Below are positions 1 through 64,000 of a stretch of 64,000 bases of DNA, piece after piece (within the stretch, counting starts at the first letter, position 1; every line of letters starts with the position of its first letter). Origin of the DNA: Shinella lacus (lineage in GTDB: Bacteria; Pseudomonadota; Alphaproteobacteria; Rhizobiales; Rhizobiaceae); the NCBI RefSeq assembly GCF_010994755.1, contig NZ_WHSB02000022.1, positions 1 through 64,000 of the forward strand. The letters run 5' to 3'. Under the pieces are notes generated by a model. It was given only the letters and a program-made list of their open reading frames with translations. It was not told the DNA's origin and did not search any database. The position numbers and the translations under genes were made by a program.

Positions 1-74
1 AAAAAATAGCTTGAGTCGGAAACTGCCTCCTCTGTAGGCAGGGATTGGGAAAATCGCAGATTCGGAGACGAGGG

Positions 75-1094
75 ATGGAAAAGGCACCCGTAGATGCAAG
101 ACCTGGCGCCCGCATGGTTGACGTGGCACGCTTGGCAGGAGTCTCGCATATGACCGTATCGAACTGCTTCAAGCATCCGGACAAAGTGATCCCGGAAACA
201 CGACTGAAGGTGCTCGAAGCGGCGGCCCGGCTGGGTTATGTGCCGAACCTGATTGCAGGAAACCTGGTGTCCGGACGCAGCAAGGTGATTGCCGCAATCA
301 TTCCGACCATTCAGAATTCGAGCTTCGCCGACATGATCATGGGGCTCGAGCAGGAACTCGATGCGCATGGCTATCACTTGATCGTCTCGGTCGTAGGCTC
401 TTCCGATCGGGAATATGATGCCGTGCGAGCGCTCATCGGACGCCGCGTCGACGGGATCGTGCTCACTGGCGTCGATCGGGATGAGTCGACCTTCCGCTTG
501 CTCGAACAGTCCGGCATACCCACGGTCGAAACATGGAGCCTGAACGGGCCGTTCGTCGACATGGGGGTTGGATTCATGGACCGCGCGGCTTCACGCGATG
601 CCACACAATTGATGATCGACAAGGGACTGCGAAGGATCGGCGTCGTCGGCTATGAAACCGGGGAGAAACACAGATACCAGGAGCGGCTGGCCGGTTTCAT
701 GGATGCCATGGCAGCCGCTGGTTTGCCGACCGATCTTGTTGCGCTGGTGCCTCTGAAACTGGGCTTCCCCGGTGGCAGGATGGCGCTCGCGGAACTTATA
801 GCCAAGGACGCTAAACTGGAGGGGGTTTTCTGTTACACGGACGTTCTCGCTTCGGGCGTGGTTTTCGACTGCATGAGGCGAAATTGGCAGATTCCAGACA
901 GGCTCTCCGTCGTCGGATATGGCGATTATGAGATTGCAGCCGAGTTGTCGCCCGGCTTGACCACTGTGCGATCGCCCGGGGACAAGATTGGCCAGGAAGC
1001 GGCGCGAATGATCATCGCGCGGTACTCTGACAAGAAGGTACGAAAGAAAATCGCAGATGTAGGTTACAGCATCATTCGGCGGGGAAGCGTTTAG
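75..1094 (+). CDS. LacI-family transcriptional regulator
   Basis: A DNA-binding repressor of the LacI/GalR family. The N-terminal helix-turn-helix (about residues 14-60, around VDVARLAGVSHMTVSNCF) is followed by a PurR/GluR-like periplasmic-binding-protein fold that would bind a small effector. An upstream in-frame ATG exists at 45, but the ATG at 75 sits just behind GGAGACGAGGG and gives the usual family length (339 aa). No target operon can be assigned: the left neighbour is outside the window and the right side is gene debris. Family call firm, ligand unknown. Confidence 0.9.
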   Translation: MEKAPVDARPGARMVDVARLAGVSHMTVSNCFKHPDKVIPETRLKVLEAAARLGYVPNLIAGNLVSGRSKVIAAIIPTIQNSSFADMIMGLEQELDAHGYHLIVSVVGSSDREYDAVRALIGRRVDGIVLTGVDRDESTFRLLEQSGIPTVETWSLNGPFVDMGVGFMDRAASRDATQLMIDKGLRRIGVVGYETGEKHRYQERLAGFMDAMAAAGLPTDLVALVPLKLGFPGGRMALAELIAKDAKLEGVFCYTDVLASGVVFDCMRRNWQIPDRLSVVGYGDYEIAAELSPGLTTVRSPGDKIGQEAARMIIARYSDKKVRKKIADVGYSIIRRGSV

Positions 1095-1105
1095 CAAGCT
1101 CCAGT

Positions 1106-1348
1106 CTAGCATATTGCCGCCTTGAGATAGCGGACCGTCACACTGCTTTTTTCACCGGCACCATCCTGTGGGTCGCCACTGGCGACGATATTTCCACCCT
1201 CCTCGCCCGCGCCAGCCCGCCCGAGGTCGACTATCCAATCGACCTGGGCAACGATGCGCATGTCATGCTCGACCACGATTACCATATTGCCGGAATCGGC
1301 AAGTCCCTGAAGGTGGCGCATCAAGCGGTCGGCATCCATTCTATGCAA
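1106..1348 (-). pseudogene. C-terminal fragment of a UvrA-like excinuclease ATPase
   Basis: The peptide reads [15 protein letters not shown], then VIVVEHDM and VDWIVDLG, then GGNIVASG. These are the last segments of UvrA-type ABC ATPases (D-loop/H-loop region and the DLGPGAG-EEGG tail, here altered to LGRAGAG). About 80 residues remain of a protein normally over 800 aa, so the rest, including Walker A, is gone. It lies back to back with the LacI gene and belongs to the debris zone. No function is expected. Confidence 0.7.
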
Positions 1349-1668
1349 AATCGGGTCAAAGAATGCGATCGCTATTCACGGCTCATCTAGGCAATCGCGA
1401 GAAATCTTCAAACCACTAGCCATATACTAGTATGGAGTATATGCAGGTTGCTCGCAGCGAGTAACAAGGGCGGAGAGCTTGCTTTCCAGCATCCGCGCAC
1501 ATACGAAACGGCGATCTGCCATGGATAGGCCGACGGCTTTGAACAGCCATCCATCTTACGAGTTCGCGCACGGTGCTATTATCCCCCTCTGACAAGGACG
1601 ACGCGGGAATCTTGGAAGAAACTAGCCTCCTGTATAGTATGATACGGGCCATGAAATAGGATAACTTG
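1349..1668. other. Intergenic stretch with palindrome and FrmR-type operator
   Basis: No credible gene. It contains a perfect 10-bp palindrome ATACTAGTAT at 1424-1433 and, close to the next gene, the FrmR-type operator listed separately. Confidence 0.5.
1624..1641 (-). promoter_or_regulatory. Putative FrmR-type operator, copy 1
   Basis: Read on the minus strand the motif is CATACTATACAGGAGGC. It lies 27 nt upstream of the repressor start at 1669. The same motif, CATACTnTACArGGGGG, occurs at the same distance and in the same relative orientation before the other two frmR-like genes (2497 and 14306). G-tracts flanked by AT-rich half-sites are typical of CsoR/RcnR/FrmR operators. Autoregulation is inferred. 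Confidence 0.55.
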
Positions 1669-1956
1669 ATGCTACAGACACCGGAAGAGAAGAAGCGGGC
1701 CATCACGCGCCTTCGTCGCATCAAGGGGCAAGCAGAGGCACTGGACAGTGCCATCGAGGCCAACACCGGCTGCGGTGCACTTTTGGAGCAGATTGTCGCC
1801 ATGCGAGGAGCGGCAAATGGACTGATGGCGGAAGTCATGGAGAGTCATTTTCGTGAGACGTTTGGTCAAGATCAAAAGCCCTCGACGCAGCGCGCAGGCG
1901 ACGTCGATGATGAGATCGACGACGTGATGAAGATCTTGCGGACCTATCTCAAGTAG
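1669..1956 (+). CDS. FrmR/RcnR-type (CsoR family) transcriptional repressor
   Basis: An all-helical 95-aa repressor of the DUF156/CsoR-RcnR-FrmR family. Diagnostic segments are TPEEKKRAITRLRRIKGQAEAL, the effector cysteine at position 35 (NTGC), RGAANGLMAEV and ESHFRE. E. coli FrmR senses formaldehyde by cross-linking Pro2 to Cys35. Here residue 2 is leucine, so the sensing chemistry may differ (metal or another electrophile). The ATG at 1669 is chosen over the adjacent in-frame TTG. No intact target gene lies beside it, and a stem-loop follows at 1997. Confidence 0.85.
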   Translation: MLQTPEEKKRAITRLRRIKGQAEALDSAIEANTGCGALLEQIVAMRGAANGLMAEVMESHFRETFGQDQKPSTQRAGDVDDEIDDVMKILRTYLK

Positions 1957-1996
1957 CCTGATCTTACGCTGCCGGACGGCTCGATGAGTTGCCTAG

Positions 1997-2032
1997 AGAA
2001 ATTCCGGTGAAATCCGGCTCAACGGAATTTCT
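1997..2032. repeat. Perfect 10-bp inverted repeat (stem-loop)
   Basis: AGAAATTCCG at 1997-2006 and CGGAATTTCT at 2023-2032 are exact complements around a 16-nt loop, 40 bp after the FrmR-type gene. It may be a terminator or the end of a lost mobile element. The T-run downstream (TTGTTTTTAC) is 10 nt away, so terminator function is uncertain. Confidence 0.5.
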
Positions 2033-2095
2033 ATAATATATTGTTTTTACAGTATTATAAGACACAAAAGCGAAGCCGCTTTGGCTAGAAATGCT

Positions 2096-2334
2096 TTAGT
2101 GAGCTTGGCCCCATGCTATGAGAAAGCCGAATTTGCCGAACTGTCCACCAAATCGCCAAGACGACAACAGGAACAAGGGCAGAAATCGCCAATTCGGCGC
2201 CACCCCATCATGCAATCCAGGTACCCCCTTGATGAGATACGCGAGGAGGCCGACGACATAGTAAGAGATTGCGGCAACCGACAAACCTCGACCGTTTGCT
2301 GCAACCGTAATTACAGCTTCGCCCGGTCGTTCAG
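2096..2334 (-). pseudogene. Decayed C-terminus of a DUF3422-family membrane-anchored protein
   Basis: Three reading frames together give the DUF3422 tail. MQQTVE lies in one frame, GLSVAAISYYVVGLLAYL-KG in a second, and a hydrophobic end ALVPVVVLAIWWTVRQIR in the third. At least two indels have therefore accumulated. Only the C-terminal two-helix membrane anchor remains of a protein normally over 400 aa. It is joined directly to a truncated FrmR gene. The function of DUF3422 proteins is not established. Confidence 0.7.
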
Positions 2335-2470
2335 GCATTGTCACGATCTGCTGGAGCAATGGGGCGCAGTCGGTTCCGGCTTCGATCGCACGTTCCAACG
2401 CTTCTGCCTGTCCCCTGATGCGCCGTAGACGTATGATCACCAGCTTCTTCTCTTCTGGTGAATTTCGCAT
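2335..2470 (-). pseudogene. Truncated FrmR-type repressor (N-terminal 45 residues)
   Basis: It starts like its two relatives in the window (SPEEKKLVIIRLRRIRGQAEAL, then GTDCAPLLQQIV). It breaks at IVTM, where the family continues RGAANGLM, and runs into the DUF3422 relic. Helix 2 and the ESHxRE segment are missing, so it cannot form the normal repressor dimer. Residue 2 is Arg. The promoter/operator region in front is well preserved, which suggests a recent break. Confidence 0.75.
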
Positions 2471-2496
2471 CGCGTTTTCCTGAATGATGGACGTAA

Positions 2497-2514
2497 CATA
2501 CTTTACAAGGGGGA
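2497..2514 (+). promoter_or_regulatory. Putative FrmR-type operator, copy 2
   Basis: CATACTTTACAAGGGGGAG begins 26 nt upstream of the truncated repressor at 2470. It is nearly identical, including the following GTTTCAACCCT, to the site before the intact repressor at 14279. Confidence 0.55.
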
Positions 2515-2772
2515 GTTTCAACCCTGTCTCAAGGCGTCGACATTTGCGCGGCAGTTCTGTTTTTTGGAACTGAGAGGCAGACAGGAAGTCGGAAGGCGAT
2601 GCGCGCCCGGGGCAGATGGCGGTTCCGCCCGGAAATCTCAGGCTGACATGGCAGGTGCGATCCAGCATGAGCACGGAAAAGCCCAAGGCATGTCCCGCCG
2701 GGTTTCGGGTGTCCCGCCCAGAATGAGATGTTATCGGTGTCGCTGAACGTGCTGCCGTCGTCCACGCTCGGC

Positions 2773-3030
2773 TTAGGAGATCGAACGTCTATTCCCTCCG
2801 GGACTGAGTATGCCTCGACGGTGCAATTGCGAGAGGGGTAATAGCATCTTAAAGCAGGAATCTAGGATAGGCCTTCGCCAAATTTGAACAGCCCAATTGA
2901 TCGAGAGGACCGGACGTGATGAATAATGGTGTCTTCCTCTTACCTGGTTATCTGACGCTTGTGCAATAAAAGTTTGACCATCTACAGCAAGGATGAATGG
3001 TCTAGAATATTCGTCCGATTCATCGATCAT
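2773..3030 (-). CDS. Hypothetical 85-aa protein with a perfect ribosome binding site
   Basis: I do not recognise the product. It is listed because a perfect AGGAGGT lies 5 nt before its ATG at 3030, which is unusual for a chance frame. The first 40 codons are AT-rich and read like a normal hydrophilic N-terminus (MIDESDEYSRPFILAVDGQT). The rest has an odd composition and may be out of frame, so this may be the 5' end of a broken gene. The neighbouring stretch 2516-2772 shows no gene I can support. Confidence 0.25.
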   Translation of the reverse strand: MIDESDEYSRPFILAVDGQTFIAQASDNQVRGRHHYSSRPVLSINWAVQIWRRPILDSCFKMLLPLSQLHRRGILSPGGNRRSIS

Positions 3031-3109
3031 GTATTACCTCCTGAATTGACCGCACATTTCCTCAACGGAGCAAAGAAAACCGAAGCTCAATGGCCGCGAC
3101 AGGACGGCC

Positions 3110-3490
3110 TCACACTGCGAGAGAGGCGGTGATCTCGATTTCGACTTTGGCTCCGCGTGCGGGGATTTGGCATATCAGGAACGTGCTGGTGGGCCGAATA
3201 TCCTTGAACACCTCTCCAAGGACCGGGCTTACGGCCTCGGCGGCTTCAAGATCCGTTACGTACACCCGGCTTGCCACCGCATTGGCGAGGCTTGCCCCCG
3301 CTTTCTGCAATGCGTCCTCGACGTCCGCGAACGCATTGCGCGCCTGGTCCGCGGCATCCGGAGGGAACAGGCCCGTTGCCTTGTCGCGCCCCGTCGTGCC
3401 GGACACATAGATCGTCGTCCCGTCGATCACGGCCTTGGCGTAGCCCGCGGTCGTTTCGGAAGGGGCACCGGAAAAGATTCTCTTTGGCAT
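3110..3490 (-). CDS. RidA/YjgF/UK114-family protein (module A)
   Basis: A 126-aa Rid-family protein. Members form trimers with active sites at the subunit interfaces, and many hydrolyse enamine/imine intermediates or are 2-aminomuconate-type deaminases. The start at 3490 has GGAGACAAGA in front and matches its paralog at 35894 (both begin with a short lead, then RIFSGAPSE). By eye the paralogs are about 60 percent identical. The arginine that anchors the substrate carboxylate in classical RidA appears replaced (RPTSTFLICQIP). It is the last gene of the operon running from 9020, behind a flavin amine oxidase whose imine product it could hydrolyse. Confidence 0.88.
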   Translation of the reverse strand: MPKRIFSGAPSETTAGYAKAVIDGTTIYVSGTTGRDKATGLFPPDAADQARNAFADVEDALQKAGASLANAVASRVYVTDLEAAEAVSPVLGEVFKDIRPTSTFLICQIPARGAKVEIEITASLAV

Positions 3491-3532
3491 TCTTGTCTCC
3501 ATGTCAGGCGGATCGGTTCGTTTGGATCGTTG

Positions 3533-4804
3533 TCAGAAGCGGGCCGGTGAGAGAGCCGAGATATCCACCGATGGGGATTGCCCCGCCGCAAGTTCGGCCA
3601 TGACTTTCCCGGCCATCGGTCCCAGTCCGAAACCATGGCCGCTAAATCCGGTTGCGACGAGAAGCCCTTCGACCGCCTCGACCTTGCCCATGACGGGAAC
3701 GACGTCGGGAAGGGTATCGATGATGCCGGCCCAAACGGTGTCGATGGCAACTTCCGCCAATGCCGGCAGGAACCTGCGCAATTCGGCCTGGGCCTGCCGG
3801 ACGCGATGAAGGGCGGGCTGCACGGCTTCGCGGGTGGGCGCGATATCCGCTATCGGCGCGGCGCGACGCGAGGGGACGAAGGGCTGGATGGGACCCAGAT
3901 AGTTGATCCGCGCCGCATCCGGATTGCCTTTTCTCGTCTCCCGATAATGGCGCATATACCGCCAGGAATCGAGCCGCACGTCATACTCTCCCCCCGCCAC
4001 CGACAAAACGATCGCTCCGTTCACATCCTGCCGAAGGCCGGTCTGCGGCAACGAGATACAGGGATCGATGGTCAAGTGCGGCACGGGCAGGGAGCGTGCG
4101 ACGGTTGCTCGTATTCTTTCCTGGGGAAGATCGTATCCGACCGCGCGCAGGAGCCTGCCGCTTCCCGTGCCGGCGGCGCAGAGAACCGTATCGGCGCGGT
4201 AAAGCCTGCCATCGATCCAGACGCCGTGAATGCGTCCGGCCTGGATATCCAGGCGCTTCACGCTCCCGCCGAGGACGACCGAGACGCCCCGCTCGACGGC
4301 GGCCTCGAACAGCGCACGCGTGGCGCGTCCCGGTTCCGCCCGCCCGTCCGAGGCGGTGAACATCGCGCCTCGAACGCCGGCCTTTTCCGAAAGGAAGGGG
4401 AGTTTTCCGGCAACCTCGGCCGGGGTCAGCAGTTCGGTATCGAGACCGAAGTCCTTCGCCTTGGCCTGCCAGTCCGCCTGATGGGCCACGTCCGCGTCAT
4501 TGACCGCCAGGACGATGTTGCCGCCGCAAAACCAGCCGACGCTGCGTCCGAGATCCTTTTCAAGACCGTTCCACAGGCGCAGCGAGGCCATGGCGAGAGG
4601 AAGCTCGCGGAAGTCCCGTCCCTGCTGGCGGACGAAGCCAAGATTGCGGCCGGATTGCGCGGAGCCCGGCGTGTCGCGCTCGACGAGCAGGACACGCAGG
4701 CCGGAACGCGCGGCATAAAGCGCCGCCGAGCACCCGACGATGCCGCCGCCGCCGACGATCAGATCCCATGCGTTCGATCCGTGAAGGTTTCCCCGAGCGC
4801 CCAT
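3533..4804 (-). CDS. FAD-dependent oxidoreductase, D-amino acid oxidase (DAO) fold
   Basis: A 423-aa DAO-superfamily flavoenzyme. The N-terminal dinucleotide motif is GGGGIVGCSAALYAARSG with an acidic residue at the end of the second strand (LLVERD). SAQSGRNLGFVRQQGR is a typical FAD contact, and the C-terminal FAD segment is GFSGHGFGLGPMAGK. The likely reaction is oxidation of an amino or imino acid to the imine with transfer to O2 or quinone. Its start codon directly follows the stop of the ABC ATPase gene, and RidA follows 42 bp later, suggesting import, oxidation, then imine hydrolysis. Substrate unknown. Confidence 0.88.
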   Translation of the reverse strand: MGARGNLHGSNAWDLIVGGGGIVGCSAALYAARSGLRVLLVERDTPGSAQSGRNLGFVRQQGRDFRELPLAMASLRLWNGLEKDLGRSVGWFCGGNIVLAVNDADVAHQADWQAKAKDFGLDTELLTPAEVAGKLPFLSEKAGVRGAMFTASDGRAEPGRATRALFEAAVERGVSVVLGGSVKRLDIQAGRIHGVWIDGRLYRADTVLCAAGTGSGRLLRAVGYDLPQERIRATVARSLPVPHLTIDPCISLPQTGLRQDVNGAIVLSVAGGEYDVRLDSWRYMRHYRETRKGNPDAARINYLGPIQPFVPSRRAAPIADIAPTREAVQPALHRVRQAQAELRRFLPALAEVAIDTVWAGIIDTLPDVVPVMGKVEAVEGLLVATGFSGHGFGLGPMAGKVMAELAAGQSPSVDISALSPARF

Positions 4805-5569
4805 TCAATGAACCTTCGCCATGAAGGAGCGGGTACGCTCGAAAGCGGCGCTGTTGAATATCTCGGAAGGCGCGCCCAGTTCCACGATCCTGCCTGCCTG
4901 CATGAAGGCAATGCGATTGCAGACCTCGCGCGCGAAGGACATCTCGTGGGTGACCACCATCATCGTAAGGCCCTCGTCCGCCAGGGATCGCATGACGTCA
5001 AGGACTTCCCCGACCAGTTCCGGGTCGAGCGCGCTGGTGGGCTCGTCGAAGAGCAGGACCTTGGGCTTCATCGCCAACGCCCGCGCGATGGCGACGCGCT
5101 GCTGCTGCCCGCCGGACAACATCCGGGGATAATTCTGCATCTTGTCGGCCAGGCCGACGCGCGCCAGAAGCTCGACCGCCAGCGCCTCGGCCTCCCGCCT
5201 TGCAATGCCGAGAACATGGACGGGCGCCTCCATGACGTTCTCGAGGGCGGTCTTGTGCCCGAACAGATTGAAGTTCTGGAACACCATTCCGATCCGCGCC
5301 CGCTGCCGGGCGATCTGTCTTTCCGACAGCTCGTAGGCAAAGTTTCCGTCACGCCGATAGCCGATCAGCTCCCCATCGACCGTGATGCTTCCCTGCTCGA
5401 TCCGTTCGAGGTGATTGACGCAGCGCAGGAGGGTCGACTTGCCCGAACCGGACGGGCCGATCAGGCTGATGACCTCGCCGGCCGCGACGTCAAGATTGAT
5501 GTCGTGCAGCACCGGCAAGCTGCCATATCTTTTCGACACCCGGTCAAAGACAATCATCGGATCTGACAT
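4805..5569 (-). CDS. Polar amino-acid type ABC transporter ATP-binding protein
   Basis: A 254-aa ATPase of the GlnQ/HisP class. Walker A is GPSGSGKST, the Q-loop VFQNFNLF, the signature LSGGQQQR, Walker B VLLFDEPTSALD and the switch histidine is in VVTHEM. It powers import by the adjacent permease and periplasmic binding protein. The gene abuts the permease stop without a gap. The family usually carries basic or polar amino acids, opines or related compounds. The true substrate here is probably the compound oxidised by the downstream flavoenzyme. Confidence 0.93.
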   Translation of the reverse strand: MSDPMIVFDRVSKRYGSLPVLHDINLDVAAGEVISLIGPSGSGKSTLLRCVNHLERIEQGSITVDGELIGYRRDGNFAYELSERQIARQRARIGMVFQNFNLFGHKTALENVMEAPVHVLGIARREAEALAVELLARVGLADKMQNYPRMLSGGQQQRVAIARALAMKPKVLLFDEPTSALDPELVGEVLDVMRSLADEGLTMMVVTHEMSFAREVCNRIAFMQAGRIVELGAPSEIFNSAAFERTRSFMAKVH

Positions 5570-6481
5570 TTATCGAACCTTCCGGCGAAACAGGCGTCCT
5601 ACAGGGGTGATGGCGGTCACGGTCGACCGGCTGAAGTGCCGCTCTATCCGCATCTGGACGGCGCTCAGGATCGTGGTCGCCGCCAGGTACCATATGCAGG
5701 CGACGATCAGCAGCGGAATGGTCTGGAAATTCCGGGAATAGATCGTCTGGGCCGAGTAGAGCAGGTCGGCCAGCGAGATCACGCTCACCAGGGAGGAGGT
5801 TTTCAGCATGCCGATCGTCTGGTTGCCGGTCGGCGGGATGATCACGGGCATCGCCTGCGGCAGGACGATGCGCCACAGCGCCTTTCCACCGGTCATGCCC
5901 AGCGATTTCGCAGCCTGCCTTTGGCCCGGGTCCACCGACATCAGGCCGCTGCGGATGATCTCGGACATATAGGCGCCTTCGTTCAGTCCAAGACCCAGAA
6001 CCGCTGCCGTGACGGGCGATATGAGTGTGTTGGTGGGGATGGAAACCCACAGGGACGTGAACGGGATGCCGAGGGAAAGCTCGGGAAAGAGAGCGCCGAG
6101 ATTGTACCAGAATATGAGCTGGACAAGGACCGGGGTGCCGCGAAAGAACCAGATATAGGCATTGGCCACGGTCGAGATGACGACATTGTCCGTCATTGCG
6201 AGAATGGCGAATATCGTTCCGAGGACGACACCGATCGCCATGGTGACCAGCGTCAGCCACAGCGTCAGGGAAAGGCCCGAAAGGATACGGGCGTCGAACA
6301 GGTATTCTCCGACGACAGCCCATCCGAAATTGGGATTTGCCGCGATCATGTTCGCGCAATACAGCACGAAGACGATCAGCAGGGCCGCGGCCAGCCGCGT
6401 CTTCCAGGCGGTGGCCGGGACATAGGTCAGCACCGGCCGGTCCGATGGGCCCGTCAATGCCAGAGTTGAATCATTCGACAT
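5570..6481 (-). CDS. Amino-acid ABC transporter permease
   Basis: A 303-aa inner-membrane permease of the HisMQ/GlnP type. Several hydrophobic helices run from about residue 30. The conserved cytoplasmic loop is EIIRSGLMSVDPGQRQAAKSLGMT, which docks the ATPase. Only one permease gene is present, so it presumably works as a homodimer. A hairpin lies between it and the upstream binding-protein gene. Confidence 0.93.
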   Translation of the reverse strand: MSNDSTLALTGPSDRPVLTYVPATAWKTRLAAALLIVFVLYCANMIAANPNFGWAVVGEYLFDARILSGLSLTLWLTLVTMAIGVVLGTIFAILAMTDNVVISTVANAYIWFFRGTPVLVQLIFWYNLGALFPELSLGIPFTSLWVSIPTNTLISPVTAAVLGLGLNEGAYMSEIIRSGLMSVDPGQRQAAKSLGMTGGKALWRIVLPQAMPVIIPPTGNQTIGMLKTSSLVSVISLADLLYSAQTIYSRNFQTIPLLIVACIWYLAATTILSAVQMRIERHFSRSTVTAITPVGRLFRRKVR

Positions 6482-6513
6482 GATCGCTGTCTCTCAATAG
6501 TGGCCAGTCGGAT

Positions 6514-6541
6514 GCGGCCGGCGGCAGGGGCCACCGGCCGC
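6514..6541. repeat. GC-rich intercistronic stem-loop
   Basis: GCGGCCGG (6514-6521) pairs with CCGGCCGC (6534-6541) immediately after the binding-protein stop codon. No T-run follows. Hairpins at this position commonly stabilise the upstream message and attenuate the permease genes, keeping binding protein in excess. Confidence 0.6.
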
Positions 6542-6546
6542 GATTT

Positions 6547-7437
6547 TCATTCCGCAGCCGGAACAGTGGCAAGGTTGATGCCCGGCTCGTGTTCCATGGC
6601 CATCGGCGAGACAGTCCATTTCTCGTAGATCTTGTTGTAGTCGCCGTTCGCCCGGACTTCCTTCAGAGCCGCCAGCACGGCTTCGCCGAGGTCCATTTCA
6701 TCCTTGCGAAACGCGATGCCGCTCGGCATGCGGGCAAGGATCGGCATGCTGATGACCTTCACGGCACGCGGGGCAGCCTTCTGGATTTCCCCGGCCATGG
6801 CCGCGGAAGTCAGCACGAAATCGGTGCGCCCGGAATAGAGGGAAAGCAACGTCGACTCCGACGTCCCGAATTCGGAGACGGACGGCTTCTCCTTGCCGGC
6901 GGCGGCGCAGGCGTCGCCGATCTCCTTCGTGATCATGTCGACCCATTCGGTGCCGCTCTGCGCGGCTCCCTTCATGCCGCAAAGGCCGAGATGGTCGTCG
7001 ATCCCGCTTCCCTTTTCCTCAAGGACATAGGCGGAAGAGGTGGTGTAGCCGTAGTCGACGAAGCTGACGACCTTTTGCCGCTCCGCATTGTCGGTGATCC
7101 CCTCCATGGCGAGATCCCAACGACCGGACTGGACACCGGGGATGAGCGAGTCGAAGGCGACGGATGTCACCTCGATCTTCACCTCGAGACGGTCTGCGAT
7201 CGCATTCCAGAGATCGACTTCGAAGCCGACCATCTCGCCGGCATCGTTGATGGACTGAAAGGGAGGATATTTCGCGTCGGTCACCAGTTTGATGACCCCG
7301 GCATCCTTGTATTTCTGGGGCAGAATGTCGGCCGCCGACTGCGCATTGGCGGTGCCCGCCATGACAAGCAGGCCGATTGCGGCGATGGCGCCCACCGCGG
7401 AGACGGAACTGTAGCGTTTTACTCTCTCGAAAATCAT
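6547..7437 (-). CDS. Periplasmic amino-acid-type substrate-binding protein
   Basis: A family 3 solute-binding protein of 296 aa. An N-terminal signal peptide (basic start, hydrophobic core AIGLLVMAGTANA) has a likely cut near residue 32. Family segments include VTDAKYPPFQS, GEMVGFEVDLWNAIADRL and WDLAMEGITDNAERQKVVSFVDY. It delivers the ligand to the ABC permease downstream. The start at 7437 is preferred over an upstream in-frame ATG because AAAGGGGAA precedes it and the signal peptide then begins correctly. Confidence 0.92.
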   Translation of the reverse strand: MIFERVKRYSSVSAVGAIAAIGLLVMAGTANAQSAADILPQKYKDAGVIKLVTDAKYPPFQSINDAGEMVGFEVDLWNAIADRLEVKIEVTSVAFDSLIPGVQSGRWDLAMEGITDNAERQKVVSFVDYGYTTSSAYVLEEKGSGIDDHLGLCGMKGAAQSGTEWVDMITKEIGDACAAAGKEKPSVSEFGTSESTLLSLYSGRTDFVLTSAAMAGEIQKAAPRAVKVISMPILARMPSGIAFRKDEMDLGEAVLAALKEVRANGDYNKIYEKWTVSPMAMEHEPGINLATVPAAE

Positions 7438-7529
7438 GACGTGTTCCCCTTTTGTGGCCTCAGGTTGCCGACCAGCCACTCGGCCTGTTGTGGCTCGCCG
7501 TTGTGCCCCGATGAGATCGGCGTTTCGCT

Positions 7530-9020
7530 TCAGCCGATCACGAACGGATTTGCGATTTCCTCGGCGGTGGAGAGCCAGACGGCCTTGGTCTGGAGATATT
7601 CGTAGATTCCGGCCACGCCGTTCTCGCGCCCGAGACCGCTCTTCTTGTAGCCGCCGAAGGGCGTGGTGTAGGAAATGTCGCGATAGGTGTTGACCCAGAC
7701 GCTGCCGGCCTCGAGCTGTTCGGACATTTTCAGGGCAAGGCGCATGTTCGAGGTCCAGACGCCGGCACCGAGGCCGAATTCGCTGTCATTGGCGATGGCG
7801 AGGGCCTCTTCCGGCTCGTCGAAGGCGATGGCCGATAGAACCGGACCGAACACCTCTTCCCGCGCGATGCGCATATCGTTGTTGACGCCGGCGAAGATGG
7901 TCGGCTCGATGAAGAAGCCGGTGCCGCATTCCGCAAGGTCCGGGCGCTTGCCGCCGAGGACGAGCTCGGCGCCTTCCTGGCGGGCGATGTCGATATAGCC
8001 GAGCACCTTCTCGAACTGCATGCTGTTGGCGATCGGCCCGATCTGGGTCTCGACCTTGCGCGGATCGCCGATGCGCGCCGTTTTCGTGAAGGCGGCGAGC
8101 TTCTCCAGGAAACGGTCATGGATCGAGCGATGCACGAGCAGGCGCGAGCCGGCGATGCAGGTCTGGCCGACCGCGCCGAAGATCCCGCCGACCACGCCGC
8201 GCACGGCATTGTCGAGATCGGCATCGGCGAAGACGATGTTGGGCGACTTGCCGCCGAGCTCCAGGCTGACGCGCTTGATGTCCCTCGCCGCCAGCGCAGA
8301 CAGATGGGCGCCCGTCTTCGTCGAGCCGGTGAAACCCAGGTGCCGCGTCAGCGGATGCGTGACCAGCGGCTCGCCCACTTCCGGGCCGTAGCCGGTGACG
8401 ACATTGATGACGCCGGCCGGGAAGCCGGCCTTCTCGACCAGTTCCATGAGCTTGAGTGCGGTGGCGGAGGTGAATTCCGCCGGCTTCATCACCAGCGTGT
8501 TGCCCGCCGCCAGCGCAGGGGCCGCCTTGAGGGAGAACAGCAGCAGGGGCGCGTTCCACGGCACGATGCCGACGCACACGCCGAGCGGCTCATGGCGCGA
8601 GAAACTCAGCGCCGGCTTGTCGCAGGGATGGACCGTACCCTCGATCTTGTCGGCATAGCCGGCATAATAGTGATACCAGTGCGGAATGTAGCGGATCTGG
8701 TGCCGCATCTCCTCCAGCAGGCGGCCGTTGTCGCGCACCTCGATCTCGGCCAGCGCGTCGGCATGCTCCTCGATGAGGGCGGCGAACTTCTGGATGATGC
8801 GGCCGCGCTGGGTCGGGTGCATCCTGCCCCAGGGACCCTGCGTGAAGGCGCGGTGCGCCGCACGCACCGCGCGGTCGGCATCCTGCGCATTGCCGCGCGG
8901 GATCAGGGCCCAGGGCTTTGCCGTAAAGGGATCGACCGTCTCGATATACTCCCCCGAGGCCGGGGCGACCCATTCGCCGTCGATATACATGGACAGTTTC
9001 GGCAGGTCTTGCATGGGCAT
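7530..9020 (-). CDS. NAD(P)-dependent aldehyde dehydrogenase (module A)
   Basis: A 496-aa member of the ALDH superfamily. The general base lies in LELGGKSPN, the catalytic cysteine in GQTCIAGSR, the cofactor segments are GIVPWNAPLL and GFTGSTKTG, and the C-terminal motif is PFGGYKKSGLGRENG. It oxidises an aldehyde to the acid, which in this operon could be the substrate or product of the UbiD decarboxylase. AAAGGAGAG precedes the ATG at 9020. It is the first gene of the minus-strand operon and faces the HutC regulator, with candidate operators between. Confidence 0.92.
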   Translation of the reverse strand: MPMQDLPKLSMYIDGEWVAPASGEYIETVDPFTAKPWALIPRGNAQDADRAVRAAHRAFTQGPWGRMHPTQRGRIIQKFAALIEEHADALAEIEVRDNGRLLEEMRHQIRYIPHWYHYYAGYADKIEGTVHPCDKPALSFSRHEPLGVCVGIVPWNAPLLLFSLKAAPALAAGNTLVMKPAEFTSATALKLMELVEKAGFPAGVINVVTGYGPEVGEPLVTHPLTRHLGFTGSTKTGAHLSALAARDIKRVSLELGGKSPNIVFADADLDNAVRGVVGGIFGAVGQTCIAGSRLLVHRSIHDRFLEKLAAFTKTARIGDPRKVETQIGPIANSMQFEKVLGYIDIARQEGAELVLGGKRPDLAECGTGFFIEPTIFAGVNNDMRIAREEVFGPVLSAIAFDEPEEALAIANDSEFGLGAGVWTSNMRLALKMSEQLEAGSVWVNTYRDISYTTPFGGYKKSGLGRENGVAGIYEYLQTKAVWLSTAEEIANPFVIG

Positions 9021-9085
9021 GGTCTCTCCTTTTCGCGGCATCAGGCAGCGCCTTAATCGCCATATCGATATCCGTTTTGATTAAA

Positions 9086-9095
9086 AATGATATTT
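9086..9095 (+). promoter_or_regulatory. Half-conserved HutC-type operator before the ALDH operon
   Basis: AATGATATTT lies 66 bp upstream of the ALDH start and repeats the left half of the perfect palindrome at 9269. It is probably the operator through which the divergent HutC regulator controls the transport/oxidation operon. Inference from motif recurrence only. Confidence 0.45.
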
Positions 9096-9268
9096 CTATT
9101 TGCTGTCAAGGATGGAATTATCGAGTCGATAAATTAGTTGTATGCGCAAGAATTCATCATTTTTACAATTATATGCCTAAAAAATAATCAATAATGCCGC
9201 TGAAACATCAAAATTCAGAAATTGCCCTTGCCTTCGTGGCAAATTTGGTGTGATTTGCGCCTCAGAAT

Positions 9269-9280
9269 AATGATATCATT
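9269..9280. promoter_or_regulatory. Perfect 12-bp palindrome, candidate HutC operator
   Basis: AATGATATCATT is self-complementary and lies 9 bp upstream of the HutC gene at 9290. Related sequences occur before the divergent ALDH operon (9086) and before the paralogous regulator (12764). Inverted repeats of this size are usual for GntR/HutC repressors. Autorepression and cross-regulation are inferred. Confidence 0.6.
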
Positions 9281-9289
9281 TTGGAGGAC

Positions 9290-10048
9290 ATGGTGGCGCT
9301 AGACCAGCCCCTGTACGAGCGGATCAAAAGCGCAATCGATCGCCGTATCGAGACCGAGGAATGGCCGCCCAACTTTCAAGTCCCTTCGGAAGAGGATCTT
9401 GCCAGCGAATTCGGCGCGTCCCGCCTCACCGTGCGCCGGGCCCTGCGCGAGCTGCAGACGGACGGCGTGCTGCTACGCGTCCAGGGGCGCGGCACCTTCG
9501 TCATCGGCCCGCGCATGCAATGCGCCGTGTTCAATCTCGCCGACATATCGGAGGAGATCGCTTTCGGCGGTGGCGCCCATAGCTGCCGGCTCCTCCGGCA
9601 TTCGGCCCTCACCAGGGACGATCCCGGCTGGAACATGCTCCAGCTTGGCGCCGAGGACACCGTTTTCCATTCGCGCCTGCTTCATCTGGAGGACGGCAGC
9701 CCGATCCAGCTGGAAGACCGCTATGTGAATGCCGCGGAGGCGCCGGACTATATCGAGCAGGATTTCTCGAAGGTGAGCCCGCACGGCTGGCTGCTGCGCG
9801 AGACCATCGTCACGACCGTCGACAACACGATCCGTTCCATCCGCGTCGACGACGAAACCCGTCTTAACCTGCAGATCGGCGCCGACCAGCCGTGCCTCCT
9901 GCTGGACCGCTCGACCTGGCGCGACGGCATTCCCGTCACGCGCAGCCGTTTCATCTATCCCGGCGACCGCTACCGCATGCGCTCCCGGCACGAGGCGCGC
10001 ACCAACCGCATCGTCACCATCCCCGCCCTATCCGGAACAAGCCGCTGA
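9290..10048 (+). CDS. GntR-family (HutC/UTRA) transcriptional regulator, copy 1
   Basis: An N-terminal winged helix (LYERIKSAIDRRIE; SEEDLASEFGASRLTVRRALREL; GVLLRVQGRGTFV) is joined to a C-terminal UTRA ligand domain ending in RSTWRDGIPVTRSRF-YPGDRY. These repressors usually sense a pathway metabolite. The ATG at 9290 is used; a GTG at 9293 or TTG at 9281 is also possible, because GGAGG at 9283 is very close. It is the first gene of a plus-strand operon with UbiD and UbiX and is divergent from the ALDH/ABC operon. About two thirds identical by eye to the regulator at 11977. Confidence 0.9.
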   Translation: MVALDQPLYERIKSAIDRRIETEEWPPNFQVPSEEDLASEFGASRLTVRRALRELQTDGVLLRVQGRGTFVIGPRMQCAVFNLADISEEIAFGGGAHSCRLLRHSALTRDDPGWNMLQLGAEDTVFHSRLLHLEDGSPIQLEDRYVNAAEAPDYIEQDFSKVSPHGWLLRETIVTTVDNTIRSIRVDDETRLNLQIGADQPCLLLDRSTWRDGIPVTRSRFIYPGDRYRMRSRHEARTNRIVTIPALSGTSR

Positions 10049-10071
10049 AGCCTTGGCAGAAGGAGCCGCCC

Positions 10072-11397
10072 ATGAGAAATTTCGTTCGCACACTCCAGGA
10101 GCGCGGGGACCTGCTGGTCGTCGACCGCGAGATCGACCCGGCCCATGAGCTCGCCGCCGTCACCCATCTCGCGCAGAAGAAATGGGCCAAGCCCGTGATG
10201 TTCACCAATGTGAAGGGCACGCGCTTTCCCGTGGTCACCAATGTCTACAGCACCCGCGAGCGGCTGGGCGAGGTGATCGGCATCGACGCGAACGACTTCT
10301 GCCGGCAGTGGAGCAAGCTTTCCTCGCTCGGCTCGGCCGAGATGCGCGACCCCCTCGTTCCGGCGAACGAGACCCCGGAATACGAGGAGGTCAGGCTCTC
10401 CGACCTGCCGCTGATCACCTATTCGGACCGCGACGGCGCCCCCTATTTCACCTCCGCCATGTTCATCGCCAAGGATCCCGAGACCGGGGTGGGCAACCTC
10501 TCCTATCACCGCTCGATGTTCATCAGCGACAACGAGCTGCGCTGCCGCCTCGCCCCGCGCCACCACCTGACGATCTACCACGAGAAGGCCGAGAAGATGG
10601 GCCGGCCGCTCGAGGCCGCCATGCTGATCGGCCCGCCGGCCCACGCCTTCCTGACCGCCGCCGCCCCCCTGCCCTACGACGTGGACGAGCTGGAAGTGGC
10701 CGCGCGGCTGCGCGGCACGCCGATCGCCATGCGCAAATGCAACCATATCGACCTTGAGGTTCCCGCCGAGACCGAGGTGGTGATCGAGGGCCGGTTCCTG
10801 CCCAACGAGCGCCGCCCGGAAGGTCCGTTCGGCGAGTTCATGGGCTATTACGTCCCGGTCGGTCCCAACGCCGTCTTCGAGGTGCTCGGCGTCACCGTGC
10901 GCAAGGACGCCATGTTCCATTCGATCCTCTGCGGCTCGCCCGAGGAGGTGCTGACGCTGGAGCTTTCCGTCTCGGCCAATATCTACCAGCGGCTGAGCGC
11001 GGCGCTTCCCGGCATCGTCAACGTGACCTGCCAGCCCTTCGTCAACCACGCCATCGTGCAGATCGAGCCGCAGTTCGAAGGCCATGCGCGCCAGGTCATG
11101 CTGGCGACCATCGGCGCCGAGCCCATCTGGGCCAAGCAGATCACCGTCGTCGATACGGATGTCGACATCTACGACATGGACGACGTGCAATGGGCGATCC
11201 TGACCCGCTGCCGCCCGGACAAGGACACGCTCGTCATTCCCGAGACCCCGTCCTTCTACCGGGACGAGGCCAAGGATCACTGGGGACGCCTGCTGGTCGA
11301 CGCTACCAAGCCCTGGGGACGGGAGGAGGAATTCGAGCGCAAGCGGCTGCGCATGGTGAACGACATCCGTCTCTCCGACTGGTTCGCAGGCGCCTGA
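10072..11397 (+). CDS. UbiD-family prenylated-FMN-dependent decarboxylase (module A)
   Basis: A 441-aa member of the UbiD/Fdc family, which reversibly decarboxylates aromatic or alpha,beta-unsaturated acids using prenylated FMN. The conserved arginine segment is NLSYHRSMF and the glutamate pair lies in PEGPFGEFMGYY. AAGGAG precedes the ATG at 10072. UbiX follows 3 bp after the stop, as expected for a cofactor-supplying partner. The setting (amino-acid importer, amine oxidase, RidA, ALDH) argues for a catabolic acid rather than ubiquinone biosynthesis. It resembles the UbiD at 33923. Confidence 0.92.
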   Translation: MRNFVRTLQERGDLLVVDREIDPAHELAAVTHLAQKKWAKPVMFTNVKGTRFPVVTNVYSTRERLGEVIGIDANDFCRQWSKLSSLGSAEMRDPLVPANETPEYEEVRLSDLPLITYSDRDGAPYFTSAMFIAKDPETGVGNLSYHRSMFISDNELRCRLAPRHHLTIYHEKAEKMGRPLEAAMLIGPPAHAFLTAAAPLPYDVDELEVAARLRGTPIAMRKCNHIDLEVPAETEVVIEGRFLPNERRPEGPFGEFMGYYVPVGPNAVFEVLGVTVRKDAMFHSILCGSPEEVLTLELSVSANIYQRLSAALPGIVNVTCQPFVNHAIVQIEPQFEGHARQVMLATIGAEPIWAKQITVVDTDVDIYDMDDVQWAILTRCRPDKDTLVIPETPSFYRDEAKDHWGRLLVDATKPWGREEEFERKRLRMVNDIRLSDWFAGA

Positions 11398-11400
11398 CCA

Positions 11401-11984
11401 TGAGCACGCGGCGGCTGATTGTCGGAATCACGGGGGCTTCGGGTGCGGCCTATGGCATCCGCGCCCTGGAGCTTGCGCGGGCGGCGGGGATGGAAACCCA
11501 CCTCGTCGTCAGCCGCTCGGCCCTTCTCACGCTGAACCAGGAGCTCGGCCTGCAGAAGGCCGATCTCGAAGGCCGGGCCGATGTGATCTACCCGGTCGCC
11601 GATATCGGCGCGACGATCGCCAGCGGATCGTTCCGCACCATGGGAATGCTCATCGCCCCCTGTTCCGTGCGGACCATGTCGGAGATCGCCACGGGCGTGA
11701 CCTCCACCCTGATGAGCCGGGCCGCCGACGTGGTGCTGAAGGAGCGCCGGCGCCTCGTGCTCATGCTGCGCGAGACGCCGCTGCATCTGGGGCATATCGA
11801 GACGATGGCGGCGCTCACCCGGATGGGGGCCATCGTCATGCCCCCCGTTCCCGCCTTCTATGCCAGGCCGCAAAGCATCGACGAACTGGTCACCCATTCC
11901 AGCGCCCGCGCCCTCGACCTTTTCGACATCGATACCGGCGCCGTCCGGCGCTGGGGTGGGCTGAAGGACAGCCTCCTCACTTGA
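11401..11984 (+). CDS. UbiX-family flavin prenyltransferase (module A)
   Basis: It makes prenylated FMN from FMN and dimethylallyl (pyro)phosphate for the adjacent UbiD. The 194-aa protein has the FMN-binding start [33 protein letters not shown], and [21 protein letters not shown], all hallmarks of the family. The start lies 3 bp after the UbiD stop. Its 3' end overlaps the convergent HutC copy 2 by 8 bp. A paralog is at 29749. Confidence 0.93.
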
Positions 11985-12750
11985 ACTTCTTGAGCCCCCT
12001 GGGTGCCAAGGGTCCACTTGCGTTGACCATGCGGTTCTGGCGCGCTTCGTGCGAGCTGCGCAGCCGATAGCGATCGCCGGGATAGAGGAAGCGGCTGCGG
12101 GTCACCGGCGTCCCGTCGCGCCAGGTCGACCGGTCCAGCAGGAGACAGGGCTGGGTACTGTCGATCTGCAGGAGCCGGCACGCCTCCTCGTCCGGCCGGA
12201 TGGCGCGGATCGTATTGTCCACGGATGTCACCGTCGTCTCGCGAAGCAGGTAGGCGTGCGGCGTAATCTTGGTGAAGTCCTGCTCCAGGAATAACGGGGC
12301 CTCGCTCGCATTGACGTAGCGATCCTCGAGCTGGATCGGCGTGCCGTCCTCCAGGTGCAGCAGCCGCGCATGAAAGACGACGCCGTCCGGCCCCAGGGCC
12401 AGCATGTTGGATTGCGGGTCACCTCGCGGCACCGCGCCGAGCTCGATCACCCTGCAGGCATGGGCGCCGCCGTTGAGCGCGATTTCCTCGGCCATGTCGG
12501 AGATATTGAAGATGGCGCATTGCATGCGCCGGCCGACCACGAATGTGCCGCGCCCCTGAATGCGGATGAGGACGCCCTCGGCCTGCAATTCACGCAAGGC
12601 GCGTCTCACCGTCAGCCTGGACGCCCCGAACTCCTCCGCAAGCTCGACCTCCGCCGGAACCTGGTATTCAGCGGGCCACTCCTCCGCCTCGACACGGCGA
12701 TCGATCGTCGCTTTTATCTTCTCATAGAGGTGCTGATCGGGTTCGGGCAT
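11977..12750 (-). CDS. GntR-family (HutC/UTRA) transcriptional regulator, copy 2
   Basis: A 257-aa paralog of the regulator at 9290 with the same layout: winged helix (EVELAEEFGASRLTVRRALREL, IQGRGTFVVG) then UTRA domain (LHLEDGTPIQLEDRYVNASEAP, RSTWRDGTPVTRSRF). It converges on and slightly overlaps UbiX. An AATGATATC half-palindrome lies 13 bp before its start. Two related repressors flanking one UbiD-UbiX pair suggest a duplication with two effectors or a cross-regulatory loop. Confidence 0.9.
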   Translation of the reverse strand: MPEPDQHLYEKIKATIDRRVEAEEWPAEYQVPAEVELAEEFGASRLTVRRALRELQAEGVLIRIQGRGTFVVGRRMQCAIFNISDMAEEIALNGGAHACRVIELGAVPRGDPQSNMLALGPDGVVFHARLLHLEDGTPIQLEDRYVNASEAPLFLEQDFTKITPHAYLLRETTVTSVDNTIRAIRPDEEACRLLQIDSTQPCLLLDRSTWRDGTPVTRSRFLYPGDRYRLRSSHEARQNRMVNASGPLAPRGLKKFK

Positions 12751-12763
12751 GCTTGGCCTTGGT

Positions 12764-12775
12764 AATGATATCCTT
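12764..12775 (+). promoter_or_regulatory. Candidate HutC operator before copy 2
   Basis: AATGATATCCTT matches the perfect palindrome at 9269 except for two bases in the right arm. It is followed by TTGAAGGA, as the first site is followed by TTGGAGGA, so the sequence context is shared as well. Confidence 0.5.
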
Positions 12776-12929
12776 TTGAAGGACTAACACACCCATTTGT
12801 GCGTGTCACCTTTGCAATCAGGAGTTGAAGTCGGCCTGTTTCTCACCAAACGCCCGGCTTCGACTTCGCCAAGTGAAACTGGCGCGAAAGACGCGACCTA
12901 TGATGATACGGTCATTCGCGCATGCAGCA

Positions 12930-13412
12930 TCAGCCCCCTGCAAGCGACCATACGGCATCCGCGATGAGGCGGGCTTGTGGCACCTCTTCCGGCAGAGTGC
13001 AGCCGGCGAAACGTTCGAGAACCATATGTGCGACGAGGTTGATCCGCGCTCGCCCCTCCTCTTGACCTTCATCGCGCGGCAGATCGGCGATCGCTTCCTC
13101 CAGCACCGCGACCTCCAGCTTCTCGGCGTCCAGTAGCGCCTTGAGTTCCGAGCGGAAAGACACAACCGGTGGGTGGCTCTCCATCCAGGGATTAGCCTTT
13201 AGCTGCACCCTGATCGCGCGCAGGGGGCGGACGACCTCTGCACGCCATCGGCGGCAGTTCTCGTCAAGGTTCCGAATCGCGTCGGAATCAATGTGGCTGC
13301 CTTTCCCGGCCGCTTGGAGCACCGCAAGGAGCAACGGTACGTCAAGTTCAAACCTCTCCTGCAATTCTAAGCACGCCTGGGCGACGCCCGGCTTTGCATA
13401 GACCTTCAGCAT
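12930..13412 (-). CDS. TIGR02444 (DUF2390) family protein, 5' end probably shortened
   Basis: A 160-aa protein of unknown biochemical function. The family start is normally HPxWDFxxxLYARPGVAxACLxLQE. Here the ATG falls at MLKVYAKPGVAQACLELQERFELDVPLLL, so the first 10 or so residues are absent. This fits truncation at the border of the accessory island. A full-length relative (35248) overlaps the UbiD gene of module B, so the association with UbiD recurs. GTG at 13415 is an alternative start. Confidence 0.75.
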   Translation of the reverse strand: MLKVYAKPGVAQACLELQERFELDVPLLLAVLQAAGKGSHIDSDAIRNLDENCRRWRAEVVRPLRAIRVQLKANPWMESHPPVVSFRSELKALLDAEKLEVAVLEEAIADLPRDEGQEEGRARINLVAHMVLERFAGCTLPEEVPQARLIADAVWSLAGG

Positions 13413-13744
13413 CACGGTTCACAAATCGGTACCAACGAAAGCTTCAACCATTATGTATTTCCTCGCCTATGGCTCTCTATCGTGGCGCACACAACCGTCG
13501 ATGGCTCGTGTACTGTACATCGGCAACGAAAACATACGCAAAATCACCTCCGTCGGTCTTGTCGTGGGTTGATGTTCGACGAACGCAGGATCACTCATTC
13601 TTCCGTGAGCTCCTAACAAATTGCGGTGTCGGTAGAGCGTGAATGCAGCTTGAAATCGTGGTCTCTCATGCTACCCTCGCGTCAGTAATCTCCTATGGAA
13701 CACCTTTGACAGTAATGTCTGTGTCCTCCTCCCACGCAATCGTG
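13413..13744. other. Gene-free stretch at the border of the accessory island
   Basis: No coding region that I can support. It separates the 5'-shortened TIGR02444 gene from the IS5-type remnant and has lower GC content than the flanking operons. Confidence 0.4.
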
Positions 13745-13915
13745 CAGGGGTCATAACGTGCCGAAATGTCAGCCCAGGGCATCCCCTGTCCGCAGCCGCC
13801 AGAAGATGCCGTTCAACACCCGCCGGTCATCCACCCGCTTCACACCGCGCACCTTCGACGGCAACAGCGGCTGGATCACGTCCCATTCAAAAGCCGTCAG
13901 ATCAAAACGCGCCAT
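13745..13915 (-). mobile_element. IS5-type transposase N-terminal remnant, frameshifted
   Basis: From the ATG at 13915 the frame reads MARFDLTAFEWDVIQPLLP, then GVKRVDDRRVLNGIFWRLRTG, the classic start of IS5-group (DUF4096/DDE) transposases. It then stops at 13769. The adjacent frame continues PWADISARYDP, the next conserved block, so one indel has broken it. Everything after about 60 residues, including the DDE core, is missing. It marks past transposition at the island edge. Confidence 0.8.
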
Positions 13916-13997
13916 GACCACCTCCTTCCTGCCGGAAAAGTGAATCATATCGCAATCAACAGCAGAAGCATTTTATGGGTATGTGACCTAATGGGCG

Positions 13998-14279
13998 CTA
14001 CTTAAAATATGTCCGCAAAATTTTCATGATAGCCTCCACATTTTCGTCATGAGCCCTGTCGTCGTTCGGATTGATATTGGCACCGAACGTCTCCCTCAAA
14101 TGGCTCTCCATCACTTCGGTCATTAACCCATTGGCTGCTCCACGTAGCGCCACTATTTGCTGAAGCAGCGGGGCACAATCGGTGCCAGCATCGATAGCAC
14201 GTTCCAGAGCCTCCGCCTGACCTTTAATACGCCGGACGCGTGTGATTGCCCGTTTTTTGTCTTCTGGTGAATGTGGCAT
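13998..14279 (-). CDS. frmR: FrmR-type formaldehyde-sensing repressor
   Basis: A 93-aa CsoR/RcnR/FrmR-family repressor. The start MPHSPEDKKRAITRVRRIKGQ, Cys35 in GTDC, RGAANGLMTEV and ESHLRE match FrmR. Pro2 and Cys35, the pair cross-linked by formaldehyde in E. coli FrmR, are both present, unlike in the copy at 1669. It faces a decayed zinc alcohol dehydrogenase at 14567. The operator 26 nt upstream could have controlled both. It probably still autorepresses, but its target has been lost locally. Confidence 0.87.
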   Translation of the reverse strand: MPHSPEDKKRAITRVRRIKGQAEALERAIDAGTDCAPLLQQIVALRGAANGLMTEVMESHLRETFGANINPNDDRAHDENVEAIMKILRTYFK

Positions 14280-14305
14280 GGTGCTTTCCTAAATTTTTGC
14301 GTCAC

Positions 14306-14324
14306 CATACTGTACAGGGGGGGA
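14306..14324 (+). promoter_or_regulatory. Putative FrmR operator, copy 3
   Basis: CATACTGTACAGGGGGGGAG begins 26 nt upstream of the repressor start and is followed by GTTTCAACCCT as at 2497. The spacing is conserved across all three frmR-like genes. Confidence 0.6.
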
Positions 14325-14566
14325 GTTTCAACCCTCCTTTAGGCTCTTCGCCAGACCTTCTGCAAAATCGATTGACCAAGTGGGCGAGAGATCGAGCCCG
14401 TGCATTTAGGCGCCGATCGAATGAGGTGGTGATCGGTTGCGTCTATCTTTCAACGGAAATCCGGCTCCGGGCCTGAAGTTCGACTACAAGCTCCGCTGGT
14501 TCGATGGCCTGTACTCCTATTCCGCTGAGCTCTTCGAACTCGACGTGCAAGGCCCCCTTGAGGGCC

Positions 14567-14779
14567 GAGGTCACAAATCCGAAAATAGGCGACAGGGTTG
14601 TGGTGCCAATTAGCTGCGGAGATTGTCTCTTCTGTCGAAGGGGTTTGTTTTAGGCTTGTGAGCGGACCAATCCGAACGCGAACATGGTAATTAAAGAGAT
14701 GGGCCATCAGCCTGATGGACTTCTCGGGTTCAGCGATATGCTGGGCGGGTACCCTAAAATACACGCCAAGGCGCACTAA
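14567..14779 (+). pseudogene. Remnant of a zinc-dependent alcohol/formaldehyde dehydrogenase
   Basis: The frame reads KIGDRVVVPISCGDCLFCRRGLF, then a TAG stop at 14651, then ACERTNPNA and GHQPDGLLGFSDMLGGYP. These are the structural-zinc cysteine loop and the following block of FdhA-like medium-chain dehydrogenases. The catalytic N-terminus and the Rossmann domain are missing. Its position beside frmR suggests a former formaldehyde-detoxification unit. The rest of 14325-14926 holds no gene I can support. Confidence 0.75.
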
Positions 14780-14926
14780 GATATGATAAATCGTTGAAAT
14801 ATGTGGATGGTTCCGCTAGGGAAACGGCCACTTGTCTTGAAGAACGGGCTCGGCAATTGCGACGGACATTCCCGCCGCGCGCACCGTCATCATCTCATTG
14901 GCTCGATAGGGCCGCACGACCCATTT

Positions 14927-16149
14927 CTAGCCTTCTCTTTCCGCGTACACTTCCATCGGTTGCCGAACGCCCTTGAGTCGATGGAATCCGGCGCTGAAGA
15001 AAGTTTCCGTGTCTTTGATTGGCAGAAGGGACCGAAACGCTGATGAGATTACGAGTGGTCGTCCTATTTCGTTGCATATTGACGCGATGCGACAAACTTC
15101 GTTCACGGCTGGACCGATCACCGTAAAATCCAAACGATCGCAACTACCAATGTTTCCATAGAAAACCTCACCAACATGAAGTGACAGATAGATCGAGGTT
15201 ACAACTTGGCCGCTGTCCCAACGGACTCGATTGAGCGATTGCAATCGTTCTTCTAGTTCCCTTCGAGCTGCGAGGGCGCTCTGAGCGGCGGTCTCAGGAG
15301 ACTCCGCGTTAAATATTGCGAGAGTGCCATCTCCGATAAGCTTCAAGACATCCCCACCATTCTTTGTCACGGAGAGAATTGCAGCTTCTGAATAGTCGTT
15401 GAGTAGACCTATGAGTTCCCCACTTGCCACCTGCTCTGACAAGGACGTGTAATCCGCCATGTCCGAAAACCAGAGGACGGTGTGAATGCTATCGACCGCA
15501 CCTCGCGCAATTCGTCCCTGAAGAACCCTGCGGCCAGGATCGCGACCGAGATATACACTAACCAGCGACTGGGCTATCCTCCGGACAGCCGCTGTTTTAA
15601 TCGATAGAGCAAGCGTCGGGAGGAGCTCGCGAAGAGCTTCCACTTCGCCTTCTGAGAATCCATTGTCTGATTTGCTTGACCACCGCGAGTAAAGATTGTC
15701 CATTTCGCCGATAGTATCGACTTCACACAGTCTTTGGATCATTGCGAAATAGTCTGTCTGACCATTATCTCGGAGTTCGTTCAGTACCAGAAATGGAAGA
15801 GGTTCGGTCCCCTGCAACGACACACGCAGCTCAGCCTGTCCAGCTTGTTGCATGGCGTAGAAGGGGCTGCGTAGCCAAATTTGGGCATTTTCTTCAGCGT
15901 TGTCGCGGAGAAATTGCTGTTGTGATTGCTCTACGCCCTCGTCTTCGTCCCAAAAAAACCCCAGGATTCGAGTACGGGATGAAGCGTATCAATAAAAAGA
16001 ACGCCCTGCGAGATCATTATCCCATGTCGGCGACACCCTTCACAAAACCCGACAAGTATCTCACATTCGGTTCGCCCCAGCAGGCCTTGAGAAACCAACC
16101 ATCGCTTAATTTCGGTCAAAGCCGAGTTTTTCATAAGTGCCCTACTCAT
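14927..16149 (-). pseudogene. Class III adenylate cyclase with a single frameshift
   Basis: From the ATG at 16149 the first frame covers the N-terminal segment (WLVSQGLLGRTECEILVGFC to HPVLESWGFF) and ends at 15931. Adding one T in the seven-T run at 15952-15958 restores a single 407-codon frame through WDEDEG, NAQIWLRSPFYAMQQAGQ and the cyclase domain. That domain has both metal-site aspartates (LWFSDMADYTSLSE; VLKLIGDGTLAIF). It would make cAMP from ATP. Everything after the slip is intact, so this is a recent mutation, a phase-variable run or an assembly error. Confidence 0.8.
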
Positions 16150-16426
16150 CTTGGATGTGCAAAAACAATGGTATAATTATGGGGTATTACTATCAGTACA
16201 CGCAGTAATCTTTTCACGTCGAGTATAACACTAAGGATTTGCCTACGCGAGTGAAGGCGGCGTGGGCTACAAAGCGGCGATAGCTTTCAAGCTGTCTAAA
16301 TCCGCAAAGTGTTTCAGAGGGTATCAGGCTGACGGGTGTGTCGAGTTGGCGCTGTCCGGCGCGACGAGAGCCGCCCATGCAGAGCCCGTTCCTCCGGTGC
16401 CGGTGTAGCCCGGATCGAGACGTCGC
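16150..16426. other. Gene-free stretch upstream of the cyclase
   Basis: No gene seen. It includes TATAATTATGGGGTATTAC near 16172-16190, an AT-flanked G-tract 22 bp before the cyclase start. It is only loosely like the FrmR-type operators and could equally be a plain promoter. Confidence 0.3.
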
Positions 16427-18292
16427 TCAGGATTCGACTTCCTGAGTCCTTGTGCCGCGACGGCTGGCCTCCAGCGCTGCGGTGAGGGTGCGGGCGTCGT
16501 AGCTGCCGCGCAGACGGCGACCATCGACGAAGAACGTCGGAGTCGCATGCGCCCCGCTGGCGACCGCACTCACAAGATCCCGCTGCACACGCTCGATCAC
16601 CAACGGGCTATCGAGATCCACGACGAACCTGTCGACATCGAGGCCGAGCTCTGCTGCATACCCGATCAAGTCCTCTCGCTCCAGCGCATGCTGACGCGTG
16701 AACACGAAGTCAAGCCACGGCCAGAACATCCCCTGGTTCGACGCGGCCTCGGACGCCCGCGCGGCGATCGGCCCGTGCGGGTGGTGCGGCAAGTGGCGCA
16801 CCACATAGCGGAGGTCGTCCCCGAATTGGCCGCGCAGATCATCCCACGAGCCGGTCGCGTGCGCGCAGTATGAGCACTCGAAGTCCACGTACTCAACGAG
16901 AGTGAGCTGGGCGTCCTCGGGGCCGCGGATATGGTCGACCTCGGGATCCACCGGGGGCTCAAGCACCGTCGGCAGATCCGCCGTCTCCTCACCCCATCTC
17001 CGGGCGGCGACCTTGAAGACGAACCACCCCAGCAACGTAGCGAGCACCATCGACACCAGCACGCCGACCGTAGCCTGGCGGCCCAGGTCGGAGGTCGTGC
17101 CGAATGCGAGCCCGATGATGAGCAGGGATACGGTGAACCCGATCCCGGACAGTGCAGCACCGCCGAACACGCTCCCCATCCCGACGCCCTCGGGCAGCCG
17201 ACCCAGGCCGAGGCGGACCGCGGCGAGAGTGATGAGTCCGATGCCCAGGAGCTTGCCGAGCACGAGCCCTGCGATGACCCCCCAGGTCACGGGCGAGCCT
17301 AAGGCCTCAGCGAGCAGCCCGCCACGCAGGTCCACCCCGGCGTTCGCCAGGGCGAACACCGGTACGATCAGCAGCGCGGTCGGCAGCCGAAGGAAGTCGT
17401 GCAGCCGCTCGTTCACCGCGATACCCCGGGACAGCCCGCAGTCCACCGCACGGGCCGATGCGGCACTCGGAGACTGCCAGAAATCCCGGAACAGCTGTCT
17501 TGCCGCGACGACCTTGTGACGCTGCGTCGCGTAGGCCGGGATCAGGAGCCCCGCCACCATCCCAGCAAGGGAGGCATGGATGCCGGAGTACACGGTTGCG
17601 AACCACAGCACGATCACGATAAGCACATACGGCGTTGCCCGCCATTGCCGGGTACGGCCTAGCAGCCACAACCCGACGAGACTGGCGAGGGCGATCAGCA
17701 GCGGGACGATCCGGATCTCCTCGCTGTAGACGATGCCGATGATGGACACGGCGAGAAAGTCGTCGACCACGGTCAGGGTGAGCAGGAACACGCGCAACTG
17801 ACCGGATAGCCGCGGGCCGACGATCGCCAGGGTGCCCAGCATGAACGCCGTATCGGTGCCCACCACCGCACCCCACCCATGCAGGCCCTCACTTCCGGCC
17901 AGCCCCACGATCAGGACATAAACCAGCGCAGGAAGCACGACGCCCGAGACCCCTGCGATCAGGGCGAGACGGGCACGGCTTCGGTCCCGGAGAGATCCGT
18001 GGGCGAACTCCTGGCGCACCTCAAGGCCGATCAGGAAGAAGAAGACGACCATCAGGCCGTCATTGACCCAGTGGTGCAGATCCATGTGCAGGCCGAACGG
18101 GCCGAAATTGAACCCGACATCAAGGTGCCACAACGCAAAATAAGCATCGGACAGCGGCGAGTTCGCCCACACGAGCGCCACGACCGTGACGATCACCAGC
18201 AATACCGCTGCACCAGGCTCCGTGCGCAGATAGTGGGCAACTCGTCTCCATCTGATATTCGCCGAGGATTCACCGAAAGAAGAGTCTGGCAT
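16427..18292 (-). CDS. nhaA: NhaA Na+/H+ antiporter fused to a DsbA-like thioredoxin domain
   Basis: A 621-aa fusion. Residues 1 to about 430 form an NhaA antiporter with about a dozen membrane helices. The paired aspartates essential for ion exchange are in LTVVDDFLAV. From about residue 450 a DsbA-like domain follows with a CSYC redox pair near residue 472, a cis-proline region HATPTFFVDG and a family-typical C-terminus. Such fusions are common in actinobacteria and scattered in accessory regions elsewhere. AGGACGAGAAC precedes the ATG. RarA lies 54 bp upstream on the same strand, suggesting one transcript. Confidence 0.92.
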   Translation of the reverse strand: MPDSSFGESSANIRWRRVAHYLRTEPGAAVLLVIVTVVALVWANSPLSDAYFALWHLDVGFNFGPFGLHMDLHHWVNDGLMVVFFFLIGLEVRQEFAHGSLRDRSRARLALIAGVSGVVLPALVYVLIVGLAGSEGLHGWGAVVGTDTAFMLGTLAIVGPRLSGQLRVFLLTLTVVDDFLAVSIIGIVYSEEIRIVPLLIALASLVGLWLLGRTRQWRATPYVLIVIVLWFATVYSGIHASLAGMVAGLLIPAYATQRHKVVAARQLFRDFWQSPSAASARAVDCGLSRGIAVNERLHDFLRLPTALLIVPVFALANAGVDLRGGLLAEALGSPVTWGVIAGLVLGKLLGIGLITLAAVRLGLGRLPEGVGMGSVFGGAALSGIGFTVSLLIIGLAFGTTSDLGRQATVGVLVSMVLATLLGWFVFKVAARRWGEETADLPTVLEPPVDPEVDHIRGPEDAQLTLVEYVDFECSYCAHATGSWDDLRGQFGDDLRYVVRHLPHHPHGPIAARASEAASNQGMFWPWLDFVFTRQHALEREDLIGYAAELGLDVDRFVVDLDSPLVIERVQRDLVSAVASGAHATPTFFVDGRRLRGSYDARTLTAALEASRRGTRTQEVES

Positions 18293-18346
18293 GTTCTCGT
18301 CCTGTAATTCGTGAGGGAGCGATGAGCCGGTTTCGGGGAGGATCGG

Positions 18347-19660
18347 TCAAGCATCGGCGCTTGGCGGCGCTGCGTCATCGAGCGAGCGCAGCCAAGCAAG
18401 CCTTTCTCCCAGCCTGCGCTCGACGCCACTGTCCGTTGGCTGGTACCAGCCCGGCCGCGCCACGCCCTCGGGAAAATAGGTTTGCCCGGCAGCATAGCCG
18501 CTGGGCTCATCATGGGCATAGCGGTAGCCTTCGTGATACCCCATCTGCTCCATCAACTTCGTCGGTGCATTGCGAAGATGGAGGGGAACAGGATGGGAGC
18601 CGCTGCGCTTGACGAATGCCTTGGCCTGGTCCCAGGCGGCATAGGAGGCATTCGACTTGGGGGCGAGGGCGAGGTAAGTCGCCGCCTGCGCCAGCGGTAT
18701 CTCACCCTCGGGCGAACCCAGCCTGTCGTAGGCCAGCGCGGCGTTGAGTGCCAGTTGAAGCGCCTGCGGGTCGGCATTGCCGATGTCTTCGCTGGCCATC
18801 ACGACCATGCGGCGGGTCACCTGGCTCACGTCGCCGCTTCCGTCGAGGATGCGGGCCAGCCAATACAAGGCTGCATCGGGGTCAGAGCCCCGCAGCGACT
18901 TGTGGAAGGACGAGAGCTGCCAGTAGAACTCGTCGCCGCCCTTGTCGAACCTGCGCAGCGATGGGCTGGTAGACAGCCTGGCGAACTCGCCATCGATCAC
19001 GGCCTTTCCAGACCCCGACGCAGCATTCGTCACCTGCTCAAGCAGATTGAGGAAGCGCCTGCCATCGCCATCGGCGAAGCCCTTGAGCAGGTCAAGTGCG
19101 TCCGCATCCAACGTGACGCCCTGGAGATGCGGCAGTGCGCGTTCGTAGAGCTGGTTCAGCTCGTCGCCGGACAGCGGTTCGAGGGTATAGACCTGCGCCC
19201 GCGAGCGCAGTGCGGAATTGACCGCCAGGCCAGGATGCTCGGTGGTTCCCCCTACCAGGGTCAGGAGCCCCGACTCGACATGGGGCAGCAAGGCGTCCTG
19301 CTGCGCCTTGTTGAAGCGATGGATCTCATCGACGAAAAGTACTGTCGATCGACCATGATTGTCCAGTTCAGCCTGGGCCTCGTCGATGGCCTGCCGGATA
19401 TCCTTTACCCCGGCAAGCACGGCAGAGATTGCGATGAACCGGCTGTCTGTCGTACTGGCGGCCAAGCGCCCCAAGGTGGTCTTGCCCACACCTGGCGGCC
19501 CCCAGAGGATGAACGAGTGCGACTTGCCCGCCTCGAAGGCAAGTCGCAGCGGCTTGCCCGGGCCAAGCAAATGCCGTTGCCCGACGAATTCATCTAGCTT
19601 CTTGGGGCGCAGGAGTTCGGCCAAGGGAGGCTGGGGCCTCGTTGTGAATAAGTCAGTCAA
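18347..19660 (-). CDS. rarA: RarA/MgsA replication-associated recombination AAA+ ATPase
   Basis: A 437-aa clamp-loader-like ATPase that acts at stalled replication forks. Walker A is GPPGVGKTT, Walker [12 protein letters not shown], sensor VGGTTEHP, and the MgsA C-terminal region carries [14 protein letters not shown] and YPHxx-like [12 protein letters not shown] motifs. The TTG at 19660 is preferred: GAGG lies 5 nt before it and the protein then begins with TDLF, as relatives do. An upstream ATG at 19720 is possible. A second, island-borne RarA is unusual because the housekeeping copy is chromosomal. Confidence 0.9.
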
Positions 19661-19753
19661 GATCACCTCACAGTGGAATCGCGACGAACGGCGCAGCGCT
19701 CGCACGCCAACCGAATCCACCAGTCGCTCGCCAATGATAAGAATACAGGGATC

Positions 19754-19765
19754 TACTATATAGTA
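19754..19765. promoter_or_regulatory. Perfect 12-bp palindrome upstream of rarA
   Basis: TACTATATAGTA is self-complementary and lies 94 bp before the rarA start in an AT-rich stretch. It could be an operator. No regulator can be assigned. Confidence 0.4.
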
Positions 19766-19893
19766 TATTGATCTTGCCGTGCAACCTTGCAGCTTCGTGT
19801 GTTAGCAGCGCTCATCGTAGATCCTCCGCCCGACAACGCTGCAGAGGTTAAACTCCGCGACCATCTTCCAGAAGATATCCGTCAGGAATATTT

Positions 19894-19910
19894 ATACTGG
19901 GGGGGGGTAT
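19894..19910. promoter_or_regulatory. G-tract operator-like site (ATACT-G9-TAT)
   Basis: ATACTGGGGGGGGGTAT has the layout of a CsoR/RcnR/FrmR operator: AT half-sites around a long G-tract. It lies 85 bp before the zinc-finger gene at 19996. Control by one of the FrmR-type repressors in the window is an inference. Confidence 0.5.
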
Positions 19911-19995
19911 TCCTATATAAGATTGTGGCAGGGTAATCGGGCCTTGTTTAGCCACGTAACTGTTGGACATCCCATGTACTTTAAAGGAGCCGGAC

Positions 19996-20259
19996 ATGGC
20001 GAACGGTTGGGGACCCGAAGGCGGGATTCAGGACCAGATTAATGCGACTGTAACCGATGCACTATCGGCGGCACGTTCTCGACTTCCATCGAGAGAGGGT
20101 ACCGTCGAATGCGAGGTGTGTGGCGACGAGATCCCGTTGAGACGTCGCCAGACCATTCCGTCAGTCAGGACATGCATTGCTTGCCAAAGTGAACGCGATA
20201 AACGGCCACCAATCTCCACGATCAACCGTCGTGGCAACAAAGATAGCCAACTGCGTTGA
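19996..20259 (+). CDS. DksA/TraR-type C4 zinc-finger protein (YbiI-like)
   Basis: An 87-aa protein. An N-terminal helical lead (MANGWGPEGGIQDQINATV) precedes a C4 zinc finger, CEVCGDEIPLRRRQTIPSVRTCIACQ, and the tail NRRGNKDSQLR shared with E. coli YbiI. DksA/TraR proteins bind the RNA polymerase secondary channel; small YbiI-type members have no proven role. The ATG at 19996 follows AAAGGAG. The G-tract site upstream suggests stress-inducible control. Confidence 0.88.
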   Translation: MANGWGPEGGIQDQINATVTDALSAARSRLPSREGTVECEVCGDEIPLRRRQTIPSVRTCIACQSERDKRPPISTINRRGNKDSQLR

Positions 20260-20542
20260 TGGGAGTAGCAGATAGGCTCTTAACCTCTTGCGGAACGGAC
20301 GCGAGTTGTCATCTTCGCTCGACGGTGAACGCTCGTTCCTCCTGACCTTGAAGCGCCTTTTACTTGACGCTTGGGCTTTTCAGCCCTGCAAGCGATCGAA
20401 TGATTCTGCGAAGGAATTTTTGAGTTTGACAACTGGTGCTCTCCTCGTCGTCCTAGCATAGGAGGCATCGAGATCGTGCGGCATGGTCGACGATATGAGG
20501 GGCTAACCTTCGAACGTGTGGGGGGTTGGGTAGATAAAGACG

Positions 20543-20974
20543 ATGAGAATATTCACCATTGGATTTACCAAGTCTTCGGCTCAGCACTTTTTCGCGAGGT
20601 TGAGGGACTCTGGCGCCAAACGGCTTGTCGATGTTCGCCTCAATAATGTTTCACAGCTATCAGGCTTCGCGAAGCGTGAAGACCTGAGATATTTTTCCGA
20701 AGCCCTTTGTGGAATGGAGTATGAGCATCTGCCGGAACTTGCGCCGACGAAGGAGATGTTCGAAGAGTTCAAGGTAAGAGGGGGAGACTGGAACACCTAT
20801 GCCGCAAGATTTCTGGATCTGATTTCGCAACGCCGTATCGAGATGATCGACAAGGAGAAATTTGAAGATGGATGCCTGTTGTGCAGCGAGGACAAGCCTC
20901 ACCGCTGTCACCGACGACTTGTCGCAGAATACTTAGCAACAAAATGGCCTGACGTTGAGATCGTGCATCTGTAA
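20543..20974 (+). CDS. DUF488 family protein
   Basis: A 143-aa DUF488 protein of unknown activity. The start MRIFTIGFTKSSAQHFF, the block RLVDVRLNN-SQLSGFAKREDL and the late motif LLCSEDKPHRCHRRLVAEYL are diagnostic. The conserved Cys/His cluster suggests a metal or redox site. It stands alone in the island. The 283 bp before it hold no gene. Lower GC than the catabolic operons. Confidence 0.85.
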   Translation: MRIFTIGFTKSSAQHFFARLRDSGAKRLVDVRLNNVSQLSGFAKREDLRYFSEALCGMEYEHLPELAPTKEMFEEFKVRGGDWNTYAARFLDLISQRRIEMIDKEKFEDGCLLCSEDKPHRCHRRLVAEYLATKWPDVEIVHL

Positions 20975-21384
20975 ATCATCGAGATCGGCCCCCCACGAAG
21001 GCCCCACCTTTGGCTTTTCGCACGTCTGGTGAAAAATAGAACAGGCTTTCTACGCATTCCCACGGCACTGTGCTCTATTGTGCCGCATCTGGTCTCCGCT
21101 GCGCTCTGGCCAGCCACAGCTCCACTGAACTCGGACGCGGGCGCGGCGAGACACGCGCGGCCTGCACGATATCGCGTTCGAGCTGCGGATTTCGCTCATC
21201 AGGCGGTTGCCGCCAACGTGCTCGCCAAGCATGGCATCGAAACGCAATGGGCCTCCTCACGCCACAACAATAAGAAGTCTCGTCACCTACAGGAATAAAG
21301 GCCGCTGGGCCGCGCCGCCCGCCCTGTCGAAAGCCGCATCACGGGTTTGCGGTTTTCAACGTCGAACCGGGGCCGGTGGTGACC
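20975..21384. other. Gene-free stretch in the accessory island
   Basis: No supportable gene. Short runs in several frames look like decayed coding sequence leading into the FAH relic, but no family could be recognised. Confidence 0.3.
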
Positions 21385-21665
21385 GGTCCACGTTTCGGCG
21401 CGCGATATCGAGCTGCGCGTCAGCCGGTGGATCGTCGGCAAGTCGATATACGGCTTCCTGCCGGACCGGTCTGGTGCCCCTATCGGCAATTCCCGACCCC
21501 CACAAGCTTCGCATCCAGACCCGGCTAAACGGCAAGGTCATGCAGGACAGCACCACGGACCTGATGATCTTCGACCATGTCGTGTCCTTCCTCAGCACCT
21601 ACGTGACGCTGCAACCGGGCGGCATCATCTGCACCGGCACGCCGGGATATAGGGTGCGGGGCAGG
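21385..21665 (+). pseudogene. Fumarylacetoacetate hydrolase (FAH) family relic
   Basis: One frame carries VSARDIELRVSRWIVGKSIYGFLP. Near 21475 the similarity switches frame and continues IPDPHKLRIQTRLNGKVMQDS, then DLMIFD and LSTYVTLQPGGIICTGTP. These are consecutive blocks of the FAH/2-hydroxyhepta-2,4-diene-1,7-dioate isomerase fold. The N-terminal half and the C-terminal end are lost, so it is inactive. It may be the last trace of an aromatic pathway replaced by the island. Confidence 0.8.
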
Positions 21666-21691
21666 AACATCGTAAACCCTGTTCCTGCCCC
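21658..21691. repeat. Perfect 12-bp stem-loop
   Basis: GGGGCAGGAACA (21658-21669) pairs exactly with TGTTCCTGCCCC (21680-21691) around a 10-nt loop. There is no T-run. It sits at the end of the FAH relic and could be an old terminator or a repeat element. The 247 bp from here to the next gene show nothing else. Confidence 0.5.
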
Positions 21692-21938
21692 GCTTGCCAT
21701 TGGAGGTAATGCCGCAGACCCGGATGGTTTTCTTTTATGGGCCTCGTTTTTATGAAATCAGCCCATTCGCATAAGGCCCGCACCGCAGGCGATTGCAAAC
21801 CTGCGCGCGCAAGGCAGTAATGCAGTATCCAATCGAAAACATCGCCCTGAATGGCAGAGATAACCAATAAAAAAGCCGTCGCCGATGTGGGATGCGTTGA
21901 TTTGATACACTGATAAAGCCTATCCTCGGGAGGATTAT

Positions 21939-22928
21939 ATGGCAATTTTCCGCAGACAATTCCTGGCTGCCGCTTTTGCGCTGTCCGCATTCGGTTCGGT
22001 TGGCGTCAGCAATGCGACCGCCGAGCCAAAAACCGTCGCCATCGCCAATTTCGGTGAGCATCCAATCCTGAACACCGTGGTCGACGGCTTCAAAGCGGAA
22101 ATTCTCGCCTCCGGGATGGTCGAGGGAAAGGACGTCGTGTTCACGCTTGACCATGTGAACTTCGACACCACCCTGATCCCGCAGATGATCGCCAAGATCG
22201 AGGCAACGAAACCGGCGCTCGTGCTCACCATCAGCACGCCGGTCAGCCAGAATTTCAAGAACCAGCTGGAAGGCAAGGGCATTCCGATGGTGTTCGCGGC
22301 GGTCACCGATCCCATCGCGGGCGGCCTCGTGCCATCCGCCGACAAGAGCGGCCCGAGCATGACCGGCGTTTCCGACGCGGTGAATGTCGAAGGGGTGATG
22401 CTCTTTACCCGCAAGCTGCTTCCGAATGCGAAGAAACTCGGCGTGCCGTTCAATCCCGGTGAAGCCAACGATGTCGCCACGGTCGAGCAGTTCACGCAGC
22501 ATGCGGCCAAGTACGGCTTCGAAATCGCCGAGGTCGGCGTCGACAGCCCGAACGACATCCAGCCCCGCGTCGCGGCACTCGCCGCCAAGGTCGATGTCGT
22601 CTACGGTCTCGGATCGAGCCTCATCCAGCCGGCGATCGCGGCTGTCGTTGCCGCGACGAACGAGGCGAAGATTCCGCTGATCAACAACAATACCAACATG
22701 GTCGATACCGGCATCATCCCCGCCGCCGTCGGGGTCGGATACGAAAAGCACGGCCATATGGCTGGCAAGATCGCGGTGCGTATCCTCAAAGGCGAAAAGC
22801 CTTCCGACATCCCGCCCGCCTACCCCACGCCCGCGGACCAGTCGATCATGATCTCCAGGAAGGCGATGGAGCGCATCGGCATCACGATCCCGGAAAGCCT
22901 CGCCGATTGCGGCTGCATCGTTGACTGA
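21939..22928 (+). CDS. ABC transporter substrate-binding protein, TrpX-like (ABC_sub_bind)
   Basis: A 329-aa periplasmic protein of the DUF534/TrpX class. The signal peptide (RRQFLAAAFALSAFGSVG, cut near NATA) is followed by VAIANFGEHPILNTVVDGFKAEL-like ligand-domain segments. Relatives bind tryptophan, tyrosine or other aromatic amino acids. GGGAGGATTAT precedes the ATG. It heads an operon with ATPase, permease and a kynurenine-formamidase-like enzyme, which makes tryptophan or a tryptophan derivative the best ligand guess. Confidence 0.87.
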   Translation: MAIFRRQFLAAAFALSAFGSVGVSNATAEPKTVAIANFGEHPILNTVVDGFKAEILASGMVEGKDVVFTLDHVNFDTTLIPQMIAKIEATKPALVLTISTPVSQNFKNQLEGKGIPMVFAAVTDPIAGGLVPSADKSGPSMTGVSDAVNVEGVMLFTRKLLPNAKKLGVPFNPGEANDVATVEQFTQHAAKYGFEIAEVGVDSPNDIQPRVAALAAKVDVVYGLGSSLIQPAIAAVVAATNEAKIPLINNNTNMVDTGIIPAAVGVGYEKHGHMAGKIAVRILKGEKPSDIPPAYPTPADQSIMISRKAMERIGITIPESLADCGCIVD

Positions 22929-22943
22929 CGACCGGAGGACGTG

Positions 22944-23723
22944 ATGCTTGAAATCAGCAATGCCCGCAAGACATTCTTCAAGGGCATGCCGGACGAGAAG
23001 GTGGCCCTTGACGGGCTGTCGCTCAAGCTCAACCGGGGAGACTTTGTTGTCGTGATCGGCAGCAACGGCGCCGGCAAGAGCACCATGATGAATGCAATCT
23101 CCGGCGCGCTGTTGGTGGATTCAGGCCGCATCGTCATCAATGGCGACGATGTCACGACAATGCCGGTGCATGCCCGCGCGCGCCATGTGGCGCGCGTCTT
23201 CCAGGATCCGATGAAGGGCACCGCCGCCTCGATGACGATCGCGGAGAACATGCTGCTGGCCGACCTTCGCCAGAACCCGGCAAGGCTGCGCCGGGGCCTG
23301 ACGCCCCAGCGGCGTGAAAAATACCGCGAGCACCTTTCCTATCTGGGCCTCGGCCTCGAAAACCGGTTCGATACGCAGGTTTCGCTGCTGTCGGGCGGCC
23401 AGCGCCAATCCCTGTCGCTGGTCATGGCCGTCAGCGGCGAACCCGACGTCCTGCTTCTCGATGAGCATACGGCGGCGCTTGATCCGCGCACCGCCGATCT
23501 GGTGCTGAACGCAACGCTCAGGGCCGTGAACGCGCTGAAGCTGACCACGATGATGGTCACGCACAACATGGCCCATGCCGTGGAATACGGAAACCGCGTG
23601 ATCATGCTGGACTCCGGCAAGGTGCTGCTGGAGCTTTCGGGCGAGGAAAAGGCCCGCGCTACGGTTCGAGACCTGATCGGTCATTTTTCCGTCAAGACAG
23701 ACCGCATGGTTTTGGGAGTGTAG
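22944..23723 (+). CDS. ABC transporter ATP-binding protein, TrpZ-like
   Basis: A 259-aa ATPase. Walker A is GSNGAGKST, signature LSGGQRQSLSL, Walker B VLLLDEHTAALD (His replaces the usual Pro, as in this subfamily), and the switch His is in VTHNMAHA. It works with the TrpX-like and permease partners. The ATG at 22944, five nt after GGAGG, is preferred to the GTG at 22941. Confidence 0.9.
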   Translation: MLEISNARKTFFKGMPDEKVALDGLSLKLNRGDFVVVIGSNGAGKSTMMNAISGALLVDSGRIVINGDDVTTMPVHARARHVARVFQDPMKGTAASMTIAENMLLADLRQNPARLRRGLTPQRREKYREHLSYLGLGLENRFDTQVSLLSGGQRQSLSLVMAVSGEPDVLLLDEHTAALDPRTADLVLNATLRAVNALKLTTMMVTHNMAHAVEYGNRVIMLDSGKVLLELSGEEKARATVRDLIGHFSVKTDRMVLGV

Positions 23724-23725
23724 CC

Positions 23726-24640
23726 TTGATCGATATTTTCAATGCGTGGGTGGCGATGATTCCAGCCACGCTGGCGCAAAGCCTGATCCTGTCGTTTGTC
23801 GTGATGGCGGTGATGCTGCCGTTCAGAATCCTCAGCTTTCCCGACCTGACCTCGGAAGGCAGCTACCCGCTCGGCGGCTGTGTCTGCGCCATGACGCTGG
23901 TCGCGGGCGCCCCGCCGCTGGTCGCCCTGCTGGCGGCGGCGGCGGCGGGCTTTCTGGCGGGATGCCTGACCGCCTTCATTCATCTGCGCTTCCGCATCCA
24001 CACCCTGCTGGCCGGAATCCTCATCACGACGATGCTCTATAGCATCAACCTGCGGATCATGGGCAAGGCCAATACGCCACTGTTTCAGGAAACCAAGATA
24101 TTCGGCTGGCTCGCGGATGTGGGACTCACCGACAGCTGGGTCAAGATCGTCCTCGTCGGAGCCATGATCCTGTTGCTGGCGCTGGCGCTGAATCTCTGGT
24201 TCCTGACCGAGCACGGCACGGCGATGCGCGCCGTCGGCGCCAATGCGGAGATGGCCGAGGCGCAGGGTATCAACGTCTGGGGCGTGACGATCGGGGGCGT
24301 CGGCCTTGCCGGGGCCTGCGCGGCCTTCGGCGGCGGCTTGATGGCGCAGAGCCAGAGCTTTGCCGATGTCAACATGGGTCTCGGCGTGCTGATCAACGCG
24401 CTGGCGGCTCTGATGATCGGGGAAGGACTGATCGGCCGTAAAACCATCCAGCGACAGATCGCGGCGGTTGTTGTCGGCGCGGTGGTATACTACCAGCTCA
24501 TTTCGGTTTGTCTCGCCGTCGGCCTGCCGCCGGGGGATCTGAAGATCGCCACAGGCGTCTTCGTCCTCATCATGCTGGCCGCGCCGAGCCTCGGCCTGAA
24601 GCGGGCCGGTGCGCAGCCAAAGGAATGTTTCAAGGAATGA
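23726..24640 (+). CDS. ABC transporter permease, TrpY-like
   Basis: A 304-aa BPD_transp_2 membrane protein with about eight helices. The family segments FPDLTSEGSYPLGG and GTAMRAVGANAEMAEAQGIN (ATPase-coupling loop) are present. It starts with TTG at 23726, two bases after the previous stop and behind GGGAG. It completes the aromatic-amino-acid type importer. Confidence 0.9.
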   Translation: MIDIFNAWVAMIPATLAQSLILSFVVMAVMLPFRILSFPDLTSEGSYPLGGCVCAMTLVAGAPPLVALLAAAAAGFLAGCLTAFIHLRFRIHTLLAGILITTMLYSINLRIMGKANTPLFQETKIFGWLADVGLTDSWVKIVLVGAMILLLALALNLWFLTEHGTAMRAVGANAEMAEAQGINVWGVTIGGVGLAGACAAFGGGLMAQSQSFADVNMGLGVLINALAALMIGEGLIGRKTIQRQIAAVVVGAVVYYQLISVCLAVGLPPGDLKIATGVFVLIMLAAPSLGLKRAGAQPKECFKE

Positions 24641-24698
24641 GCTGGCTTTTACCGCCGGTAACCGCATATCGAAGCAATCGAATTCTGGGTGAGCGCAC

Positions 24699-25529
24699 AT
24701 GATCTACTATTCGGTCGATGACTGGACGAATGCCTATTCGAACACGATCCACATCGCTGGCGGAGATGGATGGCCAGCGCTGTGGACAGAGCTTGCCGCC
24801 GCCTATCGCGCCTCGGCCGAAGCAAACGGCAGGGCCAGACTCGGCCTTGCCTATGGCGACGGCGAGCGCGAGCGCTTCGATCTCTTCCTGCCTGCCGGAG
24901 AGCCGGAAGGCCTTGTCGTTTTCGTTCACGGCGGCTACTGGTCGGAACTCGACAACAGCTACTGGTCGCATCTGGCCGCAGGCAGCATCGACAGCGGCTA
25001 CGCGGTCGCCATCCCCGGCTATTCGCTCTGCCCGGCGGTTCGCATCGCCGAGATCACGGTGCAGGTGGCGGCGGCGATAACCCGTGCTGCCGGAATGATC
25101 GCCGGACCCGTTCATCTGGCTGGTCATTCCGCAGGCGGCCATCTGGTCACGCGCATGCTGGCGGAGCAGTCGCCCCTCGGCGAGGCAGTCGCACGGCGCA
25201 TTGCAAATACCGTCTCCATTTCCGGCGTCCACGATCTGCGTCCGCTCATGAGAACCGAGGTGAACGATGTCCTGCATCTCGACGTGCGCGAAGCGGCTGC
25301 GGAAAGCCCGGTCCTCTCGGTGCCGCGCGCGGGAACGCGCCTTCTGTGCTGGGTGGGTGCAAGCGAGCGCGCGGAGTTTCGCCGCCAGAATGCGCTTCTG
25401 GCCAATATCTGGGCCGGCCTCGGCGCCGAAACGGCAAGCTACGAGGAGCCCGACCGGCATCATTTCGATGTTCTGGACGGCCTCCTTACTCCCCATCATC
25501 CGCTGACACGAGCCCTTCTCGGCAACTGA
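24699..25529 (+). CDS. Alpha/beta hydrolase, kynurenine formamidase-like
   Basis: A 276-aa alpha/beta hydrolase. HGGYW at residues 77-81 is the oxyanion/substrate motif of eukaryote-type arylformamidases. The nucleophile Ser144 lies in GHSAGGH, and a late His is in DRHHFDVLDGL. Predicted reaction: N-formyl-L-kynurenine to kynurenine plus formate, the step after tryptophan 2,3-dioxygenase encoded at 30318. It lies 58 bp after the TrpXYZ-like importer genes. No classical KynB is seen. Other carbamoyl or ester substrates are possible. Confidence 0.8.
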   Translation: MIYYSVDDWTNAYSNTIHIAGGDGWPALWTELAAAYRASAEANGRARLGLAYGDGERERFDLFLPAGEPEGLVVFVHGGYWSELDNSYWSHLAAGSIDSGYAVAIPGYSLCPAVRIAEITVQVAAAITRAAGMIAGPVHLAGHSAGGHLVTRMLAEQSPLGEAVARRIANTVSISGVHDLRPLMRTEVNDVLHLDVREAAAESPVLSVPRAGTRLLCWVGASERAEFRRQNALLANIWAGLGAETASYEEPDRHHFDVLDGLLTPHHPLTRALLGN

Positions 25530-25577
25530 AGAGGCGGTTGCCTGTCCCGTCACGCCGATTGCGCAGGAAAGAATGGA

Positions 25578-26396
25578 ATGCAGCCGACAAACTGGCCTGA
25601 AAAGAACATCGTCGTCACCGGAGCCTCCTCCGGCATCGGCCTGCGGGTGGCCGAAATGCTGACGGAACGCGGCGCCCGGGTCATCGCTCTGGACCGGAAG
25701 CCGCCGCCGCTGGCTCTTTCGCGATATATACAGGTCGATCTCGGCGATCCCGACAGCATCGACGCGGCCGTCGCTTCGCTTGAGGAAGAGCCGGTCCATG
25801 GATTGTGCAACATCGCGGGCGTTCCCGAAACGGCGGGTGACGAGACTGTCTATAAGGTCAATTATCTCGGCCTGAAACGGCTTTCCGGCTGCCTCCTGCC
25901 ACGCATGGCGCGCGGCGGCGCGATCGTCAATCTTGCGAGCACCGCCGGTCATATGTGGCATGAAAGGGCGAACCTGCTATGGGAACTCGCCAATATCGAC
26001 GACTGGAACGAGGCCGAGGCATGGATCGATGCGCATTCGGTCATGTTCGAGGAAAGCTACAGCAAGTTCAAGGAGGCGTTGATCGTATGGACGCGGGCTG
26101 TCGCTAGCGGCTGGTACATGCGCCATGGCATCCGCATGAACGCCGTCAGCCCGGGGCCGGTGAAGACGCCGATCTTCGATGATTTCGTCAGCGCCTTCGG
26201 GATGCAGAATGTGGACGACATCCTTGAGCGCACGGGCCGCATAGCCCTCCCCGACGACATCGCCGCGCCTGTCCTTTTTCTGCTGGAGGATCAATCCCGA
26301 TGGATCGTCGGGGTGGACCTTCCCACGGAAGGTGGGCTGTCCGCCTCCCGTTTCACCAGCGATATGCGCGAACGCGTGCATCCCGTACTACCCTGA
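25578..26396 (+). CDS. Short-chain dehydrogenase/reductase, coniferyl-alcohol dehydrogenase-like
   Basis: A 272-aa SDR. Cofactor motif TGASSGIG, a short-NAG equivalent CNIAG, the catalytic Tyr/Lys in ESYSKFKEALIVW, and SPGPVKTPIFDDF. A long insertion before the active Tyr (WHERANLLWELANI) is typical of the coniferyl/3-alpha-hydroxysteroid dehydrogenase subgroup. NAD is probable because an Asp ends strand 2 (ALDRK). Same transcript as the formamidase-like gene by spacing (48 bp). Its substrate in a tryptophan setting is unknown. Confidence 0.85.
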   Translation: MQPTNWPEKNIVVTGASSGIGLRVAEMLTERGARVIALDRKPPPLALSRYIQVDLGDPDSIDAAVASLEEEPVHGLCNIAGVPETAGDETVYKVNYLGLKRLSGCLLPRMARGGAIVNLASTAGHMWHERANLLWELANIDDWNEAEAWIDAHSVMFEESYSKFKEALIVWTRAVASGWYMRHGIRMNAVSPGPVKTPIFDDFVSAFGMQNVDDILERTGRIALPDDIAAPVLFLLEDQSRWIVGVDLPTEGGLSASRFTSDMRERVHPVLP

Positions 26397-26437
26397 CCAA
26401 CAGGGCTTCGACACAGTCCGTTCCCGAGGTTCCCGAT

Positions 26438-27148
26438 ATGAGCGCACAAACAGCCGATGCTCCGGAAAACGCCTTCGCAACCGGGGCACCGGCCAGACTC
26501 ACGATTGTCGTTGAAGAGAGTTTTCCGCCCTTCGTTCATGCTGAGGACGGGCGCGCCGTCGGCTTGGCGATCGAGGCTCTCGACGCCGCAGCCCGGCTTG
26601 CCGGCGTGGAACTGGAATATATCCCCGCCCCCGCATCGAGCGTTCAGGCGATCATAGCCGCAGGCAGGGCGCAGGCCGCCTTCCCCCTTGCCGTCAATGC
26701 GGAGCGGCTCGCAGTGTTCGATTTCAGCGAGCCGGTACTGACGACCGGCGGCGGTTTTTTCGTCGCTGCCCCATCCCCCTCGCCATCAGATCTTGAGAGT
26801 CTGCGCGGCAAAACCGTCGCAACCCCGGCCACGGGGCCTCTCGCGGCGTTCCTACGCGCCAATGCGCCGGAAACGGCGCTTCTGCTGACGAAGGACTACA
26901 TCGAGCCGTTGCGAATGGTGGTGTCCGGGCAGGCGGATGCGGCGGCGCTGAATCTGGAAGCGGGCACGCTGCTTGCCGGGCAGCACTTTTCCGGCCGGAT
27001 AACCACACCGGCCGATCACTTCCTCAAGCTGCCGCTGGCGCTCGGCATGTCGAAACTTTGCCCGGAGAAGCGTCCGGTTCTGGAACGGCTGAACGATGCC
27101 ATCAAATCTTCTGGCGATGCCGCAGGAAAACGTCCTCAGGCCCAGTGA
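26438..27148 (+). CDS. Family 3 solute-binding-protein fold without a signal peptide
   Basis: A 236-aa protein with the amino-acid-binding-protein fold (LTIVVEESFPPFVHAEDGRAVGLAIEALDAAARLAGV; LRGKTVATPATGPLAAFL). The start at 26438 (GAGGTT before) gives MSAQTADAPENAF, with no hydrophobic signal segment. An earlier in-frame start would not add one. It may be a cytoplasmic ligand-binding protein or use a separate export route. It follows the SDR by 41 bp, and its end overlaps the convergent flavoenzyme gene by 13 bp. Confidence 0.75.
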   Translation: MSAQTADAPENAFATGAPARLTIVVEESFPPFVHAEDGRAVGLAIEALDAAARLAGVELEYIPAPASSVQAIIAAGRAQAAFPLAVNAERLAVFDFSEPVLTTGGGFFVAAPSPSPSDLESLRGKTVATPATGPLAAFLRANAPETALLLTKDYIEPLRMVVSGQADAAALNLEAGTLLAGQHFSGRITTPADHFLKLPLALGMSKLCPEKRPVLERLNDAIKSSGDAAGKRPQAQ

Positions 27149-28455
27149 CGCAGGATATCCGCTGCCGCCCGTTCTCCGCTCGCCGCCGCGCCGGTGACCA
27201 GGGACTGGGCGAGATAGTCGCCACAGAAGTAGACCCGGCGGCGGGCGGCCGACTGACTGTCGCGGAACGCAGCCATATGCTGCGCATAGCCGGGATAGAA
27301 CAGCGGCAACATGCGGGCAATCCACTGGTTATGAACATCGGAGCAGTCCCGTTCCAACGCCGGATAGAGTTCGCGCACCCGCTCGCGCACGATGGCGTCG
27401 AGCCTTCCGGTCATGTTTTCGCGAATCGCGTGTTCTACCCCTTCCGGTGACATCTGGGCATAGAGTTGCGGCGCCTGTCCGGTCTTTTCATTGCCCGGAA
27501 CCTGCTGCCAGGTCGCGATCGGGCCTGCCGCATCCCGGCTGAAAAACCGCATGGCGGGGGCGACCTGTCGGTCGAGGCGATAGTGGACGATGCCGAGCGC
27601 GTTGTAGCGCACGTGCGCGAAGAAGGCCCGGTCCTCCTGCGGCAACTGCGGGAAAAGGCCGGCCGCACACGCGCCCTCGGTGGCGCACAGAACGAGATCG
27701 GCCTCGCCGACGAACGTTTCACCGCCGCGCTCGGCGTGGATGCGGGCAGGCCCCGTATCGGGCGTCTCTACCTGGAGAACCCTTATCCCGGTTTCGACGG
27801 CCAGTCCGGCCGCCAGCGCCTGCGGCAGCCGGCCCATGCCGCCGGCGGGGACATGCACGGTGTCGCGCCCCACCAGATGCGGCGTGACGGAAGCGAAGAA
27901 GGCCGCGGAGGCCTCATCGGCATTCCAGTTGCGCGTGCCCCGGAAGACCGGCTCCACCATGCGCTCCAGCACGCCCGCGCCGAGAACGCGGCGAATGTAG
28001 GCCGCAAGGGTTTCCTGATCCTCCCTCGACGCGGAGGCCGCATCGTCGGGATCGACATGGCCGCGCGCGGCGAGCGCCCGCAGGCCGAAGGCGATGAAGC
28101 GCAGCCGTTCGCCGATTGAAATGCCCGGCGTGAGCAGGCTTTTGACGCCCGGCATGAGTTCCACGCTCCAGCGCTCGCCGATCCCATCACACTCCGCCGA
28201 AAGGCCGCGGATCGGAGTAAGGGCCGGCGTCAATCCGATCTCGTCCAGCAGGGCGTTGAAAGGTCGGCTGAAGCTGTAGAGGAGCCGCGCGCCCGCGTTG
28301 AACCGGATGCCGCGGACCTCCCTGTCGCCGACCCGTCCGCCCGGGACGTCGCCCGCCTCCAGCACGCGAACGGAATGGCCAGCCTCCGCCAGCCGCCTTG
28401 CCGCGACAAGCCCGGCGATACCCGCCCCGATGACGATTATGTTCTGGCCGCCCAT
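27136..28455 (-). CDS. FAD-dependent amine-oxidase/protoporphyrinogen-oxidase-like flavoenzyme
   Basis: A 439-aa NAD-binding_8/amine oxidase fold protein. GAGIAGLVAARRLAEAG with LEAGDVPGGRV starts it; the FAD-closing C-terminus is RVYFCGDYLAQSLVTGAAASGERAA. It probably oxidises an amine or a cyclic C-N bond. It is the distal gene of the minus-strand set ALDH-kynU-TDO-UbiX-AraC, taking the place the DAO enzyme has in module A. Substrate unknown. Confidence 0.83.
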   Translation of the reverse strand: MGGQNIIVIGAGIAGLVAARRLAEAGHSVRVLEAGDVPGGRVGDREVRGIRFNAGARLLYSFSRPFNALLDEIGLTPALTPIRGLSAECDGIGERWSVELMPGVKSLLTPGISIGERLRFIAFGLRALAARGHVDPDDAASASREDQETLAAYIRRVLGAGVLERMVEPVFRGTRNWNADEASAAFFASVTPHLVGRDTVHVPAGGMGRLPQALAAGLAVETGIRVLQVETPDTGPARIHAERGGETFVGEADLVLCATEGACAAGLFPQLPQEDRAFFAHVRYNALGIVHYRLDRQVAPAMRFFSRDAAGPIATWQQVPGNEKTGQAPQLYAQMSPEGVEHAIRENMTGRLDAIVRERVRELYPALERDCSDVHNQWIARMLPLFYPGYAQHMAAFRDSQSAARRRVYFCGDYLAQSLVTGAAASGERAAADILRHWA

Positions 28456-28610
28456 CTTCCACCTGACCGATGCACTCTTCCACGCAACGCACTAATTGCG
28501 CCAGCCTCACTCCGGGCCGCAATCGACGGCAAGCCGGGAGCGGCCCGGAAAGGCGGAATTCGACAAAACGACGCCCGGAAGACGAACCCCGATTGCCGGC
28601 CTTGCCGGTT

Positions 28611-29672
28611 TCAGGTCTTTCCGGCGCGGGCCAGCTTTTGCCGCGCCTGGTTGGGGGTAACGCCGAAATGGCCGCGAAACGCGGAGGTGAAGCTGGCCTG
28701 ATGGCGAAAGCCCACCGCCGAGGCGACGGCGGCGATGGAGGTTTCGTCCTCGGCCAGAAGTTCCATGGCACGATCCATCCGGTGACGGTTGCGATAGGCG
28801 AAGATCGTTGTGCCGTAGAGCAGGCGAAAACCGCTTTTCAGTTTGGTGGTGTTGGTCCCGAGCTTCCGCGCCAGGCGGGGAATGGTCTGCGATTCGGAGA
28901 AATCGGTGGCCAGGACCTCGCGCGCACGCTCGAACATGGCCAGTTCCCGCGCCGTGAAAACGACCGATTGCTCCTCCGCCTTGCCGCCCCGCTCGAGCGC
29001 ATCGACGGAAAGGACGACGAGTTCCAGGATGCAGGCGAGCGCGCGCGGCAGTTCGCGGGGACCCTGGAAGTCGATTTCAAAGAGATCGCGCAGCCGCCGC
29101 AGGAAATCGGGATCGATCTGGCGCTCCATCATCGCCATCGTTCCCTCGTCGGGTGCGAACAGTTGCCGCATCCGGCTCTCCTGCGCATCTATGCCGAAAC
29201 TTTCGCGCAGCAGGGCGGGCTGGGCGTAGATGCTCACCATCTTGTAGGTTCCCGGCTGGCAGACGACGTCATAGGCCATTCCCGCCGCCTGCTGGCATAC
29301 CATCAACGAAACGTTGGCCGGCGCCTTCGCATCGTCCGCTTGCGGCAGCGACAGTTCAACCGGGCCTTCGAGCAGGATGTGGAACTCGAGCAGCCCGTCG
29401 GCGACCACGCGCTCATGACGCACCGTGAAATATTCGCAATCCGTCATGACGGCGAACAATCCGTCGCCGGGCGAAAGGAAGCGCCACGATCCCCTGCCCT
29501 CGCCCGGATCGAGATCCGCGCGGGCGTAGAACAGGCCGAGGCGCGTGTCGATCTTCCGATGCACATCGGCCGTCAGGAGGTTGCGGAATGCAGCGACGGT
29601 CGTTCCCTCGGGCCCTGCGAAACTGGCGCGGAACAGGCCTCTGTTCCGCGCGGTGGCGTCATTCTCAATCAT
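28611..29672 (-). CDS. AraC-family transcriptional regulator
   Basis: A 353-aa AraC/XylS activator. The two C-terminal helix-turn-helices are visible (TIPRLARKLGTNTTKLKSGFRLLYG; SIAAVASAVGFRHQASFTSAFRGHFGVTPNQAR). The N-terminal part would sense the inducer. It lies 76 bp after UbiX on the same strand and 155 bp before the flavoenzyme. It most likely controls the kynurenine/UbiD module B genes in response to a tryptophan metabolite. Confidence 0.88.
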   Translation of the reverse strand: MIENDATARNRGLFRASFAGPEGTTVAAFRNLLTADVHRKIDTRLGLFYARADLDPGEGRGSWRFLSPGDGLFAVMTDCEYFTVRHERVVADGLLEFHILLEGPVELSLPQADDAKAPANVSLMVCQQAAGMAYDVVCQPGTYKMVSIYAQPALLRESFGIDAQESRMRQLFAPDEGTMAMMERQIDPDFLRRLRDLFEIDFQGPRELPRALACILELVVLSVDALERGGKAEEQSVVFTARELAMFERAREVLATDFSESQTIPRLARKLGTNTTKLKSGFRLLYGTTIFAYRNRHRMDRAMELLAEDETSIAAVASAVGFRHQASFTSAFRGHFGVTPNQARQKLARAGKT

Positions 29673-29748
29673 CCATTTCTCCGGCCGCGTTCGCGCGGGC
29701 CAGGCAATCTAGCATCTATCGGAAAAAATTTGCATGGGACTCCTGGCG

Positions 29749-30321
29749 TTAGCCGGGCTCTTTCCAACGCCGCGCCAAACCGTTGTCGATCCCGAACAGA
29801 TCGAGCACGCGGCCGATCGAGTGGTCGATCATCTCGTCGAGGCTATTCGGCTTGGCATAGAAGGCCGGCAGCGGCGGTGCGATGACGGCGCCCATTTCCG
29901 CAAGCTGCGTCATGGTGCGCAAGTGCCCCAGATGCAGCGGCGTCTCCCGCACCATCAGCAAGAGGCGGCGACGCTCCTTCAGCGTGACGTCGGCGGCGCG
30001 CGTCAGCAGGCCCGAGGTCACGCCGGTGGCGATCTCCGACATGGAGCGCACCGAGCAGGGCGCGACGATCATGCCCATGGTGCGGAAGGAACCGGAGGAT
30101 ATCCCCGCGCCGATATCCGTCTGCGCATGCCAGTGGGCGGCGAGCGCCCGCACCTCGGCGACCTTGAGGTCGGTCTCGTGCGCCAGCGTGATCTCGGCGG
30201 AGCGGGACATGACGAGATGCGTCTCGACGCCCGCCTCGCCGAGCGCCGTCAGCAGGCGCACGCCATAGATGACGCCCGACGCGCCGGAAATGCCGACGAC
30301 GATGCGCCTCGCCCCGCTCAA
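29749..30321 (-). CDS. UbiX-family flavin prenyltransferase (module B)
   Basis: A 190-aa prenyl-FMN synthase: [37 protein letters not shown] and [20 protein letters not shown]. It starts with TTG at 30321, sharing TTGA with the TDO stop, so translation is coupled to the dioxygenase. Its decarboxylase partner is the UbiD gene at 33923 on the other strand. The coupling places prenyl-FMN supply under kynurenine-pathway control. Confidence 0.9.
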
Positions 30322-31151
30322 AGGTCGGTCCTGACATTCCAGAGTTCGGGAAACAGCACGACCTCCAGCATCTTGCGCAGGTAGGAAACCCCGCCGGTGC
30401 CGCCGGTTCCGCGCTTGAAACCGATAATGCGCTCCACCGTGGTCACATGGTTGAAGCGCCAGCGGCGGAAATAATCCTCGAAGTCGATCAGTTTCTCGGC
30501 CAGCTCGTAAAGCGGCCAGTGGCGTTCGGGATCGGCATAGACCTGCCGCCAGGCTTTCTGCACCTTGGGATTGATGGCGCGGGCCTGCCGGATATCGGCG
30601 CGCGGCTCGTCGCCGACATCGAAGCCGTTGCGCGCTAGCAGCGCGATCGCCTCGTCGTAGATCGATTTTTGCGAGAGGATGCCTTCCAGCGTCTCGATGA
30701 TCTCGGCCCGGTGCTCATGCGGCCGCAGCATCGCGAGATTGCGGTTGCCCGCGAGATATTCGATGGCCCGGTACTGCCAGGACTGGAAGCCGGAGGATTG
30801 CCCCAGCGAGGGCCGCATGATGTTGTATTCGGAGGGCGTCATGGTGCGAAGCACGTCCCAGGCCGAATTCAACTGATCGAAGATGCGCGCCACCCGCGTC
30901 AGCATCTTGAAGGCCGGTTGCAAGCGGTCCTCGCTGATTGCTTGTGCCGCCGAGCGCATTTCGTGGATGGCGAGCTTCATCCACAGTTCCGAAGTCTGGT
31001 GCTGGACGATGAACAGCAGTTCGTCATGCGCTTCGGACAGGGGCTGCTGCGCGCTGAGCACCTGATCCAATTGCAGATAGTCCCCGTAGGACATTTTCCG
31101 CGAGAAGGACATTTGCGCGCCTTCGACGGCGGGATCATAGGGTTGCGTCAT
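30318..31151 (-). CDS. kynA: Tryptophan 2,3-dioxygenase
   Basis: A 277-aa heme dioxygenase that opens the indole ring of L-tryptophan to N-formylkynurenine. Family blocks: [29 protein letters not shown] (heme-pocket His51), [24 protein letters not shown] with the proximal His region, and a C-terminal block [19 protein letters not shown]. The start at 31151 overlaps the kynureninase stop (ATGA), so the two are co-translated. Upstream in-frame extensions lack family similarity. Confidence 0.96.
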
Positions 31152-32341
31152 GTCACGGCAGCCTTGCGATGGTAATCGGGATTGTCCCAAAGGCGCTTGT
31201 CCAGCACCTCGGCGAGAATGGCGACGGCCCTGTCGATATCCGACGGGCCGATATAGAGCGGCGTGAAGCCGAAGCGCATGGAATCGGGCGCGCGAAAATC
31301 GCCGATCACGCCCCGGTCGATCAAGGCCTGCATGACCGCATAGGCGTGCGGATGGCGGAAGGACACCTGGCTTCCGCGCCGGGCGGGATCGCGCGGGCTG
31401 CCCAGCTCCAGCCCCGGACAGGCGGCCTCCACCCCGGCGATGAACCGCTCGGACAGTTCGATGGAGCGGGCGCGCACGTCGCGCATGTCGATCCCTTCCC
31501 ACGCGTCGAGGGCGGCGTCGAGCACGGTGAGCGCGATGACCGGCGGCGTGCCGACACGCATCCGCTCGATTCCCGGCGCGGGACGGTAGTCGAGATCGAA
31601 GGCGAAAGGCGCTTCATGGCCCATCCAGCCGGAGAGGCTTGGACGCGCCCGCTCTGCATGGCGCGGCGCGACATAGATGAAGGCCGGAGCGCCCGGCCCG
31701 CCATTCAGATATTTATAGGTGCAGCCGACCGCGAAATCCGCATCCGCCCCGGTCAGGTCGACATCGACCGCGCCGGCGGAATGGGCGAGATCCCAGATCG
31801 CCAGCGCGCCCGCCGCATGGGCGGCGGCGGTGATGCGCTTCATGTCGTGGCGCCGGCCGGTACGGTAATCGACCTCGGTGATCAGCGTCGCCGCCACGCT
31901 CCCGTCGATGGCGTCCTCCATCGCCTCCGGCTCCACCACCTTGAGCTCGTATCCACGCCCGAGCGCGGCCAGAAGGCCCTGCGCCACATAAAGATCGGAC
32001 GGGAAGTTGCCGCTGTCGGAGAGCACCACGCGCCGCTCCGGATTGAGGCCGAGGGCCGCCGACAATGCCTGGTAGACCTTGATGGAAAGCGTATCGCCCA
32101 TCACCACCGTGCCGGGGGCGGCACCGATCAACTTGGCCACCCGGTCCCCCACCTTGCGCGGCTGCACGTACCAGCCGGCGCTGTTCCAGCCGCGGATAAG
32201 CTCGTTGCCCCATTCCTCGGCCAGCATCCGGGCAAGGCGCTCTCCGGCGGCGACGGGAAGCGGACCGAGCGAATTGCCGTCCAGGTAGACAACCCCTTGA
32301 GGCAGGTGGAAGACGGCGCGGGTGGCGGAGAAGTCGGTCAT
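31148..32341 (-). CDS. kynU: Kynureninase
   Basis: A 397-aa PLP enzyme that cleaves kynurenine to anthranilate and alanine. [11 protein letters not shown] at the start, [31 protein letters not shown], and the PLP lysine K210 in [15 protein letters not shown] are diagnostic. It lies 15 bp after the ALDH stop and overlaps TDO. It links tryptophan breakdown to the anthranilate-CoA operon from 41766. Confidence 0.96.
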
Positions 32342-32356
32342 GGGGAAAGTCCTGGA

Positions 32357-33748
32357 TCAAGCGGCCACGGAACGGATGACGATCGCCTTCTTTCGCAGGA
32401 ACCGGCCGAAACCGCCATAGCCGTAGCGCGTGCCGCCAAGGCCCGAGCAGCCGAAGGCGGTCTTTTCCGCGCGCGCGCCGACGCCGCCCATCGTGTCGAA
32501 ATCGTTGATCCACATGCCGCCGGCATTGATGCGGCTGCCGATGGCGATGGCCTTTTCCTCCGCCCCGATCACGGCGGCGGAGAGGCCGAATTCCGTGTCG
32601 TTGGCAAGCCGGACGGCCTCTTCCTCGGTGTCGAAGGCCATGATCGGGACGATGGGGCCGAAGGTCTCGTCGCGCATGACGGCCATGTCCTGCCTGACGT
32701 TCACCAGCACGGTCGGCTCGCACCACAACCCGCCGCCATGCTCGACGATATTGCCGCCGGTCAGCACCTGCGCGCCCTTGGCGAGCGCGTCGGCAAGCTG
32801 GGCGCGCAGGATCTCCGCCTGGCGGGCGAAGATGACCGGCCCCAGTTCGCCGGACTTGATATCGTCCGTGTTCATCTTCAGCGCCTGCATGCGCTCGACC
32901 ACGCGGGCGCAGACCGCGTCATAGACGCCGCGCTGCACATAGACGCGCTCGATGGCGCAGCAGAGCTGGCCGGAATTCTCGACCGACCCGCGCACGATGA
33001 TCTCCGCCGCGAAATCCGATTCGGCGCTGTCCAGCACCACGGCGGGGTCGCTGCCGCCAAGCTCGAGGAACACGGTCTTGAACTGCGAGGCGGCCTGCTG
33101 CTGCACCTTGCGGCCGGTCGCGACCGACCCGGTGAAGACCAGCGTGTCGGTGAGATCGACCACCATCGCACCCGTCTCGCCGTCGCCCTCGAACACATCG
33201 AGCACGTCGCGCAGATGCTCGACCTCGGCGATGGCCTTGCGGAACGGGGCGATGAAGCGCGGCGTCACTTCCGAAGGCTTGATCGCCACCGCCGAGCCGG
33301 CAAGCAGCGCCGTGATGGCGTCGATCATGCACAGGATCAGCGGATAGTTCCACGGCGAGACAATGCCGACCAGCTCATAGGGCACATATTGCTGCCGGAA
33401 GCGCAGCGTCGGATCGGAGGAATTGCCGCTCGCCTCCGCCATCGCCTCGGCGGCGGTGGCGCAGCGCATCCGGGTGATGCCCTTGAGGCCTTCGATTTCG
33501 TTGACCGACCATTCGTAGCGGCCGGTATCGGCGCACAGCGCCTGCAGGATCGCGTCGTAGTGCCGGTCGACGGCATCGCAAAGCGCGATCATCGCCTTGG
33601 CGCGCCCCTCGATGCCGAGCGCCTGCCAGGCGGGCTGGGCGGCGCGCAACTGCTTGCAGCGGGCCTCCAATGCCTCGCGGCTGAGCGGAGTGATCGTGTA
33701 ATCGTTCGCGCCGGTGCGCGGATTGCGAATGTCGAGCGTGCGGGCCAT
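32357..33748 (-). CDS. Aldehyde dehydrogenase (module B)
   Basis: A 463-aa ALDH. The general base is in FLELGGSDPAVVL, the nucleophile in GQLCCAIERVYVQ, the cofactor segments are GIVSPWNYPL and FTGSVATGRKV, and GCSGLGGTRYGYGGFGRFLRKK ends the protein. It matches short ALDHs of the succinate-semialdehyde/benzaldehyde type. GAGAGG precedes the ATG at 33748. It is the first gene of the operon ALDH-kynU-TDO-UbiX and is divergent from UbiD. Not a known kynurenine step, so it more likely serves the UbiD branch. Confidence 0.9.
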   Translation of the reverse strand: MARTLDIRNPRTGANDYTITPLSREALEARCKQLRAAQPAWQALGIEGRAKAMIALCDAVDRHYDAILQALCADTGRYEWSVNEIEGLKGITRMRCATAAEAMAEASGNSSDPTLRFRQQYVPYELVGIVSPWNYPLILCMIDAITALLAGSAVAIKPSEVTPRFIAPFRKAIAEVEHLRDVLDVFEGDGETGAMVVDLTDTLVFTGSVATGRKVQQQAASQFKTVFLELGGSDPAVVLDSAESDFAAEIIVRGSVENSGQLCCAIERVYVQRGVYDAVCARVVERMQALKMNTDDIKSGELGPVIFARQAEILRAQLADALAKGAQVLTGGNIVEHGGGLWCEPTVLVNVRQDMAVMRDETFGPIVPIMAFDTEEEAVRLANDTEFGLSAAVIGAEEKAIAIGSRINAGGMWINDFDTMGGVGARAEKTAFGCSGLGGTRYGYGGFGRFLRKKAIVIRSVAA

Positions 33749-33922
33749 GGGGCAATTCCTCTCTGATCTGACCGGAGCATGGCCCAGCATCGCCTCGCGG
33801 CAAAGGGGCGGCCGCACCCCTAAAACCGAATTCCAAAAAAATTGGGCGGGCAAGATAAAAGGGATGGCTGTTGCCCGCCGCCGCAACGGGGTTAACCTGA
33901 AGCATCGAACAAGGAGACGATT

Positions 33923-35251
33923 ATGCGGCGATTCATCGACGATCTTGCCCGGCGGGGCGAACTTGCCACGGTGCGCCGGCCTGTCGATCCGCGCCATCAG
34001 CTCGCCGCCGTCACCAAGGCCGTCCAGAAAGCCGGCGAAAAGGCCGTGTTGTTCGAAGCGGTCGAGGGAACGGTCTTTTCCGTCGTCTCCAATCTCTACG
34101 GCAGCCACGACCGGCTTTGCCGGCTGGTCGGCGCCACCGACAAGACCTTCTGCCAGCGCTGGATCGAGCTGACCGACGCCTGCATCGCCAGCCGCGACGC
34201 CGATGTGCTGGAACCGGCTCCGGACGCGGTGGAGGCGGAGTTCGTCTCGGGCACCTTGTCCGACCTGCCGGCCATCACCTATCACGGGTGCGATGCCGGG
34301 CCTTACTTCACCTCGGCGATCTTCCTGGCGCGCGAGCCCGACAGCGGCGTTCCCAACCTCTCCTTCCACCGCTCCATGCATGTGTCCGACGACGAGCTGC
34401 GGGTGCGCCTTGGCTCGACGCACGATCTCGCCCGCTATCAGGCCAAGGCGGAATCGCGCGGCGAGGCGCTGGAGGCGGCGCTGCTCCTGTCCTGCCCGCC
34501 GGAAATCTTCCTCTCCGCCTGCGCCTCGCTGCCCTATGAGGCATCCGAGCTGGTGATGGCCGCGCAGATTGCCGGCGGCAAGATCCCGATGCGCCGCTGC
34601 AAGACCATCGATCTCGACGTTCCCGCTTCCGTCGACATCGTCGTGGAAGGCCGCTTCCTGCCCAACGTCAAGCGGCCGGAAGGCCCGTTCGGCGAGTTCA
34701 TGGGCAACTATGTCGGCGTCGGCGACAATCACGTCTTCGAGGTGACCCATGTGAGCTGGCGGCCGGGCGCGGTCTTCCATGCGCTGGTCTGCGGCTCGCC
34801 GGAGGATCTGCGGCCGCTGGAAGCCGTCACAGCCGCGCGCGTCTATCGCCATGTCGCGGCGCAGGTGCCGGGCGTCATAGACGTCTGCTGCCGCCCGAAC
34901 GTAATGATCTCGATCATCAAGATCCGCAAGACCTACGAGGGCCAGGGCAAGCACGCCATCCTCGCAGCGCTCGGCTCCTATCTCGATTACAACAAGGTGG
35001 TGATCGTGGTGGACGAGGATGTGGACATCTACGATCTCGACGACGTGATGTGGGCCTATATGACCCGAGGACGCGCCGATACACGCGCCATGATCCTCAA
35101 CGATGTTCCGGGCTTCTACCGCGACCCGCACAAGGATCACTGGGGGAGGCTCTGCATCGACGCCACCATGCCTTTCGGCCGCGAGGCGGAATTCGCCCGC
35201 AAGTCCATTCCCGGCGAAGACGGCATCGATCTTCGCGAATGGCTCGCATGA
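33923..35251 (+). CDS. UbiD-family prenylated-FMN-dependent decarboxylase (module B)
   Basis: A 442-aa UbiD/Fdc-type decarboxylase clearly related to the one at 10072: NLSFHRSMHVSDDELRVRLG with the catalytic Arg, VEGRFLPNVKRPEGPFGEFMGNY with the two catalytic Glu, and KDHWGRLCIDATMPFGR near the end. AAGGAGACGATT precedes the ATG. It is divergent from the ALDH-kynU-TDO-UbiX operon and overlaps the TIGR02444 gene by ATGA. Substrate unknown; an indole-, pyrrole- or aminobenzoate-type acid would fit the setting. Confidence 0.92.
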   Translation: MRRFIDDLARRGELATVRRPVDPRHQLAAVTKAVQKAGEKAVLFEAVEGTVFSVVSNLYGSHDRLCRLVGATDKTFCQRWIELTDACIASRDADVLEPAPDAVEAEFVSGTLSDLPAITYHGCDAGPYFTSAIFLAREPDSGVPNLSFHRSMHVSDDELRVRLGSTHDLARYQAKAESRGEALEAALLLSCPPEIFLSACASLPYEASELVMAAQIAGGKIPMRRCKTIDLDVPASVDIVVEGRFLPNVKRPEGPFGEFMGNYVGVGDNHVFEVTHVSWRPGAVFHALVCGSPEDLRPLEAVTAARVYRHVAAQVPGVIDVCCRPNVMISIIKIRKTYEGQGKHAILAALGSYLDYNKVVIVVDEDVDIYDLDDVMWAYMTRGRADTRAMILNDVPGFYRDPHKDHWGRLCIDATMPFGREAEFARKSIPGEDGIDLREWLA

Positions 35252-35775
35252 GCAGGTTTCCCGAACATCCCGCCTGGGATTTCATCACCCGCCTCTATGC
35301 CCGGCCGGACGTCGCACCCGCCTGCCTTGCGCTGCAGGAGCGCCACGACATCGACGTGACGCTGATGCTGTTCTGCCTGTGGCGCGGGACTGTCGGCGGC
35401 AGCATCCCGGATGGAGAGATGGCCGCGCTGGCGGCAGCCGCGCGGGACTGGCGCGAAGCGACCGTCCTGCCGATCCGCGCCGCCCGGCGCTGGCTGAAGC
35501 AGCAGCCGGAACAATACGGCCTCTATGCCAGCGTGCTGGCGACGGAAATCGATTGCGAACATGGCGAATTGCTGATGCTGGCGCAGCTCGCCGGTTCGCT
35601 CGACTGCAAGGGACAGCCGGCGGCGGAAACGATGGCCGCCAACCTCGAGACGTTCTTCCACGCCTGGGGCGTCCGGCCGGACGAACAGGACCGGCCGGCC
35701 GTGGCCGCGATCCTCGCTGCCGCCAAGGCCATGGCCGAGGCCAGGCGCGCTCCGCCACAACAGCCGGTCACGTAA
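35248..35775 (+). CDS. TIGR02444 (DUF2390) family protein
   Basis: A 175-aa helical protein of unknown activity. The family start is complete here (FPEHPAWDFITRLYARPDVAPACLALQERHDIDVTLMLFCLWRG). The ATG overlaps the UbiD stop, so it is co-translated with the decarboxylase. A 5'-shortened relative occurs beside the other UbiD-UbiX set (12930). The recurrent pairing suggests a helper role for UbiD-type decarboxylation, for example stability or cofactor loading. That role is inferred only from context. Confidence 0.85.
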   Translation: MSRFPEHPAWDFITRLYARPDVAPACLALQERHDIDVTLMLFCLWRGTVGGSIPDGEMAALAAAARDWREATVLPIRAARRWLKQQPEQYGLYASVLATEIDCEHGELLMLAQLAGSLDCKGQPAAETMAANLETFFHAWGVRPDEQDRPAVAAILAAAKAMAEARRAPPQQPVT

Positions 35776-35893
35776 AACAAGCGCCCGATCGCGCAAGTCC
35801 CGGCCATTCCTTGCTCATGCAAATCCGGCGAAAGTGCCGGCGCGGTTCAGCGGAACCGTTTCAAGACCAAGCAAGAGCGAGGAGTTTGCCAGC

Positions 35894-36277
35894 ATGAAGA
35901 ACCGGATTTTCTCAGGAGCGCCGTCGGAAGACTTCGCCGGATATGCCAAGGCGGTGATCGACGGTCCGACGATTTACGTATCCGGTACGATGGGCCAGGA
36001 CCCCGATACAGGCGCGATGCCGGAGGGTGTCGCCGAGCAGGCGCGCAACGCGCTCGCCTCGATCGGCAAGGCGCTCGAAGCCGCCGGCGCGGGCCTGAAG
36101 AACGCCGTGGCCTGCCGCGTCTATATCACCGACGGCTCTTATCTGAAGGACGTGGCGACGGTGCTCGGCGAGACGTTCCGCGATATCCGGCCGACCAACA
36201 CCCTGCTGATCTGCCAGTTGCCCGCCCCCGGCGCGAAGATCGAGATCGAGCTGACCGCCTCCACCCGCGCGGAATGA
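35894..36277 (+). CDS. RidA/YjgF/UK114-family protein (module B)
   Basis: A 127-aa Rid protein close to that at 3110 (RIFSGAPSE, GYAKAVIDG-TIYVSGT, ICQLPAPGAKIEIELTA). The classical carboxylate-binding Arg position appears to be Asn (RPTNTLLICQLP). The ATG at 35894 follows GAGGAG. It is 118 bp behind the TIGR02444 gene, and a bidirectional terminator hairpin follows at 36288. Probable deamination of an enamine formed in the UbiD/ALDH pathway. Confidence 0.9.
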   Translation: MKNRIFSGAPSEDFAGYAKAVIDGPTIYVSGTMGQDPDTGAMPEGVAEQARNALASIGKALEAAGAGLKNAVACRVYITDGSYLKDVATVLGETFRDIRPTNTLLICQLPAPGAKIEIELTASTRAE

Positions 36278-36287
36278 CCGTTGCGGT

Positions 36288-36311
36288 TCCCCGGAAGGAT
36301 CACTTTCCGGG
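36288..36311. terminator. Bidirectional hairpin between RidA and livM
   Basis: CCCCGGAA (36288-36295) pairs with TTCCGGGG (36304-36311) around an 8-nt loop, between two convergent genes and overlapping the last codons of livM. No long T-run, so efficiency is uncertain. Confidence 0.55.
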
Positions 36312-37604
36312 GATAAGGCCCTGCGGACGGAACCGCAGCATCAGGATCAGGATCGCGCCCATCACCACCAGGCGCATATGGGCGGCGCTTTCGACGAGAT
36401 GATGCTTGAGCGGCGAGCCATCCGCCATGCCGGCGGTGGCGAGCCTCATCAGGCCGGTGCCCCAGGGCTCCACCTGCACCCACAGATACCAGATCAGGAA
36501 GCCGCCGAGCACCGAGCCGAGATTGCTGCCGGAACCGCCGACCACGACCATCACCCAGATCAGGAAGGTGTATCGCATCGGCTGGAAGGCGCCGGGCGTC
36601 AACTGGCTCTCCATGGTGGCGAGCATGGCGCCCGCGATGCCGAGCACGGCGCAGCCGAGCACGAAGATCTGGAGGTGACGCCGGGTGACGTCCTTGCCCA
36701 TCGCCGCGGCGGCGACCTCGTTGTCGCGGATCGCCCGCATCATCCGTCCCCAGGGCGAATGCAGCGCTGCGTTCGACAGCCAGATCAGCGCCAGCAGCAC
36801 CACCAAGAACATGGCGGCATAGAGAAGCTTCACCGCAATCGCCGAGGCCGATGCCGGGTTCGCCCCCAGTGCGGACACCAGCGACAGGAAGGTCTCGTTC
36901 GCCTGGAGATCGATTTCATAGGGCACGGGACGGGGAATATCGACGATGTTCTTGACGCCGCGATCCAGCCATTCCTCGTTCTTCATCACGGCGATGACGA
37001 TCTCGGCGATGCCGAGCGTGGCGATGGCGAGATAATCGGAGCGAAGGCCGAGCGCCGTCTTGCCGATCAGCCAGCCCGCGCCGGCGGCAAGCAGCCCGCC
37101 GACCGGCCAGGAAAGCAGCACCGGCAGGCCGAGGCCGCCGATATTGCCCTGCAGGGCCGGATTGATCGCCTCGACGGCGGCAACCGCCGGATCGAGAACC
37201 CACCGGTAGAACACGAAGCCGGCCACCAGCAGCACGGCAAGCGCCAGCACACCGGAAAGGCTGCCCGCCAGCCGCCGGTAAAGGAGCGCGGCGGCGGCGA
37301 TGACCGCGCCGCCGAAGATGAGCGCGGCGAGAATGCGCAGGCCGCCCGCCTGCCAGGCGCCCGGCACCGGGTCCATCGCCACCAGCACCGTCGCCAGCCC
37401 GCCGAGCGCGATGAAGCCCATCGTGCCGACATTGTAGAGGCCGGCATAGCCCCACTGGATGTTGACGCCGAGCGCCATGATCGCCGAGAGGAGGCCCATA
37501 TTGACGATGGTCAGCGCCGCATTCCAGCTCTGGGTCAATCCGGTCAGCACGATCAGCGCGCCGACCAGAAGGAAAAGCAGGGCGTTTCGTGTCGTCTGGC
37601 TCAT
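36300..37604 (-). CDS. livM: Branched-chain/aromatic-type ABC permease LivM
   Basis: A 434-aa inner-membrane permease with about ten helices. Segments: MGLLSAIMALGVNIQWGYAGLYNVGT, LGLRSDYLAIATLGIAEI, MMRAIRDNEVAAAAMGKDV (ATPase contact) and VVVGGSGSNLGSVLGGFL. A periplasmic insertion near residues 85-170 makes it longer than E. coli LivM. The ATG overlaps the livH stop. Divergence from the anthranilate-CoA operon suggests transport of aminobenzoate or a related acid rather than leucine. Confidence 0.92.
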   Translation of the reverse strand: MSQTTRNALLFLLVGALIVLTGLTQSWNAALTIVNMGLLSAIMALGVNIQWGYAGLYNVGTMGFIALGGLATVLVAMDPVPGAWQAGGLRILAALIFGGAVIAAAALLYRRLAGSLSGVLALAVLLVAGFVFYRWVLDPAVAAVEAINPALQGNIGGLGLPVLLSWPVGGLLAAGAGWLIGKTALGLRSDYLAIATLGIAEIVIAVMKNEEWLDRGVKNIVDIPRPVPYEIDLQANETFLSLVSALGANPASASAIAVKLLYAAMFLVVLLALIWLSNAALHSPWGRMMRAIRDNEVAAAAMGKDVTRRHLQIFVLGCAVLGIAGAMLATMESQLTPGAFQPMRYTFLIWVMVVVGGSGSNLGSVLGGFLIWYLWVQVEPWGTGLMRLATAGMADGSPLKHHLVESAAHMRLVVMGAILILMLRFRPQGLIPGK

Positions 37605-38611
37605 GCCGTCTTGCCTCGGAAAATGCCGGTGGGCCGGAACAGGAGAACGAGAACAAGAACGGCGAAGCTGACGGCGATCTTGTAATCGGTGGCGAGGAAT
37701 TGCAGCAAGCCTTCCGGCTGCCAGCCTTGCGGAAGCAGGTACGAGGCCACCTTCTTGAAGCTGTAGGTGAAGAGAACCTCGGAGAAGGCGATCACGAAGC
37801 CGCCGGGGACCGCGCCGAGCGGATTGCCGAGCCCGCCGACCACCGCCGCCGCGAAGACCGGCAGCAGGAGCTGGAAATAGGTGATCGGACGGAAGGACTT
37901 GTCGAGGCCGTAGAGGACGCCGGCCAGCGTCGCCAGCATCGCCGAGAGCACCCAGACGATCATCACCACCCTTTCCGGGTTGATGCCGGAGAGCAGCGCG
38001 AGATTCTCGTTGTCGGAGAAGGCGCGCATCGACTTGCCGGTGCGGGTGCGCGTCAGGAACCAGTGCAGCCAGCCGACGGCGACGGCCGTGGCGACAATGG
38101 TGATGACCTGCGCGGTGCGCAGCGCCACGGTCTCGCCAAGGCCCGTCCAGGTTCGGAACTGAGCCGCCGTGAAGACGAAGCGGGCGCCGTCGGCGAACTG
38201 CCTGTCGTCCACCCCGATGAAGATGCGCACGAGGCCGCCCATCACGAACATGACGCCGAGCGAGGTCATGACCAGCGTGATCGAGGCGACCTTGCGGTTG
38301 CGATAGGGCCGATAGACGAGCCGGTCGGTCGCCAGCACCATCAGCACCGTGGCGGCGAAGCCGAACGGCAGGGCGATGAGCGGCGTCGGCAGCGGCGCGA
38401 TGCTGACGCCCGCCGCCTGCAATCCCCATGTGGCCAGGATCGTGGCCATGGTGCCGAAGGCCATGGTGTCGCCATGGGCGAAATTGGAAAAGCGCAGGAT
38501 GCCATAGACCAGCGTCGCGCCGAGAGCGCCGAGCGCAAGCTGGCACCCGTAGGTCATGCCCGGCAGCAGCACGAAATTCGCAAAGGCGACGAGCGCGTTC
38601 AATATATCCAT
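37601..38611 (-). CDS. livH: Branched-chain/aromatic-type ABC permease LivH
   Basis: A 336-aa permease: LGATLVYGILRFSNFAHGD near the start, RAFSDNENLALLSGINPERV (coupling loop) and FAAAVVGGLGNPLGAVPGG. The ATG at 38611 follows GGGAGG. It forms the membrane channel together with LivM. ATGA overlap with livM and a 4-bp gap to livF show one transcript. Confidence 0.93.
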   Translation of the reverse strand: MDILNALVAFANFVLLPGMTYGCQLALGALGATLVYGILRFSNFAHGDTMAFGTMATILATWGLQAAGVSIAPLPTPLIALPFGFAATVLMVLATDRLVYRPYRNRKVASITLVMTSLGVMFVMGGLVRIFIGVDDRQFADGARFVFTAAQFRTWTGLGETVALRTAQVITIVATAVAVGWLHWFLTRTRTGKSMRAFSDNENLALLSGINPERVVMIVWVLSAMLATLAGVLYGLDKSFRPITYFQLLLPVFAAAVVGGLGNPLGAVPGGFVIAFSEVLFTYSFKKVASYLLPQGWQPEGLLQFLATDYKIAVSFAVLVLVLLFRPTGIFRGKTA

Positions 38612-38615
38612 TCCG

Positions 38616-39326
38616 TCAGCCTCCCAGGAAGGTGCTGCGCACCTCGGGATCGGCAAGCAGTTCCCTGCCCGTCCCGGTGAAGCGGTTGGCGCCCTGCACG
38701 AGCACGTAGCCGCGGTCGGCGATCTCCAGCGCCTGACGCGCATTCTGCTCGACCATCAGCACCGTGACGCCGGTGCGGGCGACATCGATGATGCGGTCGA
38801 ACAATTCGTCCATGACGATGGGGCTGACGCCCGCCGTCGGCTCGTCCAGCAGCAGCACGGAAGGCTCCGTCATCAAGGCGCGGCCGACGGCGACCTGCTG
38901 GCGCTGGCCGCCGGAAAGCTCGCCCGCCGCCTGGCGCCGCTTGTCGCGCAGCACCGGGAACAGGGCATAGACCTGCTCCATGGTCGAACGGAAATCGTCA
39001 CGGCGCAGGAAGGCGCCCATTTCGAGATTCTCCTCGACGGTCATCGAGGCGAACACGTTCTCGGTCTGCGGCACGAAGGCCATGCCCCTGGCGACACGCT
39101 CCTGCGGCTGCAGCCGCGTGATGTCCTCGCCGCCCAGCCGCACGCTGCCCTGCCGCAGCCGCAGCATGCCGAAGACCGCTTTCATGGCGGTCGACTTGCC
39201 CGCCCCGTTGGGACCGACGATGACGGCGATCTCGCCCTTTTCGACCGCGATGGTGCAGCCGTTGAGAATGTCGGCCGCGCCATAGCCGCCGCGCATGGCC
39301 TCGCCGATGAGGAAGGGATTGCTCAT
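38616..39326 (-). CDS. livF: ABC transporter ATP-binding protein LivF
   Basis: A 236-aa ATPase. Walker A VGPNGAGKST, signature LSGGQRQQVAVGRAL, Walker B VLLLDEPTAGVSP, switch His replaced by Gln in MVEQNARQAL as usual for LivF. The start at 39326 overlaps the livG stop (ATGA). Confidence 0.94.
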   Translation of the reverse strand: MSNPFLIGEAMRGGYGAADILNGCTIAVEKGEIAVIVGPNGAGKSTAMKAVFGMLRLRQGSVRLGGEDITRLQPQERVARGMAFVPQTENVFASMTVEENLEMGAFLRRDDFRSTMEQVYALFPVLRDKRRQAAGELSGGQRQQVAVGRALMTEPSVLLLDEPTAGVSPIVMDELFDRIIDVARTGVTVLMVEQNARQALEIADRGYVLVQGANRFTGTGRELLADPEVRSTFLGG

Positions 39327-40135
39327 GCCGACGCCGCCCCGCCCATGGCCGCGGCTTCGCCGTGGATCACCTTGTTCTTGAGCCCGGTGCCGAGATAGGC
39401 CTCGATCACCTGCTCGTTCTGCATGATGTCGGCAGGCGCGCCCTCGGCCAGCACCCGCCCCTCGGCCATGACGATCACGCTGTCGCACAGCCGCGCGATG
39501 AAATCCATGTCGTGCTCGATGACGCAGAACGTATAGCCGCGCTCGCGGTTCAGCCGCACGATGGCGTCGCCGATCGTGGCGAGCAGGGTGCGGTTCACGC
39601 CGGCGCCGACCTCGTCGAGAAAGACGACGCGGGCATCGACCATCATCGTGCGGCCGAGCTCGACCAGCTTCTTCTGCCCGCCGGAGAGATTGCCGGCCCG
39701 CTCGTCGCGGACATGGGTGAGCGTCAGGAAGTCGAGCACATCCTCGGCCCTGGCCCGCAATTCCTCCTCCTCCCGCGCGATCCGGGAGCGGTGGAACCAG
39801 GTGTTCCAGAGCGTTTCGCCGCTTTGCCCGCCGGGCACCATCATCAGGTTCTCGAGCACGCTCATGGAGGAGAATTCGTGGGCGATCTGGAAGGTGCGCA
39901 GAACGCCCCTGGCGAAAAGCGCATGCGGCGGCAGGCCGGTAATATCCTCGCCCGCCAGCGTGACCTTGCCGGACGTGGGCTTGTGCACCCCGGCAATGAC
40001 GTTGAACAGCGTCGACTTGCCCGCGCCGTTCGGCCCGAGCAGGCCGGTGATGGCTCCTTCGGGAATTTTCAGGGAAACGCCGTCGATGGCGCGGAAGCCG
40101 CCGAAATGCTTGTGTATGTCGTGACAAACGATCAT
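39323..40135 (-). CDS. livG: ABC transporter ATP-binding protein LivG
   Basis: A 270-aa ATPase. Walker A LGPNGAGKST, signature LSGGQKKLVELGR, Walker B VVFLDEVGAGVN (Val replaces the usual Pro after Glu) and switch His in VIEHDMDF. The C-terminal extension EQVIEAYLGTGL is typical. It pairs with LivF to power the importer. Confidence 0.93.
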   Translation of the reverse strand: MIVCHDIHKHFGGFRAIDGVSLKIPEGAITGLLGPNGAGKSTLFNVIAGVHKPTSGKVTLAGEDITGLPPHALFARGVLRTFQIAHEFSSMSVLENLMMVPGGQSGETLWNTWFHRSRIAREEEELRARAEDVLDFLTLTHVRDERAGNLSGGQKKLVELGRTMMVDARVVFLDEVGAGVNRTLLATIGDAIVRLNRERGYTFCVIEHDMDFIARLCDSVIVMAEGRVLAEGAPADIMQNEQVIEAYLGTGLKNKVIHGEAAAMGGAASA

Positions 40136-40211
40136 CCGCCGTATGTCGTCCCTTGCTGGAGGTTGGGCGGAAGACCCGGCGCGAGACGCGCCGGGCCGCG
40201 AAACACCTGGA

Positions 40212-41396
40212 TCAGTGGAACTTCACCGTCTTCATGGCGCCGTTCTCGACCTCCACCTCGCGGTAGGAGCCGGCGCTTTCGCCCTTGCCGATGAACTCGA
40301 CCGAGGAACCGCCGACATAGTCGACATCGCCGCCGTCCTTGAGGATCTGCAGGGCCTTGGCGAGCTCGCCCGGATAGATCTTCTCGCCCGGCGCGTTGAC
40401 CACATCCATGATCTTGCCCTTGTAGTCCGCAGGCTTTGCGGAACCGGCCGCCTGCATGGCCAGCAGCATGATCGCGGTCGCGTCATAGGTTTCCGGCACG
40501 AAGGTCGCCGAGCCGTTGATGCCGGCGGCCGTGGTCATCTCCAGGAGCTTGGCAGCGCCTGAATCGTCGGAGCCGGGAAGATCCCCGAAGGCGCCGTCGA
40601 TCTGGTTGCCGAACTTCGCGATCAGGCTCTCGCCCCACATGCCGTTCGGGAACACGAATCTGGAGAAGGCGCCGGTATCGAGAACGGTCTGCACGACGCC
40701 CGCGCCGCCCTGGTCCGCATAACCGGCGACGACGATCGCATCGCCGCCCGCCGAAGCAAGCGCCCCGACTTCCGCCGAATAGTCGCTCTTGCCGTCCTCA
40801 TGCGGCGCGCTCAGCGTGATCTTGCCGCCCTGCTTCTCGAAGGCGGCCTGGATGGAGGAGGCGATGCCCTTGCCGTAATCGTTGTTGGTGTAGCTGATCG
40901 CCGCCGACTTGACGCCGCGCTCCATCATGATCTGCGCGAGGATTTCCCCCTCGCGGGCGTCGGACGGCGCGGTGCGGAAGAACAGGCCCTTGCTGTCGAT
41001 GGTCGACAGGCCCGGCGAGGTGGCCGAGGGCGAGATCAGCACCATGCCGTTCGGAATGGCGACATTGGTGAGCACGGCGCTGGCCGCGCCGGAACAGGTC
41101 GGGCCGATGATGCCGGAAACCTGGTCGGAGGTGACGAGCCGCTCCGCCGTCGCGGTGGCGGCTCCCGCGTCGATGCAGGTTTCGTCGCCGCGAACCGGGA
41201 CGACCTTCGCCCCGTTCAGGAAAAGGCCGGAATCGCTGACCTCCTTCATCGCCAGCTCGGCGGCCTGCGCCATGGGCGGCGTCAGCGACTCGATCGGGCC
41301 CGTGAAGCCCATCTCGATCCCCACCCTGACGTCCTCGGCCCGGGCGAACCCAGCCAGCGCCAGGCACGACACGGATGCAATGAGAAATCTCTTCAT
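40212..41396 (-). CDS. Liv-type periplasmic substrate-binding protein
   Basis: A 394-aa type 1 periplasmic binding protein. The signal peptide MKRFLIASVSCLALAGFARA is cut before EDVRVG. MGFTGPIESLTPPMAQAAELAMKE and PVRGDETCIDAGAATATAERLV form the ligand lobe start. It is the first gene of the transporter operon, divergent from the 2-aminobenzoate-CoA ligase gene. Homologs with this context bind benzoate-type or amino-aromatic acids, so anthranilate is the best guess. Confidence 0.9.
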   Translation of the reverse strand: MKRFLIASVSCLALAGFARAEDVRVGIEMGFTGPIESLTPPMAQAAELAMKEVSDSGLFLNGAKVVPVRGDETCIDAGAATATAERLVTSDQVSGIIGPTCSGAASAVLTNVAIPNGMVLISPSATSPGLSTIDSKGLFFRTAPSDAREGEILAQIMMERGVKSAAISYTNNDYGKGIASSIQAAFEKQGGKITLSAPHEDGKSDYSAEVGALASAGGDAIVVAGYADQGGAGVVQTVLDTGAFSRFVFPNGMWGESLIAKFGNQIDGAFGDLPGSDDSGAAKLLEMTTAAGINGSATFVPETYDATAIMLLAMQAAGSAKPADYKGKIMDVVNAPGEKIYPGELAKALQILKDGGDVDYVGGSSVEFIGKGESAGSYREVEVENGAMKTVKFH

Positions 41397-41765
41397 GTTT
41401 CTTCTGTTCCCTCTTTTATGCAACGCTTCCGGATTGGCGTGAAATTGCGTTTATGATTGGCGCCGACGCTACACTATGCCGGCCGTTCCGTGCTGTCCCG
41501 GCATCACCTGTTGGAGAAAGTCCCCATTTTTTTGATTTCGGTTTTTTAGGGCGCCGGTCCGCCTCCAATCGAGCCGGCGCGTCTATAGCAATGGCCGTCA
41601 CCCGCCGCTTTCGTCAAGCGAGCGGGAAAAAACTTAGGCTTGAAATAATTTTTTGCCTATGAGAGCTTTCCGCGATCAGCCCGGCAAGGCTGGCGGGACG
41701 AGAGGAAGCGTTCGCGCCGGACCACCAGCCCGGCGCAGCGCAACCGTCATCTCGGGGGAACCACG
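41397..41765. other. Divergent promoter region between livK and 2-aminobenzoate-CoA ligase
   Basis: No gene. The region must hold both promoters. It contains the MarR-type motif at 41636 and is AT-rich from 41625 to 41665. Confidence 0.6.
41636..41647 (+). promoter_or_regulatory. Candidate MarR operator in the livK/ligase promoter region
   Basis: TAGGCTTGAAAT differs by one base from TAAGCTTGAAAT at 44060, upstream of the monooxygenase gene. Both flank the MarR regulator gene at 43502. Joint control of transporter, ligase and downstream operon is inferred. Confidence 0.45.
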
Positions 41766-43385
41766 GTGCTAGGTCCATCTGCCCATATCGACACGTTCAC
41801 GCGCGACAACCTGCCGCCGCCGGAGGAATGGCCGGATTTCCTGCTCGACGGCTTCGCTTATCCCGCGCGCATCAATGCCGCAGTCGAACTGACCGACCGG
41901 ATGGTGGAACGCGGCTTCGGCGACCACACGGCCCTGATCGGCAACGGACGCCGGCGCACCTACAAGGAACTGGCCGACTGGACCAGCCGCATCGCCCATG
42001 CGCTGGTGGAAAATTACGGGCTGGAGCCCGGGAACCGGGTGCTGATCCGCTCGGCCAACAATCCCGCCATGGTCGCCTGCTGGCTGGCCGCCACCAAGGC
42101 CGGTGCCGTCGTCGTCAACACCATGCCGATGCTGCGTGCGGGAGAACTTGCCAAGATTGTCGACAAGGCCGAGATAACGTTGGCGCTGTGCGACACGCGG
42201 CTGATGGAGGAGATGGTGGCCTGCGCCAAGGACAGCGCCTTCCTCAAGCAGGTCGTCGGCTTCGACGGAACCGCCAATCACGACGCCGAACTCGACCGTA
42301 TCGCACTCGACAAGTCAGTGCTCTTCAAAGCCGTGAACACGGGCAGCGACGACGTGGCGCTGCTCGGCTTCACCTCCGGCACGACCGGCGTGCCAAAAGC
42401 GACGATGCATTTTCATCGCGACCTCCTGATCATCGCCGATGCCTATGCGAAGGAAGTCTTGCAAGTCACGCCGGACGATATCTTCGTCGGCTCGCCGCCG
42501 CTCGCTTTCACCTTCGGACTCGGCGGCCTTGCGATCTTTCCGCTGCGTTTCGGCGCGGCCGCGACGCTGCTGGAGCACGCCACGCCGCCGAACATGGTTG
42601 AGATCATTGAGAGCTACAGGGCGACAATTTCCTTCACCGCCCCCACCGCCTACCGCGCCATGCTGAAGGCGATGGATGCCGGGGCCGATCTTTCCTCCCT
42701 GCGTGTCGCCATTTCGGCGGGCGAGACGTTGCCCGGCCCCGTCTTCGAGGAATGGACGCAGAAGACCGGCAAGCCGATCCTCGACGGCATCGGCGCCACC
42801 GAAATGCTGCACATCTTCATTTCCAACCGTTTCGAGGACAGCAAGGCCGCTTCGACCGGAAAACCTGTCGGCGGCTACGAAGCGCGGATCGTCGATGAGG
42901 AAATGCGCGAGGTGCCGTGCGGCGCCGTCGGACGGCTTGCCGTGCGCGGGCCGACCGGCTGCCGCTACATGGCCGATGCACGCCAGCGCGACTATGTGCG
43001 GGACGGCTGGAACCTCACCGGCGACACCTTCCTGCAGGACGAGGACGGATTCTTCCATTTCGCCGCCCGCTCCGACGACTTGATCGTCAGCGCCGGGTAT
43101 AACATCGCCGGTCCCGAGGTGGAGGCGGCGCTGCTGACCCATCCCGACGTGCTGGAATGCGCCGTGATAGGCGCCCCGGATGGCGATCGCGGGCAGATCG
43201 TCGAGGCCCATGTGGTTCTCATCGCCGGAGTGGAACCGGACATGCTGACCGTCAAGCGGTTGCAGGACCACGTCAAGGCGACCATAGCACCGTATAAATA
43301 TCCACGGTCCATCCGGTTTGTGGCGGCGCTACCTAAAACGCAGACCGGCAAAATCCAGCGTTTTCGCCTGCGTACAGACACATGA
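41766..43385 (+). CDS. abmG: 2-aminobenzoate (anthranilate)-CoA ligase
   Basis: A 539-aa adenylate-forming enzyme. The ATP loop is GFTSGTTGVPKATMHFHRD, then the A5-like IDGIGATEMLHIFISN, hinge DLIVSAGYNIAGPEVE and the catalytic lysine in PKTQTGKIQRF. It activates anthranilate to 2-aminobenzoyl-CoA. The best relatives by motif are benzoate/aminobenzoate-CoA ligases of the aerobic hybrid pathway known from Azoarcus evansii. Starts with GTG at 41766. The kynureninase product is its expected substrate, and the monooxygenase/reductase follows. Confidence 0.88.
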   Translation: MLGPSAHIDTFTRDNLPPPEEWPDFLLDGFAYPARINAAVELTDRMVERGFGDHTALIGNGRRRTYKELADWTSRIAHALVENYGLEPGNRVLIRSANNPAMVACWLAATKAGAVVVNTMPMLRAGELAKIVDKAEITLALCDTRLMEEMVACAKDSAFLKQVVGFDGTANHDAELDRIALDKSVLFKAVNTGSDDVALLGFTSGTTGVPKATMHFHRDLLIIADAYAKEVLQVTPDDIFVGSPPLAFTFGLGGLAIFPLRFGAAATLLEHATPPNMVEIIESYRATISFTAPTAYRAMLKAMDAGADLSSLRVAISAGETLPGPVFEEWTQKTGKPILDGIGATEMLHIFISNRFEDSKAASTGKPVGGYEARIVDEEMREVPCGAVGRLAVRGPTGCRYMADARQRDYVRDGWNLTGDTFLQDEDGFFHFAARSDDLIVSAGYNIAGPEVEAALLTHPDVLECAVIGAPDGDRGQIVEAHVVLIAGVEPDMLTVKRLQDHVKATIAPYKYPRSIRFVAALPKTQTGKIQRFRLRTDT

Positions 43386-43501
43386 CCGGACATTAGCAAA
43401 CCCGAGCCGACGTTCGGCCTGTCCAAGCGCGATGAACCTATCTAAAAGACAGGCGATGGATTCCTCCGCGCAGGGCCGGAGGTAGAAACGGACGTTTGGA
43501 A

Positions 43502-44029
43502 ATGACGGCTGACAAGACGCTCGACATCGCGCCGGACTGGGTGGATGGCGAAACCAAGGCGCTGGAAGCACCGCACGATCATCGCGCCGAGTTGCGCCTC
43601 TGGCTGCGGCTTCTCACCTGCTCGACGCTGGTGGAAAGCGAGGTTCGCCGCCGCCTGCGCGAGGAGTTCGACTCGACCCTGCCCCGCTTCGACCTCATGG
43701 CGCAACTAGAGCGCGCGGCAGACGGCATGGTGCTGGGTGAAGTCTCCAAACGCATGATGGTCTCGCCCGGCAACATCACCGTTCTGGTCGAGCGCCTGAC
43801 GGAGAGCGGACACCTGAGTCGCACGACCCTGCCGACCGACCGGCGCGTTCAGATCATCGCGCTCACCCCCTTCGGCCGCGCCGAATTCGAAAAGATGGCG
43901 GCCCGTCACGCCGACTGGATTTCCGACCTTTTCGCCGGTCTCACTCCGAAAGACGGCGGCGTGCTAATGGATGAGCTTGCCAAGCTCAAGCGATCGATCA
44001 TCGCATCTCTCGGCAGGGGCGGCGCCTAG
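43502..44029 (+). CDS. MarR-family transcriptional regulator
   Basis: A 175-aa winged-helix regulator: LPRFDLMAQLERAADGMVLGEVSKRMMVSPGNITVLVERLTESGHLSRTTLPTDRRVQIIALT. MarR proteins in aryl-CoA operons (BadR, BoxR analogues) often respond to the CoA thioester or free acid. It lies between the ligase and monooxygenase genes, with a near-palindromic site at 44055. TTG at 43496 is an alternative start; GGAGG is 13-19 nt upstream, so the start is not certain. Confidence 0.88.
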   Translation: MTADKTLDIAPDWVDGETKALEAPHDHRAELRLWLRLLTCSTLVESEVRRRLREEFDSTLPRFDLMAQLERAADGMVLGEVSKRMMVSPGNITVLVERLTESGHLSRTTLPTDRRVQIIALTPFGRAEFEKMAARHADWISDLFAGLTPKDGGVLMDELAKLKRSIIASLGRGGA

Positions 44030-44054
44030 CGAAAAAGGCCCGTCCACCCAAAAC

Positions 44055-44072
44055 AATTTTAAGCTTGAAATT
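44055..44072. promoter_or_regulatory. Near-perfect 18-bp palindrome, candidate MarR operator
   Basis: AATTTTAAGCTTGAAATT is self-complementary except for one mismatched pair. It lies 81 bp upstream of the monooxygenase/reductase start and 26 bp after the MarR gene. The inner TAAGCTTGAAAT recurs at 41636. Confidence 0.6.
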
Positions 44073-44152
44073 TCTCCGAAACGAGCCCACTCTGCCGATC
44101 ACGGCCGGAGGGTGTACCCTCGACCGCGACACGCAGCCGGGAGGAGAACGAC

Positions 44153-46471
44153 ATGCGGATCGTCTGTATCGGTGGTGGGCCTGCCGGCCTCTATTTCGCG
44201 CTTCTGATGAAACGCCAGCACCCGGAACATCATATCACCGTCGTCGAGCGCAACCGGCCCTTCGACACCTTCGGCTGGGGCGTGGTGTTTTCCGATGCCA
44301 CCATGCAGTCGATGCGCCGCTGGGACCCGGAAACGGCCGGGACGATCGAGGACGCCTTCAATCATTGGGACGACATCGAACTCGTCTTCAAGGGCCGCAA
44401 GATCCGCACCACCGGTCACGGCTTCGTCGGCATTGGCCGCAAGAAGATGCTGAACATCCTGCAGGAGCGCTGCCTGGAACTCGGCGTCGAGTTGCTGTTC
44501 GAACGCGACGTGCAGGGCGACGAGGAATTCGCCGACGCCGACCTGATCATCTCCTCGGACGGCGTCAACTCGCGCATCCGCAACAAATACACCGAGGTCT
44601 TCAAGCCGGATATGGTCGTCCGGCCGAACCGCTATATCTGGCTCGGTACCGACAAGCGTTTCGACGCCTTCACCTTCGATTTCCAGCGCACCGAACATGG
44701 CTGGTTCCAGGCCCATATCTACCGCTTCGACGACAACACCTCGACCTTCATCGTCGAAACCACCGACGAGGTCTTCAAGGCCCACGGCATCGATCAGATG
44801 GATCAGGACCAATCCATCGCCTTCTGCGAAAAGCTCTTCGCCGAGACGCTCGACGGCCACAGCCTGATGACCAATGCACGGCATATGCGCGGCTCGGCCT
44901 GGCTGAATTTCGGCCGGCTGATCTGCGAGAAGTGGAGCCATTTCAACGGCAACAGCCACGTCGTGCTGATGGGCGACAGCGCCCACACCGCCCATTTCGC
45001 TATCGGTTCCGGCACCAAGCTCGCCATCGACGATGCGATCGAGCTGACGCGGCAATTCGATATTTTCGGCCATGACAAGGCCTCCATCCCCGCCGTGCTC
45101 GCAGCCTATGAGGAGGTGCGCCGCGTCGATGTCGCCCGCATCCAGAATGCCGCACGCAATGCCATGGAATGGTTTGAGGTGGTCGGCACGCGATATGCCG
45201 ACACGCTGGAGCCGGAGCAGTTCATGTATTCGATGCTGACCCGCTCGCAGCGCATCAGCCACGAGAACCTGCGCCTGCGCGACAAGGATTGGCTCGAGGG
45301 TTTCGAGCGCTGGTTTGCCGAGCGCGCCGGGGCAGAGCCTACGGCAAACGGCGCAGTGCCCCCGCCGATGTTTACGCCGTTCAAGCTGCGCGGCATGACC
45401 CTCAGGAACCGCATCGTGGTTTCGCCGATGGCGATGTATTCGGCGACCGACGGCGTGCCGAACGATTTCCATCTCGTCCATCTCGGTGCCCGCGCGATGG
45501 GTGGCGCGGCGCTGGTCTTCCCGGAGATGACTTGCGTTTCAGCCGATGGCCGCATCACCCCCGGCTGCCTCGGTCTCTGGAACGACGAGCAGCAGCAGGG
45601 TTTCAAGCGCATCGTCGATTTCGTGCATCACCAGACGCCGGCCAAGATCGGCATCCAGATCGGCCATGCCGGCCGCAAGGGCGCGACGAAACTTGCCTGG
45701 GAGGGTATCGACCAGCCCTTGAGCGAAGGCGGCTGGCCACTGATGTCGGCCTCTGCCCTGCCCTATCTCGCCCATTCGCAGACGCCGCGCGAAATGACCC
45801 GCGCGGATATGGACCGGATCGTCGCGGATTTCGTACAGGCCGCCAAGCGCGCCCGCGATCTGGGCTTCGATATCCTCGAACTGCATGCCGCCCACGGCTA
45901 CCTGCTGTCGAGCTTCCTGTCGCCGCTCACCAACCGGCGCACTGACGAATACGGTGGCAGCCACGAAAACCGTGCCCGCTTCCCGCTCGAAGTCTTCCAT
46001 GCCATCCGCAAGGTCTGGCCCGAGGACAAGCCGATTTCCGTACGCCTCTCGACCCATGACTGGCATGAGGGCGGCAACACGCCGGAGGATGCGGCAATCT
46101 TCGCCCGCATGTTCAAGGAAGCCGGTGCCGATATGATCGATTGCTCTTCGGGGCAGGTGGTGAAGGAGGAAAAGCCGGTCTATGGCCGCCTGTTCCAGAC
46201 GCCGTTCTCCGACAAGATCCGCAACGAAATCCAGGTGCCGACCATCGCCGTCGGCGCGATTTCCGAGGCCGATCACGCCAATTCGATCATTGCCGCCGGC
46301 CGCGCCGATCTCTGCGCTGTCGCCCGCCCGCATCTGGCCGACCCGTCCTTCGTCATGCACGAGGCGGCGAAGATCGGCTATGACGCCCAGCCCTGGCCGA
46401 AGCAGTATCATTCGGCCCGCGGCCAATATGTGAACAACCTCGCGCGCGCCGCAACGGCAGGCAAGCCATGA
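44153..46471 (+). CDS. abmA: Bifunctional 2-aminobenzoyl-CoA monooxygenase/reductase
   Basis: A 772-aa fusion. Residues 1 to about 390 are a single-component FAD monooxygenase ([38 protein letters not shown]). From about 403 an old-yellow-enzyme domain follows ([47 protein letters not shown]). This architecture is that of the Azoarcus evansii enzyme, which hydroxylates 2-aminobenzoyl-CoA and reduces the ring without ring-cleaving dioxygenases. It is the key enzyme of the hybrid anthranilate pathway. The next gene overlaps by ATGA. Confidence 0.93.
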
Positions 46472-47238
46472 GCCGCCGCCACGCTTTCGTGACCGGTGCC
46501 GGCAGCGGCATCGGCAAGGCGATCGCGCTGGCGCTCGCCGCCGATGGCCATGTGGTGAGCCTAGCCGGGCGGCGGGCCGCGCAGCTTCAGGCCGTGCAGG
46601 ATGAAATCCTCACGACGGGTGGCGAAGCCTTCGTCCATGATGGTTTCGACGTGACCGACGCGGCCACCATCGAACGCGGTATCGCGGCAGCGATTGCCTC
46701 TGCGGGGGAGATTGCCGTGCTCGTCAATTGCGCCGGCGAAGCCCCCTCCGCACCCTTCGAAAAGACCGACCCGGCGCTCTGGAGCCATGTACTCTCCATC
46801 AACTTGACCGGCGTCTTTCTGGTAACGCAGGCCGCACTTGCCTCGGTGCGCCGCGCCGGAAACGGCCGCGTCATCAATGTCGCGAGCACCGCCGGTCTTA
46901 CCGGCTATGCCTATGTCTCGGCCTATTGCGCCTCCAAGCACGGCGTCATCGGCCTGACGCGGGCGCTTGCGCTGGAACTGGCGCGCACCGACGTCACGGT
47001 CAACGCCGTCTGCCCCGGCTTCACCGATACGCCGCTCATCGACGGGGCGCTCGACACGATCAGCGAAAAGACCGGCCGCTCGCGCGAGGAAGCCCGCGCC
47101 AGCCTTGCCCGTTCCAATCCGCAGGGACGGCTGGTGGCGCCTGACGAGGTGGCGCACACCGTCCTCTGGCTCGCCTCGGAAAAGGCGACCGCCATCACCG
47201 GCCAGGCCATCGCAGTGGCCGGCGGCGAAATTCTTTGA
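46468..47238 (+). CDS. SDR-family 3-hydroxyacyl-CoA dehydrogenase-like enzyme
   Basis: A 256-aa [30 protein letters not shown], catalytic [28 protein letters not shown]. It overlaps the monooxygenase gene and so should act on an early alicyclic CoA intermediate, oxidising or reducing a ring hydroxyl/keto group. Confidence 0.9.
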
Positions 47239-47249
47239 AGGAAGAGACG

Positions 47250-48092
47250 ATGACGAACCCCATGCAGGCCAAGAAGCGCCCCTTCAAGAACCACAAGGCC
47301 AAACACTTCCTGTTCGAAACCGATGCCGACGGCCGGGTCGCGACGATCACGCTCAACCGCCCGGACAAGAAAAACCCGCTGACCTTCGAAAGCTATGAGG
47401 AGCTCGGCGATCTCTTCCGGTCGCTCGCCCGCGCCAGCGACGTGCGCGCCGTGGTGCTGACGGGTGCCGCCGGCAATTTCTCCTCCGGTGGCGATGTGTT
47501 CGAAATCATCGAGCCGCTGACCAGCATGGCGATGCCGGACCTGCTCGACTTCACCCGCATGACGGGCGAGCTGGTGCGCCAGATCCGCGCCTGCCCGCAG
47601 CCGGTGATTGCCGCCATCGACGGCATCTGCGCCGGTGCCGGCGCCATTCTGGCCATGGCCGCCGATTTCCGGGTGGCGACGCCGGAGGCGAAGACCGCCT
47701 TTCTCTTCACCCGCGTCGGGCTTGCCGGGGCGGATATGGGCGCCTGCGGCATTCTCCCCCGCATCATCGGCCAGGGCCGCGCCGCCGAACTTCTGTTTAC
47801 CGGCCGGGTGATGACCGCGGTCGAAGGCCATGCCTGGGGCTTCTACAATACCCTTCATAACCGCGATGCGCTGCTGGCTGAGGCGCAGAAATTCGCCCGC
47901 ACTGTCGCCGACGGTCCCTGGTTTGCCCATGCCATGACCAAGACGATGCTCGATCAGGAATGGGCGATGGGCATCGACCAGCTGATCGAGGCGGAAGCGC
48001 AGGCGCAGGCGATCTGCATGGCGACCGGGGATTTCCGCCGTGCCTTCGAGGCCTTCGCCGCCAAGACGAAACCGGTCTTCGAGGGGAATTGA
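47250..48092 (+). CDS. Enoyl-CoA hydratase family protein
   Basis: A 280-aa crotonase-fold enzyme. The oxyanion hole segment is [16 protein letters not shown], with [24 protein letters not shown] and [28 protein letters not shown]. It probably hydrates, or hydrolytically opens, a cyclic CoA intermediate. The Glu normally acting as base is replaced at one position by Asp (GADMG), so the chemistry may not be plain hydration. GAAGGAAGAG precedes the ATG at 47250. Confidence 0.88.
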
Positions 48093-48094
48093 CC

Positions 48095-49276
48095 ATGCAC
48101 GCTGCCGCGCGAGCGCCGACCCGCGACCACCTCGACTGGCCGTTTTTCGACGAAAGCCACCGCGCCCTTGCGGCGGAAATCGATAGCTTCGTCGCCAATG
48201 GCGGTCTTGGCGATATCGACCACGGCGATGCCGATGCCGCCTGCCGGCAGCTGGTGGCGGCGCTCGGAAAGGCCGGCCTGTTGCGCCACTGCGTGCCGAA
48301 GGCATTTGGCGGCGTCAGCGAGGCGATCGACAGCCGGGCGCTTTGCCTGCTGCGCGAAACGCTTGCCTATGCCGATGGCCTCGCCGATTTCGCGCTCGCC
48401 ATGCAGGGGCTAGGCACCGGCGCGATCAGCCTTTCCGGCTCCGATGCGCTGAAGGAAAAGGTGCTGCCGAAGGTCGCGCGCGGCGAATGGATTTCCGCCT
48501 TCGCCCTTTCCGAACCCGATGCCGGCTCGGATGTCGCGGCCATGGCCTGTGCCGCCCGCCGCGAAGGCGACGACTTCATTCTCGACGGCGAGAAGACCTG
48601 GATTTCCAACGGCGGCATCGCCGATGTCTACACGGTCTTTGCCCGCACCGGCGAAGCGCCGGGCACGCGCGGCATCTCCGCCTTCGTCGTTTTTGCCGAT
48701 ACGCCCGGCTTCAGTATTGCCGAGCGCATCGAGCCGATCGCGCCGCATCCGCTGGCCCGTATCCGCTTCGACAATTGCCGCATTCCAGCCTCGCAGCTTC
48801 TCGGCAGCCCCGGCGAAGGCTTCAAGATCGCCATGCGCACGCTCGATATCTTCCGCCCCTCGGTTGCCGCCGCCGCCACCGGCTTTGCCCGCCGGGCGCT
48901 GGACGAGGCCGTCGCCCACGCCAAGAGCCGGAAAATGTTCGGCGCAACGCTCTCCGACCTGCCGACCGCGCAAAGCACGCTGGGCGAGATGGCGACCGCC
49001 ATCGATGCCGCGGCACTCCTCACCTGCCGCACCGCCTGGAAGCGCGATGTGCAGAAGCAGCCGACGACGCGCGAGGCCGCCATGGCCAAGATGACGGCGA
49101 CGGAAAACGCCCAATGGGTGATTGACCAGGCACTGCAGCTTTTCGGCGGCCGTGGCGTGCGTGTCGGCGAGATCACCGAGCGGCTTTACCGCGAGATCCG
49201 CGCTTTGCGCATCTACGAGGGTGCGACCGAAGTTCAGAAACTGATCATCGGCCGCGAGTTGATGAAGACACGATAA
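48095..49276 (+). CDS. Acyl-CoA dehydrogenase
   Basis: A 393-aa acyl-CoA dehydrogenase: [71 protein letters not shown] with the catalytic Glu in YEGATE. It introduces a double bond using FAD, passing electrons to ETF. It starts 3 bp after the hydratase stop behind GAGGGG. It is distinct from the GcdH-like enzyme that follows and likely acts on a ring or ring-opened dicarboxylyl-CoA. Confidence 0.92.
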
Positions 49277-49290
49277 AGGGAGGGATCACT

Positions 49291-50478
49291 ATGCACGGTT
49301 CGAAAGCGTCGTTCGATTGGCAGGACCCATTCGATCTGGAAGCGCAGCTCACCGAAGAAGAGCGCATGGTGCGCCATACCGCCCGCGGCTATGCCGAGGA
49401 CCGGCTGCTGCCGCGCGTGCAGGAGGCCTTCCGCCATGAAAAGACCGATCCCTCGATCTTCGCCGAAATGGGCGAACTCGGCCTGCTCGGCCCGACCGTC
49501 AGCGAGGAATACGGCGGCGCGGGACTGAACTACGTCTCCTACGGCCTGATCGCCCGCGAAATCGAGCGCATCGACAGCGGCTACCGCTCGATGATGAGCG
49601 TGCAGTCTTCCCTCGTGATCGTGCCGATCTACACCTTCGGCAGCGAGGCGCAGAAGCGCAAATACCTGCCACCGCTGATCGCCGGCACCAAGATCGGCTG
49701 CTTCGGCCTGACGGAACCCGACCATGGCTCCGATCCCGGCTCGATGCTGACTCGCGCCAAAAAGGTCGATGGTGGCTATCTCCTGAACGGCTCCAAGACC
49801 TGGATTTCCAATTCGCCGATCGCCGATATCTTCGTCGTCTGGGCGAAAACCCCGGATGGCCTGATCCGCGGCTTCATCCTCGAAAAGGGCTGGAAGGGGC
49901 TGAGCGCACCGGCGATCTACGGCAAGGTCGGGCTGCGCGCCTCGATCACCGGCCAGATCGTCATGGACGACGTCTTCGTGCCGGAAGAAAACCTGCTGCC
50001 GGATGTCACCGGCCTGAAGGGGCCTTTCACCTGCCTCAACTCCGCCCGCTTCGGCATCGCCTGGGGGGCGCTCGGGGCCGCCGAATCCTGCTATGAGACG
50101 GCGCGGCAGTATGTCATCGACCGCAAGCAGTTCGGCCGGCCGCTCGCCGCCAATCAGCTGATCCAGAAAAAGCTCGCCGACATGGCGACGGAAATCAGCC
50201 TAGGCTTGCAGGCCTGCCTGCGTCTTGGCCGCATGAAGGACGAGGGCAATCCGCCCGTCGAGCTGACCTCGATCGTCAAGCGCAACTCCTGCGGCAAGGC
50301 GCTCGATATCGCCCGTGCCGCCCGCGACATGCTCGGCGGCAACGGCATCTCGGACGAATTCCCGGTCGCCCGCCATCTCGTCAATCTCGAAGTCGTCAAT
50401 ACCTATGAGGGAACGCATGACATCCATGCGCTAATCCTCGGCCGCGCCATCACCGGCATCGCCGCCTTCGCGAATTGA
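49291..50478 (+). CDS. gcdH: Glutaryl-CoA dehydrogenase-like acyl-CoA dehydrogenase
   Basis: A 395-aa enzyme with the GcdH signature: [54 protein letters not shown], and the base Glu in [20 protein letters not shown]. It oxidises and decarboxylates glutaryl-CoA to crotonyl-CoA. Its presence in the operon indicates that the anthranilate ring ends as a C5 dicarboxylyl-CoA. Unless a housekeeping GcdH exists elsewhere, this copy is pathway-dedicated. Confidence 0.9.
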
Positions 50479-50915
50479 GGCCGGCGGTGTTCACGACGAA
50501 AAGACCGCTGCGGTTTGGAGATTGCGATCCTTCGGGCATCGCCTATTTCCCCTCCTATCTCAACATCCTCGTGGGGGTGCTGGAGGACTTCTTTACCTCG
50601 CTCGGCTTTCCCTTCCGGGCGATGACCGACGATCTCAAGATCGGCGTGCCGACACTGCGCCTCGATCTCACCTTCAAAAGCCCCGGTTTTCAGGGCGACG
50701 AACTCGACTTCGCGCTTGCCGTCAAAGGCATCGGCCGCTCTTCCCTCGACATGGAGCACACGGTTTCCGCCCGCGGCACCGTGCTCTGGACGGCGAAACA
50801 TCGCGTCGTCGCTACCTCGCTCGATACCCACGGCTCCATTGCCTGGCCGGACGACATCCGCGCCGCCCTGACCCATCATCTGGAGATGCCCCATGCACAC
50901 GATCCTGCAACCTGA
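50475..50915 (+). CDS. Acyl-CoA thioesterase, 4-hydroxybenzoyl-CoA type hot-dog fold
   Basis: A 146-aa hot-dog thioesterase. [18 protein letters not shown] at residues 14-31 contains the catalytic Asp of the 4HBT family. It probably rescues CoA from dead-end amino-aryl-CoA esters. TTG at 50475 overlaps the GcdH stop; GTG at 50487 is an alternative start. The RidA gene begins inside its 3' end. Confidence 0.87.
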
Positions 50916-51288
50916 AGGCTGGGCCAAGCCCATCGGCTATTCCAACGGCGTGGCAGCGACCGGCCGCACACTGTTCGTCGGCGGCCAGATCGGCTGGAAC
51001 GAAAATTCCGAGTTCGAGACTGACGATTTCGTCGAGCAGGTGCGCCAGACGCTGAAGAACATCGTCGCGGTACTCGCCGCCGGGGGCGCCGAGCCCCATC
51101 ACATCACCACCATGACCTGGTATTTCACCGACAAGCAGGAATATCTCGGCAACCTGCGCGGCATCGGCCACGCCTATCGCGAGACCATCGGCCGGCACTA
51201 TCCGGCCATGGCGGCGATGCAGGTGGTGGCGCTGGTGGAAGACCGCGCCAAGATCGAAATCCAGGCCACGGCCGTCATTCCCGCGTGA
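50893..51288 (+). CDS. RidA-family protein of the 2-aminobenzoyl-CoA operon
   Basis: A 131-aa Rid protein of a different branch from the two others ([55 protein letters not shown]). The residue matching the RidA arginine appears to be Met. The ABM/R product 2-amino-5-oxocyclohex-1-ene-1-carbonyl-CoA is an enamine, so a deaminating role in releasing ammonia is plausible. The gene overlaps the thioesterase by 23 bp. Confidence 0.9.
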   Translation: MHTILQPEGWAKPIGYSNGVAATGRTLFVGGQIGWNENSEFETDDFVEQVRQTLKNIVAVLAAGGAEPHHITTMTWYFTDKQEYLGNLRGIGHAYRETIGRHYPAMAAMQVVALVEDRAKIEIQATAVIPA

Positions 51289-51299
51289 GGCCTGCCGCG

Positions 51300-53276
51300 A
51301 TGTCGCAGCTGCGTTTTTCGGAAACTATTTTTGCCGATCTGGATGATGGCGTGCTCGTCGTCACCATCGATAATGCACCCGTCAACGCCCTCTCGGCAGA
51401 GGTGCGGGCCGGCCTGATGGCGGCGCTCGACCATGCCGCCGGTGATCATGCAATCGCGGGGATCGTCATCACCGGCGCCGGCCGCACTTTCATCGGCGGG
51501 GCGGATATCCGCGAATTCGGCAAACCGCCGGTCGAGCCGCTGCTGCTCGATGTCATCAATCGCATCGAAGCTTTCGGCAAACCGGTCATCTGCGCCGTCA
51601 ATGGCGCCGCACTCGGCGGCGGCTGCGAAGTCGCGCTCGCCTGCCATAGCCGCATTGCCGGAGAAGCAGCGAGCTTCGGCCTGCCGGAAGTCAAGCTTGG
51701 CCTCATCCCCGGCGCCGGCGGCACCCAGCGCCTGCCGCGCCTGATCGGCACCGTTGCCGCGCTCGACCTCATCGGAACGGCGCGCACGGTGAAGGCCGGC
51801 GAAGCTGTGAGCATTGGTCTTGCCGATGCCGTCACCGCCGGCCCGATCCAGGCCGCCGTTGCCGCCGTGCGGGAAAAAGCCGACCGGCCGCTCCGCCGCA
51901 CCGGCGCATTGGATGTTCCGTCCGCCGATGCCGCTGCCATCGACGCGGCGGCGGCAAAGATCATCGCGAAAAGTCGCGGCCAGACTGCTCCGAGCGAGGC
52001 AATCCGCCTCGTCAAGGCGGCCGGCTGGCTTGACCTCGAACAGGGTCTGGCGGAAGAACGCGCTACCTTCCTGCGCCTGCGGGATTCCGTCGAATCCGCC
52101 GCCTTGCGGCACGTATTCTTTGCCGAACGTGCCGCCGGCAAGGTCGAGAAGCTTGAGGGTATCTCGCCGCGGCAGATCGAGACGGTTGGCGTAGTCGGTA
52201 CCGGGCTGATGGGCTCCGGCATCGCGGTTTCGGCGCTGACCGGCAGTTACCGCGTCATCGCGCTGGAGCAGACGCAGGAAGGCGCGGCCGCCGGCTATGC
52301 CCGCATCGCCGCCGCTCTCGACAAGACCGTGCAATCCGGCCGCCTCACCGCCGAGGCACGCGATGCCTGCCTCGCCCGTCTCCAAACCACTGACGACGCG
52401 ACGACGCTCGCAGCCGCCGATCTCGTCATCGAGGCCGTCTTCGATGCTCTTTCGGTCAAGACCGACTTGTTCCGCCGCCTAGACGGCATCGTCGCGCCCA
52501 CGGCCATTCTCGCGACCAACACCAGCTATCTCAACCCGGACGAGATTGCCGCCGCGACAGCCGATCCCTCCCGCGTGGTCGGACTGCACTTCTTCTCGCC
52601 CGCCAATATCATGCGCCTCGTCGAAGTCGTCGACTGCGCCGACACCGCGCCGGATGTGCTGGCAAGCGCGCTCGCCTTCGCCAAACGCCTCGGCAAACTC
52701 GCCATCGTCTGCGGTGTCACCGAGGGTTTTATTGGCAACCGCATCTTCTCCGCCTATCGCCGCGAAGCCGAGTTCATGCTGGAGGACGGCGCCCTGCCGC
52801 AGGAGATCGACGCGGCGCTCGAAGCCTATGGTTTTCCGATGGGCATCTTCGCCGTCAACGACATGGCGGGCCTCGAAATCGCCTGGGCACGCCGCCAGCG
52901 GCATGCCGCAACCCGCAACCCGGCCGAACGCTATGTCGAGATCGCCGACCGGCTTTGCGAGGCCGGCCGCCTTGGCAGGAAAAGCGGCCTCGGCTGGTAT
53001 GCCTATCCCAATGGCGAGCGCACGGTCGATTCCACGGTAACCGCGATGATCGAGGCCGCACGGGCTAAGAAGAACATCCTCCCGCGCGCCTTCAGCGCGG
53101 ACGAAATCACGGCCCGTCTTCTGAAAGCGATGCTTGATGAAGGAAGCGCCCTGATCGCGGAGGGCATCGCCGCACGCTCCAGCGATATCGATGTGGTGAT
53201 GATCAATGGCTACGGCTTCCCCGCCCACAAAGGCGGACCGATGTTTGCCGGACAGCACAAGGACCTGACGGCATGA
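51300..53276 (+). CDS. Bifunctional enoyl-CoA hydratase/3-hydroxyacyl-CoA dehydrogenase
   Basis: A 658-aa FadB/FadJ-like fusion. The crotonase domain fills residues 1 to about 190 (VTIDNAPVNALS; GAGRTFIGGADIREF; LPEVKLGLIPGAGGTQRLPRL). The NAD-binding domain starts near 297 (GVVGTGLMGSGIAVSAL). Dehydrogenase C-domains include HFFSPANIMRLVEVV and EGFIGNRIFSAYRREAE. It converts enoyl-CoA to 3-ketoacyl-CoA. ATG at 51300 is preferred; GTG at 51285 overlaps the RidA stop. Confidence 0.93.
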   Translation: MSQLRFSETIFADLDDGVLVVTIDNAPVNALSAEVRAGLMAALDHAAGDHAIAGIVITGAGRTFIGGADIREFGKPPVEPLLLDVINRIEAFGKPVICAVNGAALGGGCEVALACHSRIAGEAASFGLPEVKLGLIPGAGGTQRLPRLIGTVAALDLIGTARTVKAGEAVSIGLADAVTAGPIQAAVAAVREKADRPLRRTGALDVPSADAAAIDAAAAKIIAKSRGQTAPSEAIRLVKAAGWLDLEQGLAEERATFLRLRDSVESAALRHVFFAERAAGKVEKLEGISPRQIETVGVVGTGLMGSGIAVSALTGSYRVIALEQTQEGAAAGYARIAAALDKTVQSGRLTAEARDACLARLQTTDDATTLAAADLVIEAVFDALSVKTDLFRRLDGIVAPTAILATNTSYLNPDEIAAATADPSRVVGLHFFSPANIMRLVEVVDCADTAPDVLASALAFAKRLGKLAIVCGVTEGFIGNRIFSAYRREAEFMLEDGALPQEIDAALEAYGFPMGIFAVNDMAGLEIAWARRQRHAATRNPAERYVEIADRLCEAGRLGRKSGLGWYAYPNGERTVDSTVTAMIEAARAKKNILPRAFSADEITARLLKAMLDEGSALIAEGIAARSSDIDVVMINGYGFPAHKGGPMFAGQHKDLTA

Positions 53277-54475
53277 CCGAAGCTTATATCGTCGGCGGCG
53301 TCCGCACACCCATCGGCCGCTATGGCGGCGCCCTCTCCTCCGTGCGGCCAGACGATCTCGCCGCCCACGTGATCCGCGAGGCGCTGGCGCGGGTGGCGGG
53401 CGTACCGGCCGAAGAGATCGACGAGGTGGTTTTCGGCTGCGCCAATCAGGCCGGCGAGGATAACCGCAATGTCGCCCGCATGGCGGCGCTGCTCGCGGGC
53501 CTGCCGGAAACCGTGGCCGGCACCACGCTCAACCGGTTGTGCGGCTCCGGCCTCGATGCCGTCGGCTATGCCGCCCGCGCCATCCGGCTCGGCGAAGCCG
53601 ATATCATGATTGCCGGCGGAGTGGAAAGCATGTCGCGCGCGCCCTTCGTGATGCCGAAGGCGAGCAATCCCTTCCAGCGCAACACCGAAGTCCACGACAC
53701 GACGATCGGCTGGCGCTTCGTCAACCCGCAGATGGAGGCAAGCTTCGGCATCGATTCCATGCCGGAGACGGCGGAAAACGTCGCCGCCGAATTTTCCATT
53801 TCGCGCGCGGATCAGGACGCGTTTGCATACCGCAGCCAGGCCCGTACGGCCGCAGCCCAGAAGAACGGCCGTTTGGCCCGCGAGATTGCCCCCTATCCGA
53901 TCAAGGGTCGCAAGGGCGAGATAACGCTGGTCAGCGAGGACGAACACCCGCGCGAGACGACGCTGGAAAAGCTCGCCAGTCTGCCCGCCCCCTTCCGAAG
54001 CGGCGGCGCGGTGACCGCCGGCAATGCCTCGGGCGTCAATGACGGCGCCGCCGCGCTCATCCTCGCCTCCCGCGCAGCCATCGAACGCCATGGCCTGCAG
54101 CCGCTTGCCCGTGTCGACGGCATGGCGACGGCCGGCGTTGCGCCACGCATCATGGGTATCGGCCCGATCTATTCCACCCGCAAGCTGCTCGCCCGCCAAG
54201 GTCTTTCGATCGACGACATCGACATCATCGAACTCAACGAGGCCTTTGCGGCGCAGGCACTCGCCTGCCTGCGTGACCTCGGCCTCCCCGACGATGCCCC
54301 TCACGTCAACCCCAATGGCGGTGCCATTGCGCTGGGCCACCCACTCGGCATGTCCGGTGCGCGGCTAGCCTTGACGGCGGCGTTGGAACTCGAACAGCGG
54401 GATGCCAGGCGGGCGCTGGCCACCATGTGCATCGGCGTCGGGCAAGGCATATCGATGCTGCTGACGCGTCTTTGA
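53273..54475 (+). CDS. Acetyl-CoA acyltransferase (thiolase, PcaF/PaaJ-like)
   Basis: A 400-aa thiolase: nucleophile Cys in TLNRLCGSGLDAVG, VESMSRAPFVMPK, ELNEAFAAQALA, the His block NPNGGAIALGHPLGMSGAR and the second Cys in MCIGVGQG. Sequence style is that of beta-ketoadipyl-CoA thiolases. It yields acetyl-CoA and closes the anthranilate operon. ATGA overlap upstream, small terminator hairpin downstream. Confidence 0.94.
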   Translation: MTEAYIVGGVRTPIGRYGGALSSVRPDDLAAHVIREALARVAGVPAEEIDEVVFGCANQAGEDNRNVARMAALLAGLPETVAGTTLNRLCGSGLDAVGYAARAIRLGEADIMIAGGVESMSRAPFVMPKASNPFQRNTEVHDTTIGWRFVNPQMEASFGIDSMPETAENVAAEFSISRADQDAFAYRSQARTAAAQKNGRLAREIAPYPIKGRKGEITLVSEDEHPRETTLEKLASLPAPFRSGGAVTAGNASGVNDGAAALILASRAAIERHGLQPLARVDGMATAGVAPRIMGIGPIYSTRKLLARQGLSIDDIDIIELNEAFAAQALACLRDLGLPDDAPHVNPNGGAIALGHPLGMSGARLALTAALELEQRDARRALATMCIGVGQGISMLLTRL

Positions 54476-54495
54476 AAGGGTTTCATCCACGGTCG

Positions 54496-54512
54496 AAAAG
54501 GGAGGCCTTTTT
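54496..54512 (+). terminator. Rho-independent terminator of the anthranilate operon
   Basis: AAAAGG-GAGG-CCTTTTT, a 6-bp stem ending in five T, lies 21 bp after the thiolase stop. Confidence 0.55.
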
Positions 54513-54739
54513 AGTGCGGATTGATAGCAATTGTTCAGATGTTTTCGCGTGGGCCGCCCGGATCGTGATTATTAATGAGATACTCCGACTGGACGTCCAT
54601 CGAGTCGAAATCAATTCATAGGGGAATGTAAGAGCACCGAAATCAGGGCGAATATGTCTTCCGACTTTCCATGAGCGGAATGAGAGATGCAGTAGATGAG
54701 AAAAGTATGACGAAGCGGTCCGCCGGCTCCACCGAAGCC

Positions 54740-54880
54740 CTGCACAGGCATCCAGAGATCGGTCTTTGCGAAGACAAGACATCGGCATACGTCGCCAGCT
54801 TGCTCGAAGGTCTCGGTTACGCCGTAACACGGCCCTGTCGTGCCAAGAACCGGCTCGCGGCCGTCGTATTTCTGAACGGC
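54740..54880 (+). pseudogene. N-terminal relic of an M20-family amidohydrolase
   Basis: LHRHPEIGLCEDKTSAYVASLLEGLGYAVTRP is the usual start of HipO/AmaA-type aminoacylases (LHxHPELxxxEhxTxxxv...LGyxV). About 15 less clear residues follow (CRAKNRLAAVVFLN) and the similarity ends. The metal-binding and catalytic parts are missing. Confidence 0.65.
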
Positions 54881-55187
54881 GAAATTCTCTTCTTGATTTC
54901 GATGACGCATATATTTCAGAACTATGACGATGCTTTGCCGAGTCAACCTGACATGAATACAACGAAGGTCGATGTGACCTCCCGCGCGACTTCCCGATGA
55001 GCATGTCATCGGGCCGAACGCCGCGCTATCGCATGCCCGCTAGATCCAGGCTTACGAGCCAAGATCAGTGGTCCTACGGCCATAGTCAGATGGCAAAGAG
55101 CCATGGTGGATTTTAAGCGGTAGCCGCTTTCATCGCGGCATTCGATTGAGGCTCGGTAGTCCAGCAAGAAAGCGCTATAAATCCAAA

Positions 55188-55640
55188 TCAACCGATGCTC
55201 TTCGCCATGTGAACGATAATGCCTCCGTTCATGGCTTCCTTTCGTTCAACCTCGTACCCCAACGAGCTGTAAAGACGTATGTTTTCCTCGAACTTGGCGT
55301 TGGTGTAGAGCCGTATAACGCTTAATCCGTCTGTTGCTGCAATCTGCTCGGCGTGAGCGAGCATCCTCCTGCCAAAACCACGCTTTTGATAAGGCGGGGC
55401 TACTGCGACATTCTCTATCAGCAAGTATCGGGGGTGTTGGATCGTTTCGACCAGAGCGGCAATTTCCTTTCCGACAATTAGAAGGTCGGCGCGGTGGTCG
55501 CGGATATGGGCGGCATGGTCTGCCTTCATCGGCAGCGGTTCCCGACCGATATGCGGAACCCACTTTGCATATGCTAAGCGGGTTATCGTGGTGACAGCCT
55601 TAGCGTCTTCGATAGTAGCAATTCGGATTGTCTCAGTCAT
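55188..55640 (-). CDS. GNAT-family N-acetyltransferase
   Basis: A 150-aa acetyltransferase: IRIATIEDAKAVTTITRLAY start, acetyl-CoA motif VAPPYQKRGFGRRMLAHAEQ, C-terminal LYTNAKFEENIRLYSSLGYEVERKEA. The start at 55640 matches the family length. Substrate unknown. It stands alone. In 55641-55883 no intact gene was found. Confidence 0.88.
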   Translation of the reverse strand: MTETIRIATIEDAKAVTTITRLAYAKWVPHIGREPLPMKADHAAHIRDHRADLLIVGKEIAALVETIQHPRYLLIENVAVAPPYQKRGFGRRMLAHAEQIAATDGLSVIRLYTNAKFEENIRLYSSLGYEVERKEAMNGGIIVHMAKSIG

Positions 55641-55883
55641 ACTACATCCATAGGCGTTTACAGGGACTAGCGGAAGTTGGTCGCCCCCCTCGTTTTCAGT
55701 TGGAGCCACGGAGCGAAAAGGCCCGCCTGCCAAACGCGGTGGTACGGGGCGATCCTTAATCAGAAGAAGTTCGGTCGGATTGTTGCCCCTCTTCAGGGTA
55801 CCGCAAATAAGACGACCGTAAGGCGAACCTTTCTACCTGACGCGATTGACGCCTTCGTAGGCGAAGCTACCACACAATCTTGC

Positions 55884-57506
55884 TCACCCCATTTTGGTGT
55901 TTTGATCCCTCAGTATCTCCCGCGCCGCGTTATGACCTGGAATGCCTGTTACGCCGCCGCCCGGATGCATTGAGGATCCACAGATATAAAGCCCGCCAAT
56001 CGGTGTGCGATAATCAGCGTAGCCGGAGACCGGACGTTGGAAGAACAACTGGTCCGCCGACAGCTCGCCATGGAAAACATGGCCCTGCGGCAGGTTCACG
56101 ATCCGCTCCATATCGGGCGGCAGTAAAAGCTGCGCCTCGATTACATCATTGCCGAAGCCCGGCGCATAGCGCTCTATGGCGGCAAAGACGTTCTTGCGGA
56201 AGTTCTCCTTTTCCTGCGACCAGTCGCCACCCTTCAGGCTGTAGGGCGCATGGCCACCGTAAAAATTGATGACATGTTTGCCCTCCGGTGCCAGCGTGTC
56301 GTCAATGAAGCTGGGCGTGACTTGCGTCATATACGGTTGTGATGAGTACCAGCCGTACTTCGCATCGTCATAGGCTCGTTCGAGGTAGTTCACGTCAGGT
56401 GCGATACGGGTATAGGTCGGGTAGGGGAAATCACCCAGCACACCGTCTTGCCTTACGCGGTCGAGGATTTTGTATTGCGGCGGCCGATGGCAGGCGACGT
56501 TCATCTTGAATGCGGTCGCAAACGTTCGGTAGCCACGAATCTGGCGCAGGACCTCATCGGGAAGATGCTGCTCGCCCACCATATTGAGGTAGAGTGTCTT
56601 GGCGGATACGTTGGAGGCGACAATCGGCGCCTCGTATGTCCGTCCCTCTTTCGTGACAACTCCGGTTGCGCGACCGTTGCGGACAATAATCTTGCTGATT
56701 TCAGCGCGGGTGACGATCTCCACGCCCTTCGAGCGGCCGTAGTCGGCGAGGCATTCGGTGATCTTGCCCATGCCCCCCTTCACGAAGCCCCATCCGCCCG
56801 CTTCACCCATGATATGATGCATGATGACATAGGCGGTGCCCGGGCTCTTCGGCCCGGCGAAGGTGCCCATCGATGCATAGTAGGCGATCACCGCGATCAC
56901 CCTATCGTCTTCAAACCACTCCTTCAGAAAATCATAGGCGCTCATCGTCATCATATCGATGATCCGATACATTTTCCGGCCGACCTTGCGGTAGCGCCAG
57001 AGCAGCGAACTTACCTGCTTGAAGGTCTTCCAGTCTCGCCGACTGAGATCCGGTGGTGTCTCCCACAGAAGCTGACGCACGACCTCCGTCGCTTCGCGCA
57101 GATAGGCGTCGAAGGCTGGATAGATATCGGCATCCTTTTCCGAGAATTTGCGGAACGAGGCCTGCGTCTTGGCCATGTCTCCTGAGAAGAGAATGTAACC
57201 TTCGCCCTCGTCCACGGGGGCAATCATGTCCGAACAAGGAAGAACCTCGTATCCGCGGCCGGGTAAATCGAAATCGCGGATGATGCGGGGATGGAGCATG
57301 CCCGTCATGTAGGAGAAGATCGAGGCACGAAACCCCGGGGTGAACTCCTCGGTTACAGCGGCGCCTCCGACGATATGCCGGCGCTCGAGAACGAGAACCT
57401 TTCGCCCCTCCCGAGCGAGATAGTTGGCGCAGACGAGGCCGTTGTTGCCTCCGCCGACAATGATCGCGTCATAGTGCGAATGCGATGCTGCCTGTTTCTC
57501 CGTCAT
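55884..57506 (-). CDS. PYROXD2/phytoene-dehydrogenase-like FAD oxidoreductase
   Basis: A 540-aa flavoprotein: DAIIVGGGNNGLVCANYLAREGRKVLVLERRHIVGGAAVTEE at the start, KGGMGKITECLADYGRSKGVEI in the middle, and the FAD-closing GLYICGSSMHPGGGVTGIPGHNAAREIL at the end. Substrate not predictable. It is divergent from the amidohydrolase at 57805, with inverted repeats between. The start at 57506 follows AGGGGAT. Confidence 0.87.
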   Translation of the reverse strand: MTEKQAASHSHYDAIIVGGGNNGLVCANYLAREGRKVLVLERRHIVGGAAVTEEFTPGFRASIFSYMTGMLHPRIIRDFDLPGRGYEVLPCSDMIAPVDEGEGYILFSGDMAKTQASFRKFSEKDADIYPAFDAYLREATEVVRQLLWETPPDLSRRDWKTFKQVSSLLWRYRKVGRKMYRIIDMMTMSAYDFLKEWFEDDRVIAVIAYYASMGTFAGPKSPGTAYVIMHHIMGEAGGWGFVKGGMGKITECLADYGRSKGVEIVTRAEISKIIVRNGRATGVVTKEGRTYEAPIVASNVSAKTLYLNMVGEQHLPDEVLRQIRGYRTFATAFKMNVACHRPPQYKILDRVRQDGVLGDFPYPTYTRIAPDVNYLERAYDDAKYGWYSSQPYMTQVTPSFIDDTLAPEGKHVINFYGGHAPYSLKGGDWSQEKENFRKNVFAAIERYAPGFGNDVIEAQLLLPPDMERIVNLPQGHVFHGELSADQLFFQRPVSGYADYRTPIGGLYICGSSMHPGGGVTGIPGHNAAREILRDQNTKMG

Positions 57507-57550
57507 ATCCCCTGATGCCTTCCGTTGCGCGCTCGGGTAAAGATGTGTAT

Positions 57551-57575
57551 GGCTATAAATATATAGCCATCTATA
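57551..57575. promoter_or_regulatory. Overlapping inverted repeats in a divergent promoter
   Basis: GGCTATA-AATA-TATAGCC (57551-57568) is a perfect 7-bp inverted repeat. It overlaps TATAG-CCAT-CTATA (57562-57575), whose arms recur as TATAG-CTGT-CTATA at 63058. Likely a repressor site shared by the two promoters. The regulator is not identified. Confidence 0.55.
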
Positions 57576-57804
57576 AAGATGTACATATCTATAAGGAGAA
57601 TCGCCAGCACTTATCTGAAAAGGCCGCTGCAAAGCCTGGGGACGCGATCGGATCGATCCGACCATCGCTGCGATTTCGAACTGTCTGATTGGGTCTCAGC
57701 GATGCCGATGACGATCGCACTATTCTATCGCGGGGACCGTGACTGGACGGTGGCCTGCGCTGCGGATGAACCTTAACCGACAACCAAATCTAGGAAGCCG
57801 TGAC

Positions 57805-59379
57805 ATGACGCCTGAGAAACAAACCGCTGTCGACTGGGTCAATGCGAATGAAAATGCCCTGTCCGATTGGCATACGACGATCTGGGATTTTCACGAGCCT
57901 GCATGGCGGGAATATAAATCGGCGGCCTGGTACGTGGAGCGCCTGCGAGCCGAGGGCTTTACGGTCGAGGCGGGGTCGGCCGGAATGCCGACGGCATTTT
58001 GCGCAACGTGGGGGGATAGCGGTCCGATCATCGCGTCTTACGCGGAATATGATGCGGTGCCCGGTAATTCCCAGCAACGCACCCCCTATATGGCGCCGCG
58101 CGAGGGGGTTAACCGTTGGGCTCCCGGCCACACCGACCCGCATTCCGCCCTCGGCATCGGCGCCCTCGGCGGCATACTGGCGGCCAAGGCGGCGATGGAG
58201 AAGCATGGCATCAAGGGGCGGCTGAAATTCTTCGGCGAACCGGCAGAGAAGGTTTGCGGCTCGAAACCGGTGCATGCGGCCCACGGTTACTACGACGATA
58301 TCGACGCCGCCATCAGCTATCATCCGGGCTTCAGGCCGGGGCTGTCGAATACCTGCATCTGGGACAGCCATTGTGGGGCGTACTGGAGCAAGATCTATAC
58401 GTTTGAATGCACGAAGCCTGAGACCTGGGCAGGCATGGCGGCCACGTCGAATACGTCGATATCCAGCGTCGCGCGCGCGCCAGGAGCAATCGATGCGGTG
58501 TGTTTGATGTACACCACCACAAAATACACCAAGGAGGCGATGCTGCCCCATAGCGGCACCTGGATACTCAACGAGGCAATCCTGGCTGCCGGGCAGGCGA
58601 CGTCGGACAATCTGCCGCCGCGTTTCAGCCAGATCCAATATTCTTGCCGTACCCCGACACTGGAGATGGCGGAACGGGTTATCGCTGTGCTCGACCGCAA
58701 TGCCGAACACGTTGCCAAGATCACGAATTGTGAGGTTCGTAGCGAGTGGGTCGCAAGGACACGCGTTGGCCTTCCCAATCATGCTATGGCCGAGATTGCC
58801 TATCGCAATCTCGAACTTACCGGCCCGCCGGAATTTGGCGACGAAGCCAAGGCCTTCGCCCGCGCGATACAATCAAACCTGGGCCTGGTGCCCATGGATG
58901 AGCCATTTCAGGCCGGCATGAGCACGCTGACCACGCCCCAGGATGGAGAGGCGCACAATCGCGAGGTCATGCCGTCCTGGCAGCTCAATTATGGCGCTGA
59001 CGACTATGTCGACTACACCTGGCACGCGCCGACGGTGAGGCTGATCATAGGCCGCCCCAAGCTTGAGCAGCCCGAAGGCGGCTATCAATATCCTGAATGG
59101 GTGTGGAATGCGCTTGGAGGCTTTGCGCCGGCAATCGACCCTACGATTTTCTCCGCTGCGCGCTGCATCGGTGCGACGATCATCGATCTGCTGACCGACC
59201 CGGAAGGCCTGGCGCGCGCAAAGGCCGAGTTCGAGATGCGCACCGGCGGCGGCATCGGCGGCACGAAGTGGGTCAAGCCGCTGCTGCCGGCAGATTTCGC
59301 AGCGCCCATACACTATCGTTGGCCGGAATATGTGACCACCGTGCGGGGTACGGAATGGTGGATACCCGAGCGGGCCTAA
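57805..59379 (+). CDS. M20-family amidohydrolase, AbgB-like
   Basis: A 524-aa metallo-amidohydrolase resembling p-aminobenzoyl-glutamate hydrolase subunit B. Blocks: IWDFHEPAWREYKSAAWYVERLRAEGF, IASYAEYDAVPGNSQ, GHTDPHSALGIGALGGILAAKAAMEKHGIKGRLKFFGEPAEKVCGSKPVHAAHGYYDDIDAAI. It hydrolyses an amide bond, probably of an acylated amino compound entering the cluster. TAGGAAG precedes the ATG at 57805. A strong hairpin follows the stop. Confidence 0.87.
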   Translation: MTPEKQTAVDWVNANENALSDWHTTIWDFHEPAWREYKSAAWYVERLRAEGFTVEAGSAGMPTAFCATWGDSGPIIASYAEYDAVPGNSQQRTPYMAPREGVNRWAPGHTDPHSALGIGALGGILAAKAAMEKHGIKGRLKFFGEPAEKVCGSKPVHAAHGYYDDIDAAISYHPGFRPGLSNTCIWDSHCGAYWSKIYTFECTKPETWAGMAATSNTSISSVARAPGAIDAVCLMYTTTKYTKEAMLPHSGTWILNEAILAAGQATSDNLPPRFSQIQYSCRTPTLEMAERVIAVLDRNAEHVAKITNCEVRSEWVARTRVGLPNHAMAEIAYRNLELTGPPEFGDEAKAFARAIQSNLGLVPMDEPFQAGMSTLTTPQDGEAHNREVMPSWQLNYGADDYVDYTWHAPTVRLIIGRPKLEQPEGGYQYPEWVWNALGGFAPAIDPTIFSAARCIGATIIDLLTDPEGLARAKAEFEMRTGGGIGGTKWVKPLLPADFAAPIHYRWPEYVTTVRGTEWWIPERA

Positions 59380-59392
59380 AAGGTGGCCTTTT

Positions 59393-59418
59393 GCACTTGC
59401 CGGGCGGCCGGCAAGTGC
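59393..59418. terminator. Strong stem-loop after the amidohydrolase
   Basis: GCACTTGCCGG (59393-59403) pairs perfectly with CCGGCAAGTGC (59408-59418) around GCGG, 13 bp after the stop. TTTT precedes the stem and a short GTTTTG lies after it, so it may work on either strand. Confidence 0.65.
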
Positions 59419-59509
59419 AGGAAGGTTTTGCGACGCGTTTCGCGTCCTTTCCCGGCACGGCCAGGAAGCGGGCCGCGAGGATGGCCACGCGTCTGTGGAT
59501 CGGACGTTA

Positions 59510-59896
59510 TTAGCGGCTGACCTTGGGCCAGGACGGATCAAGGAAGCGCTGGATCTCGATGAGATAGCCGGCCGGGTCCCTGAGGAAGCAGTTATAGACA
59601 TTATACTGGCTGTTGAAAGCCGGCGGTTTTTCGAACGCAACGCCCTTTGCTTTTATGTGTTCGTACCAGCCGTCGACGTCCTCGGTTACCAGGGTAACGA
59701 TGACGCGATCACGGGCAAACAACGAGCCGTCCTTGCTGCAGACGGCGACAAATCCCGAGCCGGAGCTGTAAATACGGCAAGCTCCCTGATCGAGTGCCAG
59801 AGGAAGTTCCAAAACGCTTCCATAAAAATGAGCGGATGCGTCGAGGTCGTCGGTAAAGAGGAACGTGACAAGCTGGTCGAAGGGGGGAGGCGTCAT
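59510..59896 (-). CDS. VOC (glyoxalase/bleomycin-resistance fold) protein
   Basis: A 128-aa vicinal-oxygen-chelate protein: LVTFLFTDDLDASAHFYGSVLELPL, VIVTLVTEDVDGWYEHIKAKGVAF, YNCFLRDPAGYLIEIQRFLDP. The last motif holds the C-terminal metal-ligand Glu. The reaction (dioxygenase, isomerase or lyase) is open. Same strand as the flavin oxidase at 59983, which lies 86 bp upstream. Confidence 0.85.
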   Translation of the reverse strand: MTPPPFDQLVTFLFTDDLDASAHFYGSVLELPLALDQGACRIYSSGSGFVAVCSKDGSLFARDRVIVTLVTEDVDGWYEHIKAKGVAFEKPPAFNSQYNVYNCFLRDPAGYLIEIQRFLDPSWPKVSR

Positions 59897-59982
59897 GGGG
59901 TATGTCCTGTGAAGGTTTGATGTAGAGATCTCACATTGCGCTTGCGATGTTCGTCGGCAGGATTGCGGACGCCATCGACTGT

Positions 59983-61287
59983 TCAGTCGAGCCAGCGCGC
60001 TGCCTTGTCCAGAAGACGGTATCCTGTCCCTATTATCGGCAGGAACCAGGGTTTGCCGTTGTAGAAATAGAGCCGTGGGAACCGGCTTCCTATGATGCCG
60101 CGATCCGTATTCGGCCGGCCCAGCATGTGTTCGGCAATACGATGGCCCAGATAGGTCTGGCCTGAAATGCCGTTCCCGTTGCAGCAGGAAACGTAATAGA
60201 TTCCGTCGCTCATACGGCCGCCATGCGTGCAAAAATCCAGCGCGAAGCTGACATTGCCCAACCAAGCATGGGATAGTGCAACGCCGCGTGTTTCAGGGAA
60301 TGTATGCTCCATGAAGCCGCGCAAACCCTCGGCGCCTTGCTCCGCGGTCGACGTTCGGAATCGCGCTCGACCGCCAAAGAGGATGCGCTTTCCGTCAGGC
60401 GAGCGGCGAAAATAATAGAGCACACGTTTGGTGTCGAAGACCGCGCGGTTTTGTGGGATCAGCCTTTCGAGCAGGTCGAAAGGCATTTCCTCCGTTGCGA
60501 TCATGTAGCTCTGGACCGGGATCGAGCGCTTTCGCAGCCATGGCGTCTCGGGACCGGCATAACCGTTCACGCCGAGGAGAATCCTGTCGGTGTGGATCTC
60601 GATGGAATCGCGATTTTCCACATTTTGCAGGCGCGCTACATGTCCTTGCCCATCTTGTCGGGCGCCGAGGAAGCGCCATCCGGTAAAAATGCGTACGCCA
60701 AGATCTACGGCCCGCCTAGCCAAAGCCTGAACATATTTCCCGGGATGGATCGTGCCCTGGCCATGAATGACCATGGCGCCGCGATAGATGTCGGTCTTTA
60801 GAACCGAATGGACCTTGTCCTGTTCGAGGATGTCCATGTTTTTTTGGTTTTCGGAAGCGAGGCGACCGCGCATCTCACGCAGCTTAGTCAAATCCTTGCG
60901 CGTGTAGGCCGCGACGACGGCGCCGGACAGGTTCAGGTCAATTGGGTCGCTCAATGTGGCTGCGCGCTGAATCATGAAGGACATGGACGAGCCGTAGTCA
61001 TCCATGATTTCGCTTGCCCGCTTCTCGCCATAGCGCTTGCTTGCCTGAGCGAGGGTGAATTTCGCGCTATTGCCGATCATCCCTCCATTTCGAGAGCTGG
61101 CACCCTCACCGATACGCATCGCATCGACGACCACGACTTCGGTTAGGCCCGCCTCGGCTAATGTGATCGCCGCCGAGAGCCCCGTGTAACCGGAGCCGAT
61201 GATCAGAGCGGTGCAGGTCGTCTTGTCGAAAGACCGCTCCCCGTGTTGAGGCTCGGCTTCTTCCCACCAGAAAGGCGTTGTCTTCAT
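59983..61287 (-). CDS. FAD-dependent oxidase, PuuB/DAO-like
   Basis: A 434-aa DAO-fold enzyme: ALIIGSGYTGLSAAITLAEAG, VVVVDAMRIGEGASSRNGGMIGN, and YVSCCNGNGISGQTYLGHRIAEHMLG at the C-terminus. The N-terminal WWEEAEP lead and the GYTGLSAA motif are like gamma-glutamylputrescine oxidases. It probably oxidises an amine or N-substituted amino acid. The start at 61287 fits the family length. A broken cupin gene lies 57 bp upstream. Confidence 0.88.
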   Translation of the reverse strand: MKTTPFWWEEAEPQHGERSFDKTTCTALIIGSGYTGLSAAITLAEAGLTEVVVVDAMRIGEGASSRNGGMIGNSAKFTLAQASKRYGEKRASEIMDDYGSSMSFMIQRAATLSDPIDLNLSGAVVAAYTRKDLTKLREMRGRLASENQKNMDILEQDKVHSVLKTDIYRGAMVIHGQGTIHPGKYVQALARRAVDLGVRIFTGWRFLGARQDGQGHVARLQNVENRDSIEIHTDRILLGVNGYAGPETPWLRKRSIPVQSYMIATEEMPFDLLERLIPQNRAVFDTKRVLYYFRRSPDGKRILFGGRARFRTSTAEQGAEGLRGFMEHTFPETRGVALSHAWLGNVSFALDFCTHGGRMSDGIYYVSCCNGNGISGQTYLGHRIAEHMLGRPNTDRGIIGSRFPRLYFYNGKPWFLPIIGTGYRLLDKAARWLD

Positions 61288-61343
61288 GAGCGCTCTCGTT
61301 TCGTTGATTTCGGAATACCCGGCTGGACGAAGGTGAGATGGGC

Positions 61344-61827
61344 TCAAAGCCGCGTGGAGAAATAGACCTTCTTGACGGCGCTCACTGTCTTCCAGCTGCC
61401 GGTAAAGCCTGGTTCCAGCACGACCAGATCGCCGGAACCGAAACGCTTCGGAGTGGGAACGCCGTCCTCGAAAAGATCGATCTCGCCTTCAAGAATATAG
61501 AAGCTCTCGATGAAATTGTTGTCCCGGACCACCCGGTGGTGGCCGGGTGTCGCCGACCATGTGCCGGTCATGATCGGTCCATCGATCAGGGGCCAGGTCG
61601 TAAATGCCGGCGCTCCATCGATCAGCAGTGCTGGATCTGGAAGGCCTGGCTCTCCCTGGCCCAGATCAGCGCTCCGCGCATATTTGTGTTTACAGACGAT
61701 CTTAGCTTCCTGATCCAACAGAATGGTTCCTTCTGGTAACGCGCCTGTACCGGGATTTCTTGCTTGAGTTCGCCGTACCTTGCATTGTCGCGGTTCCCGG
61801 CGATATCCCATCCGGCTTGACGCTCAT
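61344..61827 (-). pseudogene. Cupin-domain protein with two apparent N-terminal frameshifts
   Basis: The main frame encodes LPEGTILLDQEAKIVCKHKY, WSATPGHHRVVRDNNFIESFYILEGEIDLFEDG and FGSGDLVVLEPGFTGSWKT, a cupin_3-type barrel. Upstream coding sense shifts frame twice: MSVKPDGISPG from an ATG at 61827, then NRDNARYGELKQEIPV, then the main frame. One extra base at each of two points (a GGG run near 61800 and near 61740) would join them. The barrel itself looks complete, so a shortened product is possible. Confidence 0.65.
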
Positions 61828-61884
61828 GAGGCTGCCGGTTAGAAATGTCCGTAAAAAATAGGGTATAATTAAAAAATTTGTCAA

Positions 61885-61908
61885 TGGATTTTAATATGGC
61901 TAATTTTT
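61885..61908. promoter_or_regulatory. Candidate XRE-regulator operator, site 1
   Basis: TGGATTTTAATATGGCTAAT, followed by TTTT, lies between the cupin and the XRE regulator genes. A close match is found at 62893. Repetition around the regulator gene suggests its binding sites. Confidence 0.45.
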
Positions 61909-61945
61909 CAAGTCTAAAAGACGCGCCAAAAAGGAAACAATCGCA

Positions 61946-62542
61946 GTGCAGCCTGATCTGAACCTTCTCGATGTGGAGTCCGATGCGAGCGTGGTCGGGT
62001 CGACGTTGCGGCGACGCCGACAAATACGCGGCTTGTCGCTCAAGCAGGTGGCCGACACCTCGGGAATTTCCGTCGGCATGCTGAGCCAGGTCGAGCGCGG
62101 GCTCGCCGCCCCTTCGATCAAAACCCTCAGGGCGATCTGTGCTGCGATGGATATGCCCGTCAATTGGCTTTTCCAGACAAACGGCGGGCCGGAAAGCCAG
62201 GCTGCCGAATATATCGTGCCGCGCGACGCCCGCCGGTCGCTATCCTATCAGGATGGGTTGATACTCAAGGAACTGCTCACGCCGGACACGCAGCCGGAAA
62301 TCCAGATGATCCGCTTCGTGCTCAAGCCTGGGGCCTCTTCGGGCGAGGCTTACAACAACTCCGAGGGGGGCAAGTGCGGGATCGTTCTGACCGGAACGCT
62401 CGGACTTGAATTGAACGGTACTGTTTTTGTTGTTCAAACGGGTGACAGTTTCGCCTTCCCTGCGACGGATATGGTGCGCTTCTGGGCCATTGGCGATGAG
62501 AACTGCGAGGTCGTCTGGGTTGTGGCGCCCGCCACGGTGTAA
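61946..62542 (+). CDS. XRE-family regulator with C-terminal cupin domain
   Basis: A 198-aa PuuR-like regulator. The helix-turn-helix spans residues 17-72 (LRRRRQIRGLSLKQVADTSGISVGMLSQVERGLAAPSIKTLRAIC) and a cupin sensor follows (MIRFVLKPGASSGEAYNNSEGGKCGIVLTG; VVQTGDSFAFPATDMVRFWAIGDENCEVVW). It starts with GTG at 61946 behind AAGGAAA. Such regulators often control amine or amino-acid catabolism, in line with the PuuB-like oxidase and the aminotransferase on either side. Confidence 0.9.
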   Translation: MQPDLNLLDVESDASVVGSTLRRRRQIRGLSLKQVADTSGISVGMLSQVERGLAAPSIKTLRAICAAMDMPVNWLFQTNGGPESQAAEYIVPRDARRSLSYQDGLILKELLTPDTQPEIQMIRFVLKPGASSGEAYNNSEGGKCGIVLTGTLGLELNGTVFVVQTGDSFAFPATDMVRFWAIGDENCEVVWVVAPATV

Positions 62543-62892
62543 ATAGAAAACGGCGGGCGGAAGGCGACCGCGCGTAACGTGTTTGCGCGGAGCGGCTTAT
62601 TTTCAGCATGCATCATGCGGGCGTCATATGGGCGACAATATGCGCCGGGTTCGGACAGGTTTTGACCGCGACCTTGGTGCCTTCAAGGCGTTAGCTGCCG
62701 TCTCGCCTGTTTGATTTTTCCGCCGATCAAAGCCTGCGCCGGGCGCGAGGGGGCAGCGATGTAAGCCAGCGGCGTTCACCGGCAGCTCGCTTTCGGTGGT
62801 GTGCGCCGATGCTATGCCTGAATCGCGCGGCCGGCTGCTTCCTTGCCGTAAGATTCTTGTCCAGAAAATTACCTATATTAAAAATAAACTGC

Positions 62893-62917
62893 ATGAATTT
62901 TAATATTGCCCGATTTT
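62893..62917. promoter_or_regulatory. Candidate XRE-regulator operator, site 2
   Basis: ATGAATTTTAATATTGCC, then CGATTTT, matches the site at 61885 (consensus TGRATTTTAATATKGC with a T-run after it). Confidence 0.45.
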
Positions 62918-63057
62918 CCTGGTGCCCATAATTCTAGCGCCCGTGCGCAGCACGTCGCGCGCGATCTCGTCGAGAGCCGTTGCCCTACAAGTTTGCGGCA
63001 AACGTGAGCTCGAGAATCTGCTGCAGAGCGCTTTTTCATAAGATACGGCCTCTAATA

Positions 63058-63071
63058 TATAGCTGTCTATA
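63058..63071. promoter_or_regulatory. Inverted repeat TATAG-N4-CTATA before the aminotransferase
   Basis: TATAGCTGTCTATA has the same arms and spacing as the site at 57562. It lies 70 bp upstream of the aminotransferase start. The flanking ATA and AAA are also shared, suggesting one regulator for both ends of the cluster. Confidence 0.5.
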
Positions 63072-63141
63072 AAATGATAGTTGACTTTAATTTTGATGTC
63101 AGCTTACGTGATGGGAACGGGGAAGGAGGCCCGATCCGAAA

Positions 63142-64000
63142 ATGAAGTCTGGAACCGAACTCTTGATGATCCCGGGGCCGACCACTCTGCCGGCCGAGGT
63201 GCTGCGGGCCTTGGCCCGGCCTTCGATAGATATTTATCAAGGGCCGTTGCATGACGTGTCGATCGACTGCATCGCAGGCCTGCAGGAACTCTTCGGCACG
63301 CGTGAAAAAACCTACATTTTTACCGCCAATGGCCACGGTGCCTGGGAGGCGGCGCTCTGCAACACATTGAGCCGCGGCGATCTTGTGCTGGTGCTGGAAT
63401 CCGGCTTTTTCGCCGTCGACTGGGCCGATACTGCCAAGCAGTTGGGTCTTGAGATCGAGATTTTGCCGGGTAGCTGGCGCGCTGCTGTCGATCCGCAGGC
63501 GCTGGCTGAACGGCTGGCCAAAGATACAGACCGGCGCATCCGCGCCGTGCTCACAACGCAGGTCGATACCGCATCGGGCGTCTGCAACGACATTCCGGCG
63601 ATCCGCCGCGCACTCACCGATACCGGCCATGACGCGCTGCTGATGGTCGATTGCATCGCATCGCTCGGGGCGACAGAATTCCGCTTCGACGAATGGGGCA
63701 TCGACCTTGCTGTCGCCGCATCCCAGAAGGCGCTGATGACGCCGCCGGGCCTCGCTTTCCACGCCGTTGGTCCGCGCGCACGCCAGCGCCACCAGACGGC
63801 CGGTCTTCGTACGAACTACTGGGACTGGACGTTGCGCGATCGACCGGACCATTATTATTGGCACTCCGGCACGCCGCCTGTGAATCTCCTCTTTGCCTTG
63901 CAGGCTGCGATCGGCCTCATTCGTCGTGAAGGCCTTTCGGCCGTCATCGCCCGACACGACCTCCTGGCCGAGGCGACCCGGCTGGCCGTGGGCTGCTGGT
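63142..64000 (+). CDS. Class V aminotransferase, serine/alanine-glyoxylate type (incomplete)
   Basis: The first 286 codons of a fold-type I PLP enzyme, cut by the window end. LMIPGPTTLPAEVLRAL is the family start. FTANGHGAWEAALCN is the cofactor loop, LLMVDCIASLGATEFRFDEWGIDLAVAASQKALMTPPGL contains the PLP lysine K196, and NYWDWTLRDRPDHYYWHSGTPPVNLLFALQAAI follows. It transfers an amino group, usually to glyoxylate or pyruvate. AAGGAGG lies about 13 nt before the ATG. Likely the deaminating step of the right-hand cluster. Confidence 0.9.
   Translation, partial: MKSGTELLMIPGPTTLPAEVLRALARPSIDIYQGPLHDVSIDCIAGLQELFGTREKTYIFTANGHGAWEAALCNTLSRGDLVLVLESGFFAVDWADTAKQLGLEIEILPGSWRAAVDPQALAERLAKDTDRRIRAVLTTQVDTASGVCNDIPAIRRALTDTGHDALLMVDCIASLGATEFRFDEWGIDLAVAASQKALMTPPGLAFHAVGPRARQRHQTAGLRTNYWDWTLRDRPDHYYWHSGTPPVNLLFALQAAIGLIRREGLSAVIARHDLLAEATRLAVGCW

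Follow-up and report, generated by a model that had tools for sequence, protein, structure and literature searches.

Two predicted prFMN decarboxylase modules in Shinella lacus and the association of TIGR02444 with UbiD and UbiX

UbiD enzymes depend on a prenylated flavin, prFMN, whose maturation is still being worked out. The DNA analysed here, a window of 64,000 nucleotides from Shinella lacus, carries two groups of genes (modules A and B, Table 1) that each encode a UbiD decarboxylase, a UbiX enzyme, a TIGR02444 (DUF2390) protein, a RidA protein, an aldehyde dehydrogenase (ALDH) and a flavin oxidase. A sequence-only reading had taken these to be a single functional unit, shuffled in gene order. 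Are they indeed one unit, what might such a unit do, and why should TIGR02444 travel with it?

Much of that reading survives inspection. All six components are found in both modules, the order of the genes does differ, and the regulators are of different kinds; the first regulator of module A, which is the one that the scan covered, is HutC, scoring 251.7 bits on the equivalog TIGR02018 (cut-off 220), and module B has a gene of the AraC family. The UbiD, UbiX and RidA pairs are paralogous, as claimed, with identities of 49%, 63% and 66%. Elsewhere the likeness is looser. The TIGR02444 proteins are 37% identical, and the ALDHs and flavoenzymes are shared as broad kinds, but the ALDHs are distant (32%) and the flavoenzymes belong to different families, DAO (PF01266) in A and Amino_oxidase (PF01593) in B. 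TIGR02444 is present in both modules, but the copy in A is interrupted by an in-frame TGA near its normal start, and its open frame begins too late to include the W and F that are almost invariant at the N-terminus in this family. The genes listed for module B are all there, but the list left out tryptophan 2,3-dioxygenase (TDO), kynureninase, the PF04392 transporter upstream and the CoA locus downstream.

Table 1. Positions of the features of modules A and B and of their surroundings within the window.
Feature	Position	Strand	Remark
RidA_A (PF01042)	3110..3502	-	module A; 66% identical to RidA_B
DAO-family FAD oxidase (PF01266)	3533..4804	-	PDB relatives: sarcosine oxidase, glycine oxidase, L-amino acid deaminase
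ABC ATPase	4805..5569	-	taken as component of a polar-amino-acid type transporter
ABC permease (PF00528)	5570..6481	-	
Family-3 solute-binding protein (PF00497)	6547..7437	-	
ALDH_A (PF00171)	7530..9041	-	
Palindrome AATGATATCATT, perfect	9269..9280	none	candidate operator 5' of HutC
HutC regulator	9281..10048	+	TIGR02018 above cut-off
UbiD_A, predicted prFMN-type decarboxylase	10072..11397	+	E-R-E residues present
UbiX_A flavin prenyltransferase	11400..11984	+	2 bp downstream of UbiD_A
Second HutC-like GntR regulator	11977..12750	-	70% identity to first HutC
TIGR02444_A, shortened N-terminus	12930..13415	-	in-frame TGA at 13421-13419
ABC transporter (PF04392 binding protein, ATPase, permease)	21939..24640	+	upstream of module B
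Alpha/beta hydrolase (PF12697)	24699..25529	+	candidate formamidase
FAD_B, amine-oxidase family flavoenzyme (PF01593)	27136..28455	-	
AraC-family regulator	28611..29672	-	
UbiX_B	29749..30321	-	TTG start assumed
TDO (PF03301)	30318..31151	-	4-bp overlap with UbiX_B and with kynureninase
Kynureninase	31148..32341	-	TIGR01814 above cut-off
ALDH_B	32357..33748	-	15 bp from kynureninase, on its upstream side
UbiD_B	33923..35251	+	E-R-E residues present
TIGR02444_B	35248..35775	+	start codon overlaps UbiD_B stop by 4 bp
RidA_B	35894..36277	+	
Branched-chain-amino-acid type ABC transporter	36300..41423	-	
ACMR/CoA-thioester locus	41766..54475	+	downstream of module B; ACMR-type fusion at 44153-46471

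Both UbiDs have the N, central and C domains of the family, and both exceed the TIGR00148 cut-off of 244.85 bits (317.7 and 295.2 bits). In the UbiD alignment, R and the second E of the E-R-E set stand in all 82 rows and the first E in 81, the remaining row having D. UbiD_A and UbiD_B are, by these features, predicted prFMN-type decarboxylases. On the tree, they fall in separate clades, each grouping with different genera; no substrate was found for either.

The nearest solved UbiDs are HmfF, which acts on furan-2,5-dicarboxylate, and AnInD, which acts on indole-3-carboxylate. Both match nearly over the full length and share the E-R-E residues. The residues proposed to recognise substrate are, however, different. 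D169 of AnInD, the proposed binder of the indole NH, is Ala in all 23 A rows and Gly in all 29 B rows, a clade-specific replacement, and neither enzyme was taken to be of the AnInD type. The residues expected of the HmfF type are likewise absent. Here, the relevant ones are H296 and R304, binders of the second carboxylate; the place of the first holds Glu in A and Asp in B, and that of the other holds Val in A and Thr in B (28 of 29 rows).

The surroundings of module A suggest histidine-type metabolism, as the true HutC, the polar-amino-acid ABC transporter and the hut genes adjoining in several relatives would lead one to expect of its substrates. Urocanase is present in 7 of the 22 A-clade loci, and HutD, HutH, HutI or HutG in some. 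The resemblance to the hut system is, of course, partial. Hut genes adjoin UbiD_A in part of the A clade only, HutH, HutU and HutI are absent from the scanned genes of module A, and the hut operon of S. lacus lies on a different contig. A copy of the palindrome AATGATATCATT with a single mismatch lies 5' of the second HutC-like gene (12764-12775). With three matches in the window at two or fewer mismatches against 1.06 expected, its count is near chance; the conserved feature is position only, not abundance. The sequence CTTGTNNNNACAAG, presumably the HutC consensus, was rejected as the operator of module A, its two matches both lying outside the module and being at chance level.

Module B, in turn, appears to be part of a tryptophan-kynurenine-anthranilate locus. 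This assignment, including its substrates, is drawn from the overlapping kynureninase, TDO and UbiX genes, from the nearness of ALDH_B, and from the neighbouring locus of anthraniloyl-CoA type. The kynureninase scores 267.9 bits on TIGR01814 (cut-off 246.4). The neighbouring locus encodes an AMP-dependent CoA ligase, a MarR regulator, an ACMR-type fusion, an SDR, an ECH, two acyl-CoA dehydrogenases, a thioesterase, an ECH-HCDH and a thiolase, and is probably a CoA-thioester route for anthranilate. Its ACMR-type protein joins FAD_binding_3 to OYE and reaches 1362 bits on NF006101, against a cut-off of 1078; because that model is named salicylyl-CoA 5-hydroxylase/oxidoreductase, anthraniloyl-CoA is its presumptive substrate.

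Do such sets recur in other genomes, as a functional unit should? The best 80 of 177 UbiD loci found were surveyed as four groups: the A clade (22 loci), a first B group (17), a Burkholderia-type B group (11) and the rest (30), the last including L027, L029, L035 and L066 although these share a 22-row fork with the first B group. The groups were drawn after viewing a tree whose labels displayed the partners, and the Fisher values are therefore descriptive. Since 20 of the 30 loci in the rest fall short of 20 kb, the count was repeated on loci of at least 20 kb. Left out of the counts are UbiX profile matches to frames overlapping the UbiD end, the one TIGR02444 match of L024, the TPP fragment of L072, and the weak RidA matches of L020, L021, L022 and L063, which score under 100 bits.

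In the A clade, UbiX is found in all 22 loci, a HutC-type GntR in 18, TIGR02444 and ALDH_A in 17 each, and DAO in 13. The first B group has UbiX in 13 of its 17 loci (it was not found in the other four), ALDH_B in 12, AraC in 10, FAD_B in 9, and TIGR02444 and RidA in 8 each; TDO with kynureninase recurs in five and ACMR in three. Relatives of the PF04392 binding protein occur in all 11 Burkholderia-type loci. For loci of at least 20 kb, the A clade and first B group together stand significantly above the rest in TIGR02444 (22/34 versus 0/10), UbiX (30/34 versus 3/10) and ALDH (26/34 versus 2/10). RidA is not significantly enriched (13/34 versus 1/10, p 0.13); it is missing from 16 of the 22 A loci, being present in six, and from all 11 Burkholderia-type loci. 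RidA is thus an occasional member of the modules. Both copies here match PF01042 only, scoring 56.8 and 59.0 bits on TIGR00004 (Rid family detoxifying hydrolase), below its 106.25.

Co-occurrence thus holds across these related loci for most of the parts, RidA excepted. UbiD, UbiX, ALDH, flavin oxidase and TIGR02444 do recur together, but as clade-specific partner sets, not as one shuffled unit. Modules A and B are, on this comparison, evidently separately conserved units, each of which keeps an ALDH, a flavoenzyme, a transporter and a regulator of its own.

The strongest new result is the association of TIGR02444 with UbiD and UbiX. In a sample of 190 alphaproteobacterial genomes, 61 carry TIGR02444. 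Every one of these carriers also matches UbiD, whereas 24 of the 129 non-carriers do so (p 2e-30, this and the other co-occurrence values being from raw genome counts without control for genome size), and 59 have UbiX, against 21 of 129. In 24 of the 61, TIGR02444 lies within 350 bp of UbiX. Within the family of S. lacus itself, UbiX exceeds its cut-off in three of three carriers and one of eight non-carriers, among the matches listed and by eye. Outside the class, in a draw from the phylum and by the same kind of count, at least 12 of 23 carriers over cut-off have UbiX on the same contig; among the matches listed for those 12, no UbiX is within 50 kb of TIGR02444, the nearest lying at 52 kb.

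A protein that sits in both modules and travels with the decarboxylase system in related bacteria is, for that reason, a probable helper. Given this co-inheritance and gene coupling, both observed, TIGR02444 is probably accessory to the prFMN system of UbiX and UbiD, where its role would most likely be cofactor delivery or maturation; many genomes of this one class hold the candidate. A literature search found no functional paper on the family. Small UbiD-activating proteins do have precedent in LpdD (a prFMNH2 chaperone) and PhdC/YclD (a prFMN maturase). TIGR02444 differs in giving a confident model with an all-alpha predicted fold, for which a PDB fold search returned a best E of 1.1 and nothing below 1 in a library that may not include LpdD or PhdC. 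The LpdD paper expects further diverse maturation factors (PMC10865409; see also PMC13040415 on prFMN accessory proteins) and suggests that E. coli has a prFMNH2 chaperone yet to be found (PMC10865409). TIGR02444 is absent from the E. coli control and from 24 of the 85 UbiD genomes of the class; UbiD can therefore function without it.

Might the association reflect ubiquinone synthesis, or simply inherited synteny, rather than prFMN chemistry? UbiD is itself the ubiquinone decarboxylase, one that UbiN can replace aerobically (PMC10626278). In 20 neighbourhoods chosen from the 61 carriers by score and size of contig, COQ9 is found in 12, with PurE, PurK and PFK also often there, and some support comes from the presence of COQ9 in 58 of 61 carriers against 75 of 129 non-carriers (p 3e-8), a weaker link than that to UbiD; UbiD is also associated with COQ9. 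However, PFK, taken from the same neighbourhood as a control, is unassociated with TIGR02444 (28/61 versus 69/129, p 0.35) and with UbiD (p 1.0). Further, within the 133 COQ9 genomes, the UbiD link remains complete, at 58 of 58 carriers against 19 of 75 non-carriers (p 2e-21); S. lacus has three TIGR02444 copies yet no COQ9 match; and copies sit in modules A and B, catabolic as these appear, of other genomes. An origin in ubiquinone synthesis or synteny is accordingly rather unlikely.

The gene content and linkages of the modules are observed; for substrates and order of steps, the following is proposed. The probable task of the flavoenzyme, in both modules, is to turn a heteroaromatic amino acid, or a derivative of one, into an imine by oxidation; the imine or enamine would be hydrolysed by RidA in those loci that have it; ALDH would oxidise an aldehyde; and UbiD would decarboxylate an acid of that series, either alpha,beta-unsaturated or heteroaromatic. 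That these steps run in two distinct conserved prFMN catabolic modules (A histidine-type, B tryptophan-kynurenine-anthranilate), with TIGR02444 as the prFMN accessory, is the reading mildly favoured here. A single general route would go further. Here, the oxidase would deliver a 2-imino acid whose enamine tautomer resembles cinnamate; UbiD with prFMN would decarboxylate the enamine to a vinylamine, RidA would hydrolyse this, and ALDH would then oxidise the arylacetaldehyde, with module A taking histidine-type and B tryptophan- or kynurenine-type substrates, and with TIGR02444 a prFMN chaperone or maturation factor of new fold that also serves the ubiquinone UbiD. So complete a scheme is distinctly unlikely. 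Against the favoured reading stands a TPP enzyme, found in 10 of the 11 Burkholderia-type loci, in 4 of the 17 loci of the first B group and in 5 of the 22 of the A clade; should it decarboxylate aryl-pyruvates, UbiD would have no work left on that side chain. The TPP enzyme might instead follow amine or keto-acid oxidation to give a heteroaryl aldehyde, which ALDH would convert to the ring carboxylate that UbiD decarboxylates. Such a route, possible if on the whole unlikely, has in its favour that FAD_B and the TPP enzyme lie close together in Burkholderia-type loci, and that the closest solved UbiDs (AnInD, and 6h6v, named HmfF in PMC8988006) use ring carboxylates; the loss of AnInD D169 to Gly or Ala speaks against it, as does the extra carbon-removing step that it requires, since histidine and tryptophan have a CH2 between the ring and the amino-acid carbon. 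Perhaps there is no pathway at all, and generic genes of a catabolic island have gathered with a UbiD and UbiX unrelated to TDO, kynureninase and the flavoenzymes. Gene order and several partners do vary, with RidA, TPP and transporters coming and going, but genes overlap and clade-specific sets recur in several genera, which makes a patchwork improbable. A recent duplication of one module within the genome, which the paralogy of UbiD, UbiX and RidA might suggest, is very improbable; the tree contradicts it, and the UbiDs are only 49% identical. Aminomuconate-type deamination with UbiD was also rejected: neither module has a ring-cleavage dioxygenase among its scanned genes, and no paper was found.

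As favoured above, the two modules would place prFMN-type decarboxylases in catabolism linked to tryptophan and to histidine, for which a term search of the open literature, within what it returned, found no describing paper. The nearest known parallel to the locus downstream of module B is the CoA pathway for 2-aminobenzoate (anthranilate) in Azoarcus evansii, a pathway that PMC3534580 cites. Its cluster reportedly includes a "translation inhibitor" gene of the RidA type. That pathway is said to have the same CoA ligase, ACMR fusion and beta-oxidation genes, and is not known to include a UbiD or UbiX; in S. lacus, by contrast, the locus is joined to TDO, kynureninase and a prFMN module.

The sequence-only reading saw in the window a single set of genes (UbiD, UbiX, TIGR02444, RidA, ALDH and a flavoenzyme), present twice in shuffled order. 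In outline, this is real. The UbiD (49% identity), UbiX (63%) and RidA (66%) proteins of the two clusters, modules A and B, are clear paralogues. However, the ALDHs share 32% identity (the TIGR02444 proteins 37%), the two flavoenzymes do not share a Pfam family, and UbiD_A and UbiD_B fall into separate clades of a UbiD tree made by a quick method and having several long branches. Thus, the finding here is two conserved modules, rather than a single set in two orders.

Features of the window and of other contigs (C-numbers) of the Shinella lacus genome
Feature	Coordinates	Strand	Content
Module A	3110-13415	minus	RidA, DAO-type FAD oxidase, three-gene polar-amino-acid type ABC transporter, ALDH_A
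Module A, middle part		plus	HutC, UbiD_A, UbiX_A
Module A, last part		minus	second HutC-like gene, TIGR02444
Palindrome, exact copy	9269-9280		AATGATATCATT
Palindrome, one mismatch	12764-12775
In-frame TGA of TIGR02444_A	13421-13419	minus
Antiporter	16427-18292		NhaA-type Na+/H+ antiporter with fused C-terminal DsbA/thioredoxin domain
Module B	27136-36277	minus	ALDH_B, kynureninase, tryptophan 2,3-dioxygenase (TDO), UbiX_B, AraC, amine-oxidase-family flavoenzyme
Module B		plus	UbiD_B, TIGR02444, RidA
ACMR-type locus	41766-54475		fusion enzyme above the NF006101 cut-off (1362 bits vs 1078)
Third UbiD (L008)	C6:68223-72453		TIGR02444 2.6 kb away
TPP enzymes	C33:159044-160702; C24:346678-348348		two strong members of the UbiD-accompanying family

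Conservation was assessed by scanning genome contigs with both UbiDs, which gave 177 relatives, and taking the best 80. Neighbours were assigned by phmmer and clustering, and named from the Pfam and NCBIfam matches of a single representative each. Among these best 80 loci, the 22 of the A clade hold UbiX (22), a HutC-type GntR regulator (18), TIGR02444 (17), ALDH_A (17), DAO (13), a family-3 binding protein (12), urocanase (7), RidA (6) and a TPP enzyme (5). A first B group of 17 holds UbiX (13), ALDH_B (12), AraC (10), FAD_B (9), TIGR02444 (8), RidA (8), TDO (5), kynureninase (5), TPP (4) and ACMR (3). In 11 Burkholderia-type B loci, ALDH_B, FAD_B, AraC and a PF04392-type binding protein are found every time, and UbiX and TPP in 10 each; TIGR02444 and RidA are found in none of the 11. 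The remaining 30 loci have UbiX in 7, ALDH in 5, FAD_B in 3, urocanase in 2, RidA and TPP in 1 each, and TIGR02444 in none. When only loci of at least 20 kb are compared, the A and first B loci exceed the rest in UbiX (30/34 vs 3/10), TIGR02444 (22/34 vs 0/10) and ALDH (26/34 vs 2/10); RidA is not significantly enriched (13/34 vs 1/10, p 0.13).

The best new lead is that TIGR02444 (DUF2390) may be an accessory protein of the system built on prFMN, the prenylated flavin cofactor of UbiD. A text search, judged by title, found no paper on this protein. The AlphaFold model of TIGR02444_B (mean pLDDT 95) has seven helices, and Foldseek matched it to nothing in the PDB (best E 1.1); residues Y17, Q30, D36, W68, R77, R80 and E104 are invariant in 22 aligned sequences. 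In a survey of 190 genomes of the class, taken as Alphaproteobacteria from nearest matches, TIGR02444 is found in 61, UbiD (TIGR00148) in 85, and UbiX above cut-off in 80. As raw genome counts that ignore genome size and the species tree, UbiD accompanies 61/61 carriers of TIGR02444 versus 24/129 non-carriers, two of the carrier matches (G099, G127) being partial ones at contig ends; a stricter count gives 56/58 versus 26/132. For UbiX, the numbers are 59/61 and 21/129. The two genes lie less than 350 bp apart in 24 of the 61 genomes (tail to tail in 21 of these), and less than 15 kb apart in 32.

Might this simply reflect the company that TIGR02444 keeps? A recurring neighbourhood (L090-L109) holds, with the counts seen around 20 sampled carriers, PurK (14), COQ9 (12), PurE (12), UbiX (11), PFK (11), a GGDEF protein (8) and peptide deformylase (6). 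As a control among the 190 class genomes, PFK is associated neither with TIGR02444 (28/61 vs 69/129, p 0.35) nor with UbiD (p 1.0). COQ9 is associated with TIGR02444 (58/61 vs 75/129, p 3e-8), and occurs in 77/85 genomes having UbiD versus 56/105 others. Within COQ9 genomes, however, UbiD is still found in 58/58 carriers versus 19/75 non-carriers, and the Shinella lacus genome has no COQ9 match despite three TIGR02444 copies, each less than 5 kb from a UbiD.

At the level of the phylum, all 34 carriers above cut-off among 249 genomes have UbiX above cut-off, against at least 165 of the 249 overall, counting the matches listed. Of five weaker carriers, G249 lacks UbiX among the matches listed and G210 has only a weak match. 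Adjacency to UbiX outside the class was not seen among the matches listed: 12 of 23 carriers have both genes on one contig, never closer than 52 kb, and in the other 11 UbiX sits on a separate contig. Within the bacterium's own family, UbiX is in 3/3 carriers versus 1/8 non-carriers, read by eye from overlapping draws. The L008 cluster also holds molybdenum hydroxylase subunits, XdhC, IclR, TctC-type receptors and enoyl-CoA hydratase.

TIGR02444_A itself may be shortened or decaying, since its frame contains a TGA and the open frame begins past a Trp and a Phe near-invariant in the family. One TGA also lies inside the TIGR02444 of G071, another genome of the class. Caulobacter, too, carries a TIGR02444 gene.

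As for substrates, both operon overlap and recurrence link module B to tryptophan, kynurenine and anthranilate. Kynureninase and TDO overlap by 4 bp, as do TDO and UbiX_B (its start taken as TTG); the stop of UbiD_B and the start of TIGR02444_B likewise share 4 bp. TDO, kynureninase and the ACMR-type locus were omitted from the sequence-only reading. PF04199 has one match, elsewhere in the genome, which is a formamidase of the cyclase family. Module A is tied to histidine because of HutC and the adjoining hut genes in several relatives; the hut operon of this genome is on a different contig. The palindrome upstream of the HutC gene recurs, with at most one mismatch, about 0.8-1.0 kb upstream of UbiD in nine A-type loci (L071, L079, L080, L082, L084, L085, L086, L087, L088). 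It is missing in 9 of the 18 A loci bearing HutC-type genes (L061, L062, L069, L072, L074, L076, L078, L081, L089), and a similar site occurs in two non-A loci (L042, L045).

The E-R-E residues are present in both UbiDs, whose closest solved relatives are 6h6v and AnInD; PMC8988006 names 6h6v HmfF, and describes AnInD D169 variants as severely impaired. At the D169 position, B has Gly (29/29 rows) and A has Ala (23/23). HmfF H296 and R304, which bind the second carboxylate in that enzyme, are replaced by Asp (29/29) and Thr (28/29) in B, and by Glu and Val (23/23 each) in A. Because all three positions differ, assignment of either UbiD as an AnInD- or HmfF-type enzyme was rejected, as judged from sequence.

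In the proposed chemistry, the flavin oxidase would most likely convert an amino acid or amine to an imine, RidA (where present) would hydrolyse the imine or enamine, ALDH would oxidize an aldehyde, and UbiD would decarboxylate an unsaturated or heteroaromatic acid. The reaction scheme offered by the sequence-only reading may thus be right. In one appealing order, UbiD would decarboxylate the imino acid in its enamine form, and RidA and then ALDH would follow. This order, however, leaves the frequent TPP enzyme (NF006052 family) unexplained. Alternatively, ALDH might act first, with decarboxylation of a ring carboxylate coming last. In 20-kb stretches around the two TPP enzymes of this genome, no UbiD was found.

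Some loci (L030; L075 with L077; G060 contig 22) carry paired UbiD genes, adjoining or close. A hydantoinase B/oxoprolinase family gene lies close to UbiD in five (L036, L038, L039, L042, L046), and an Asp/Glu/hydantoin racemase family gene is found in 11 of the best 80, of both types.
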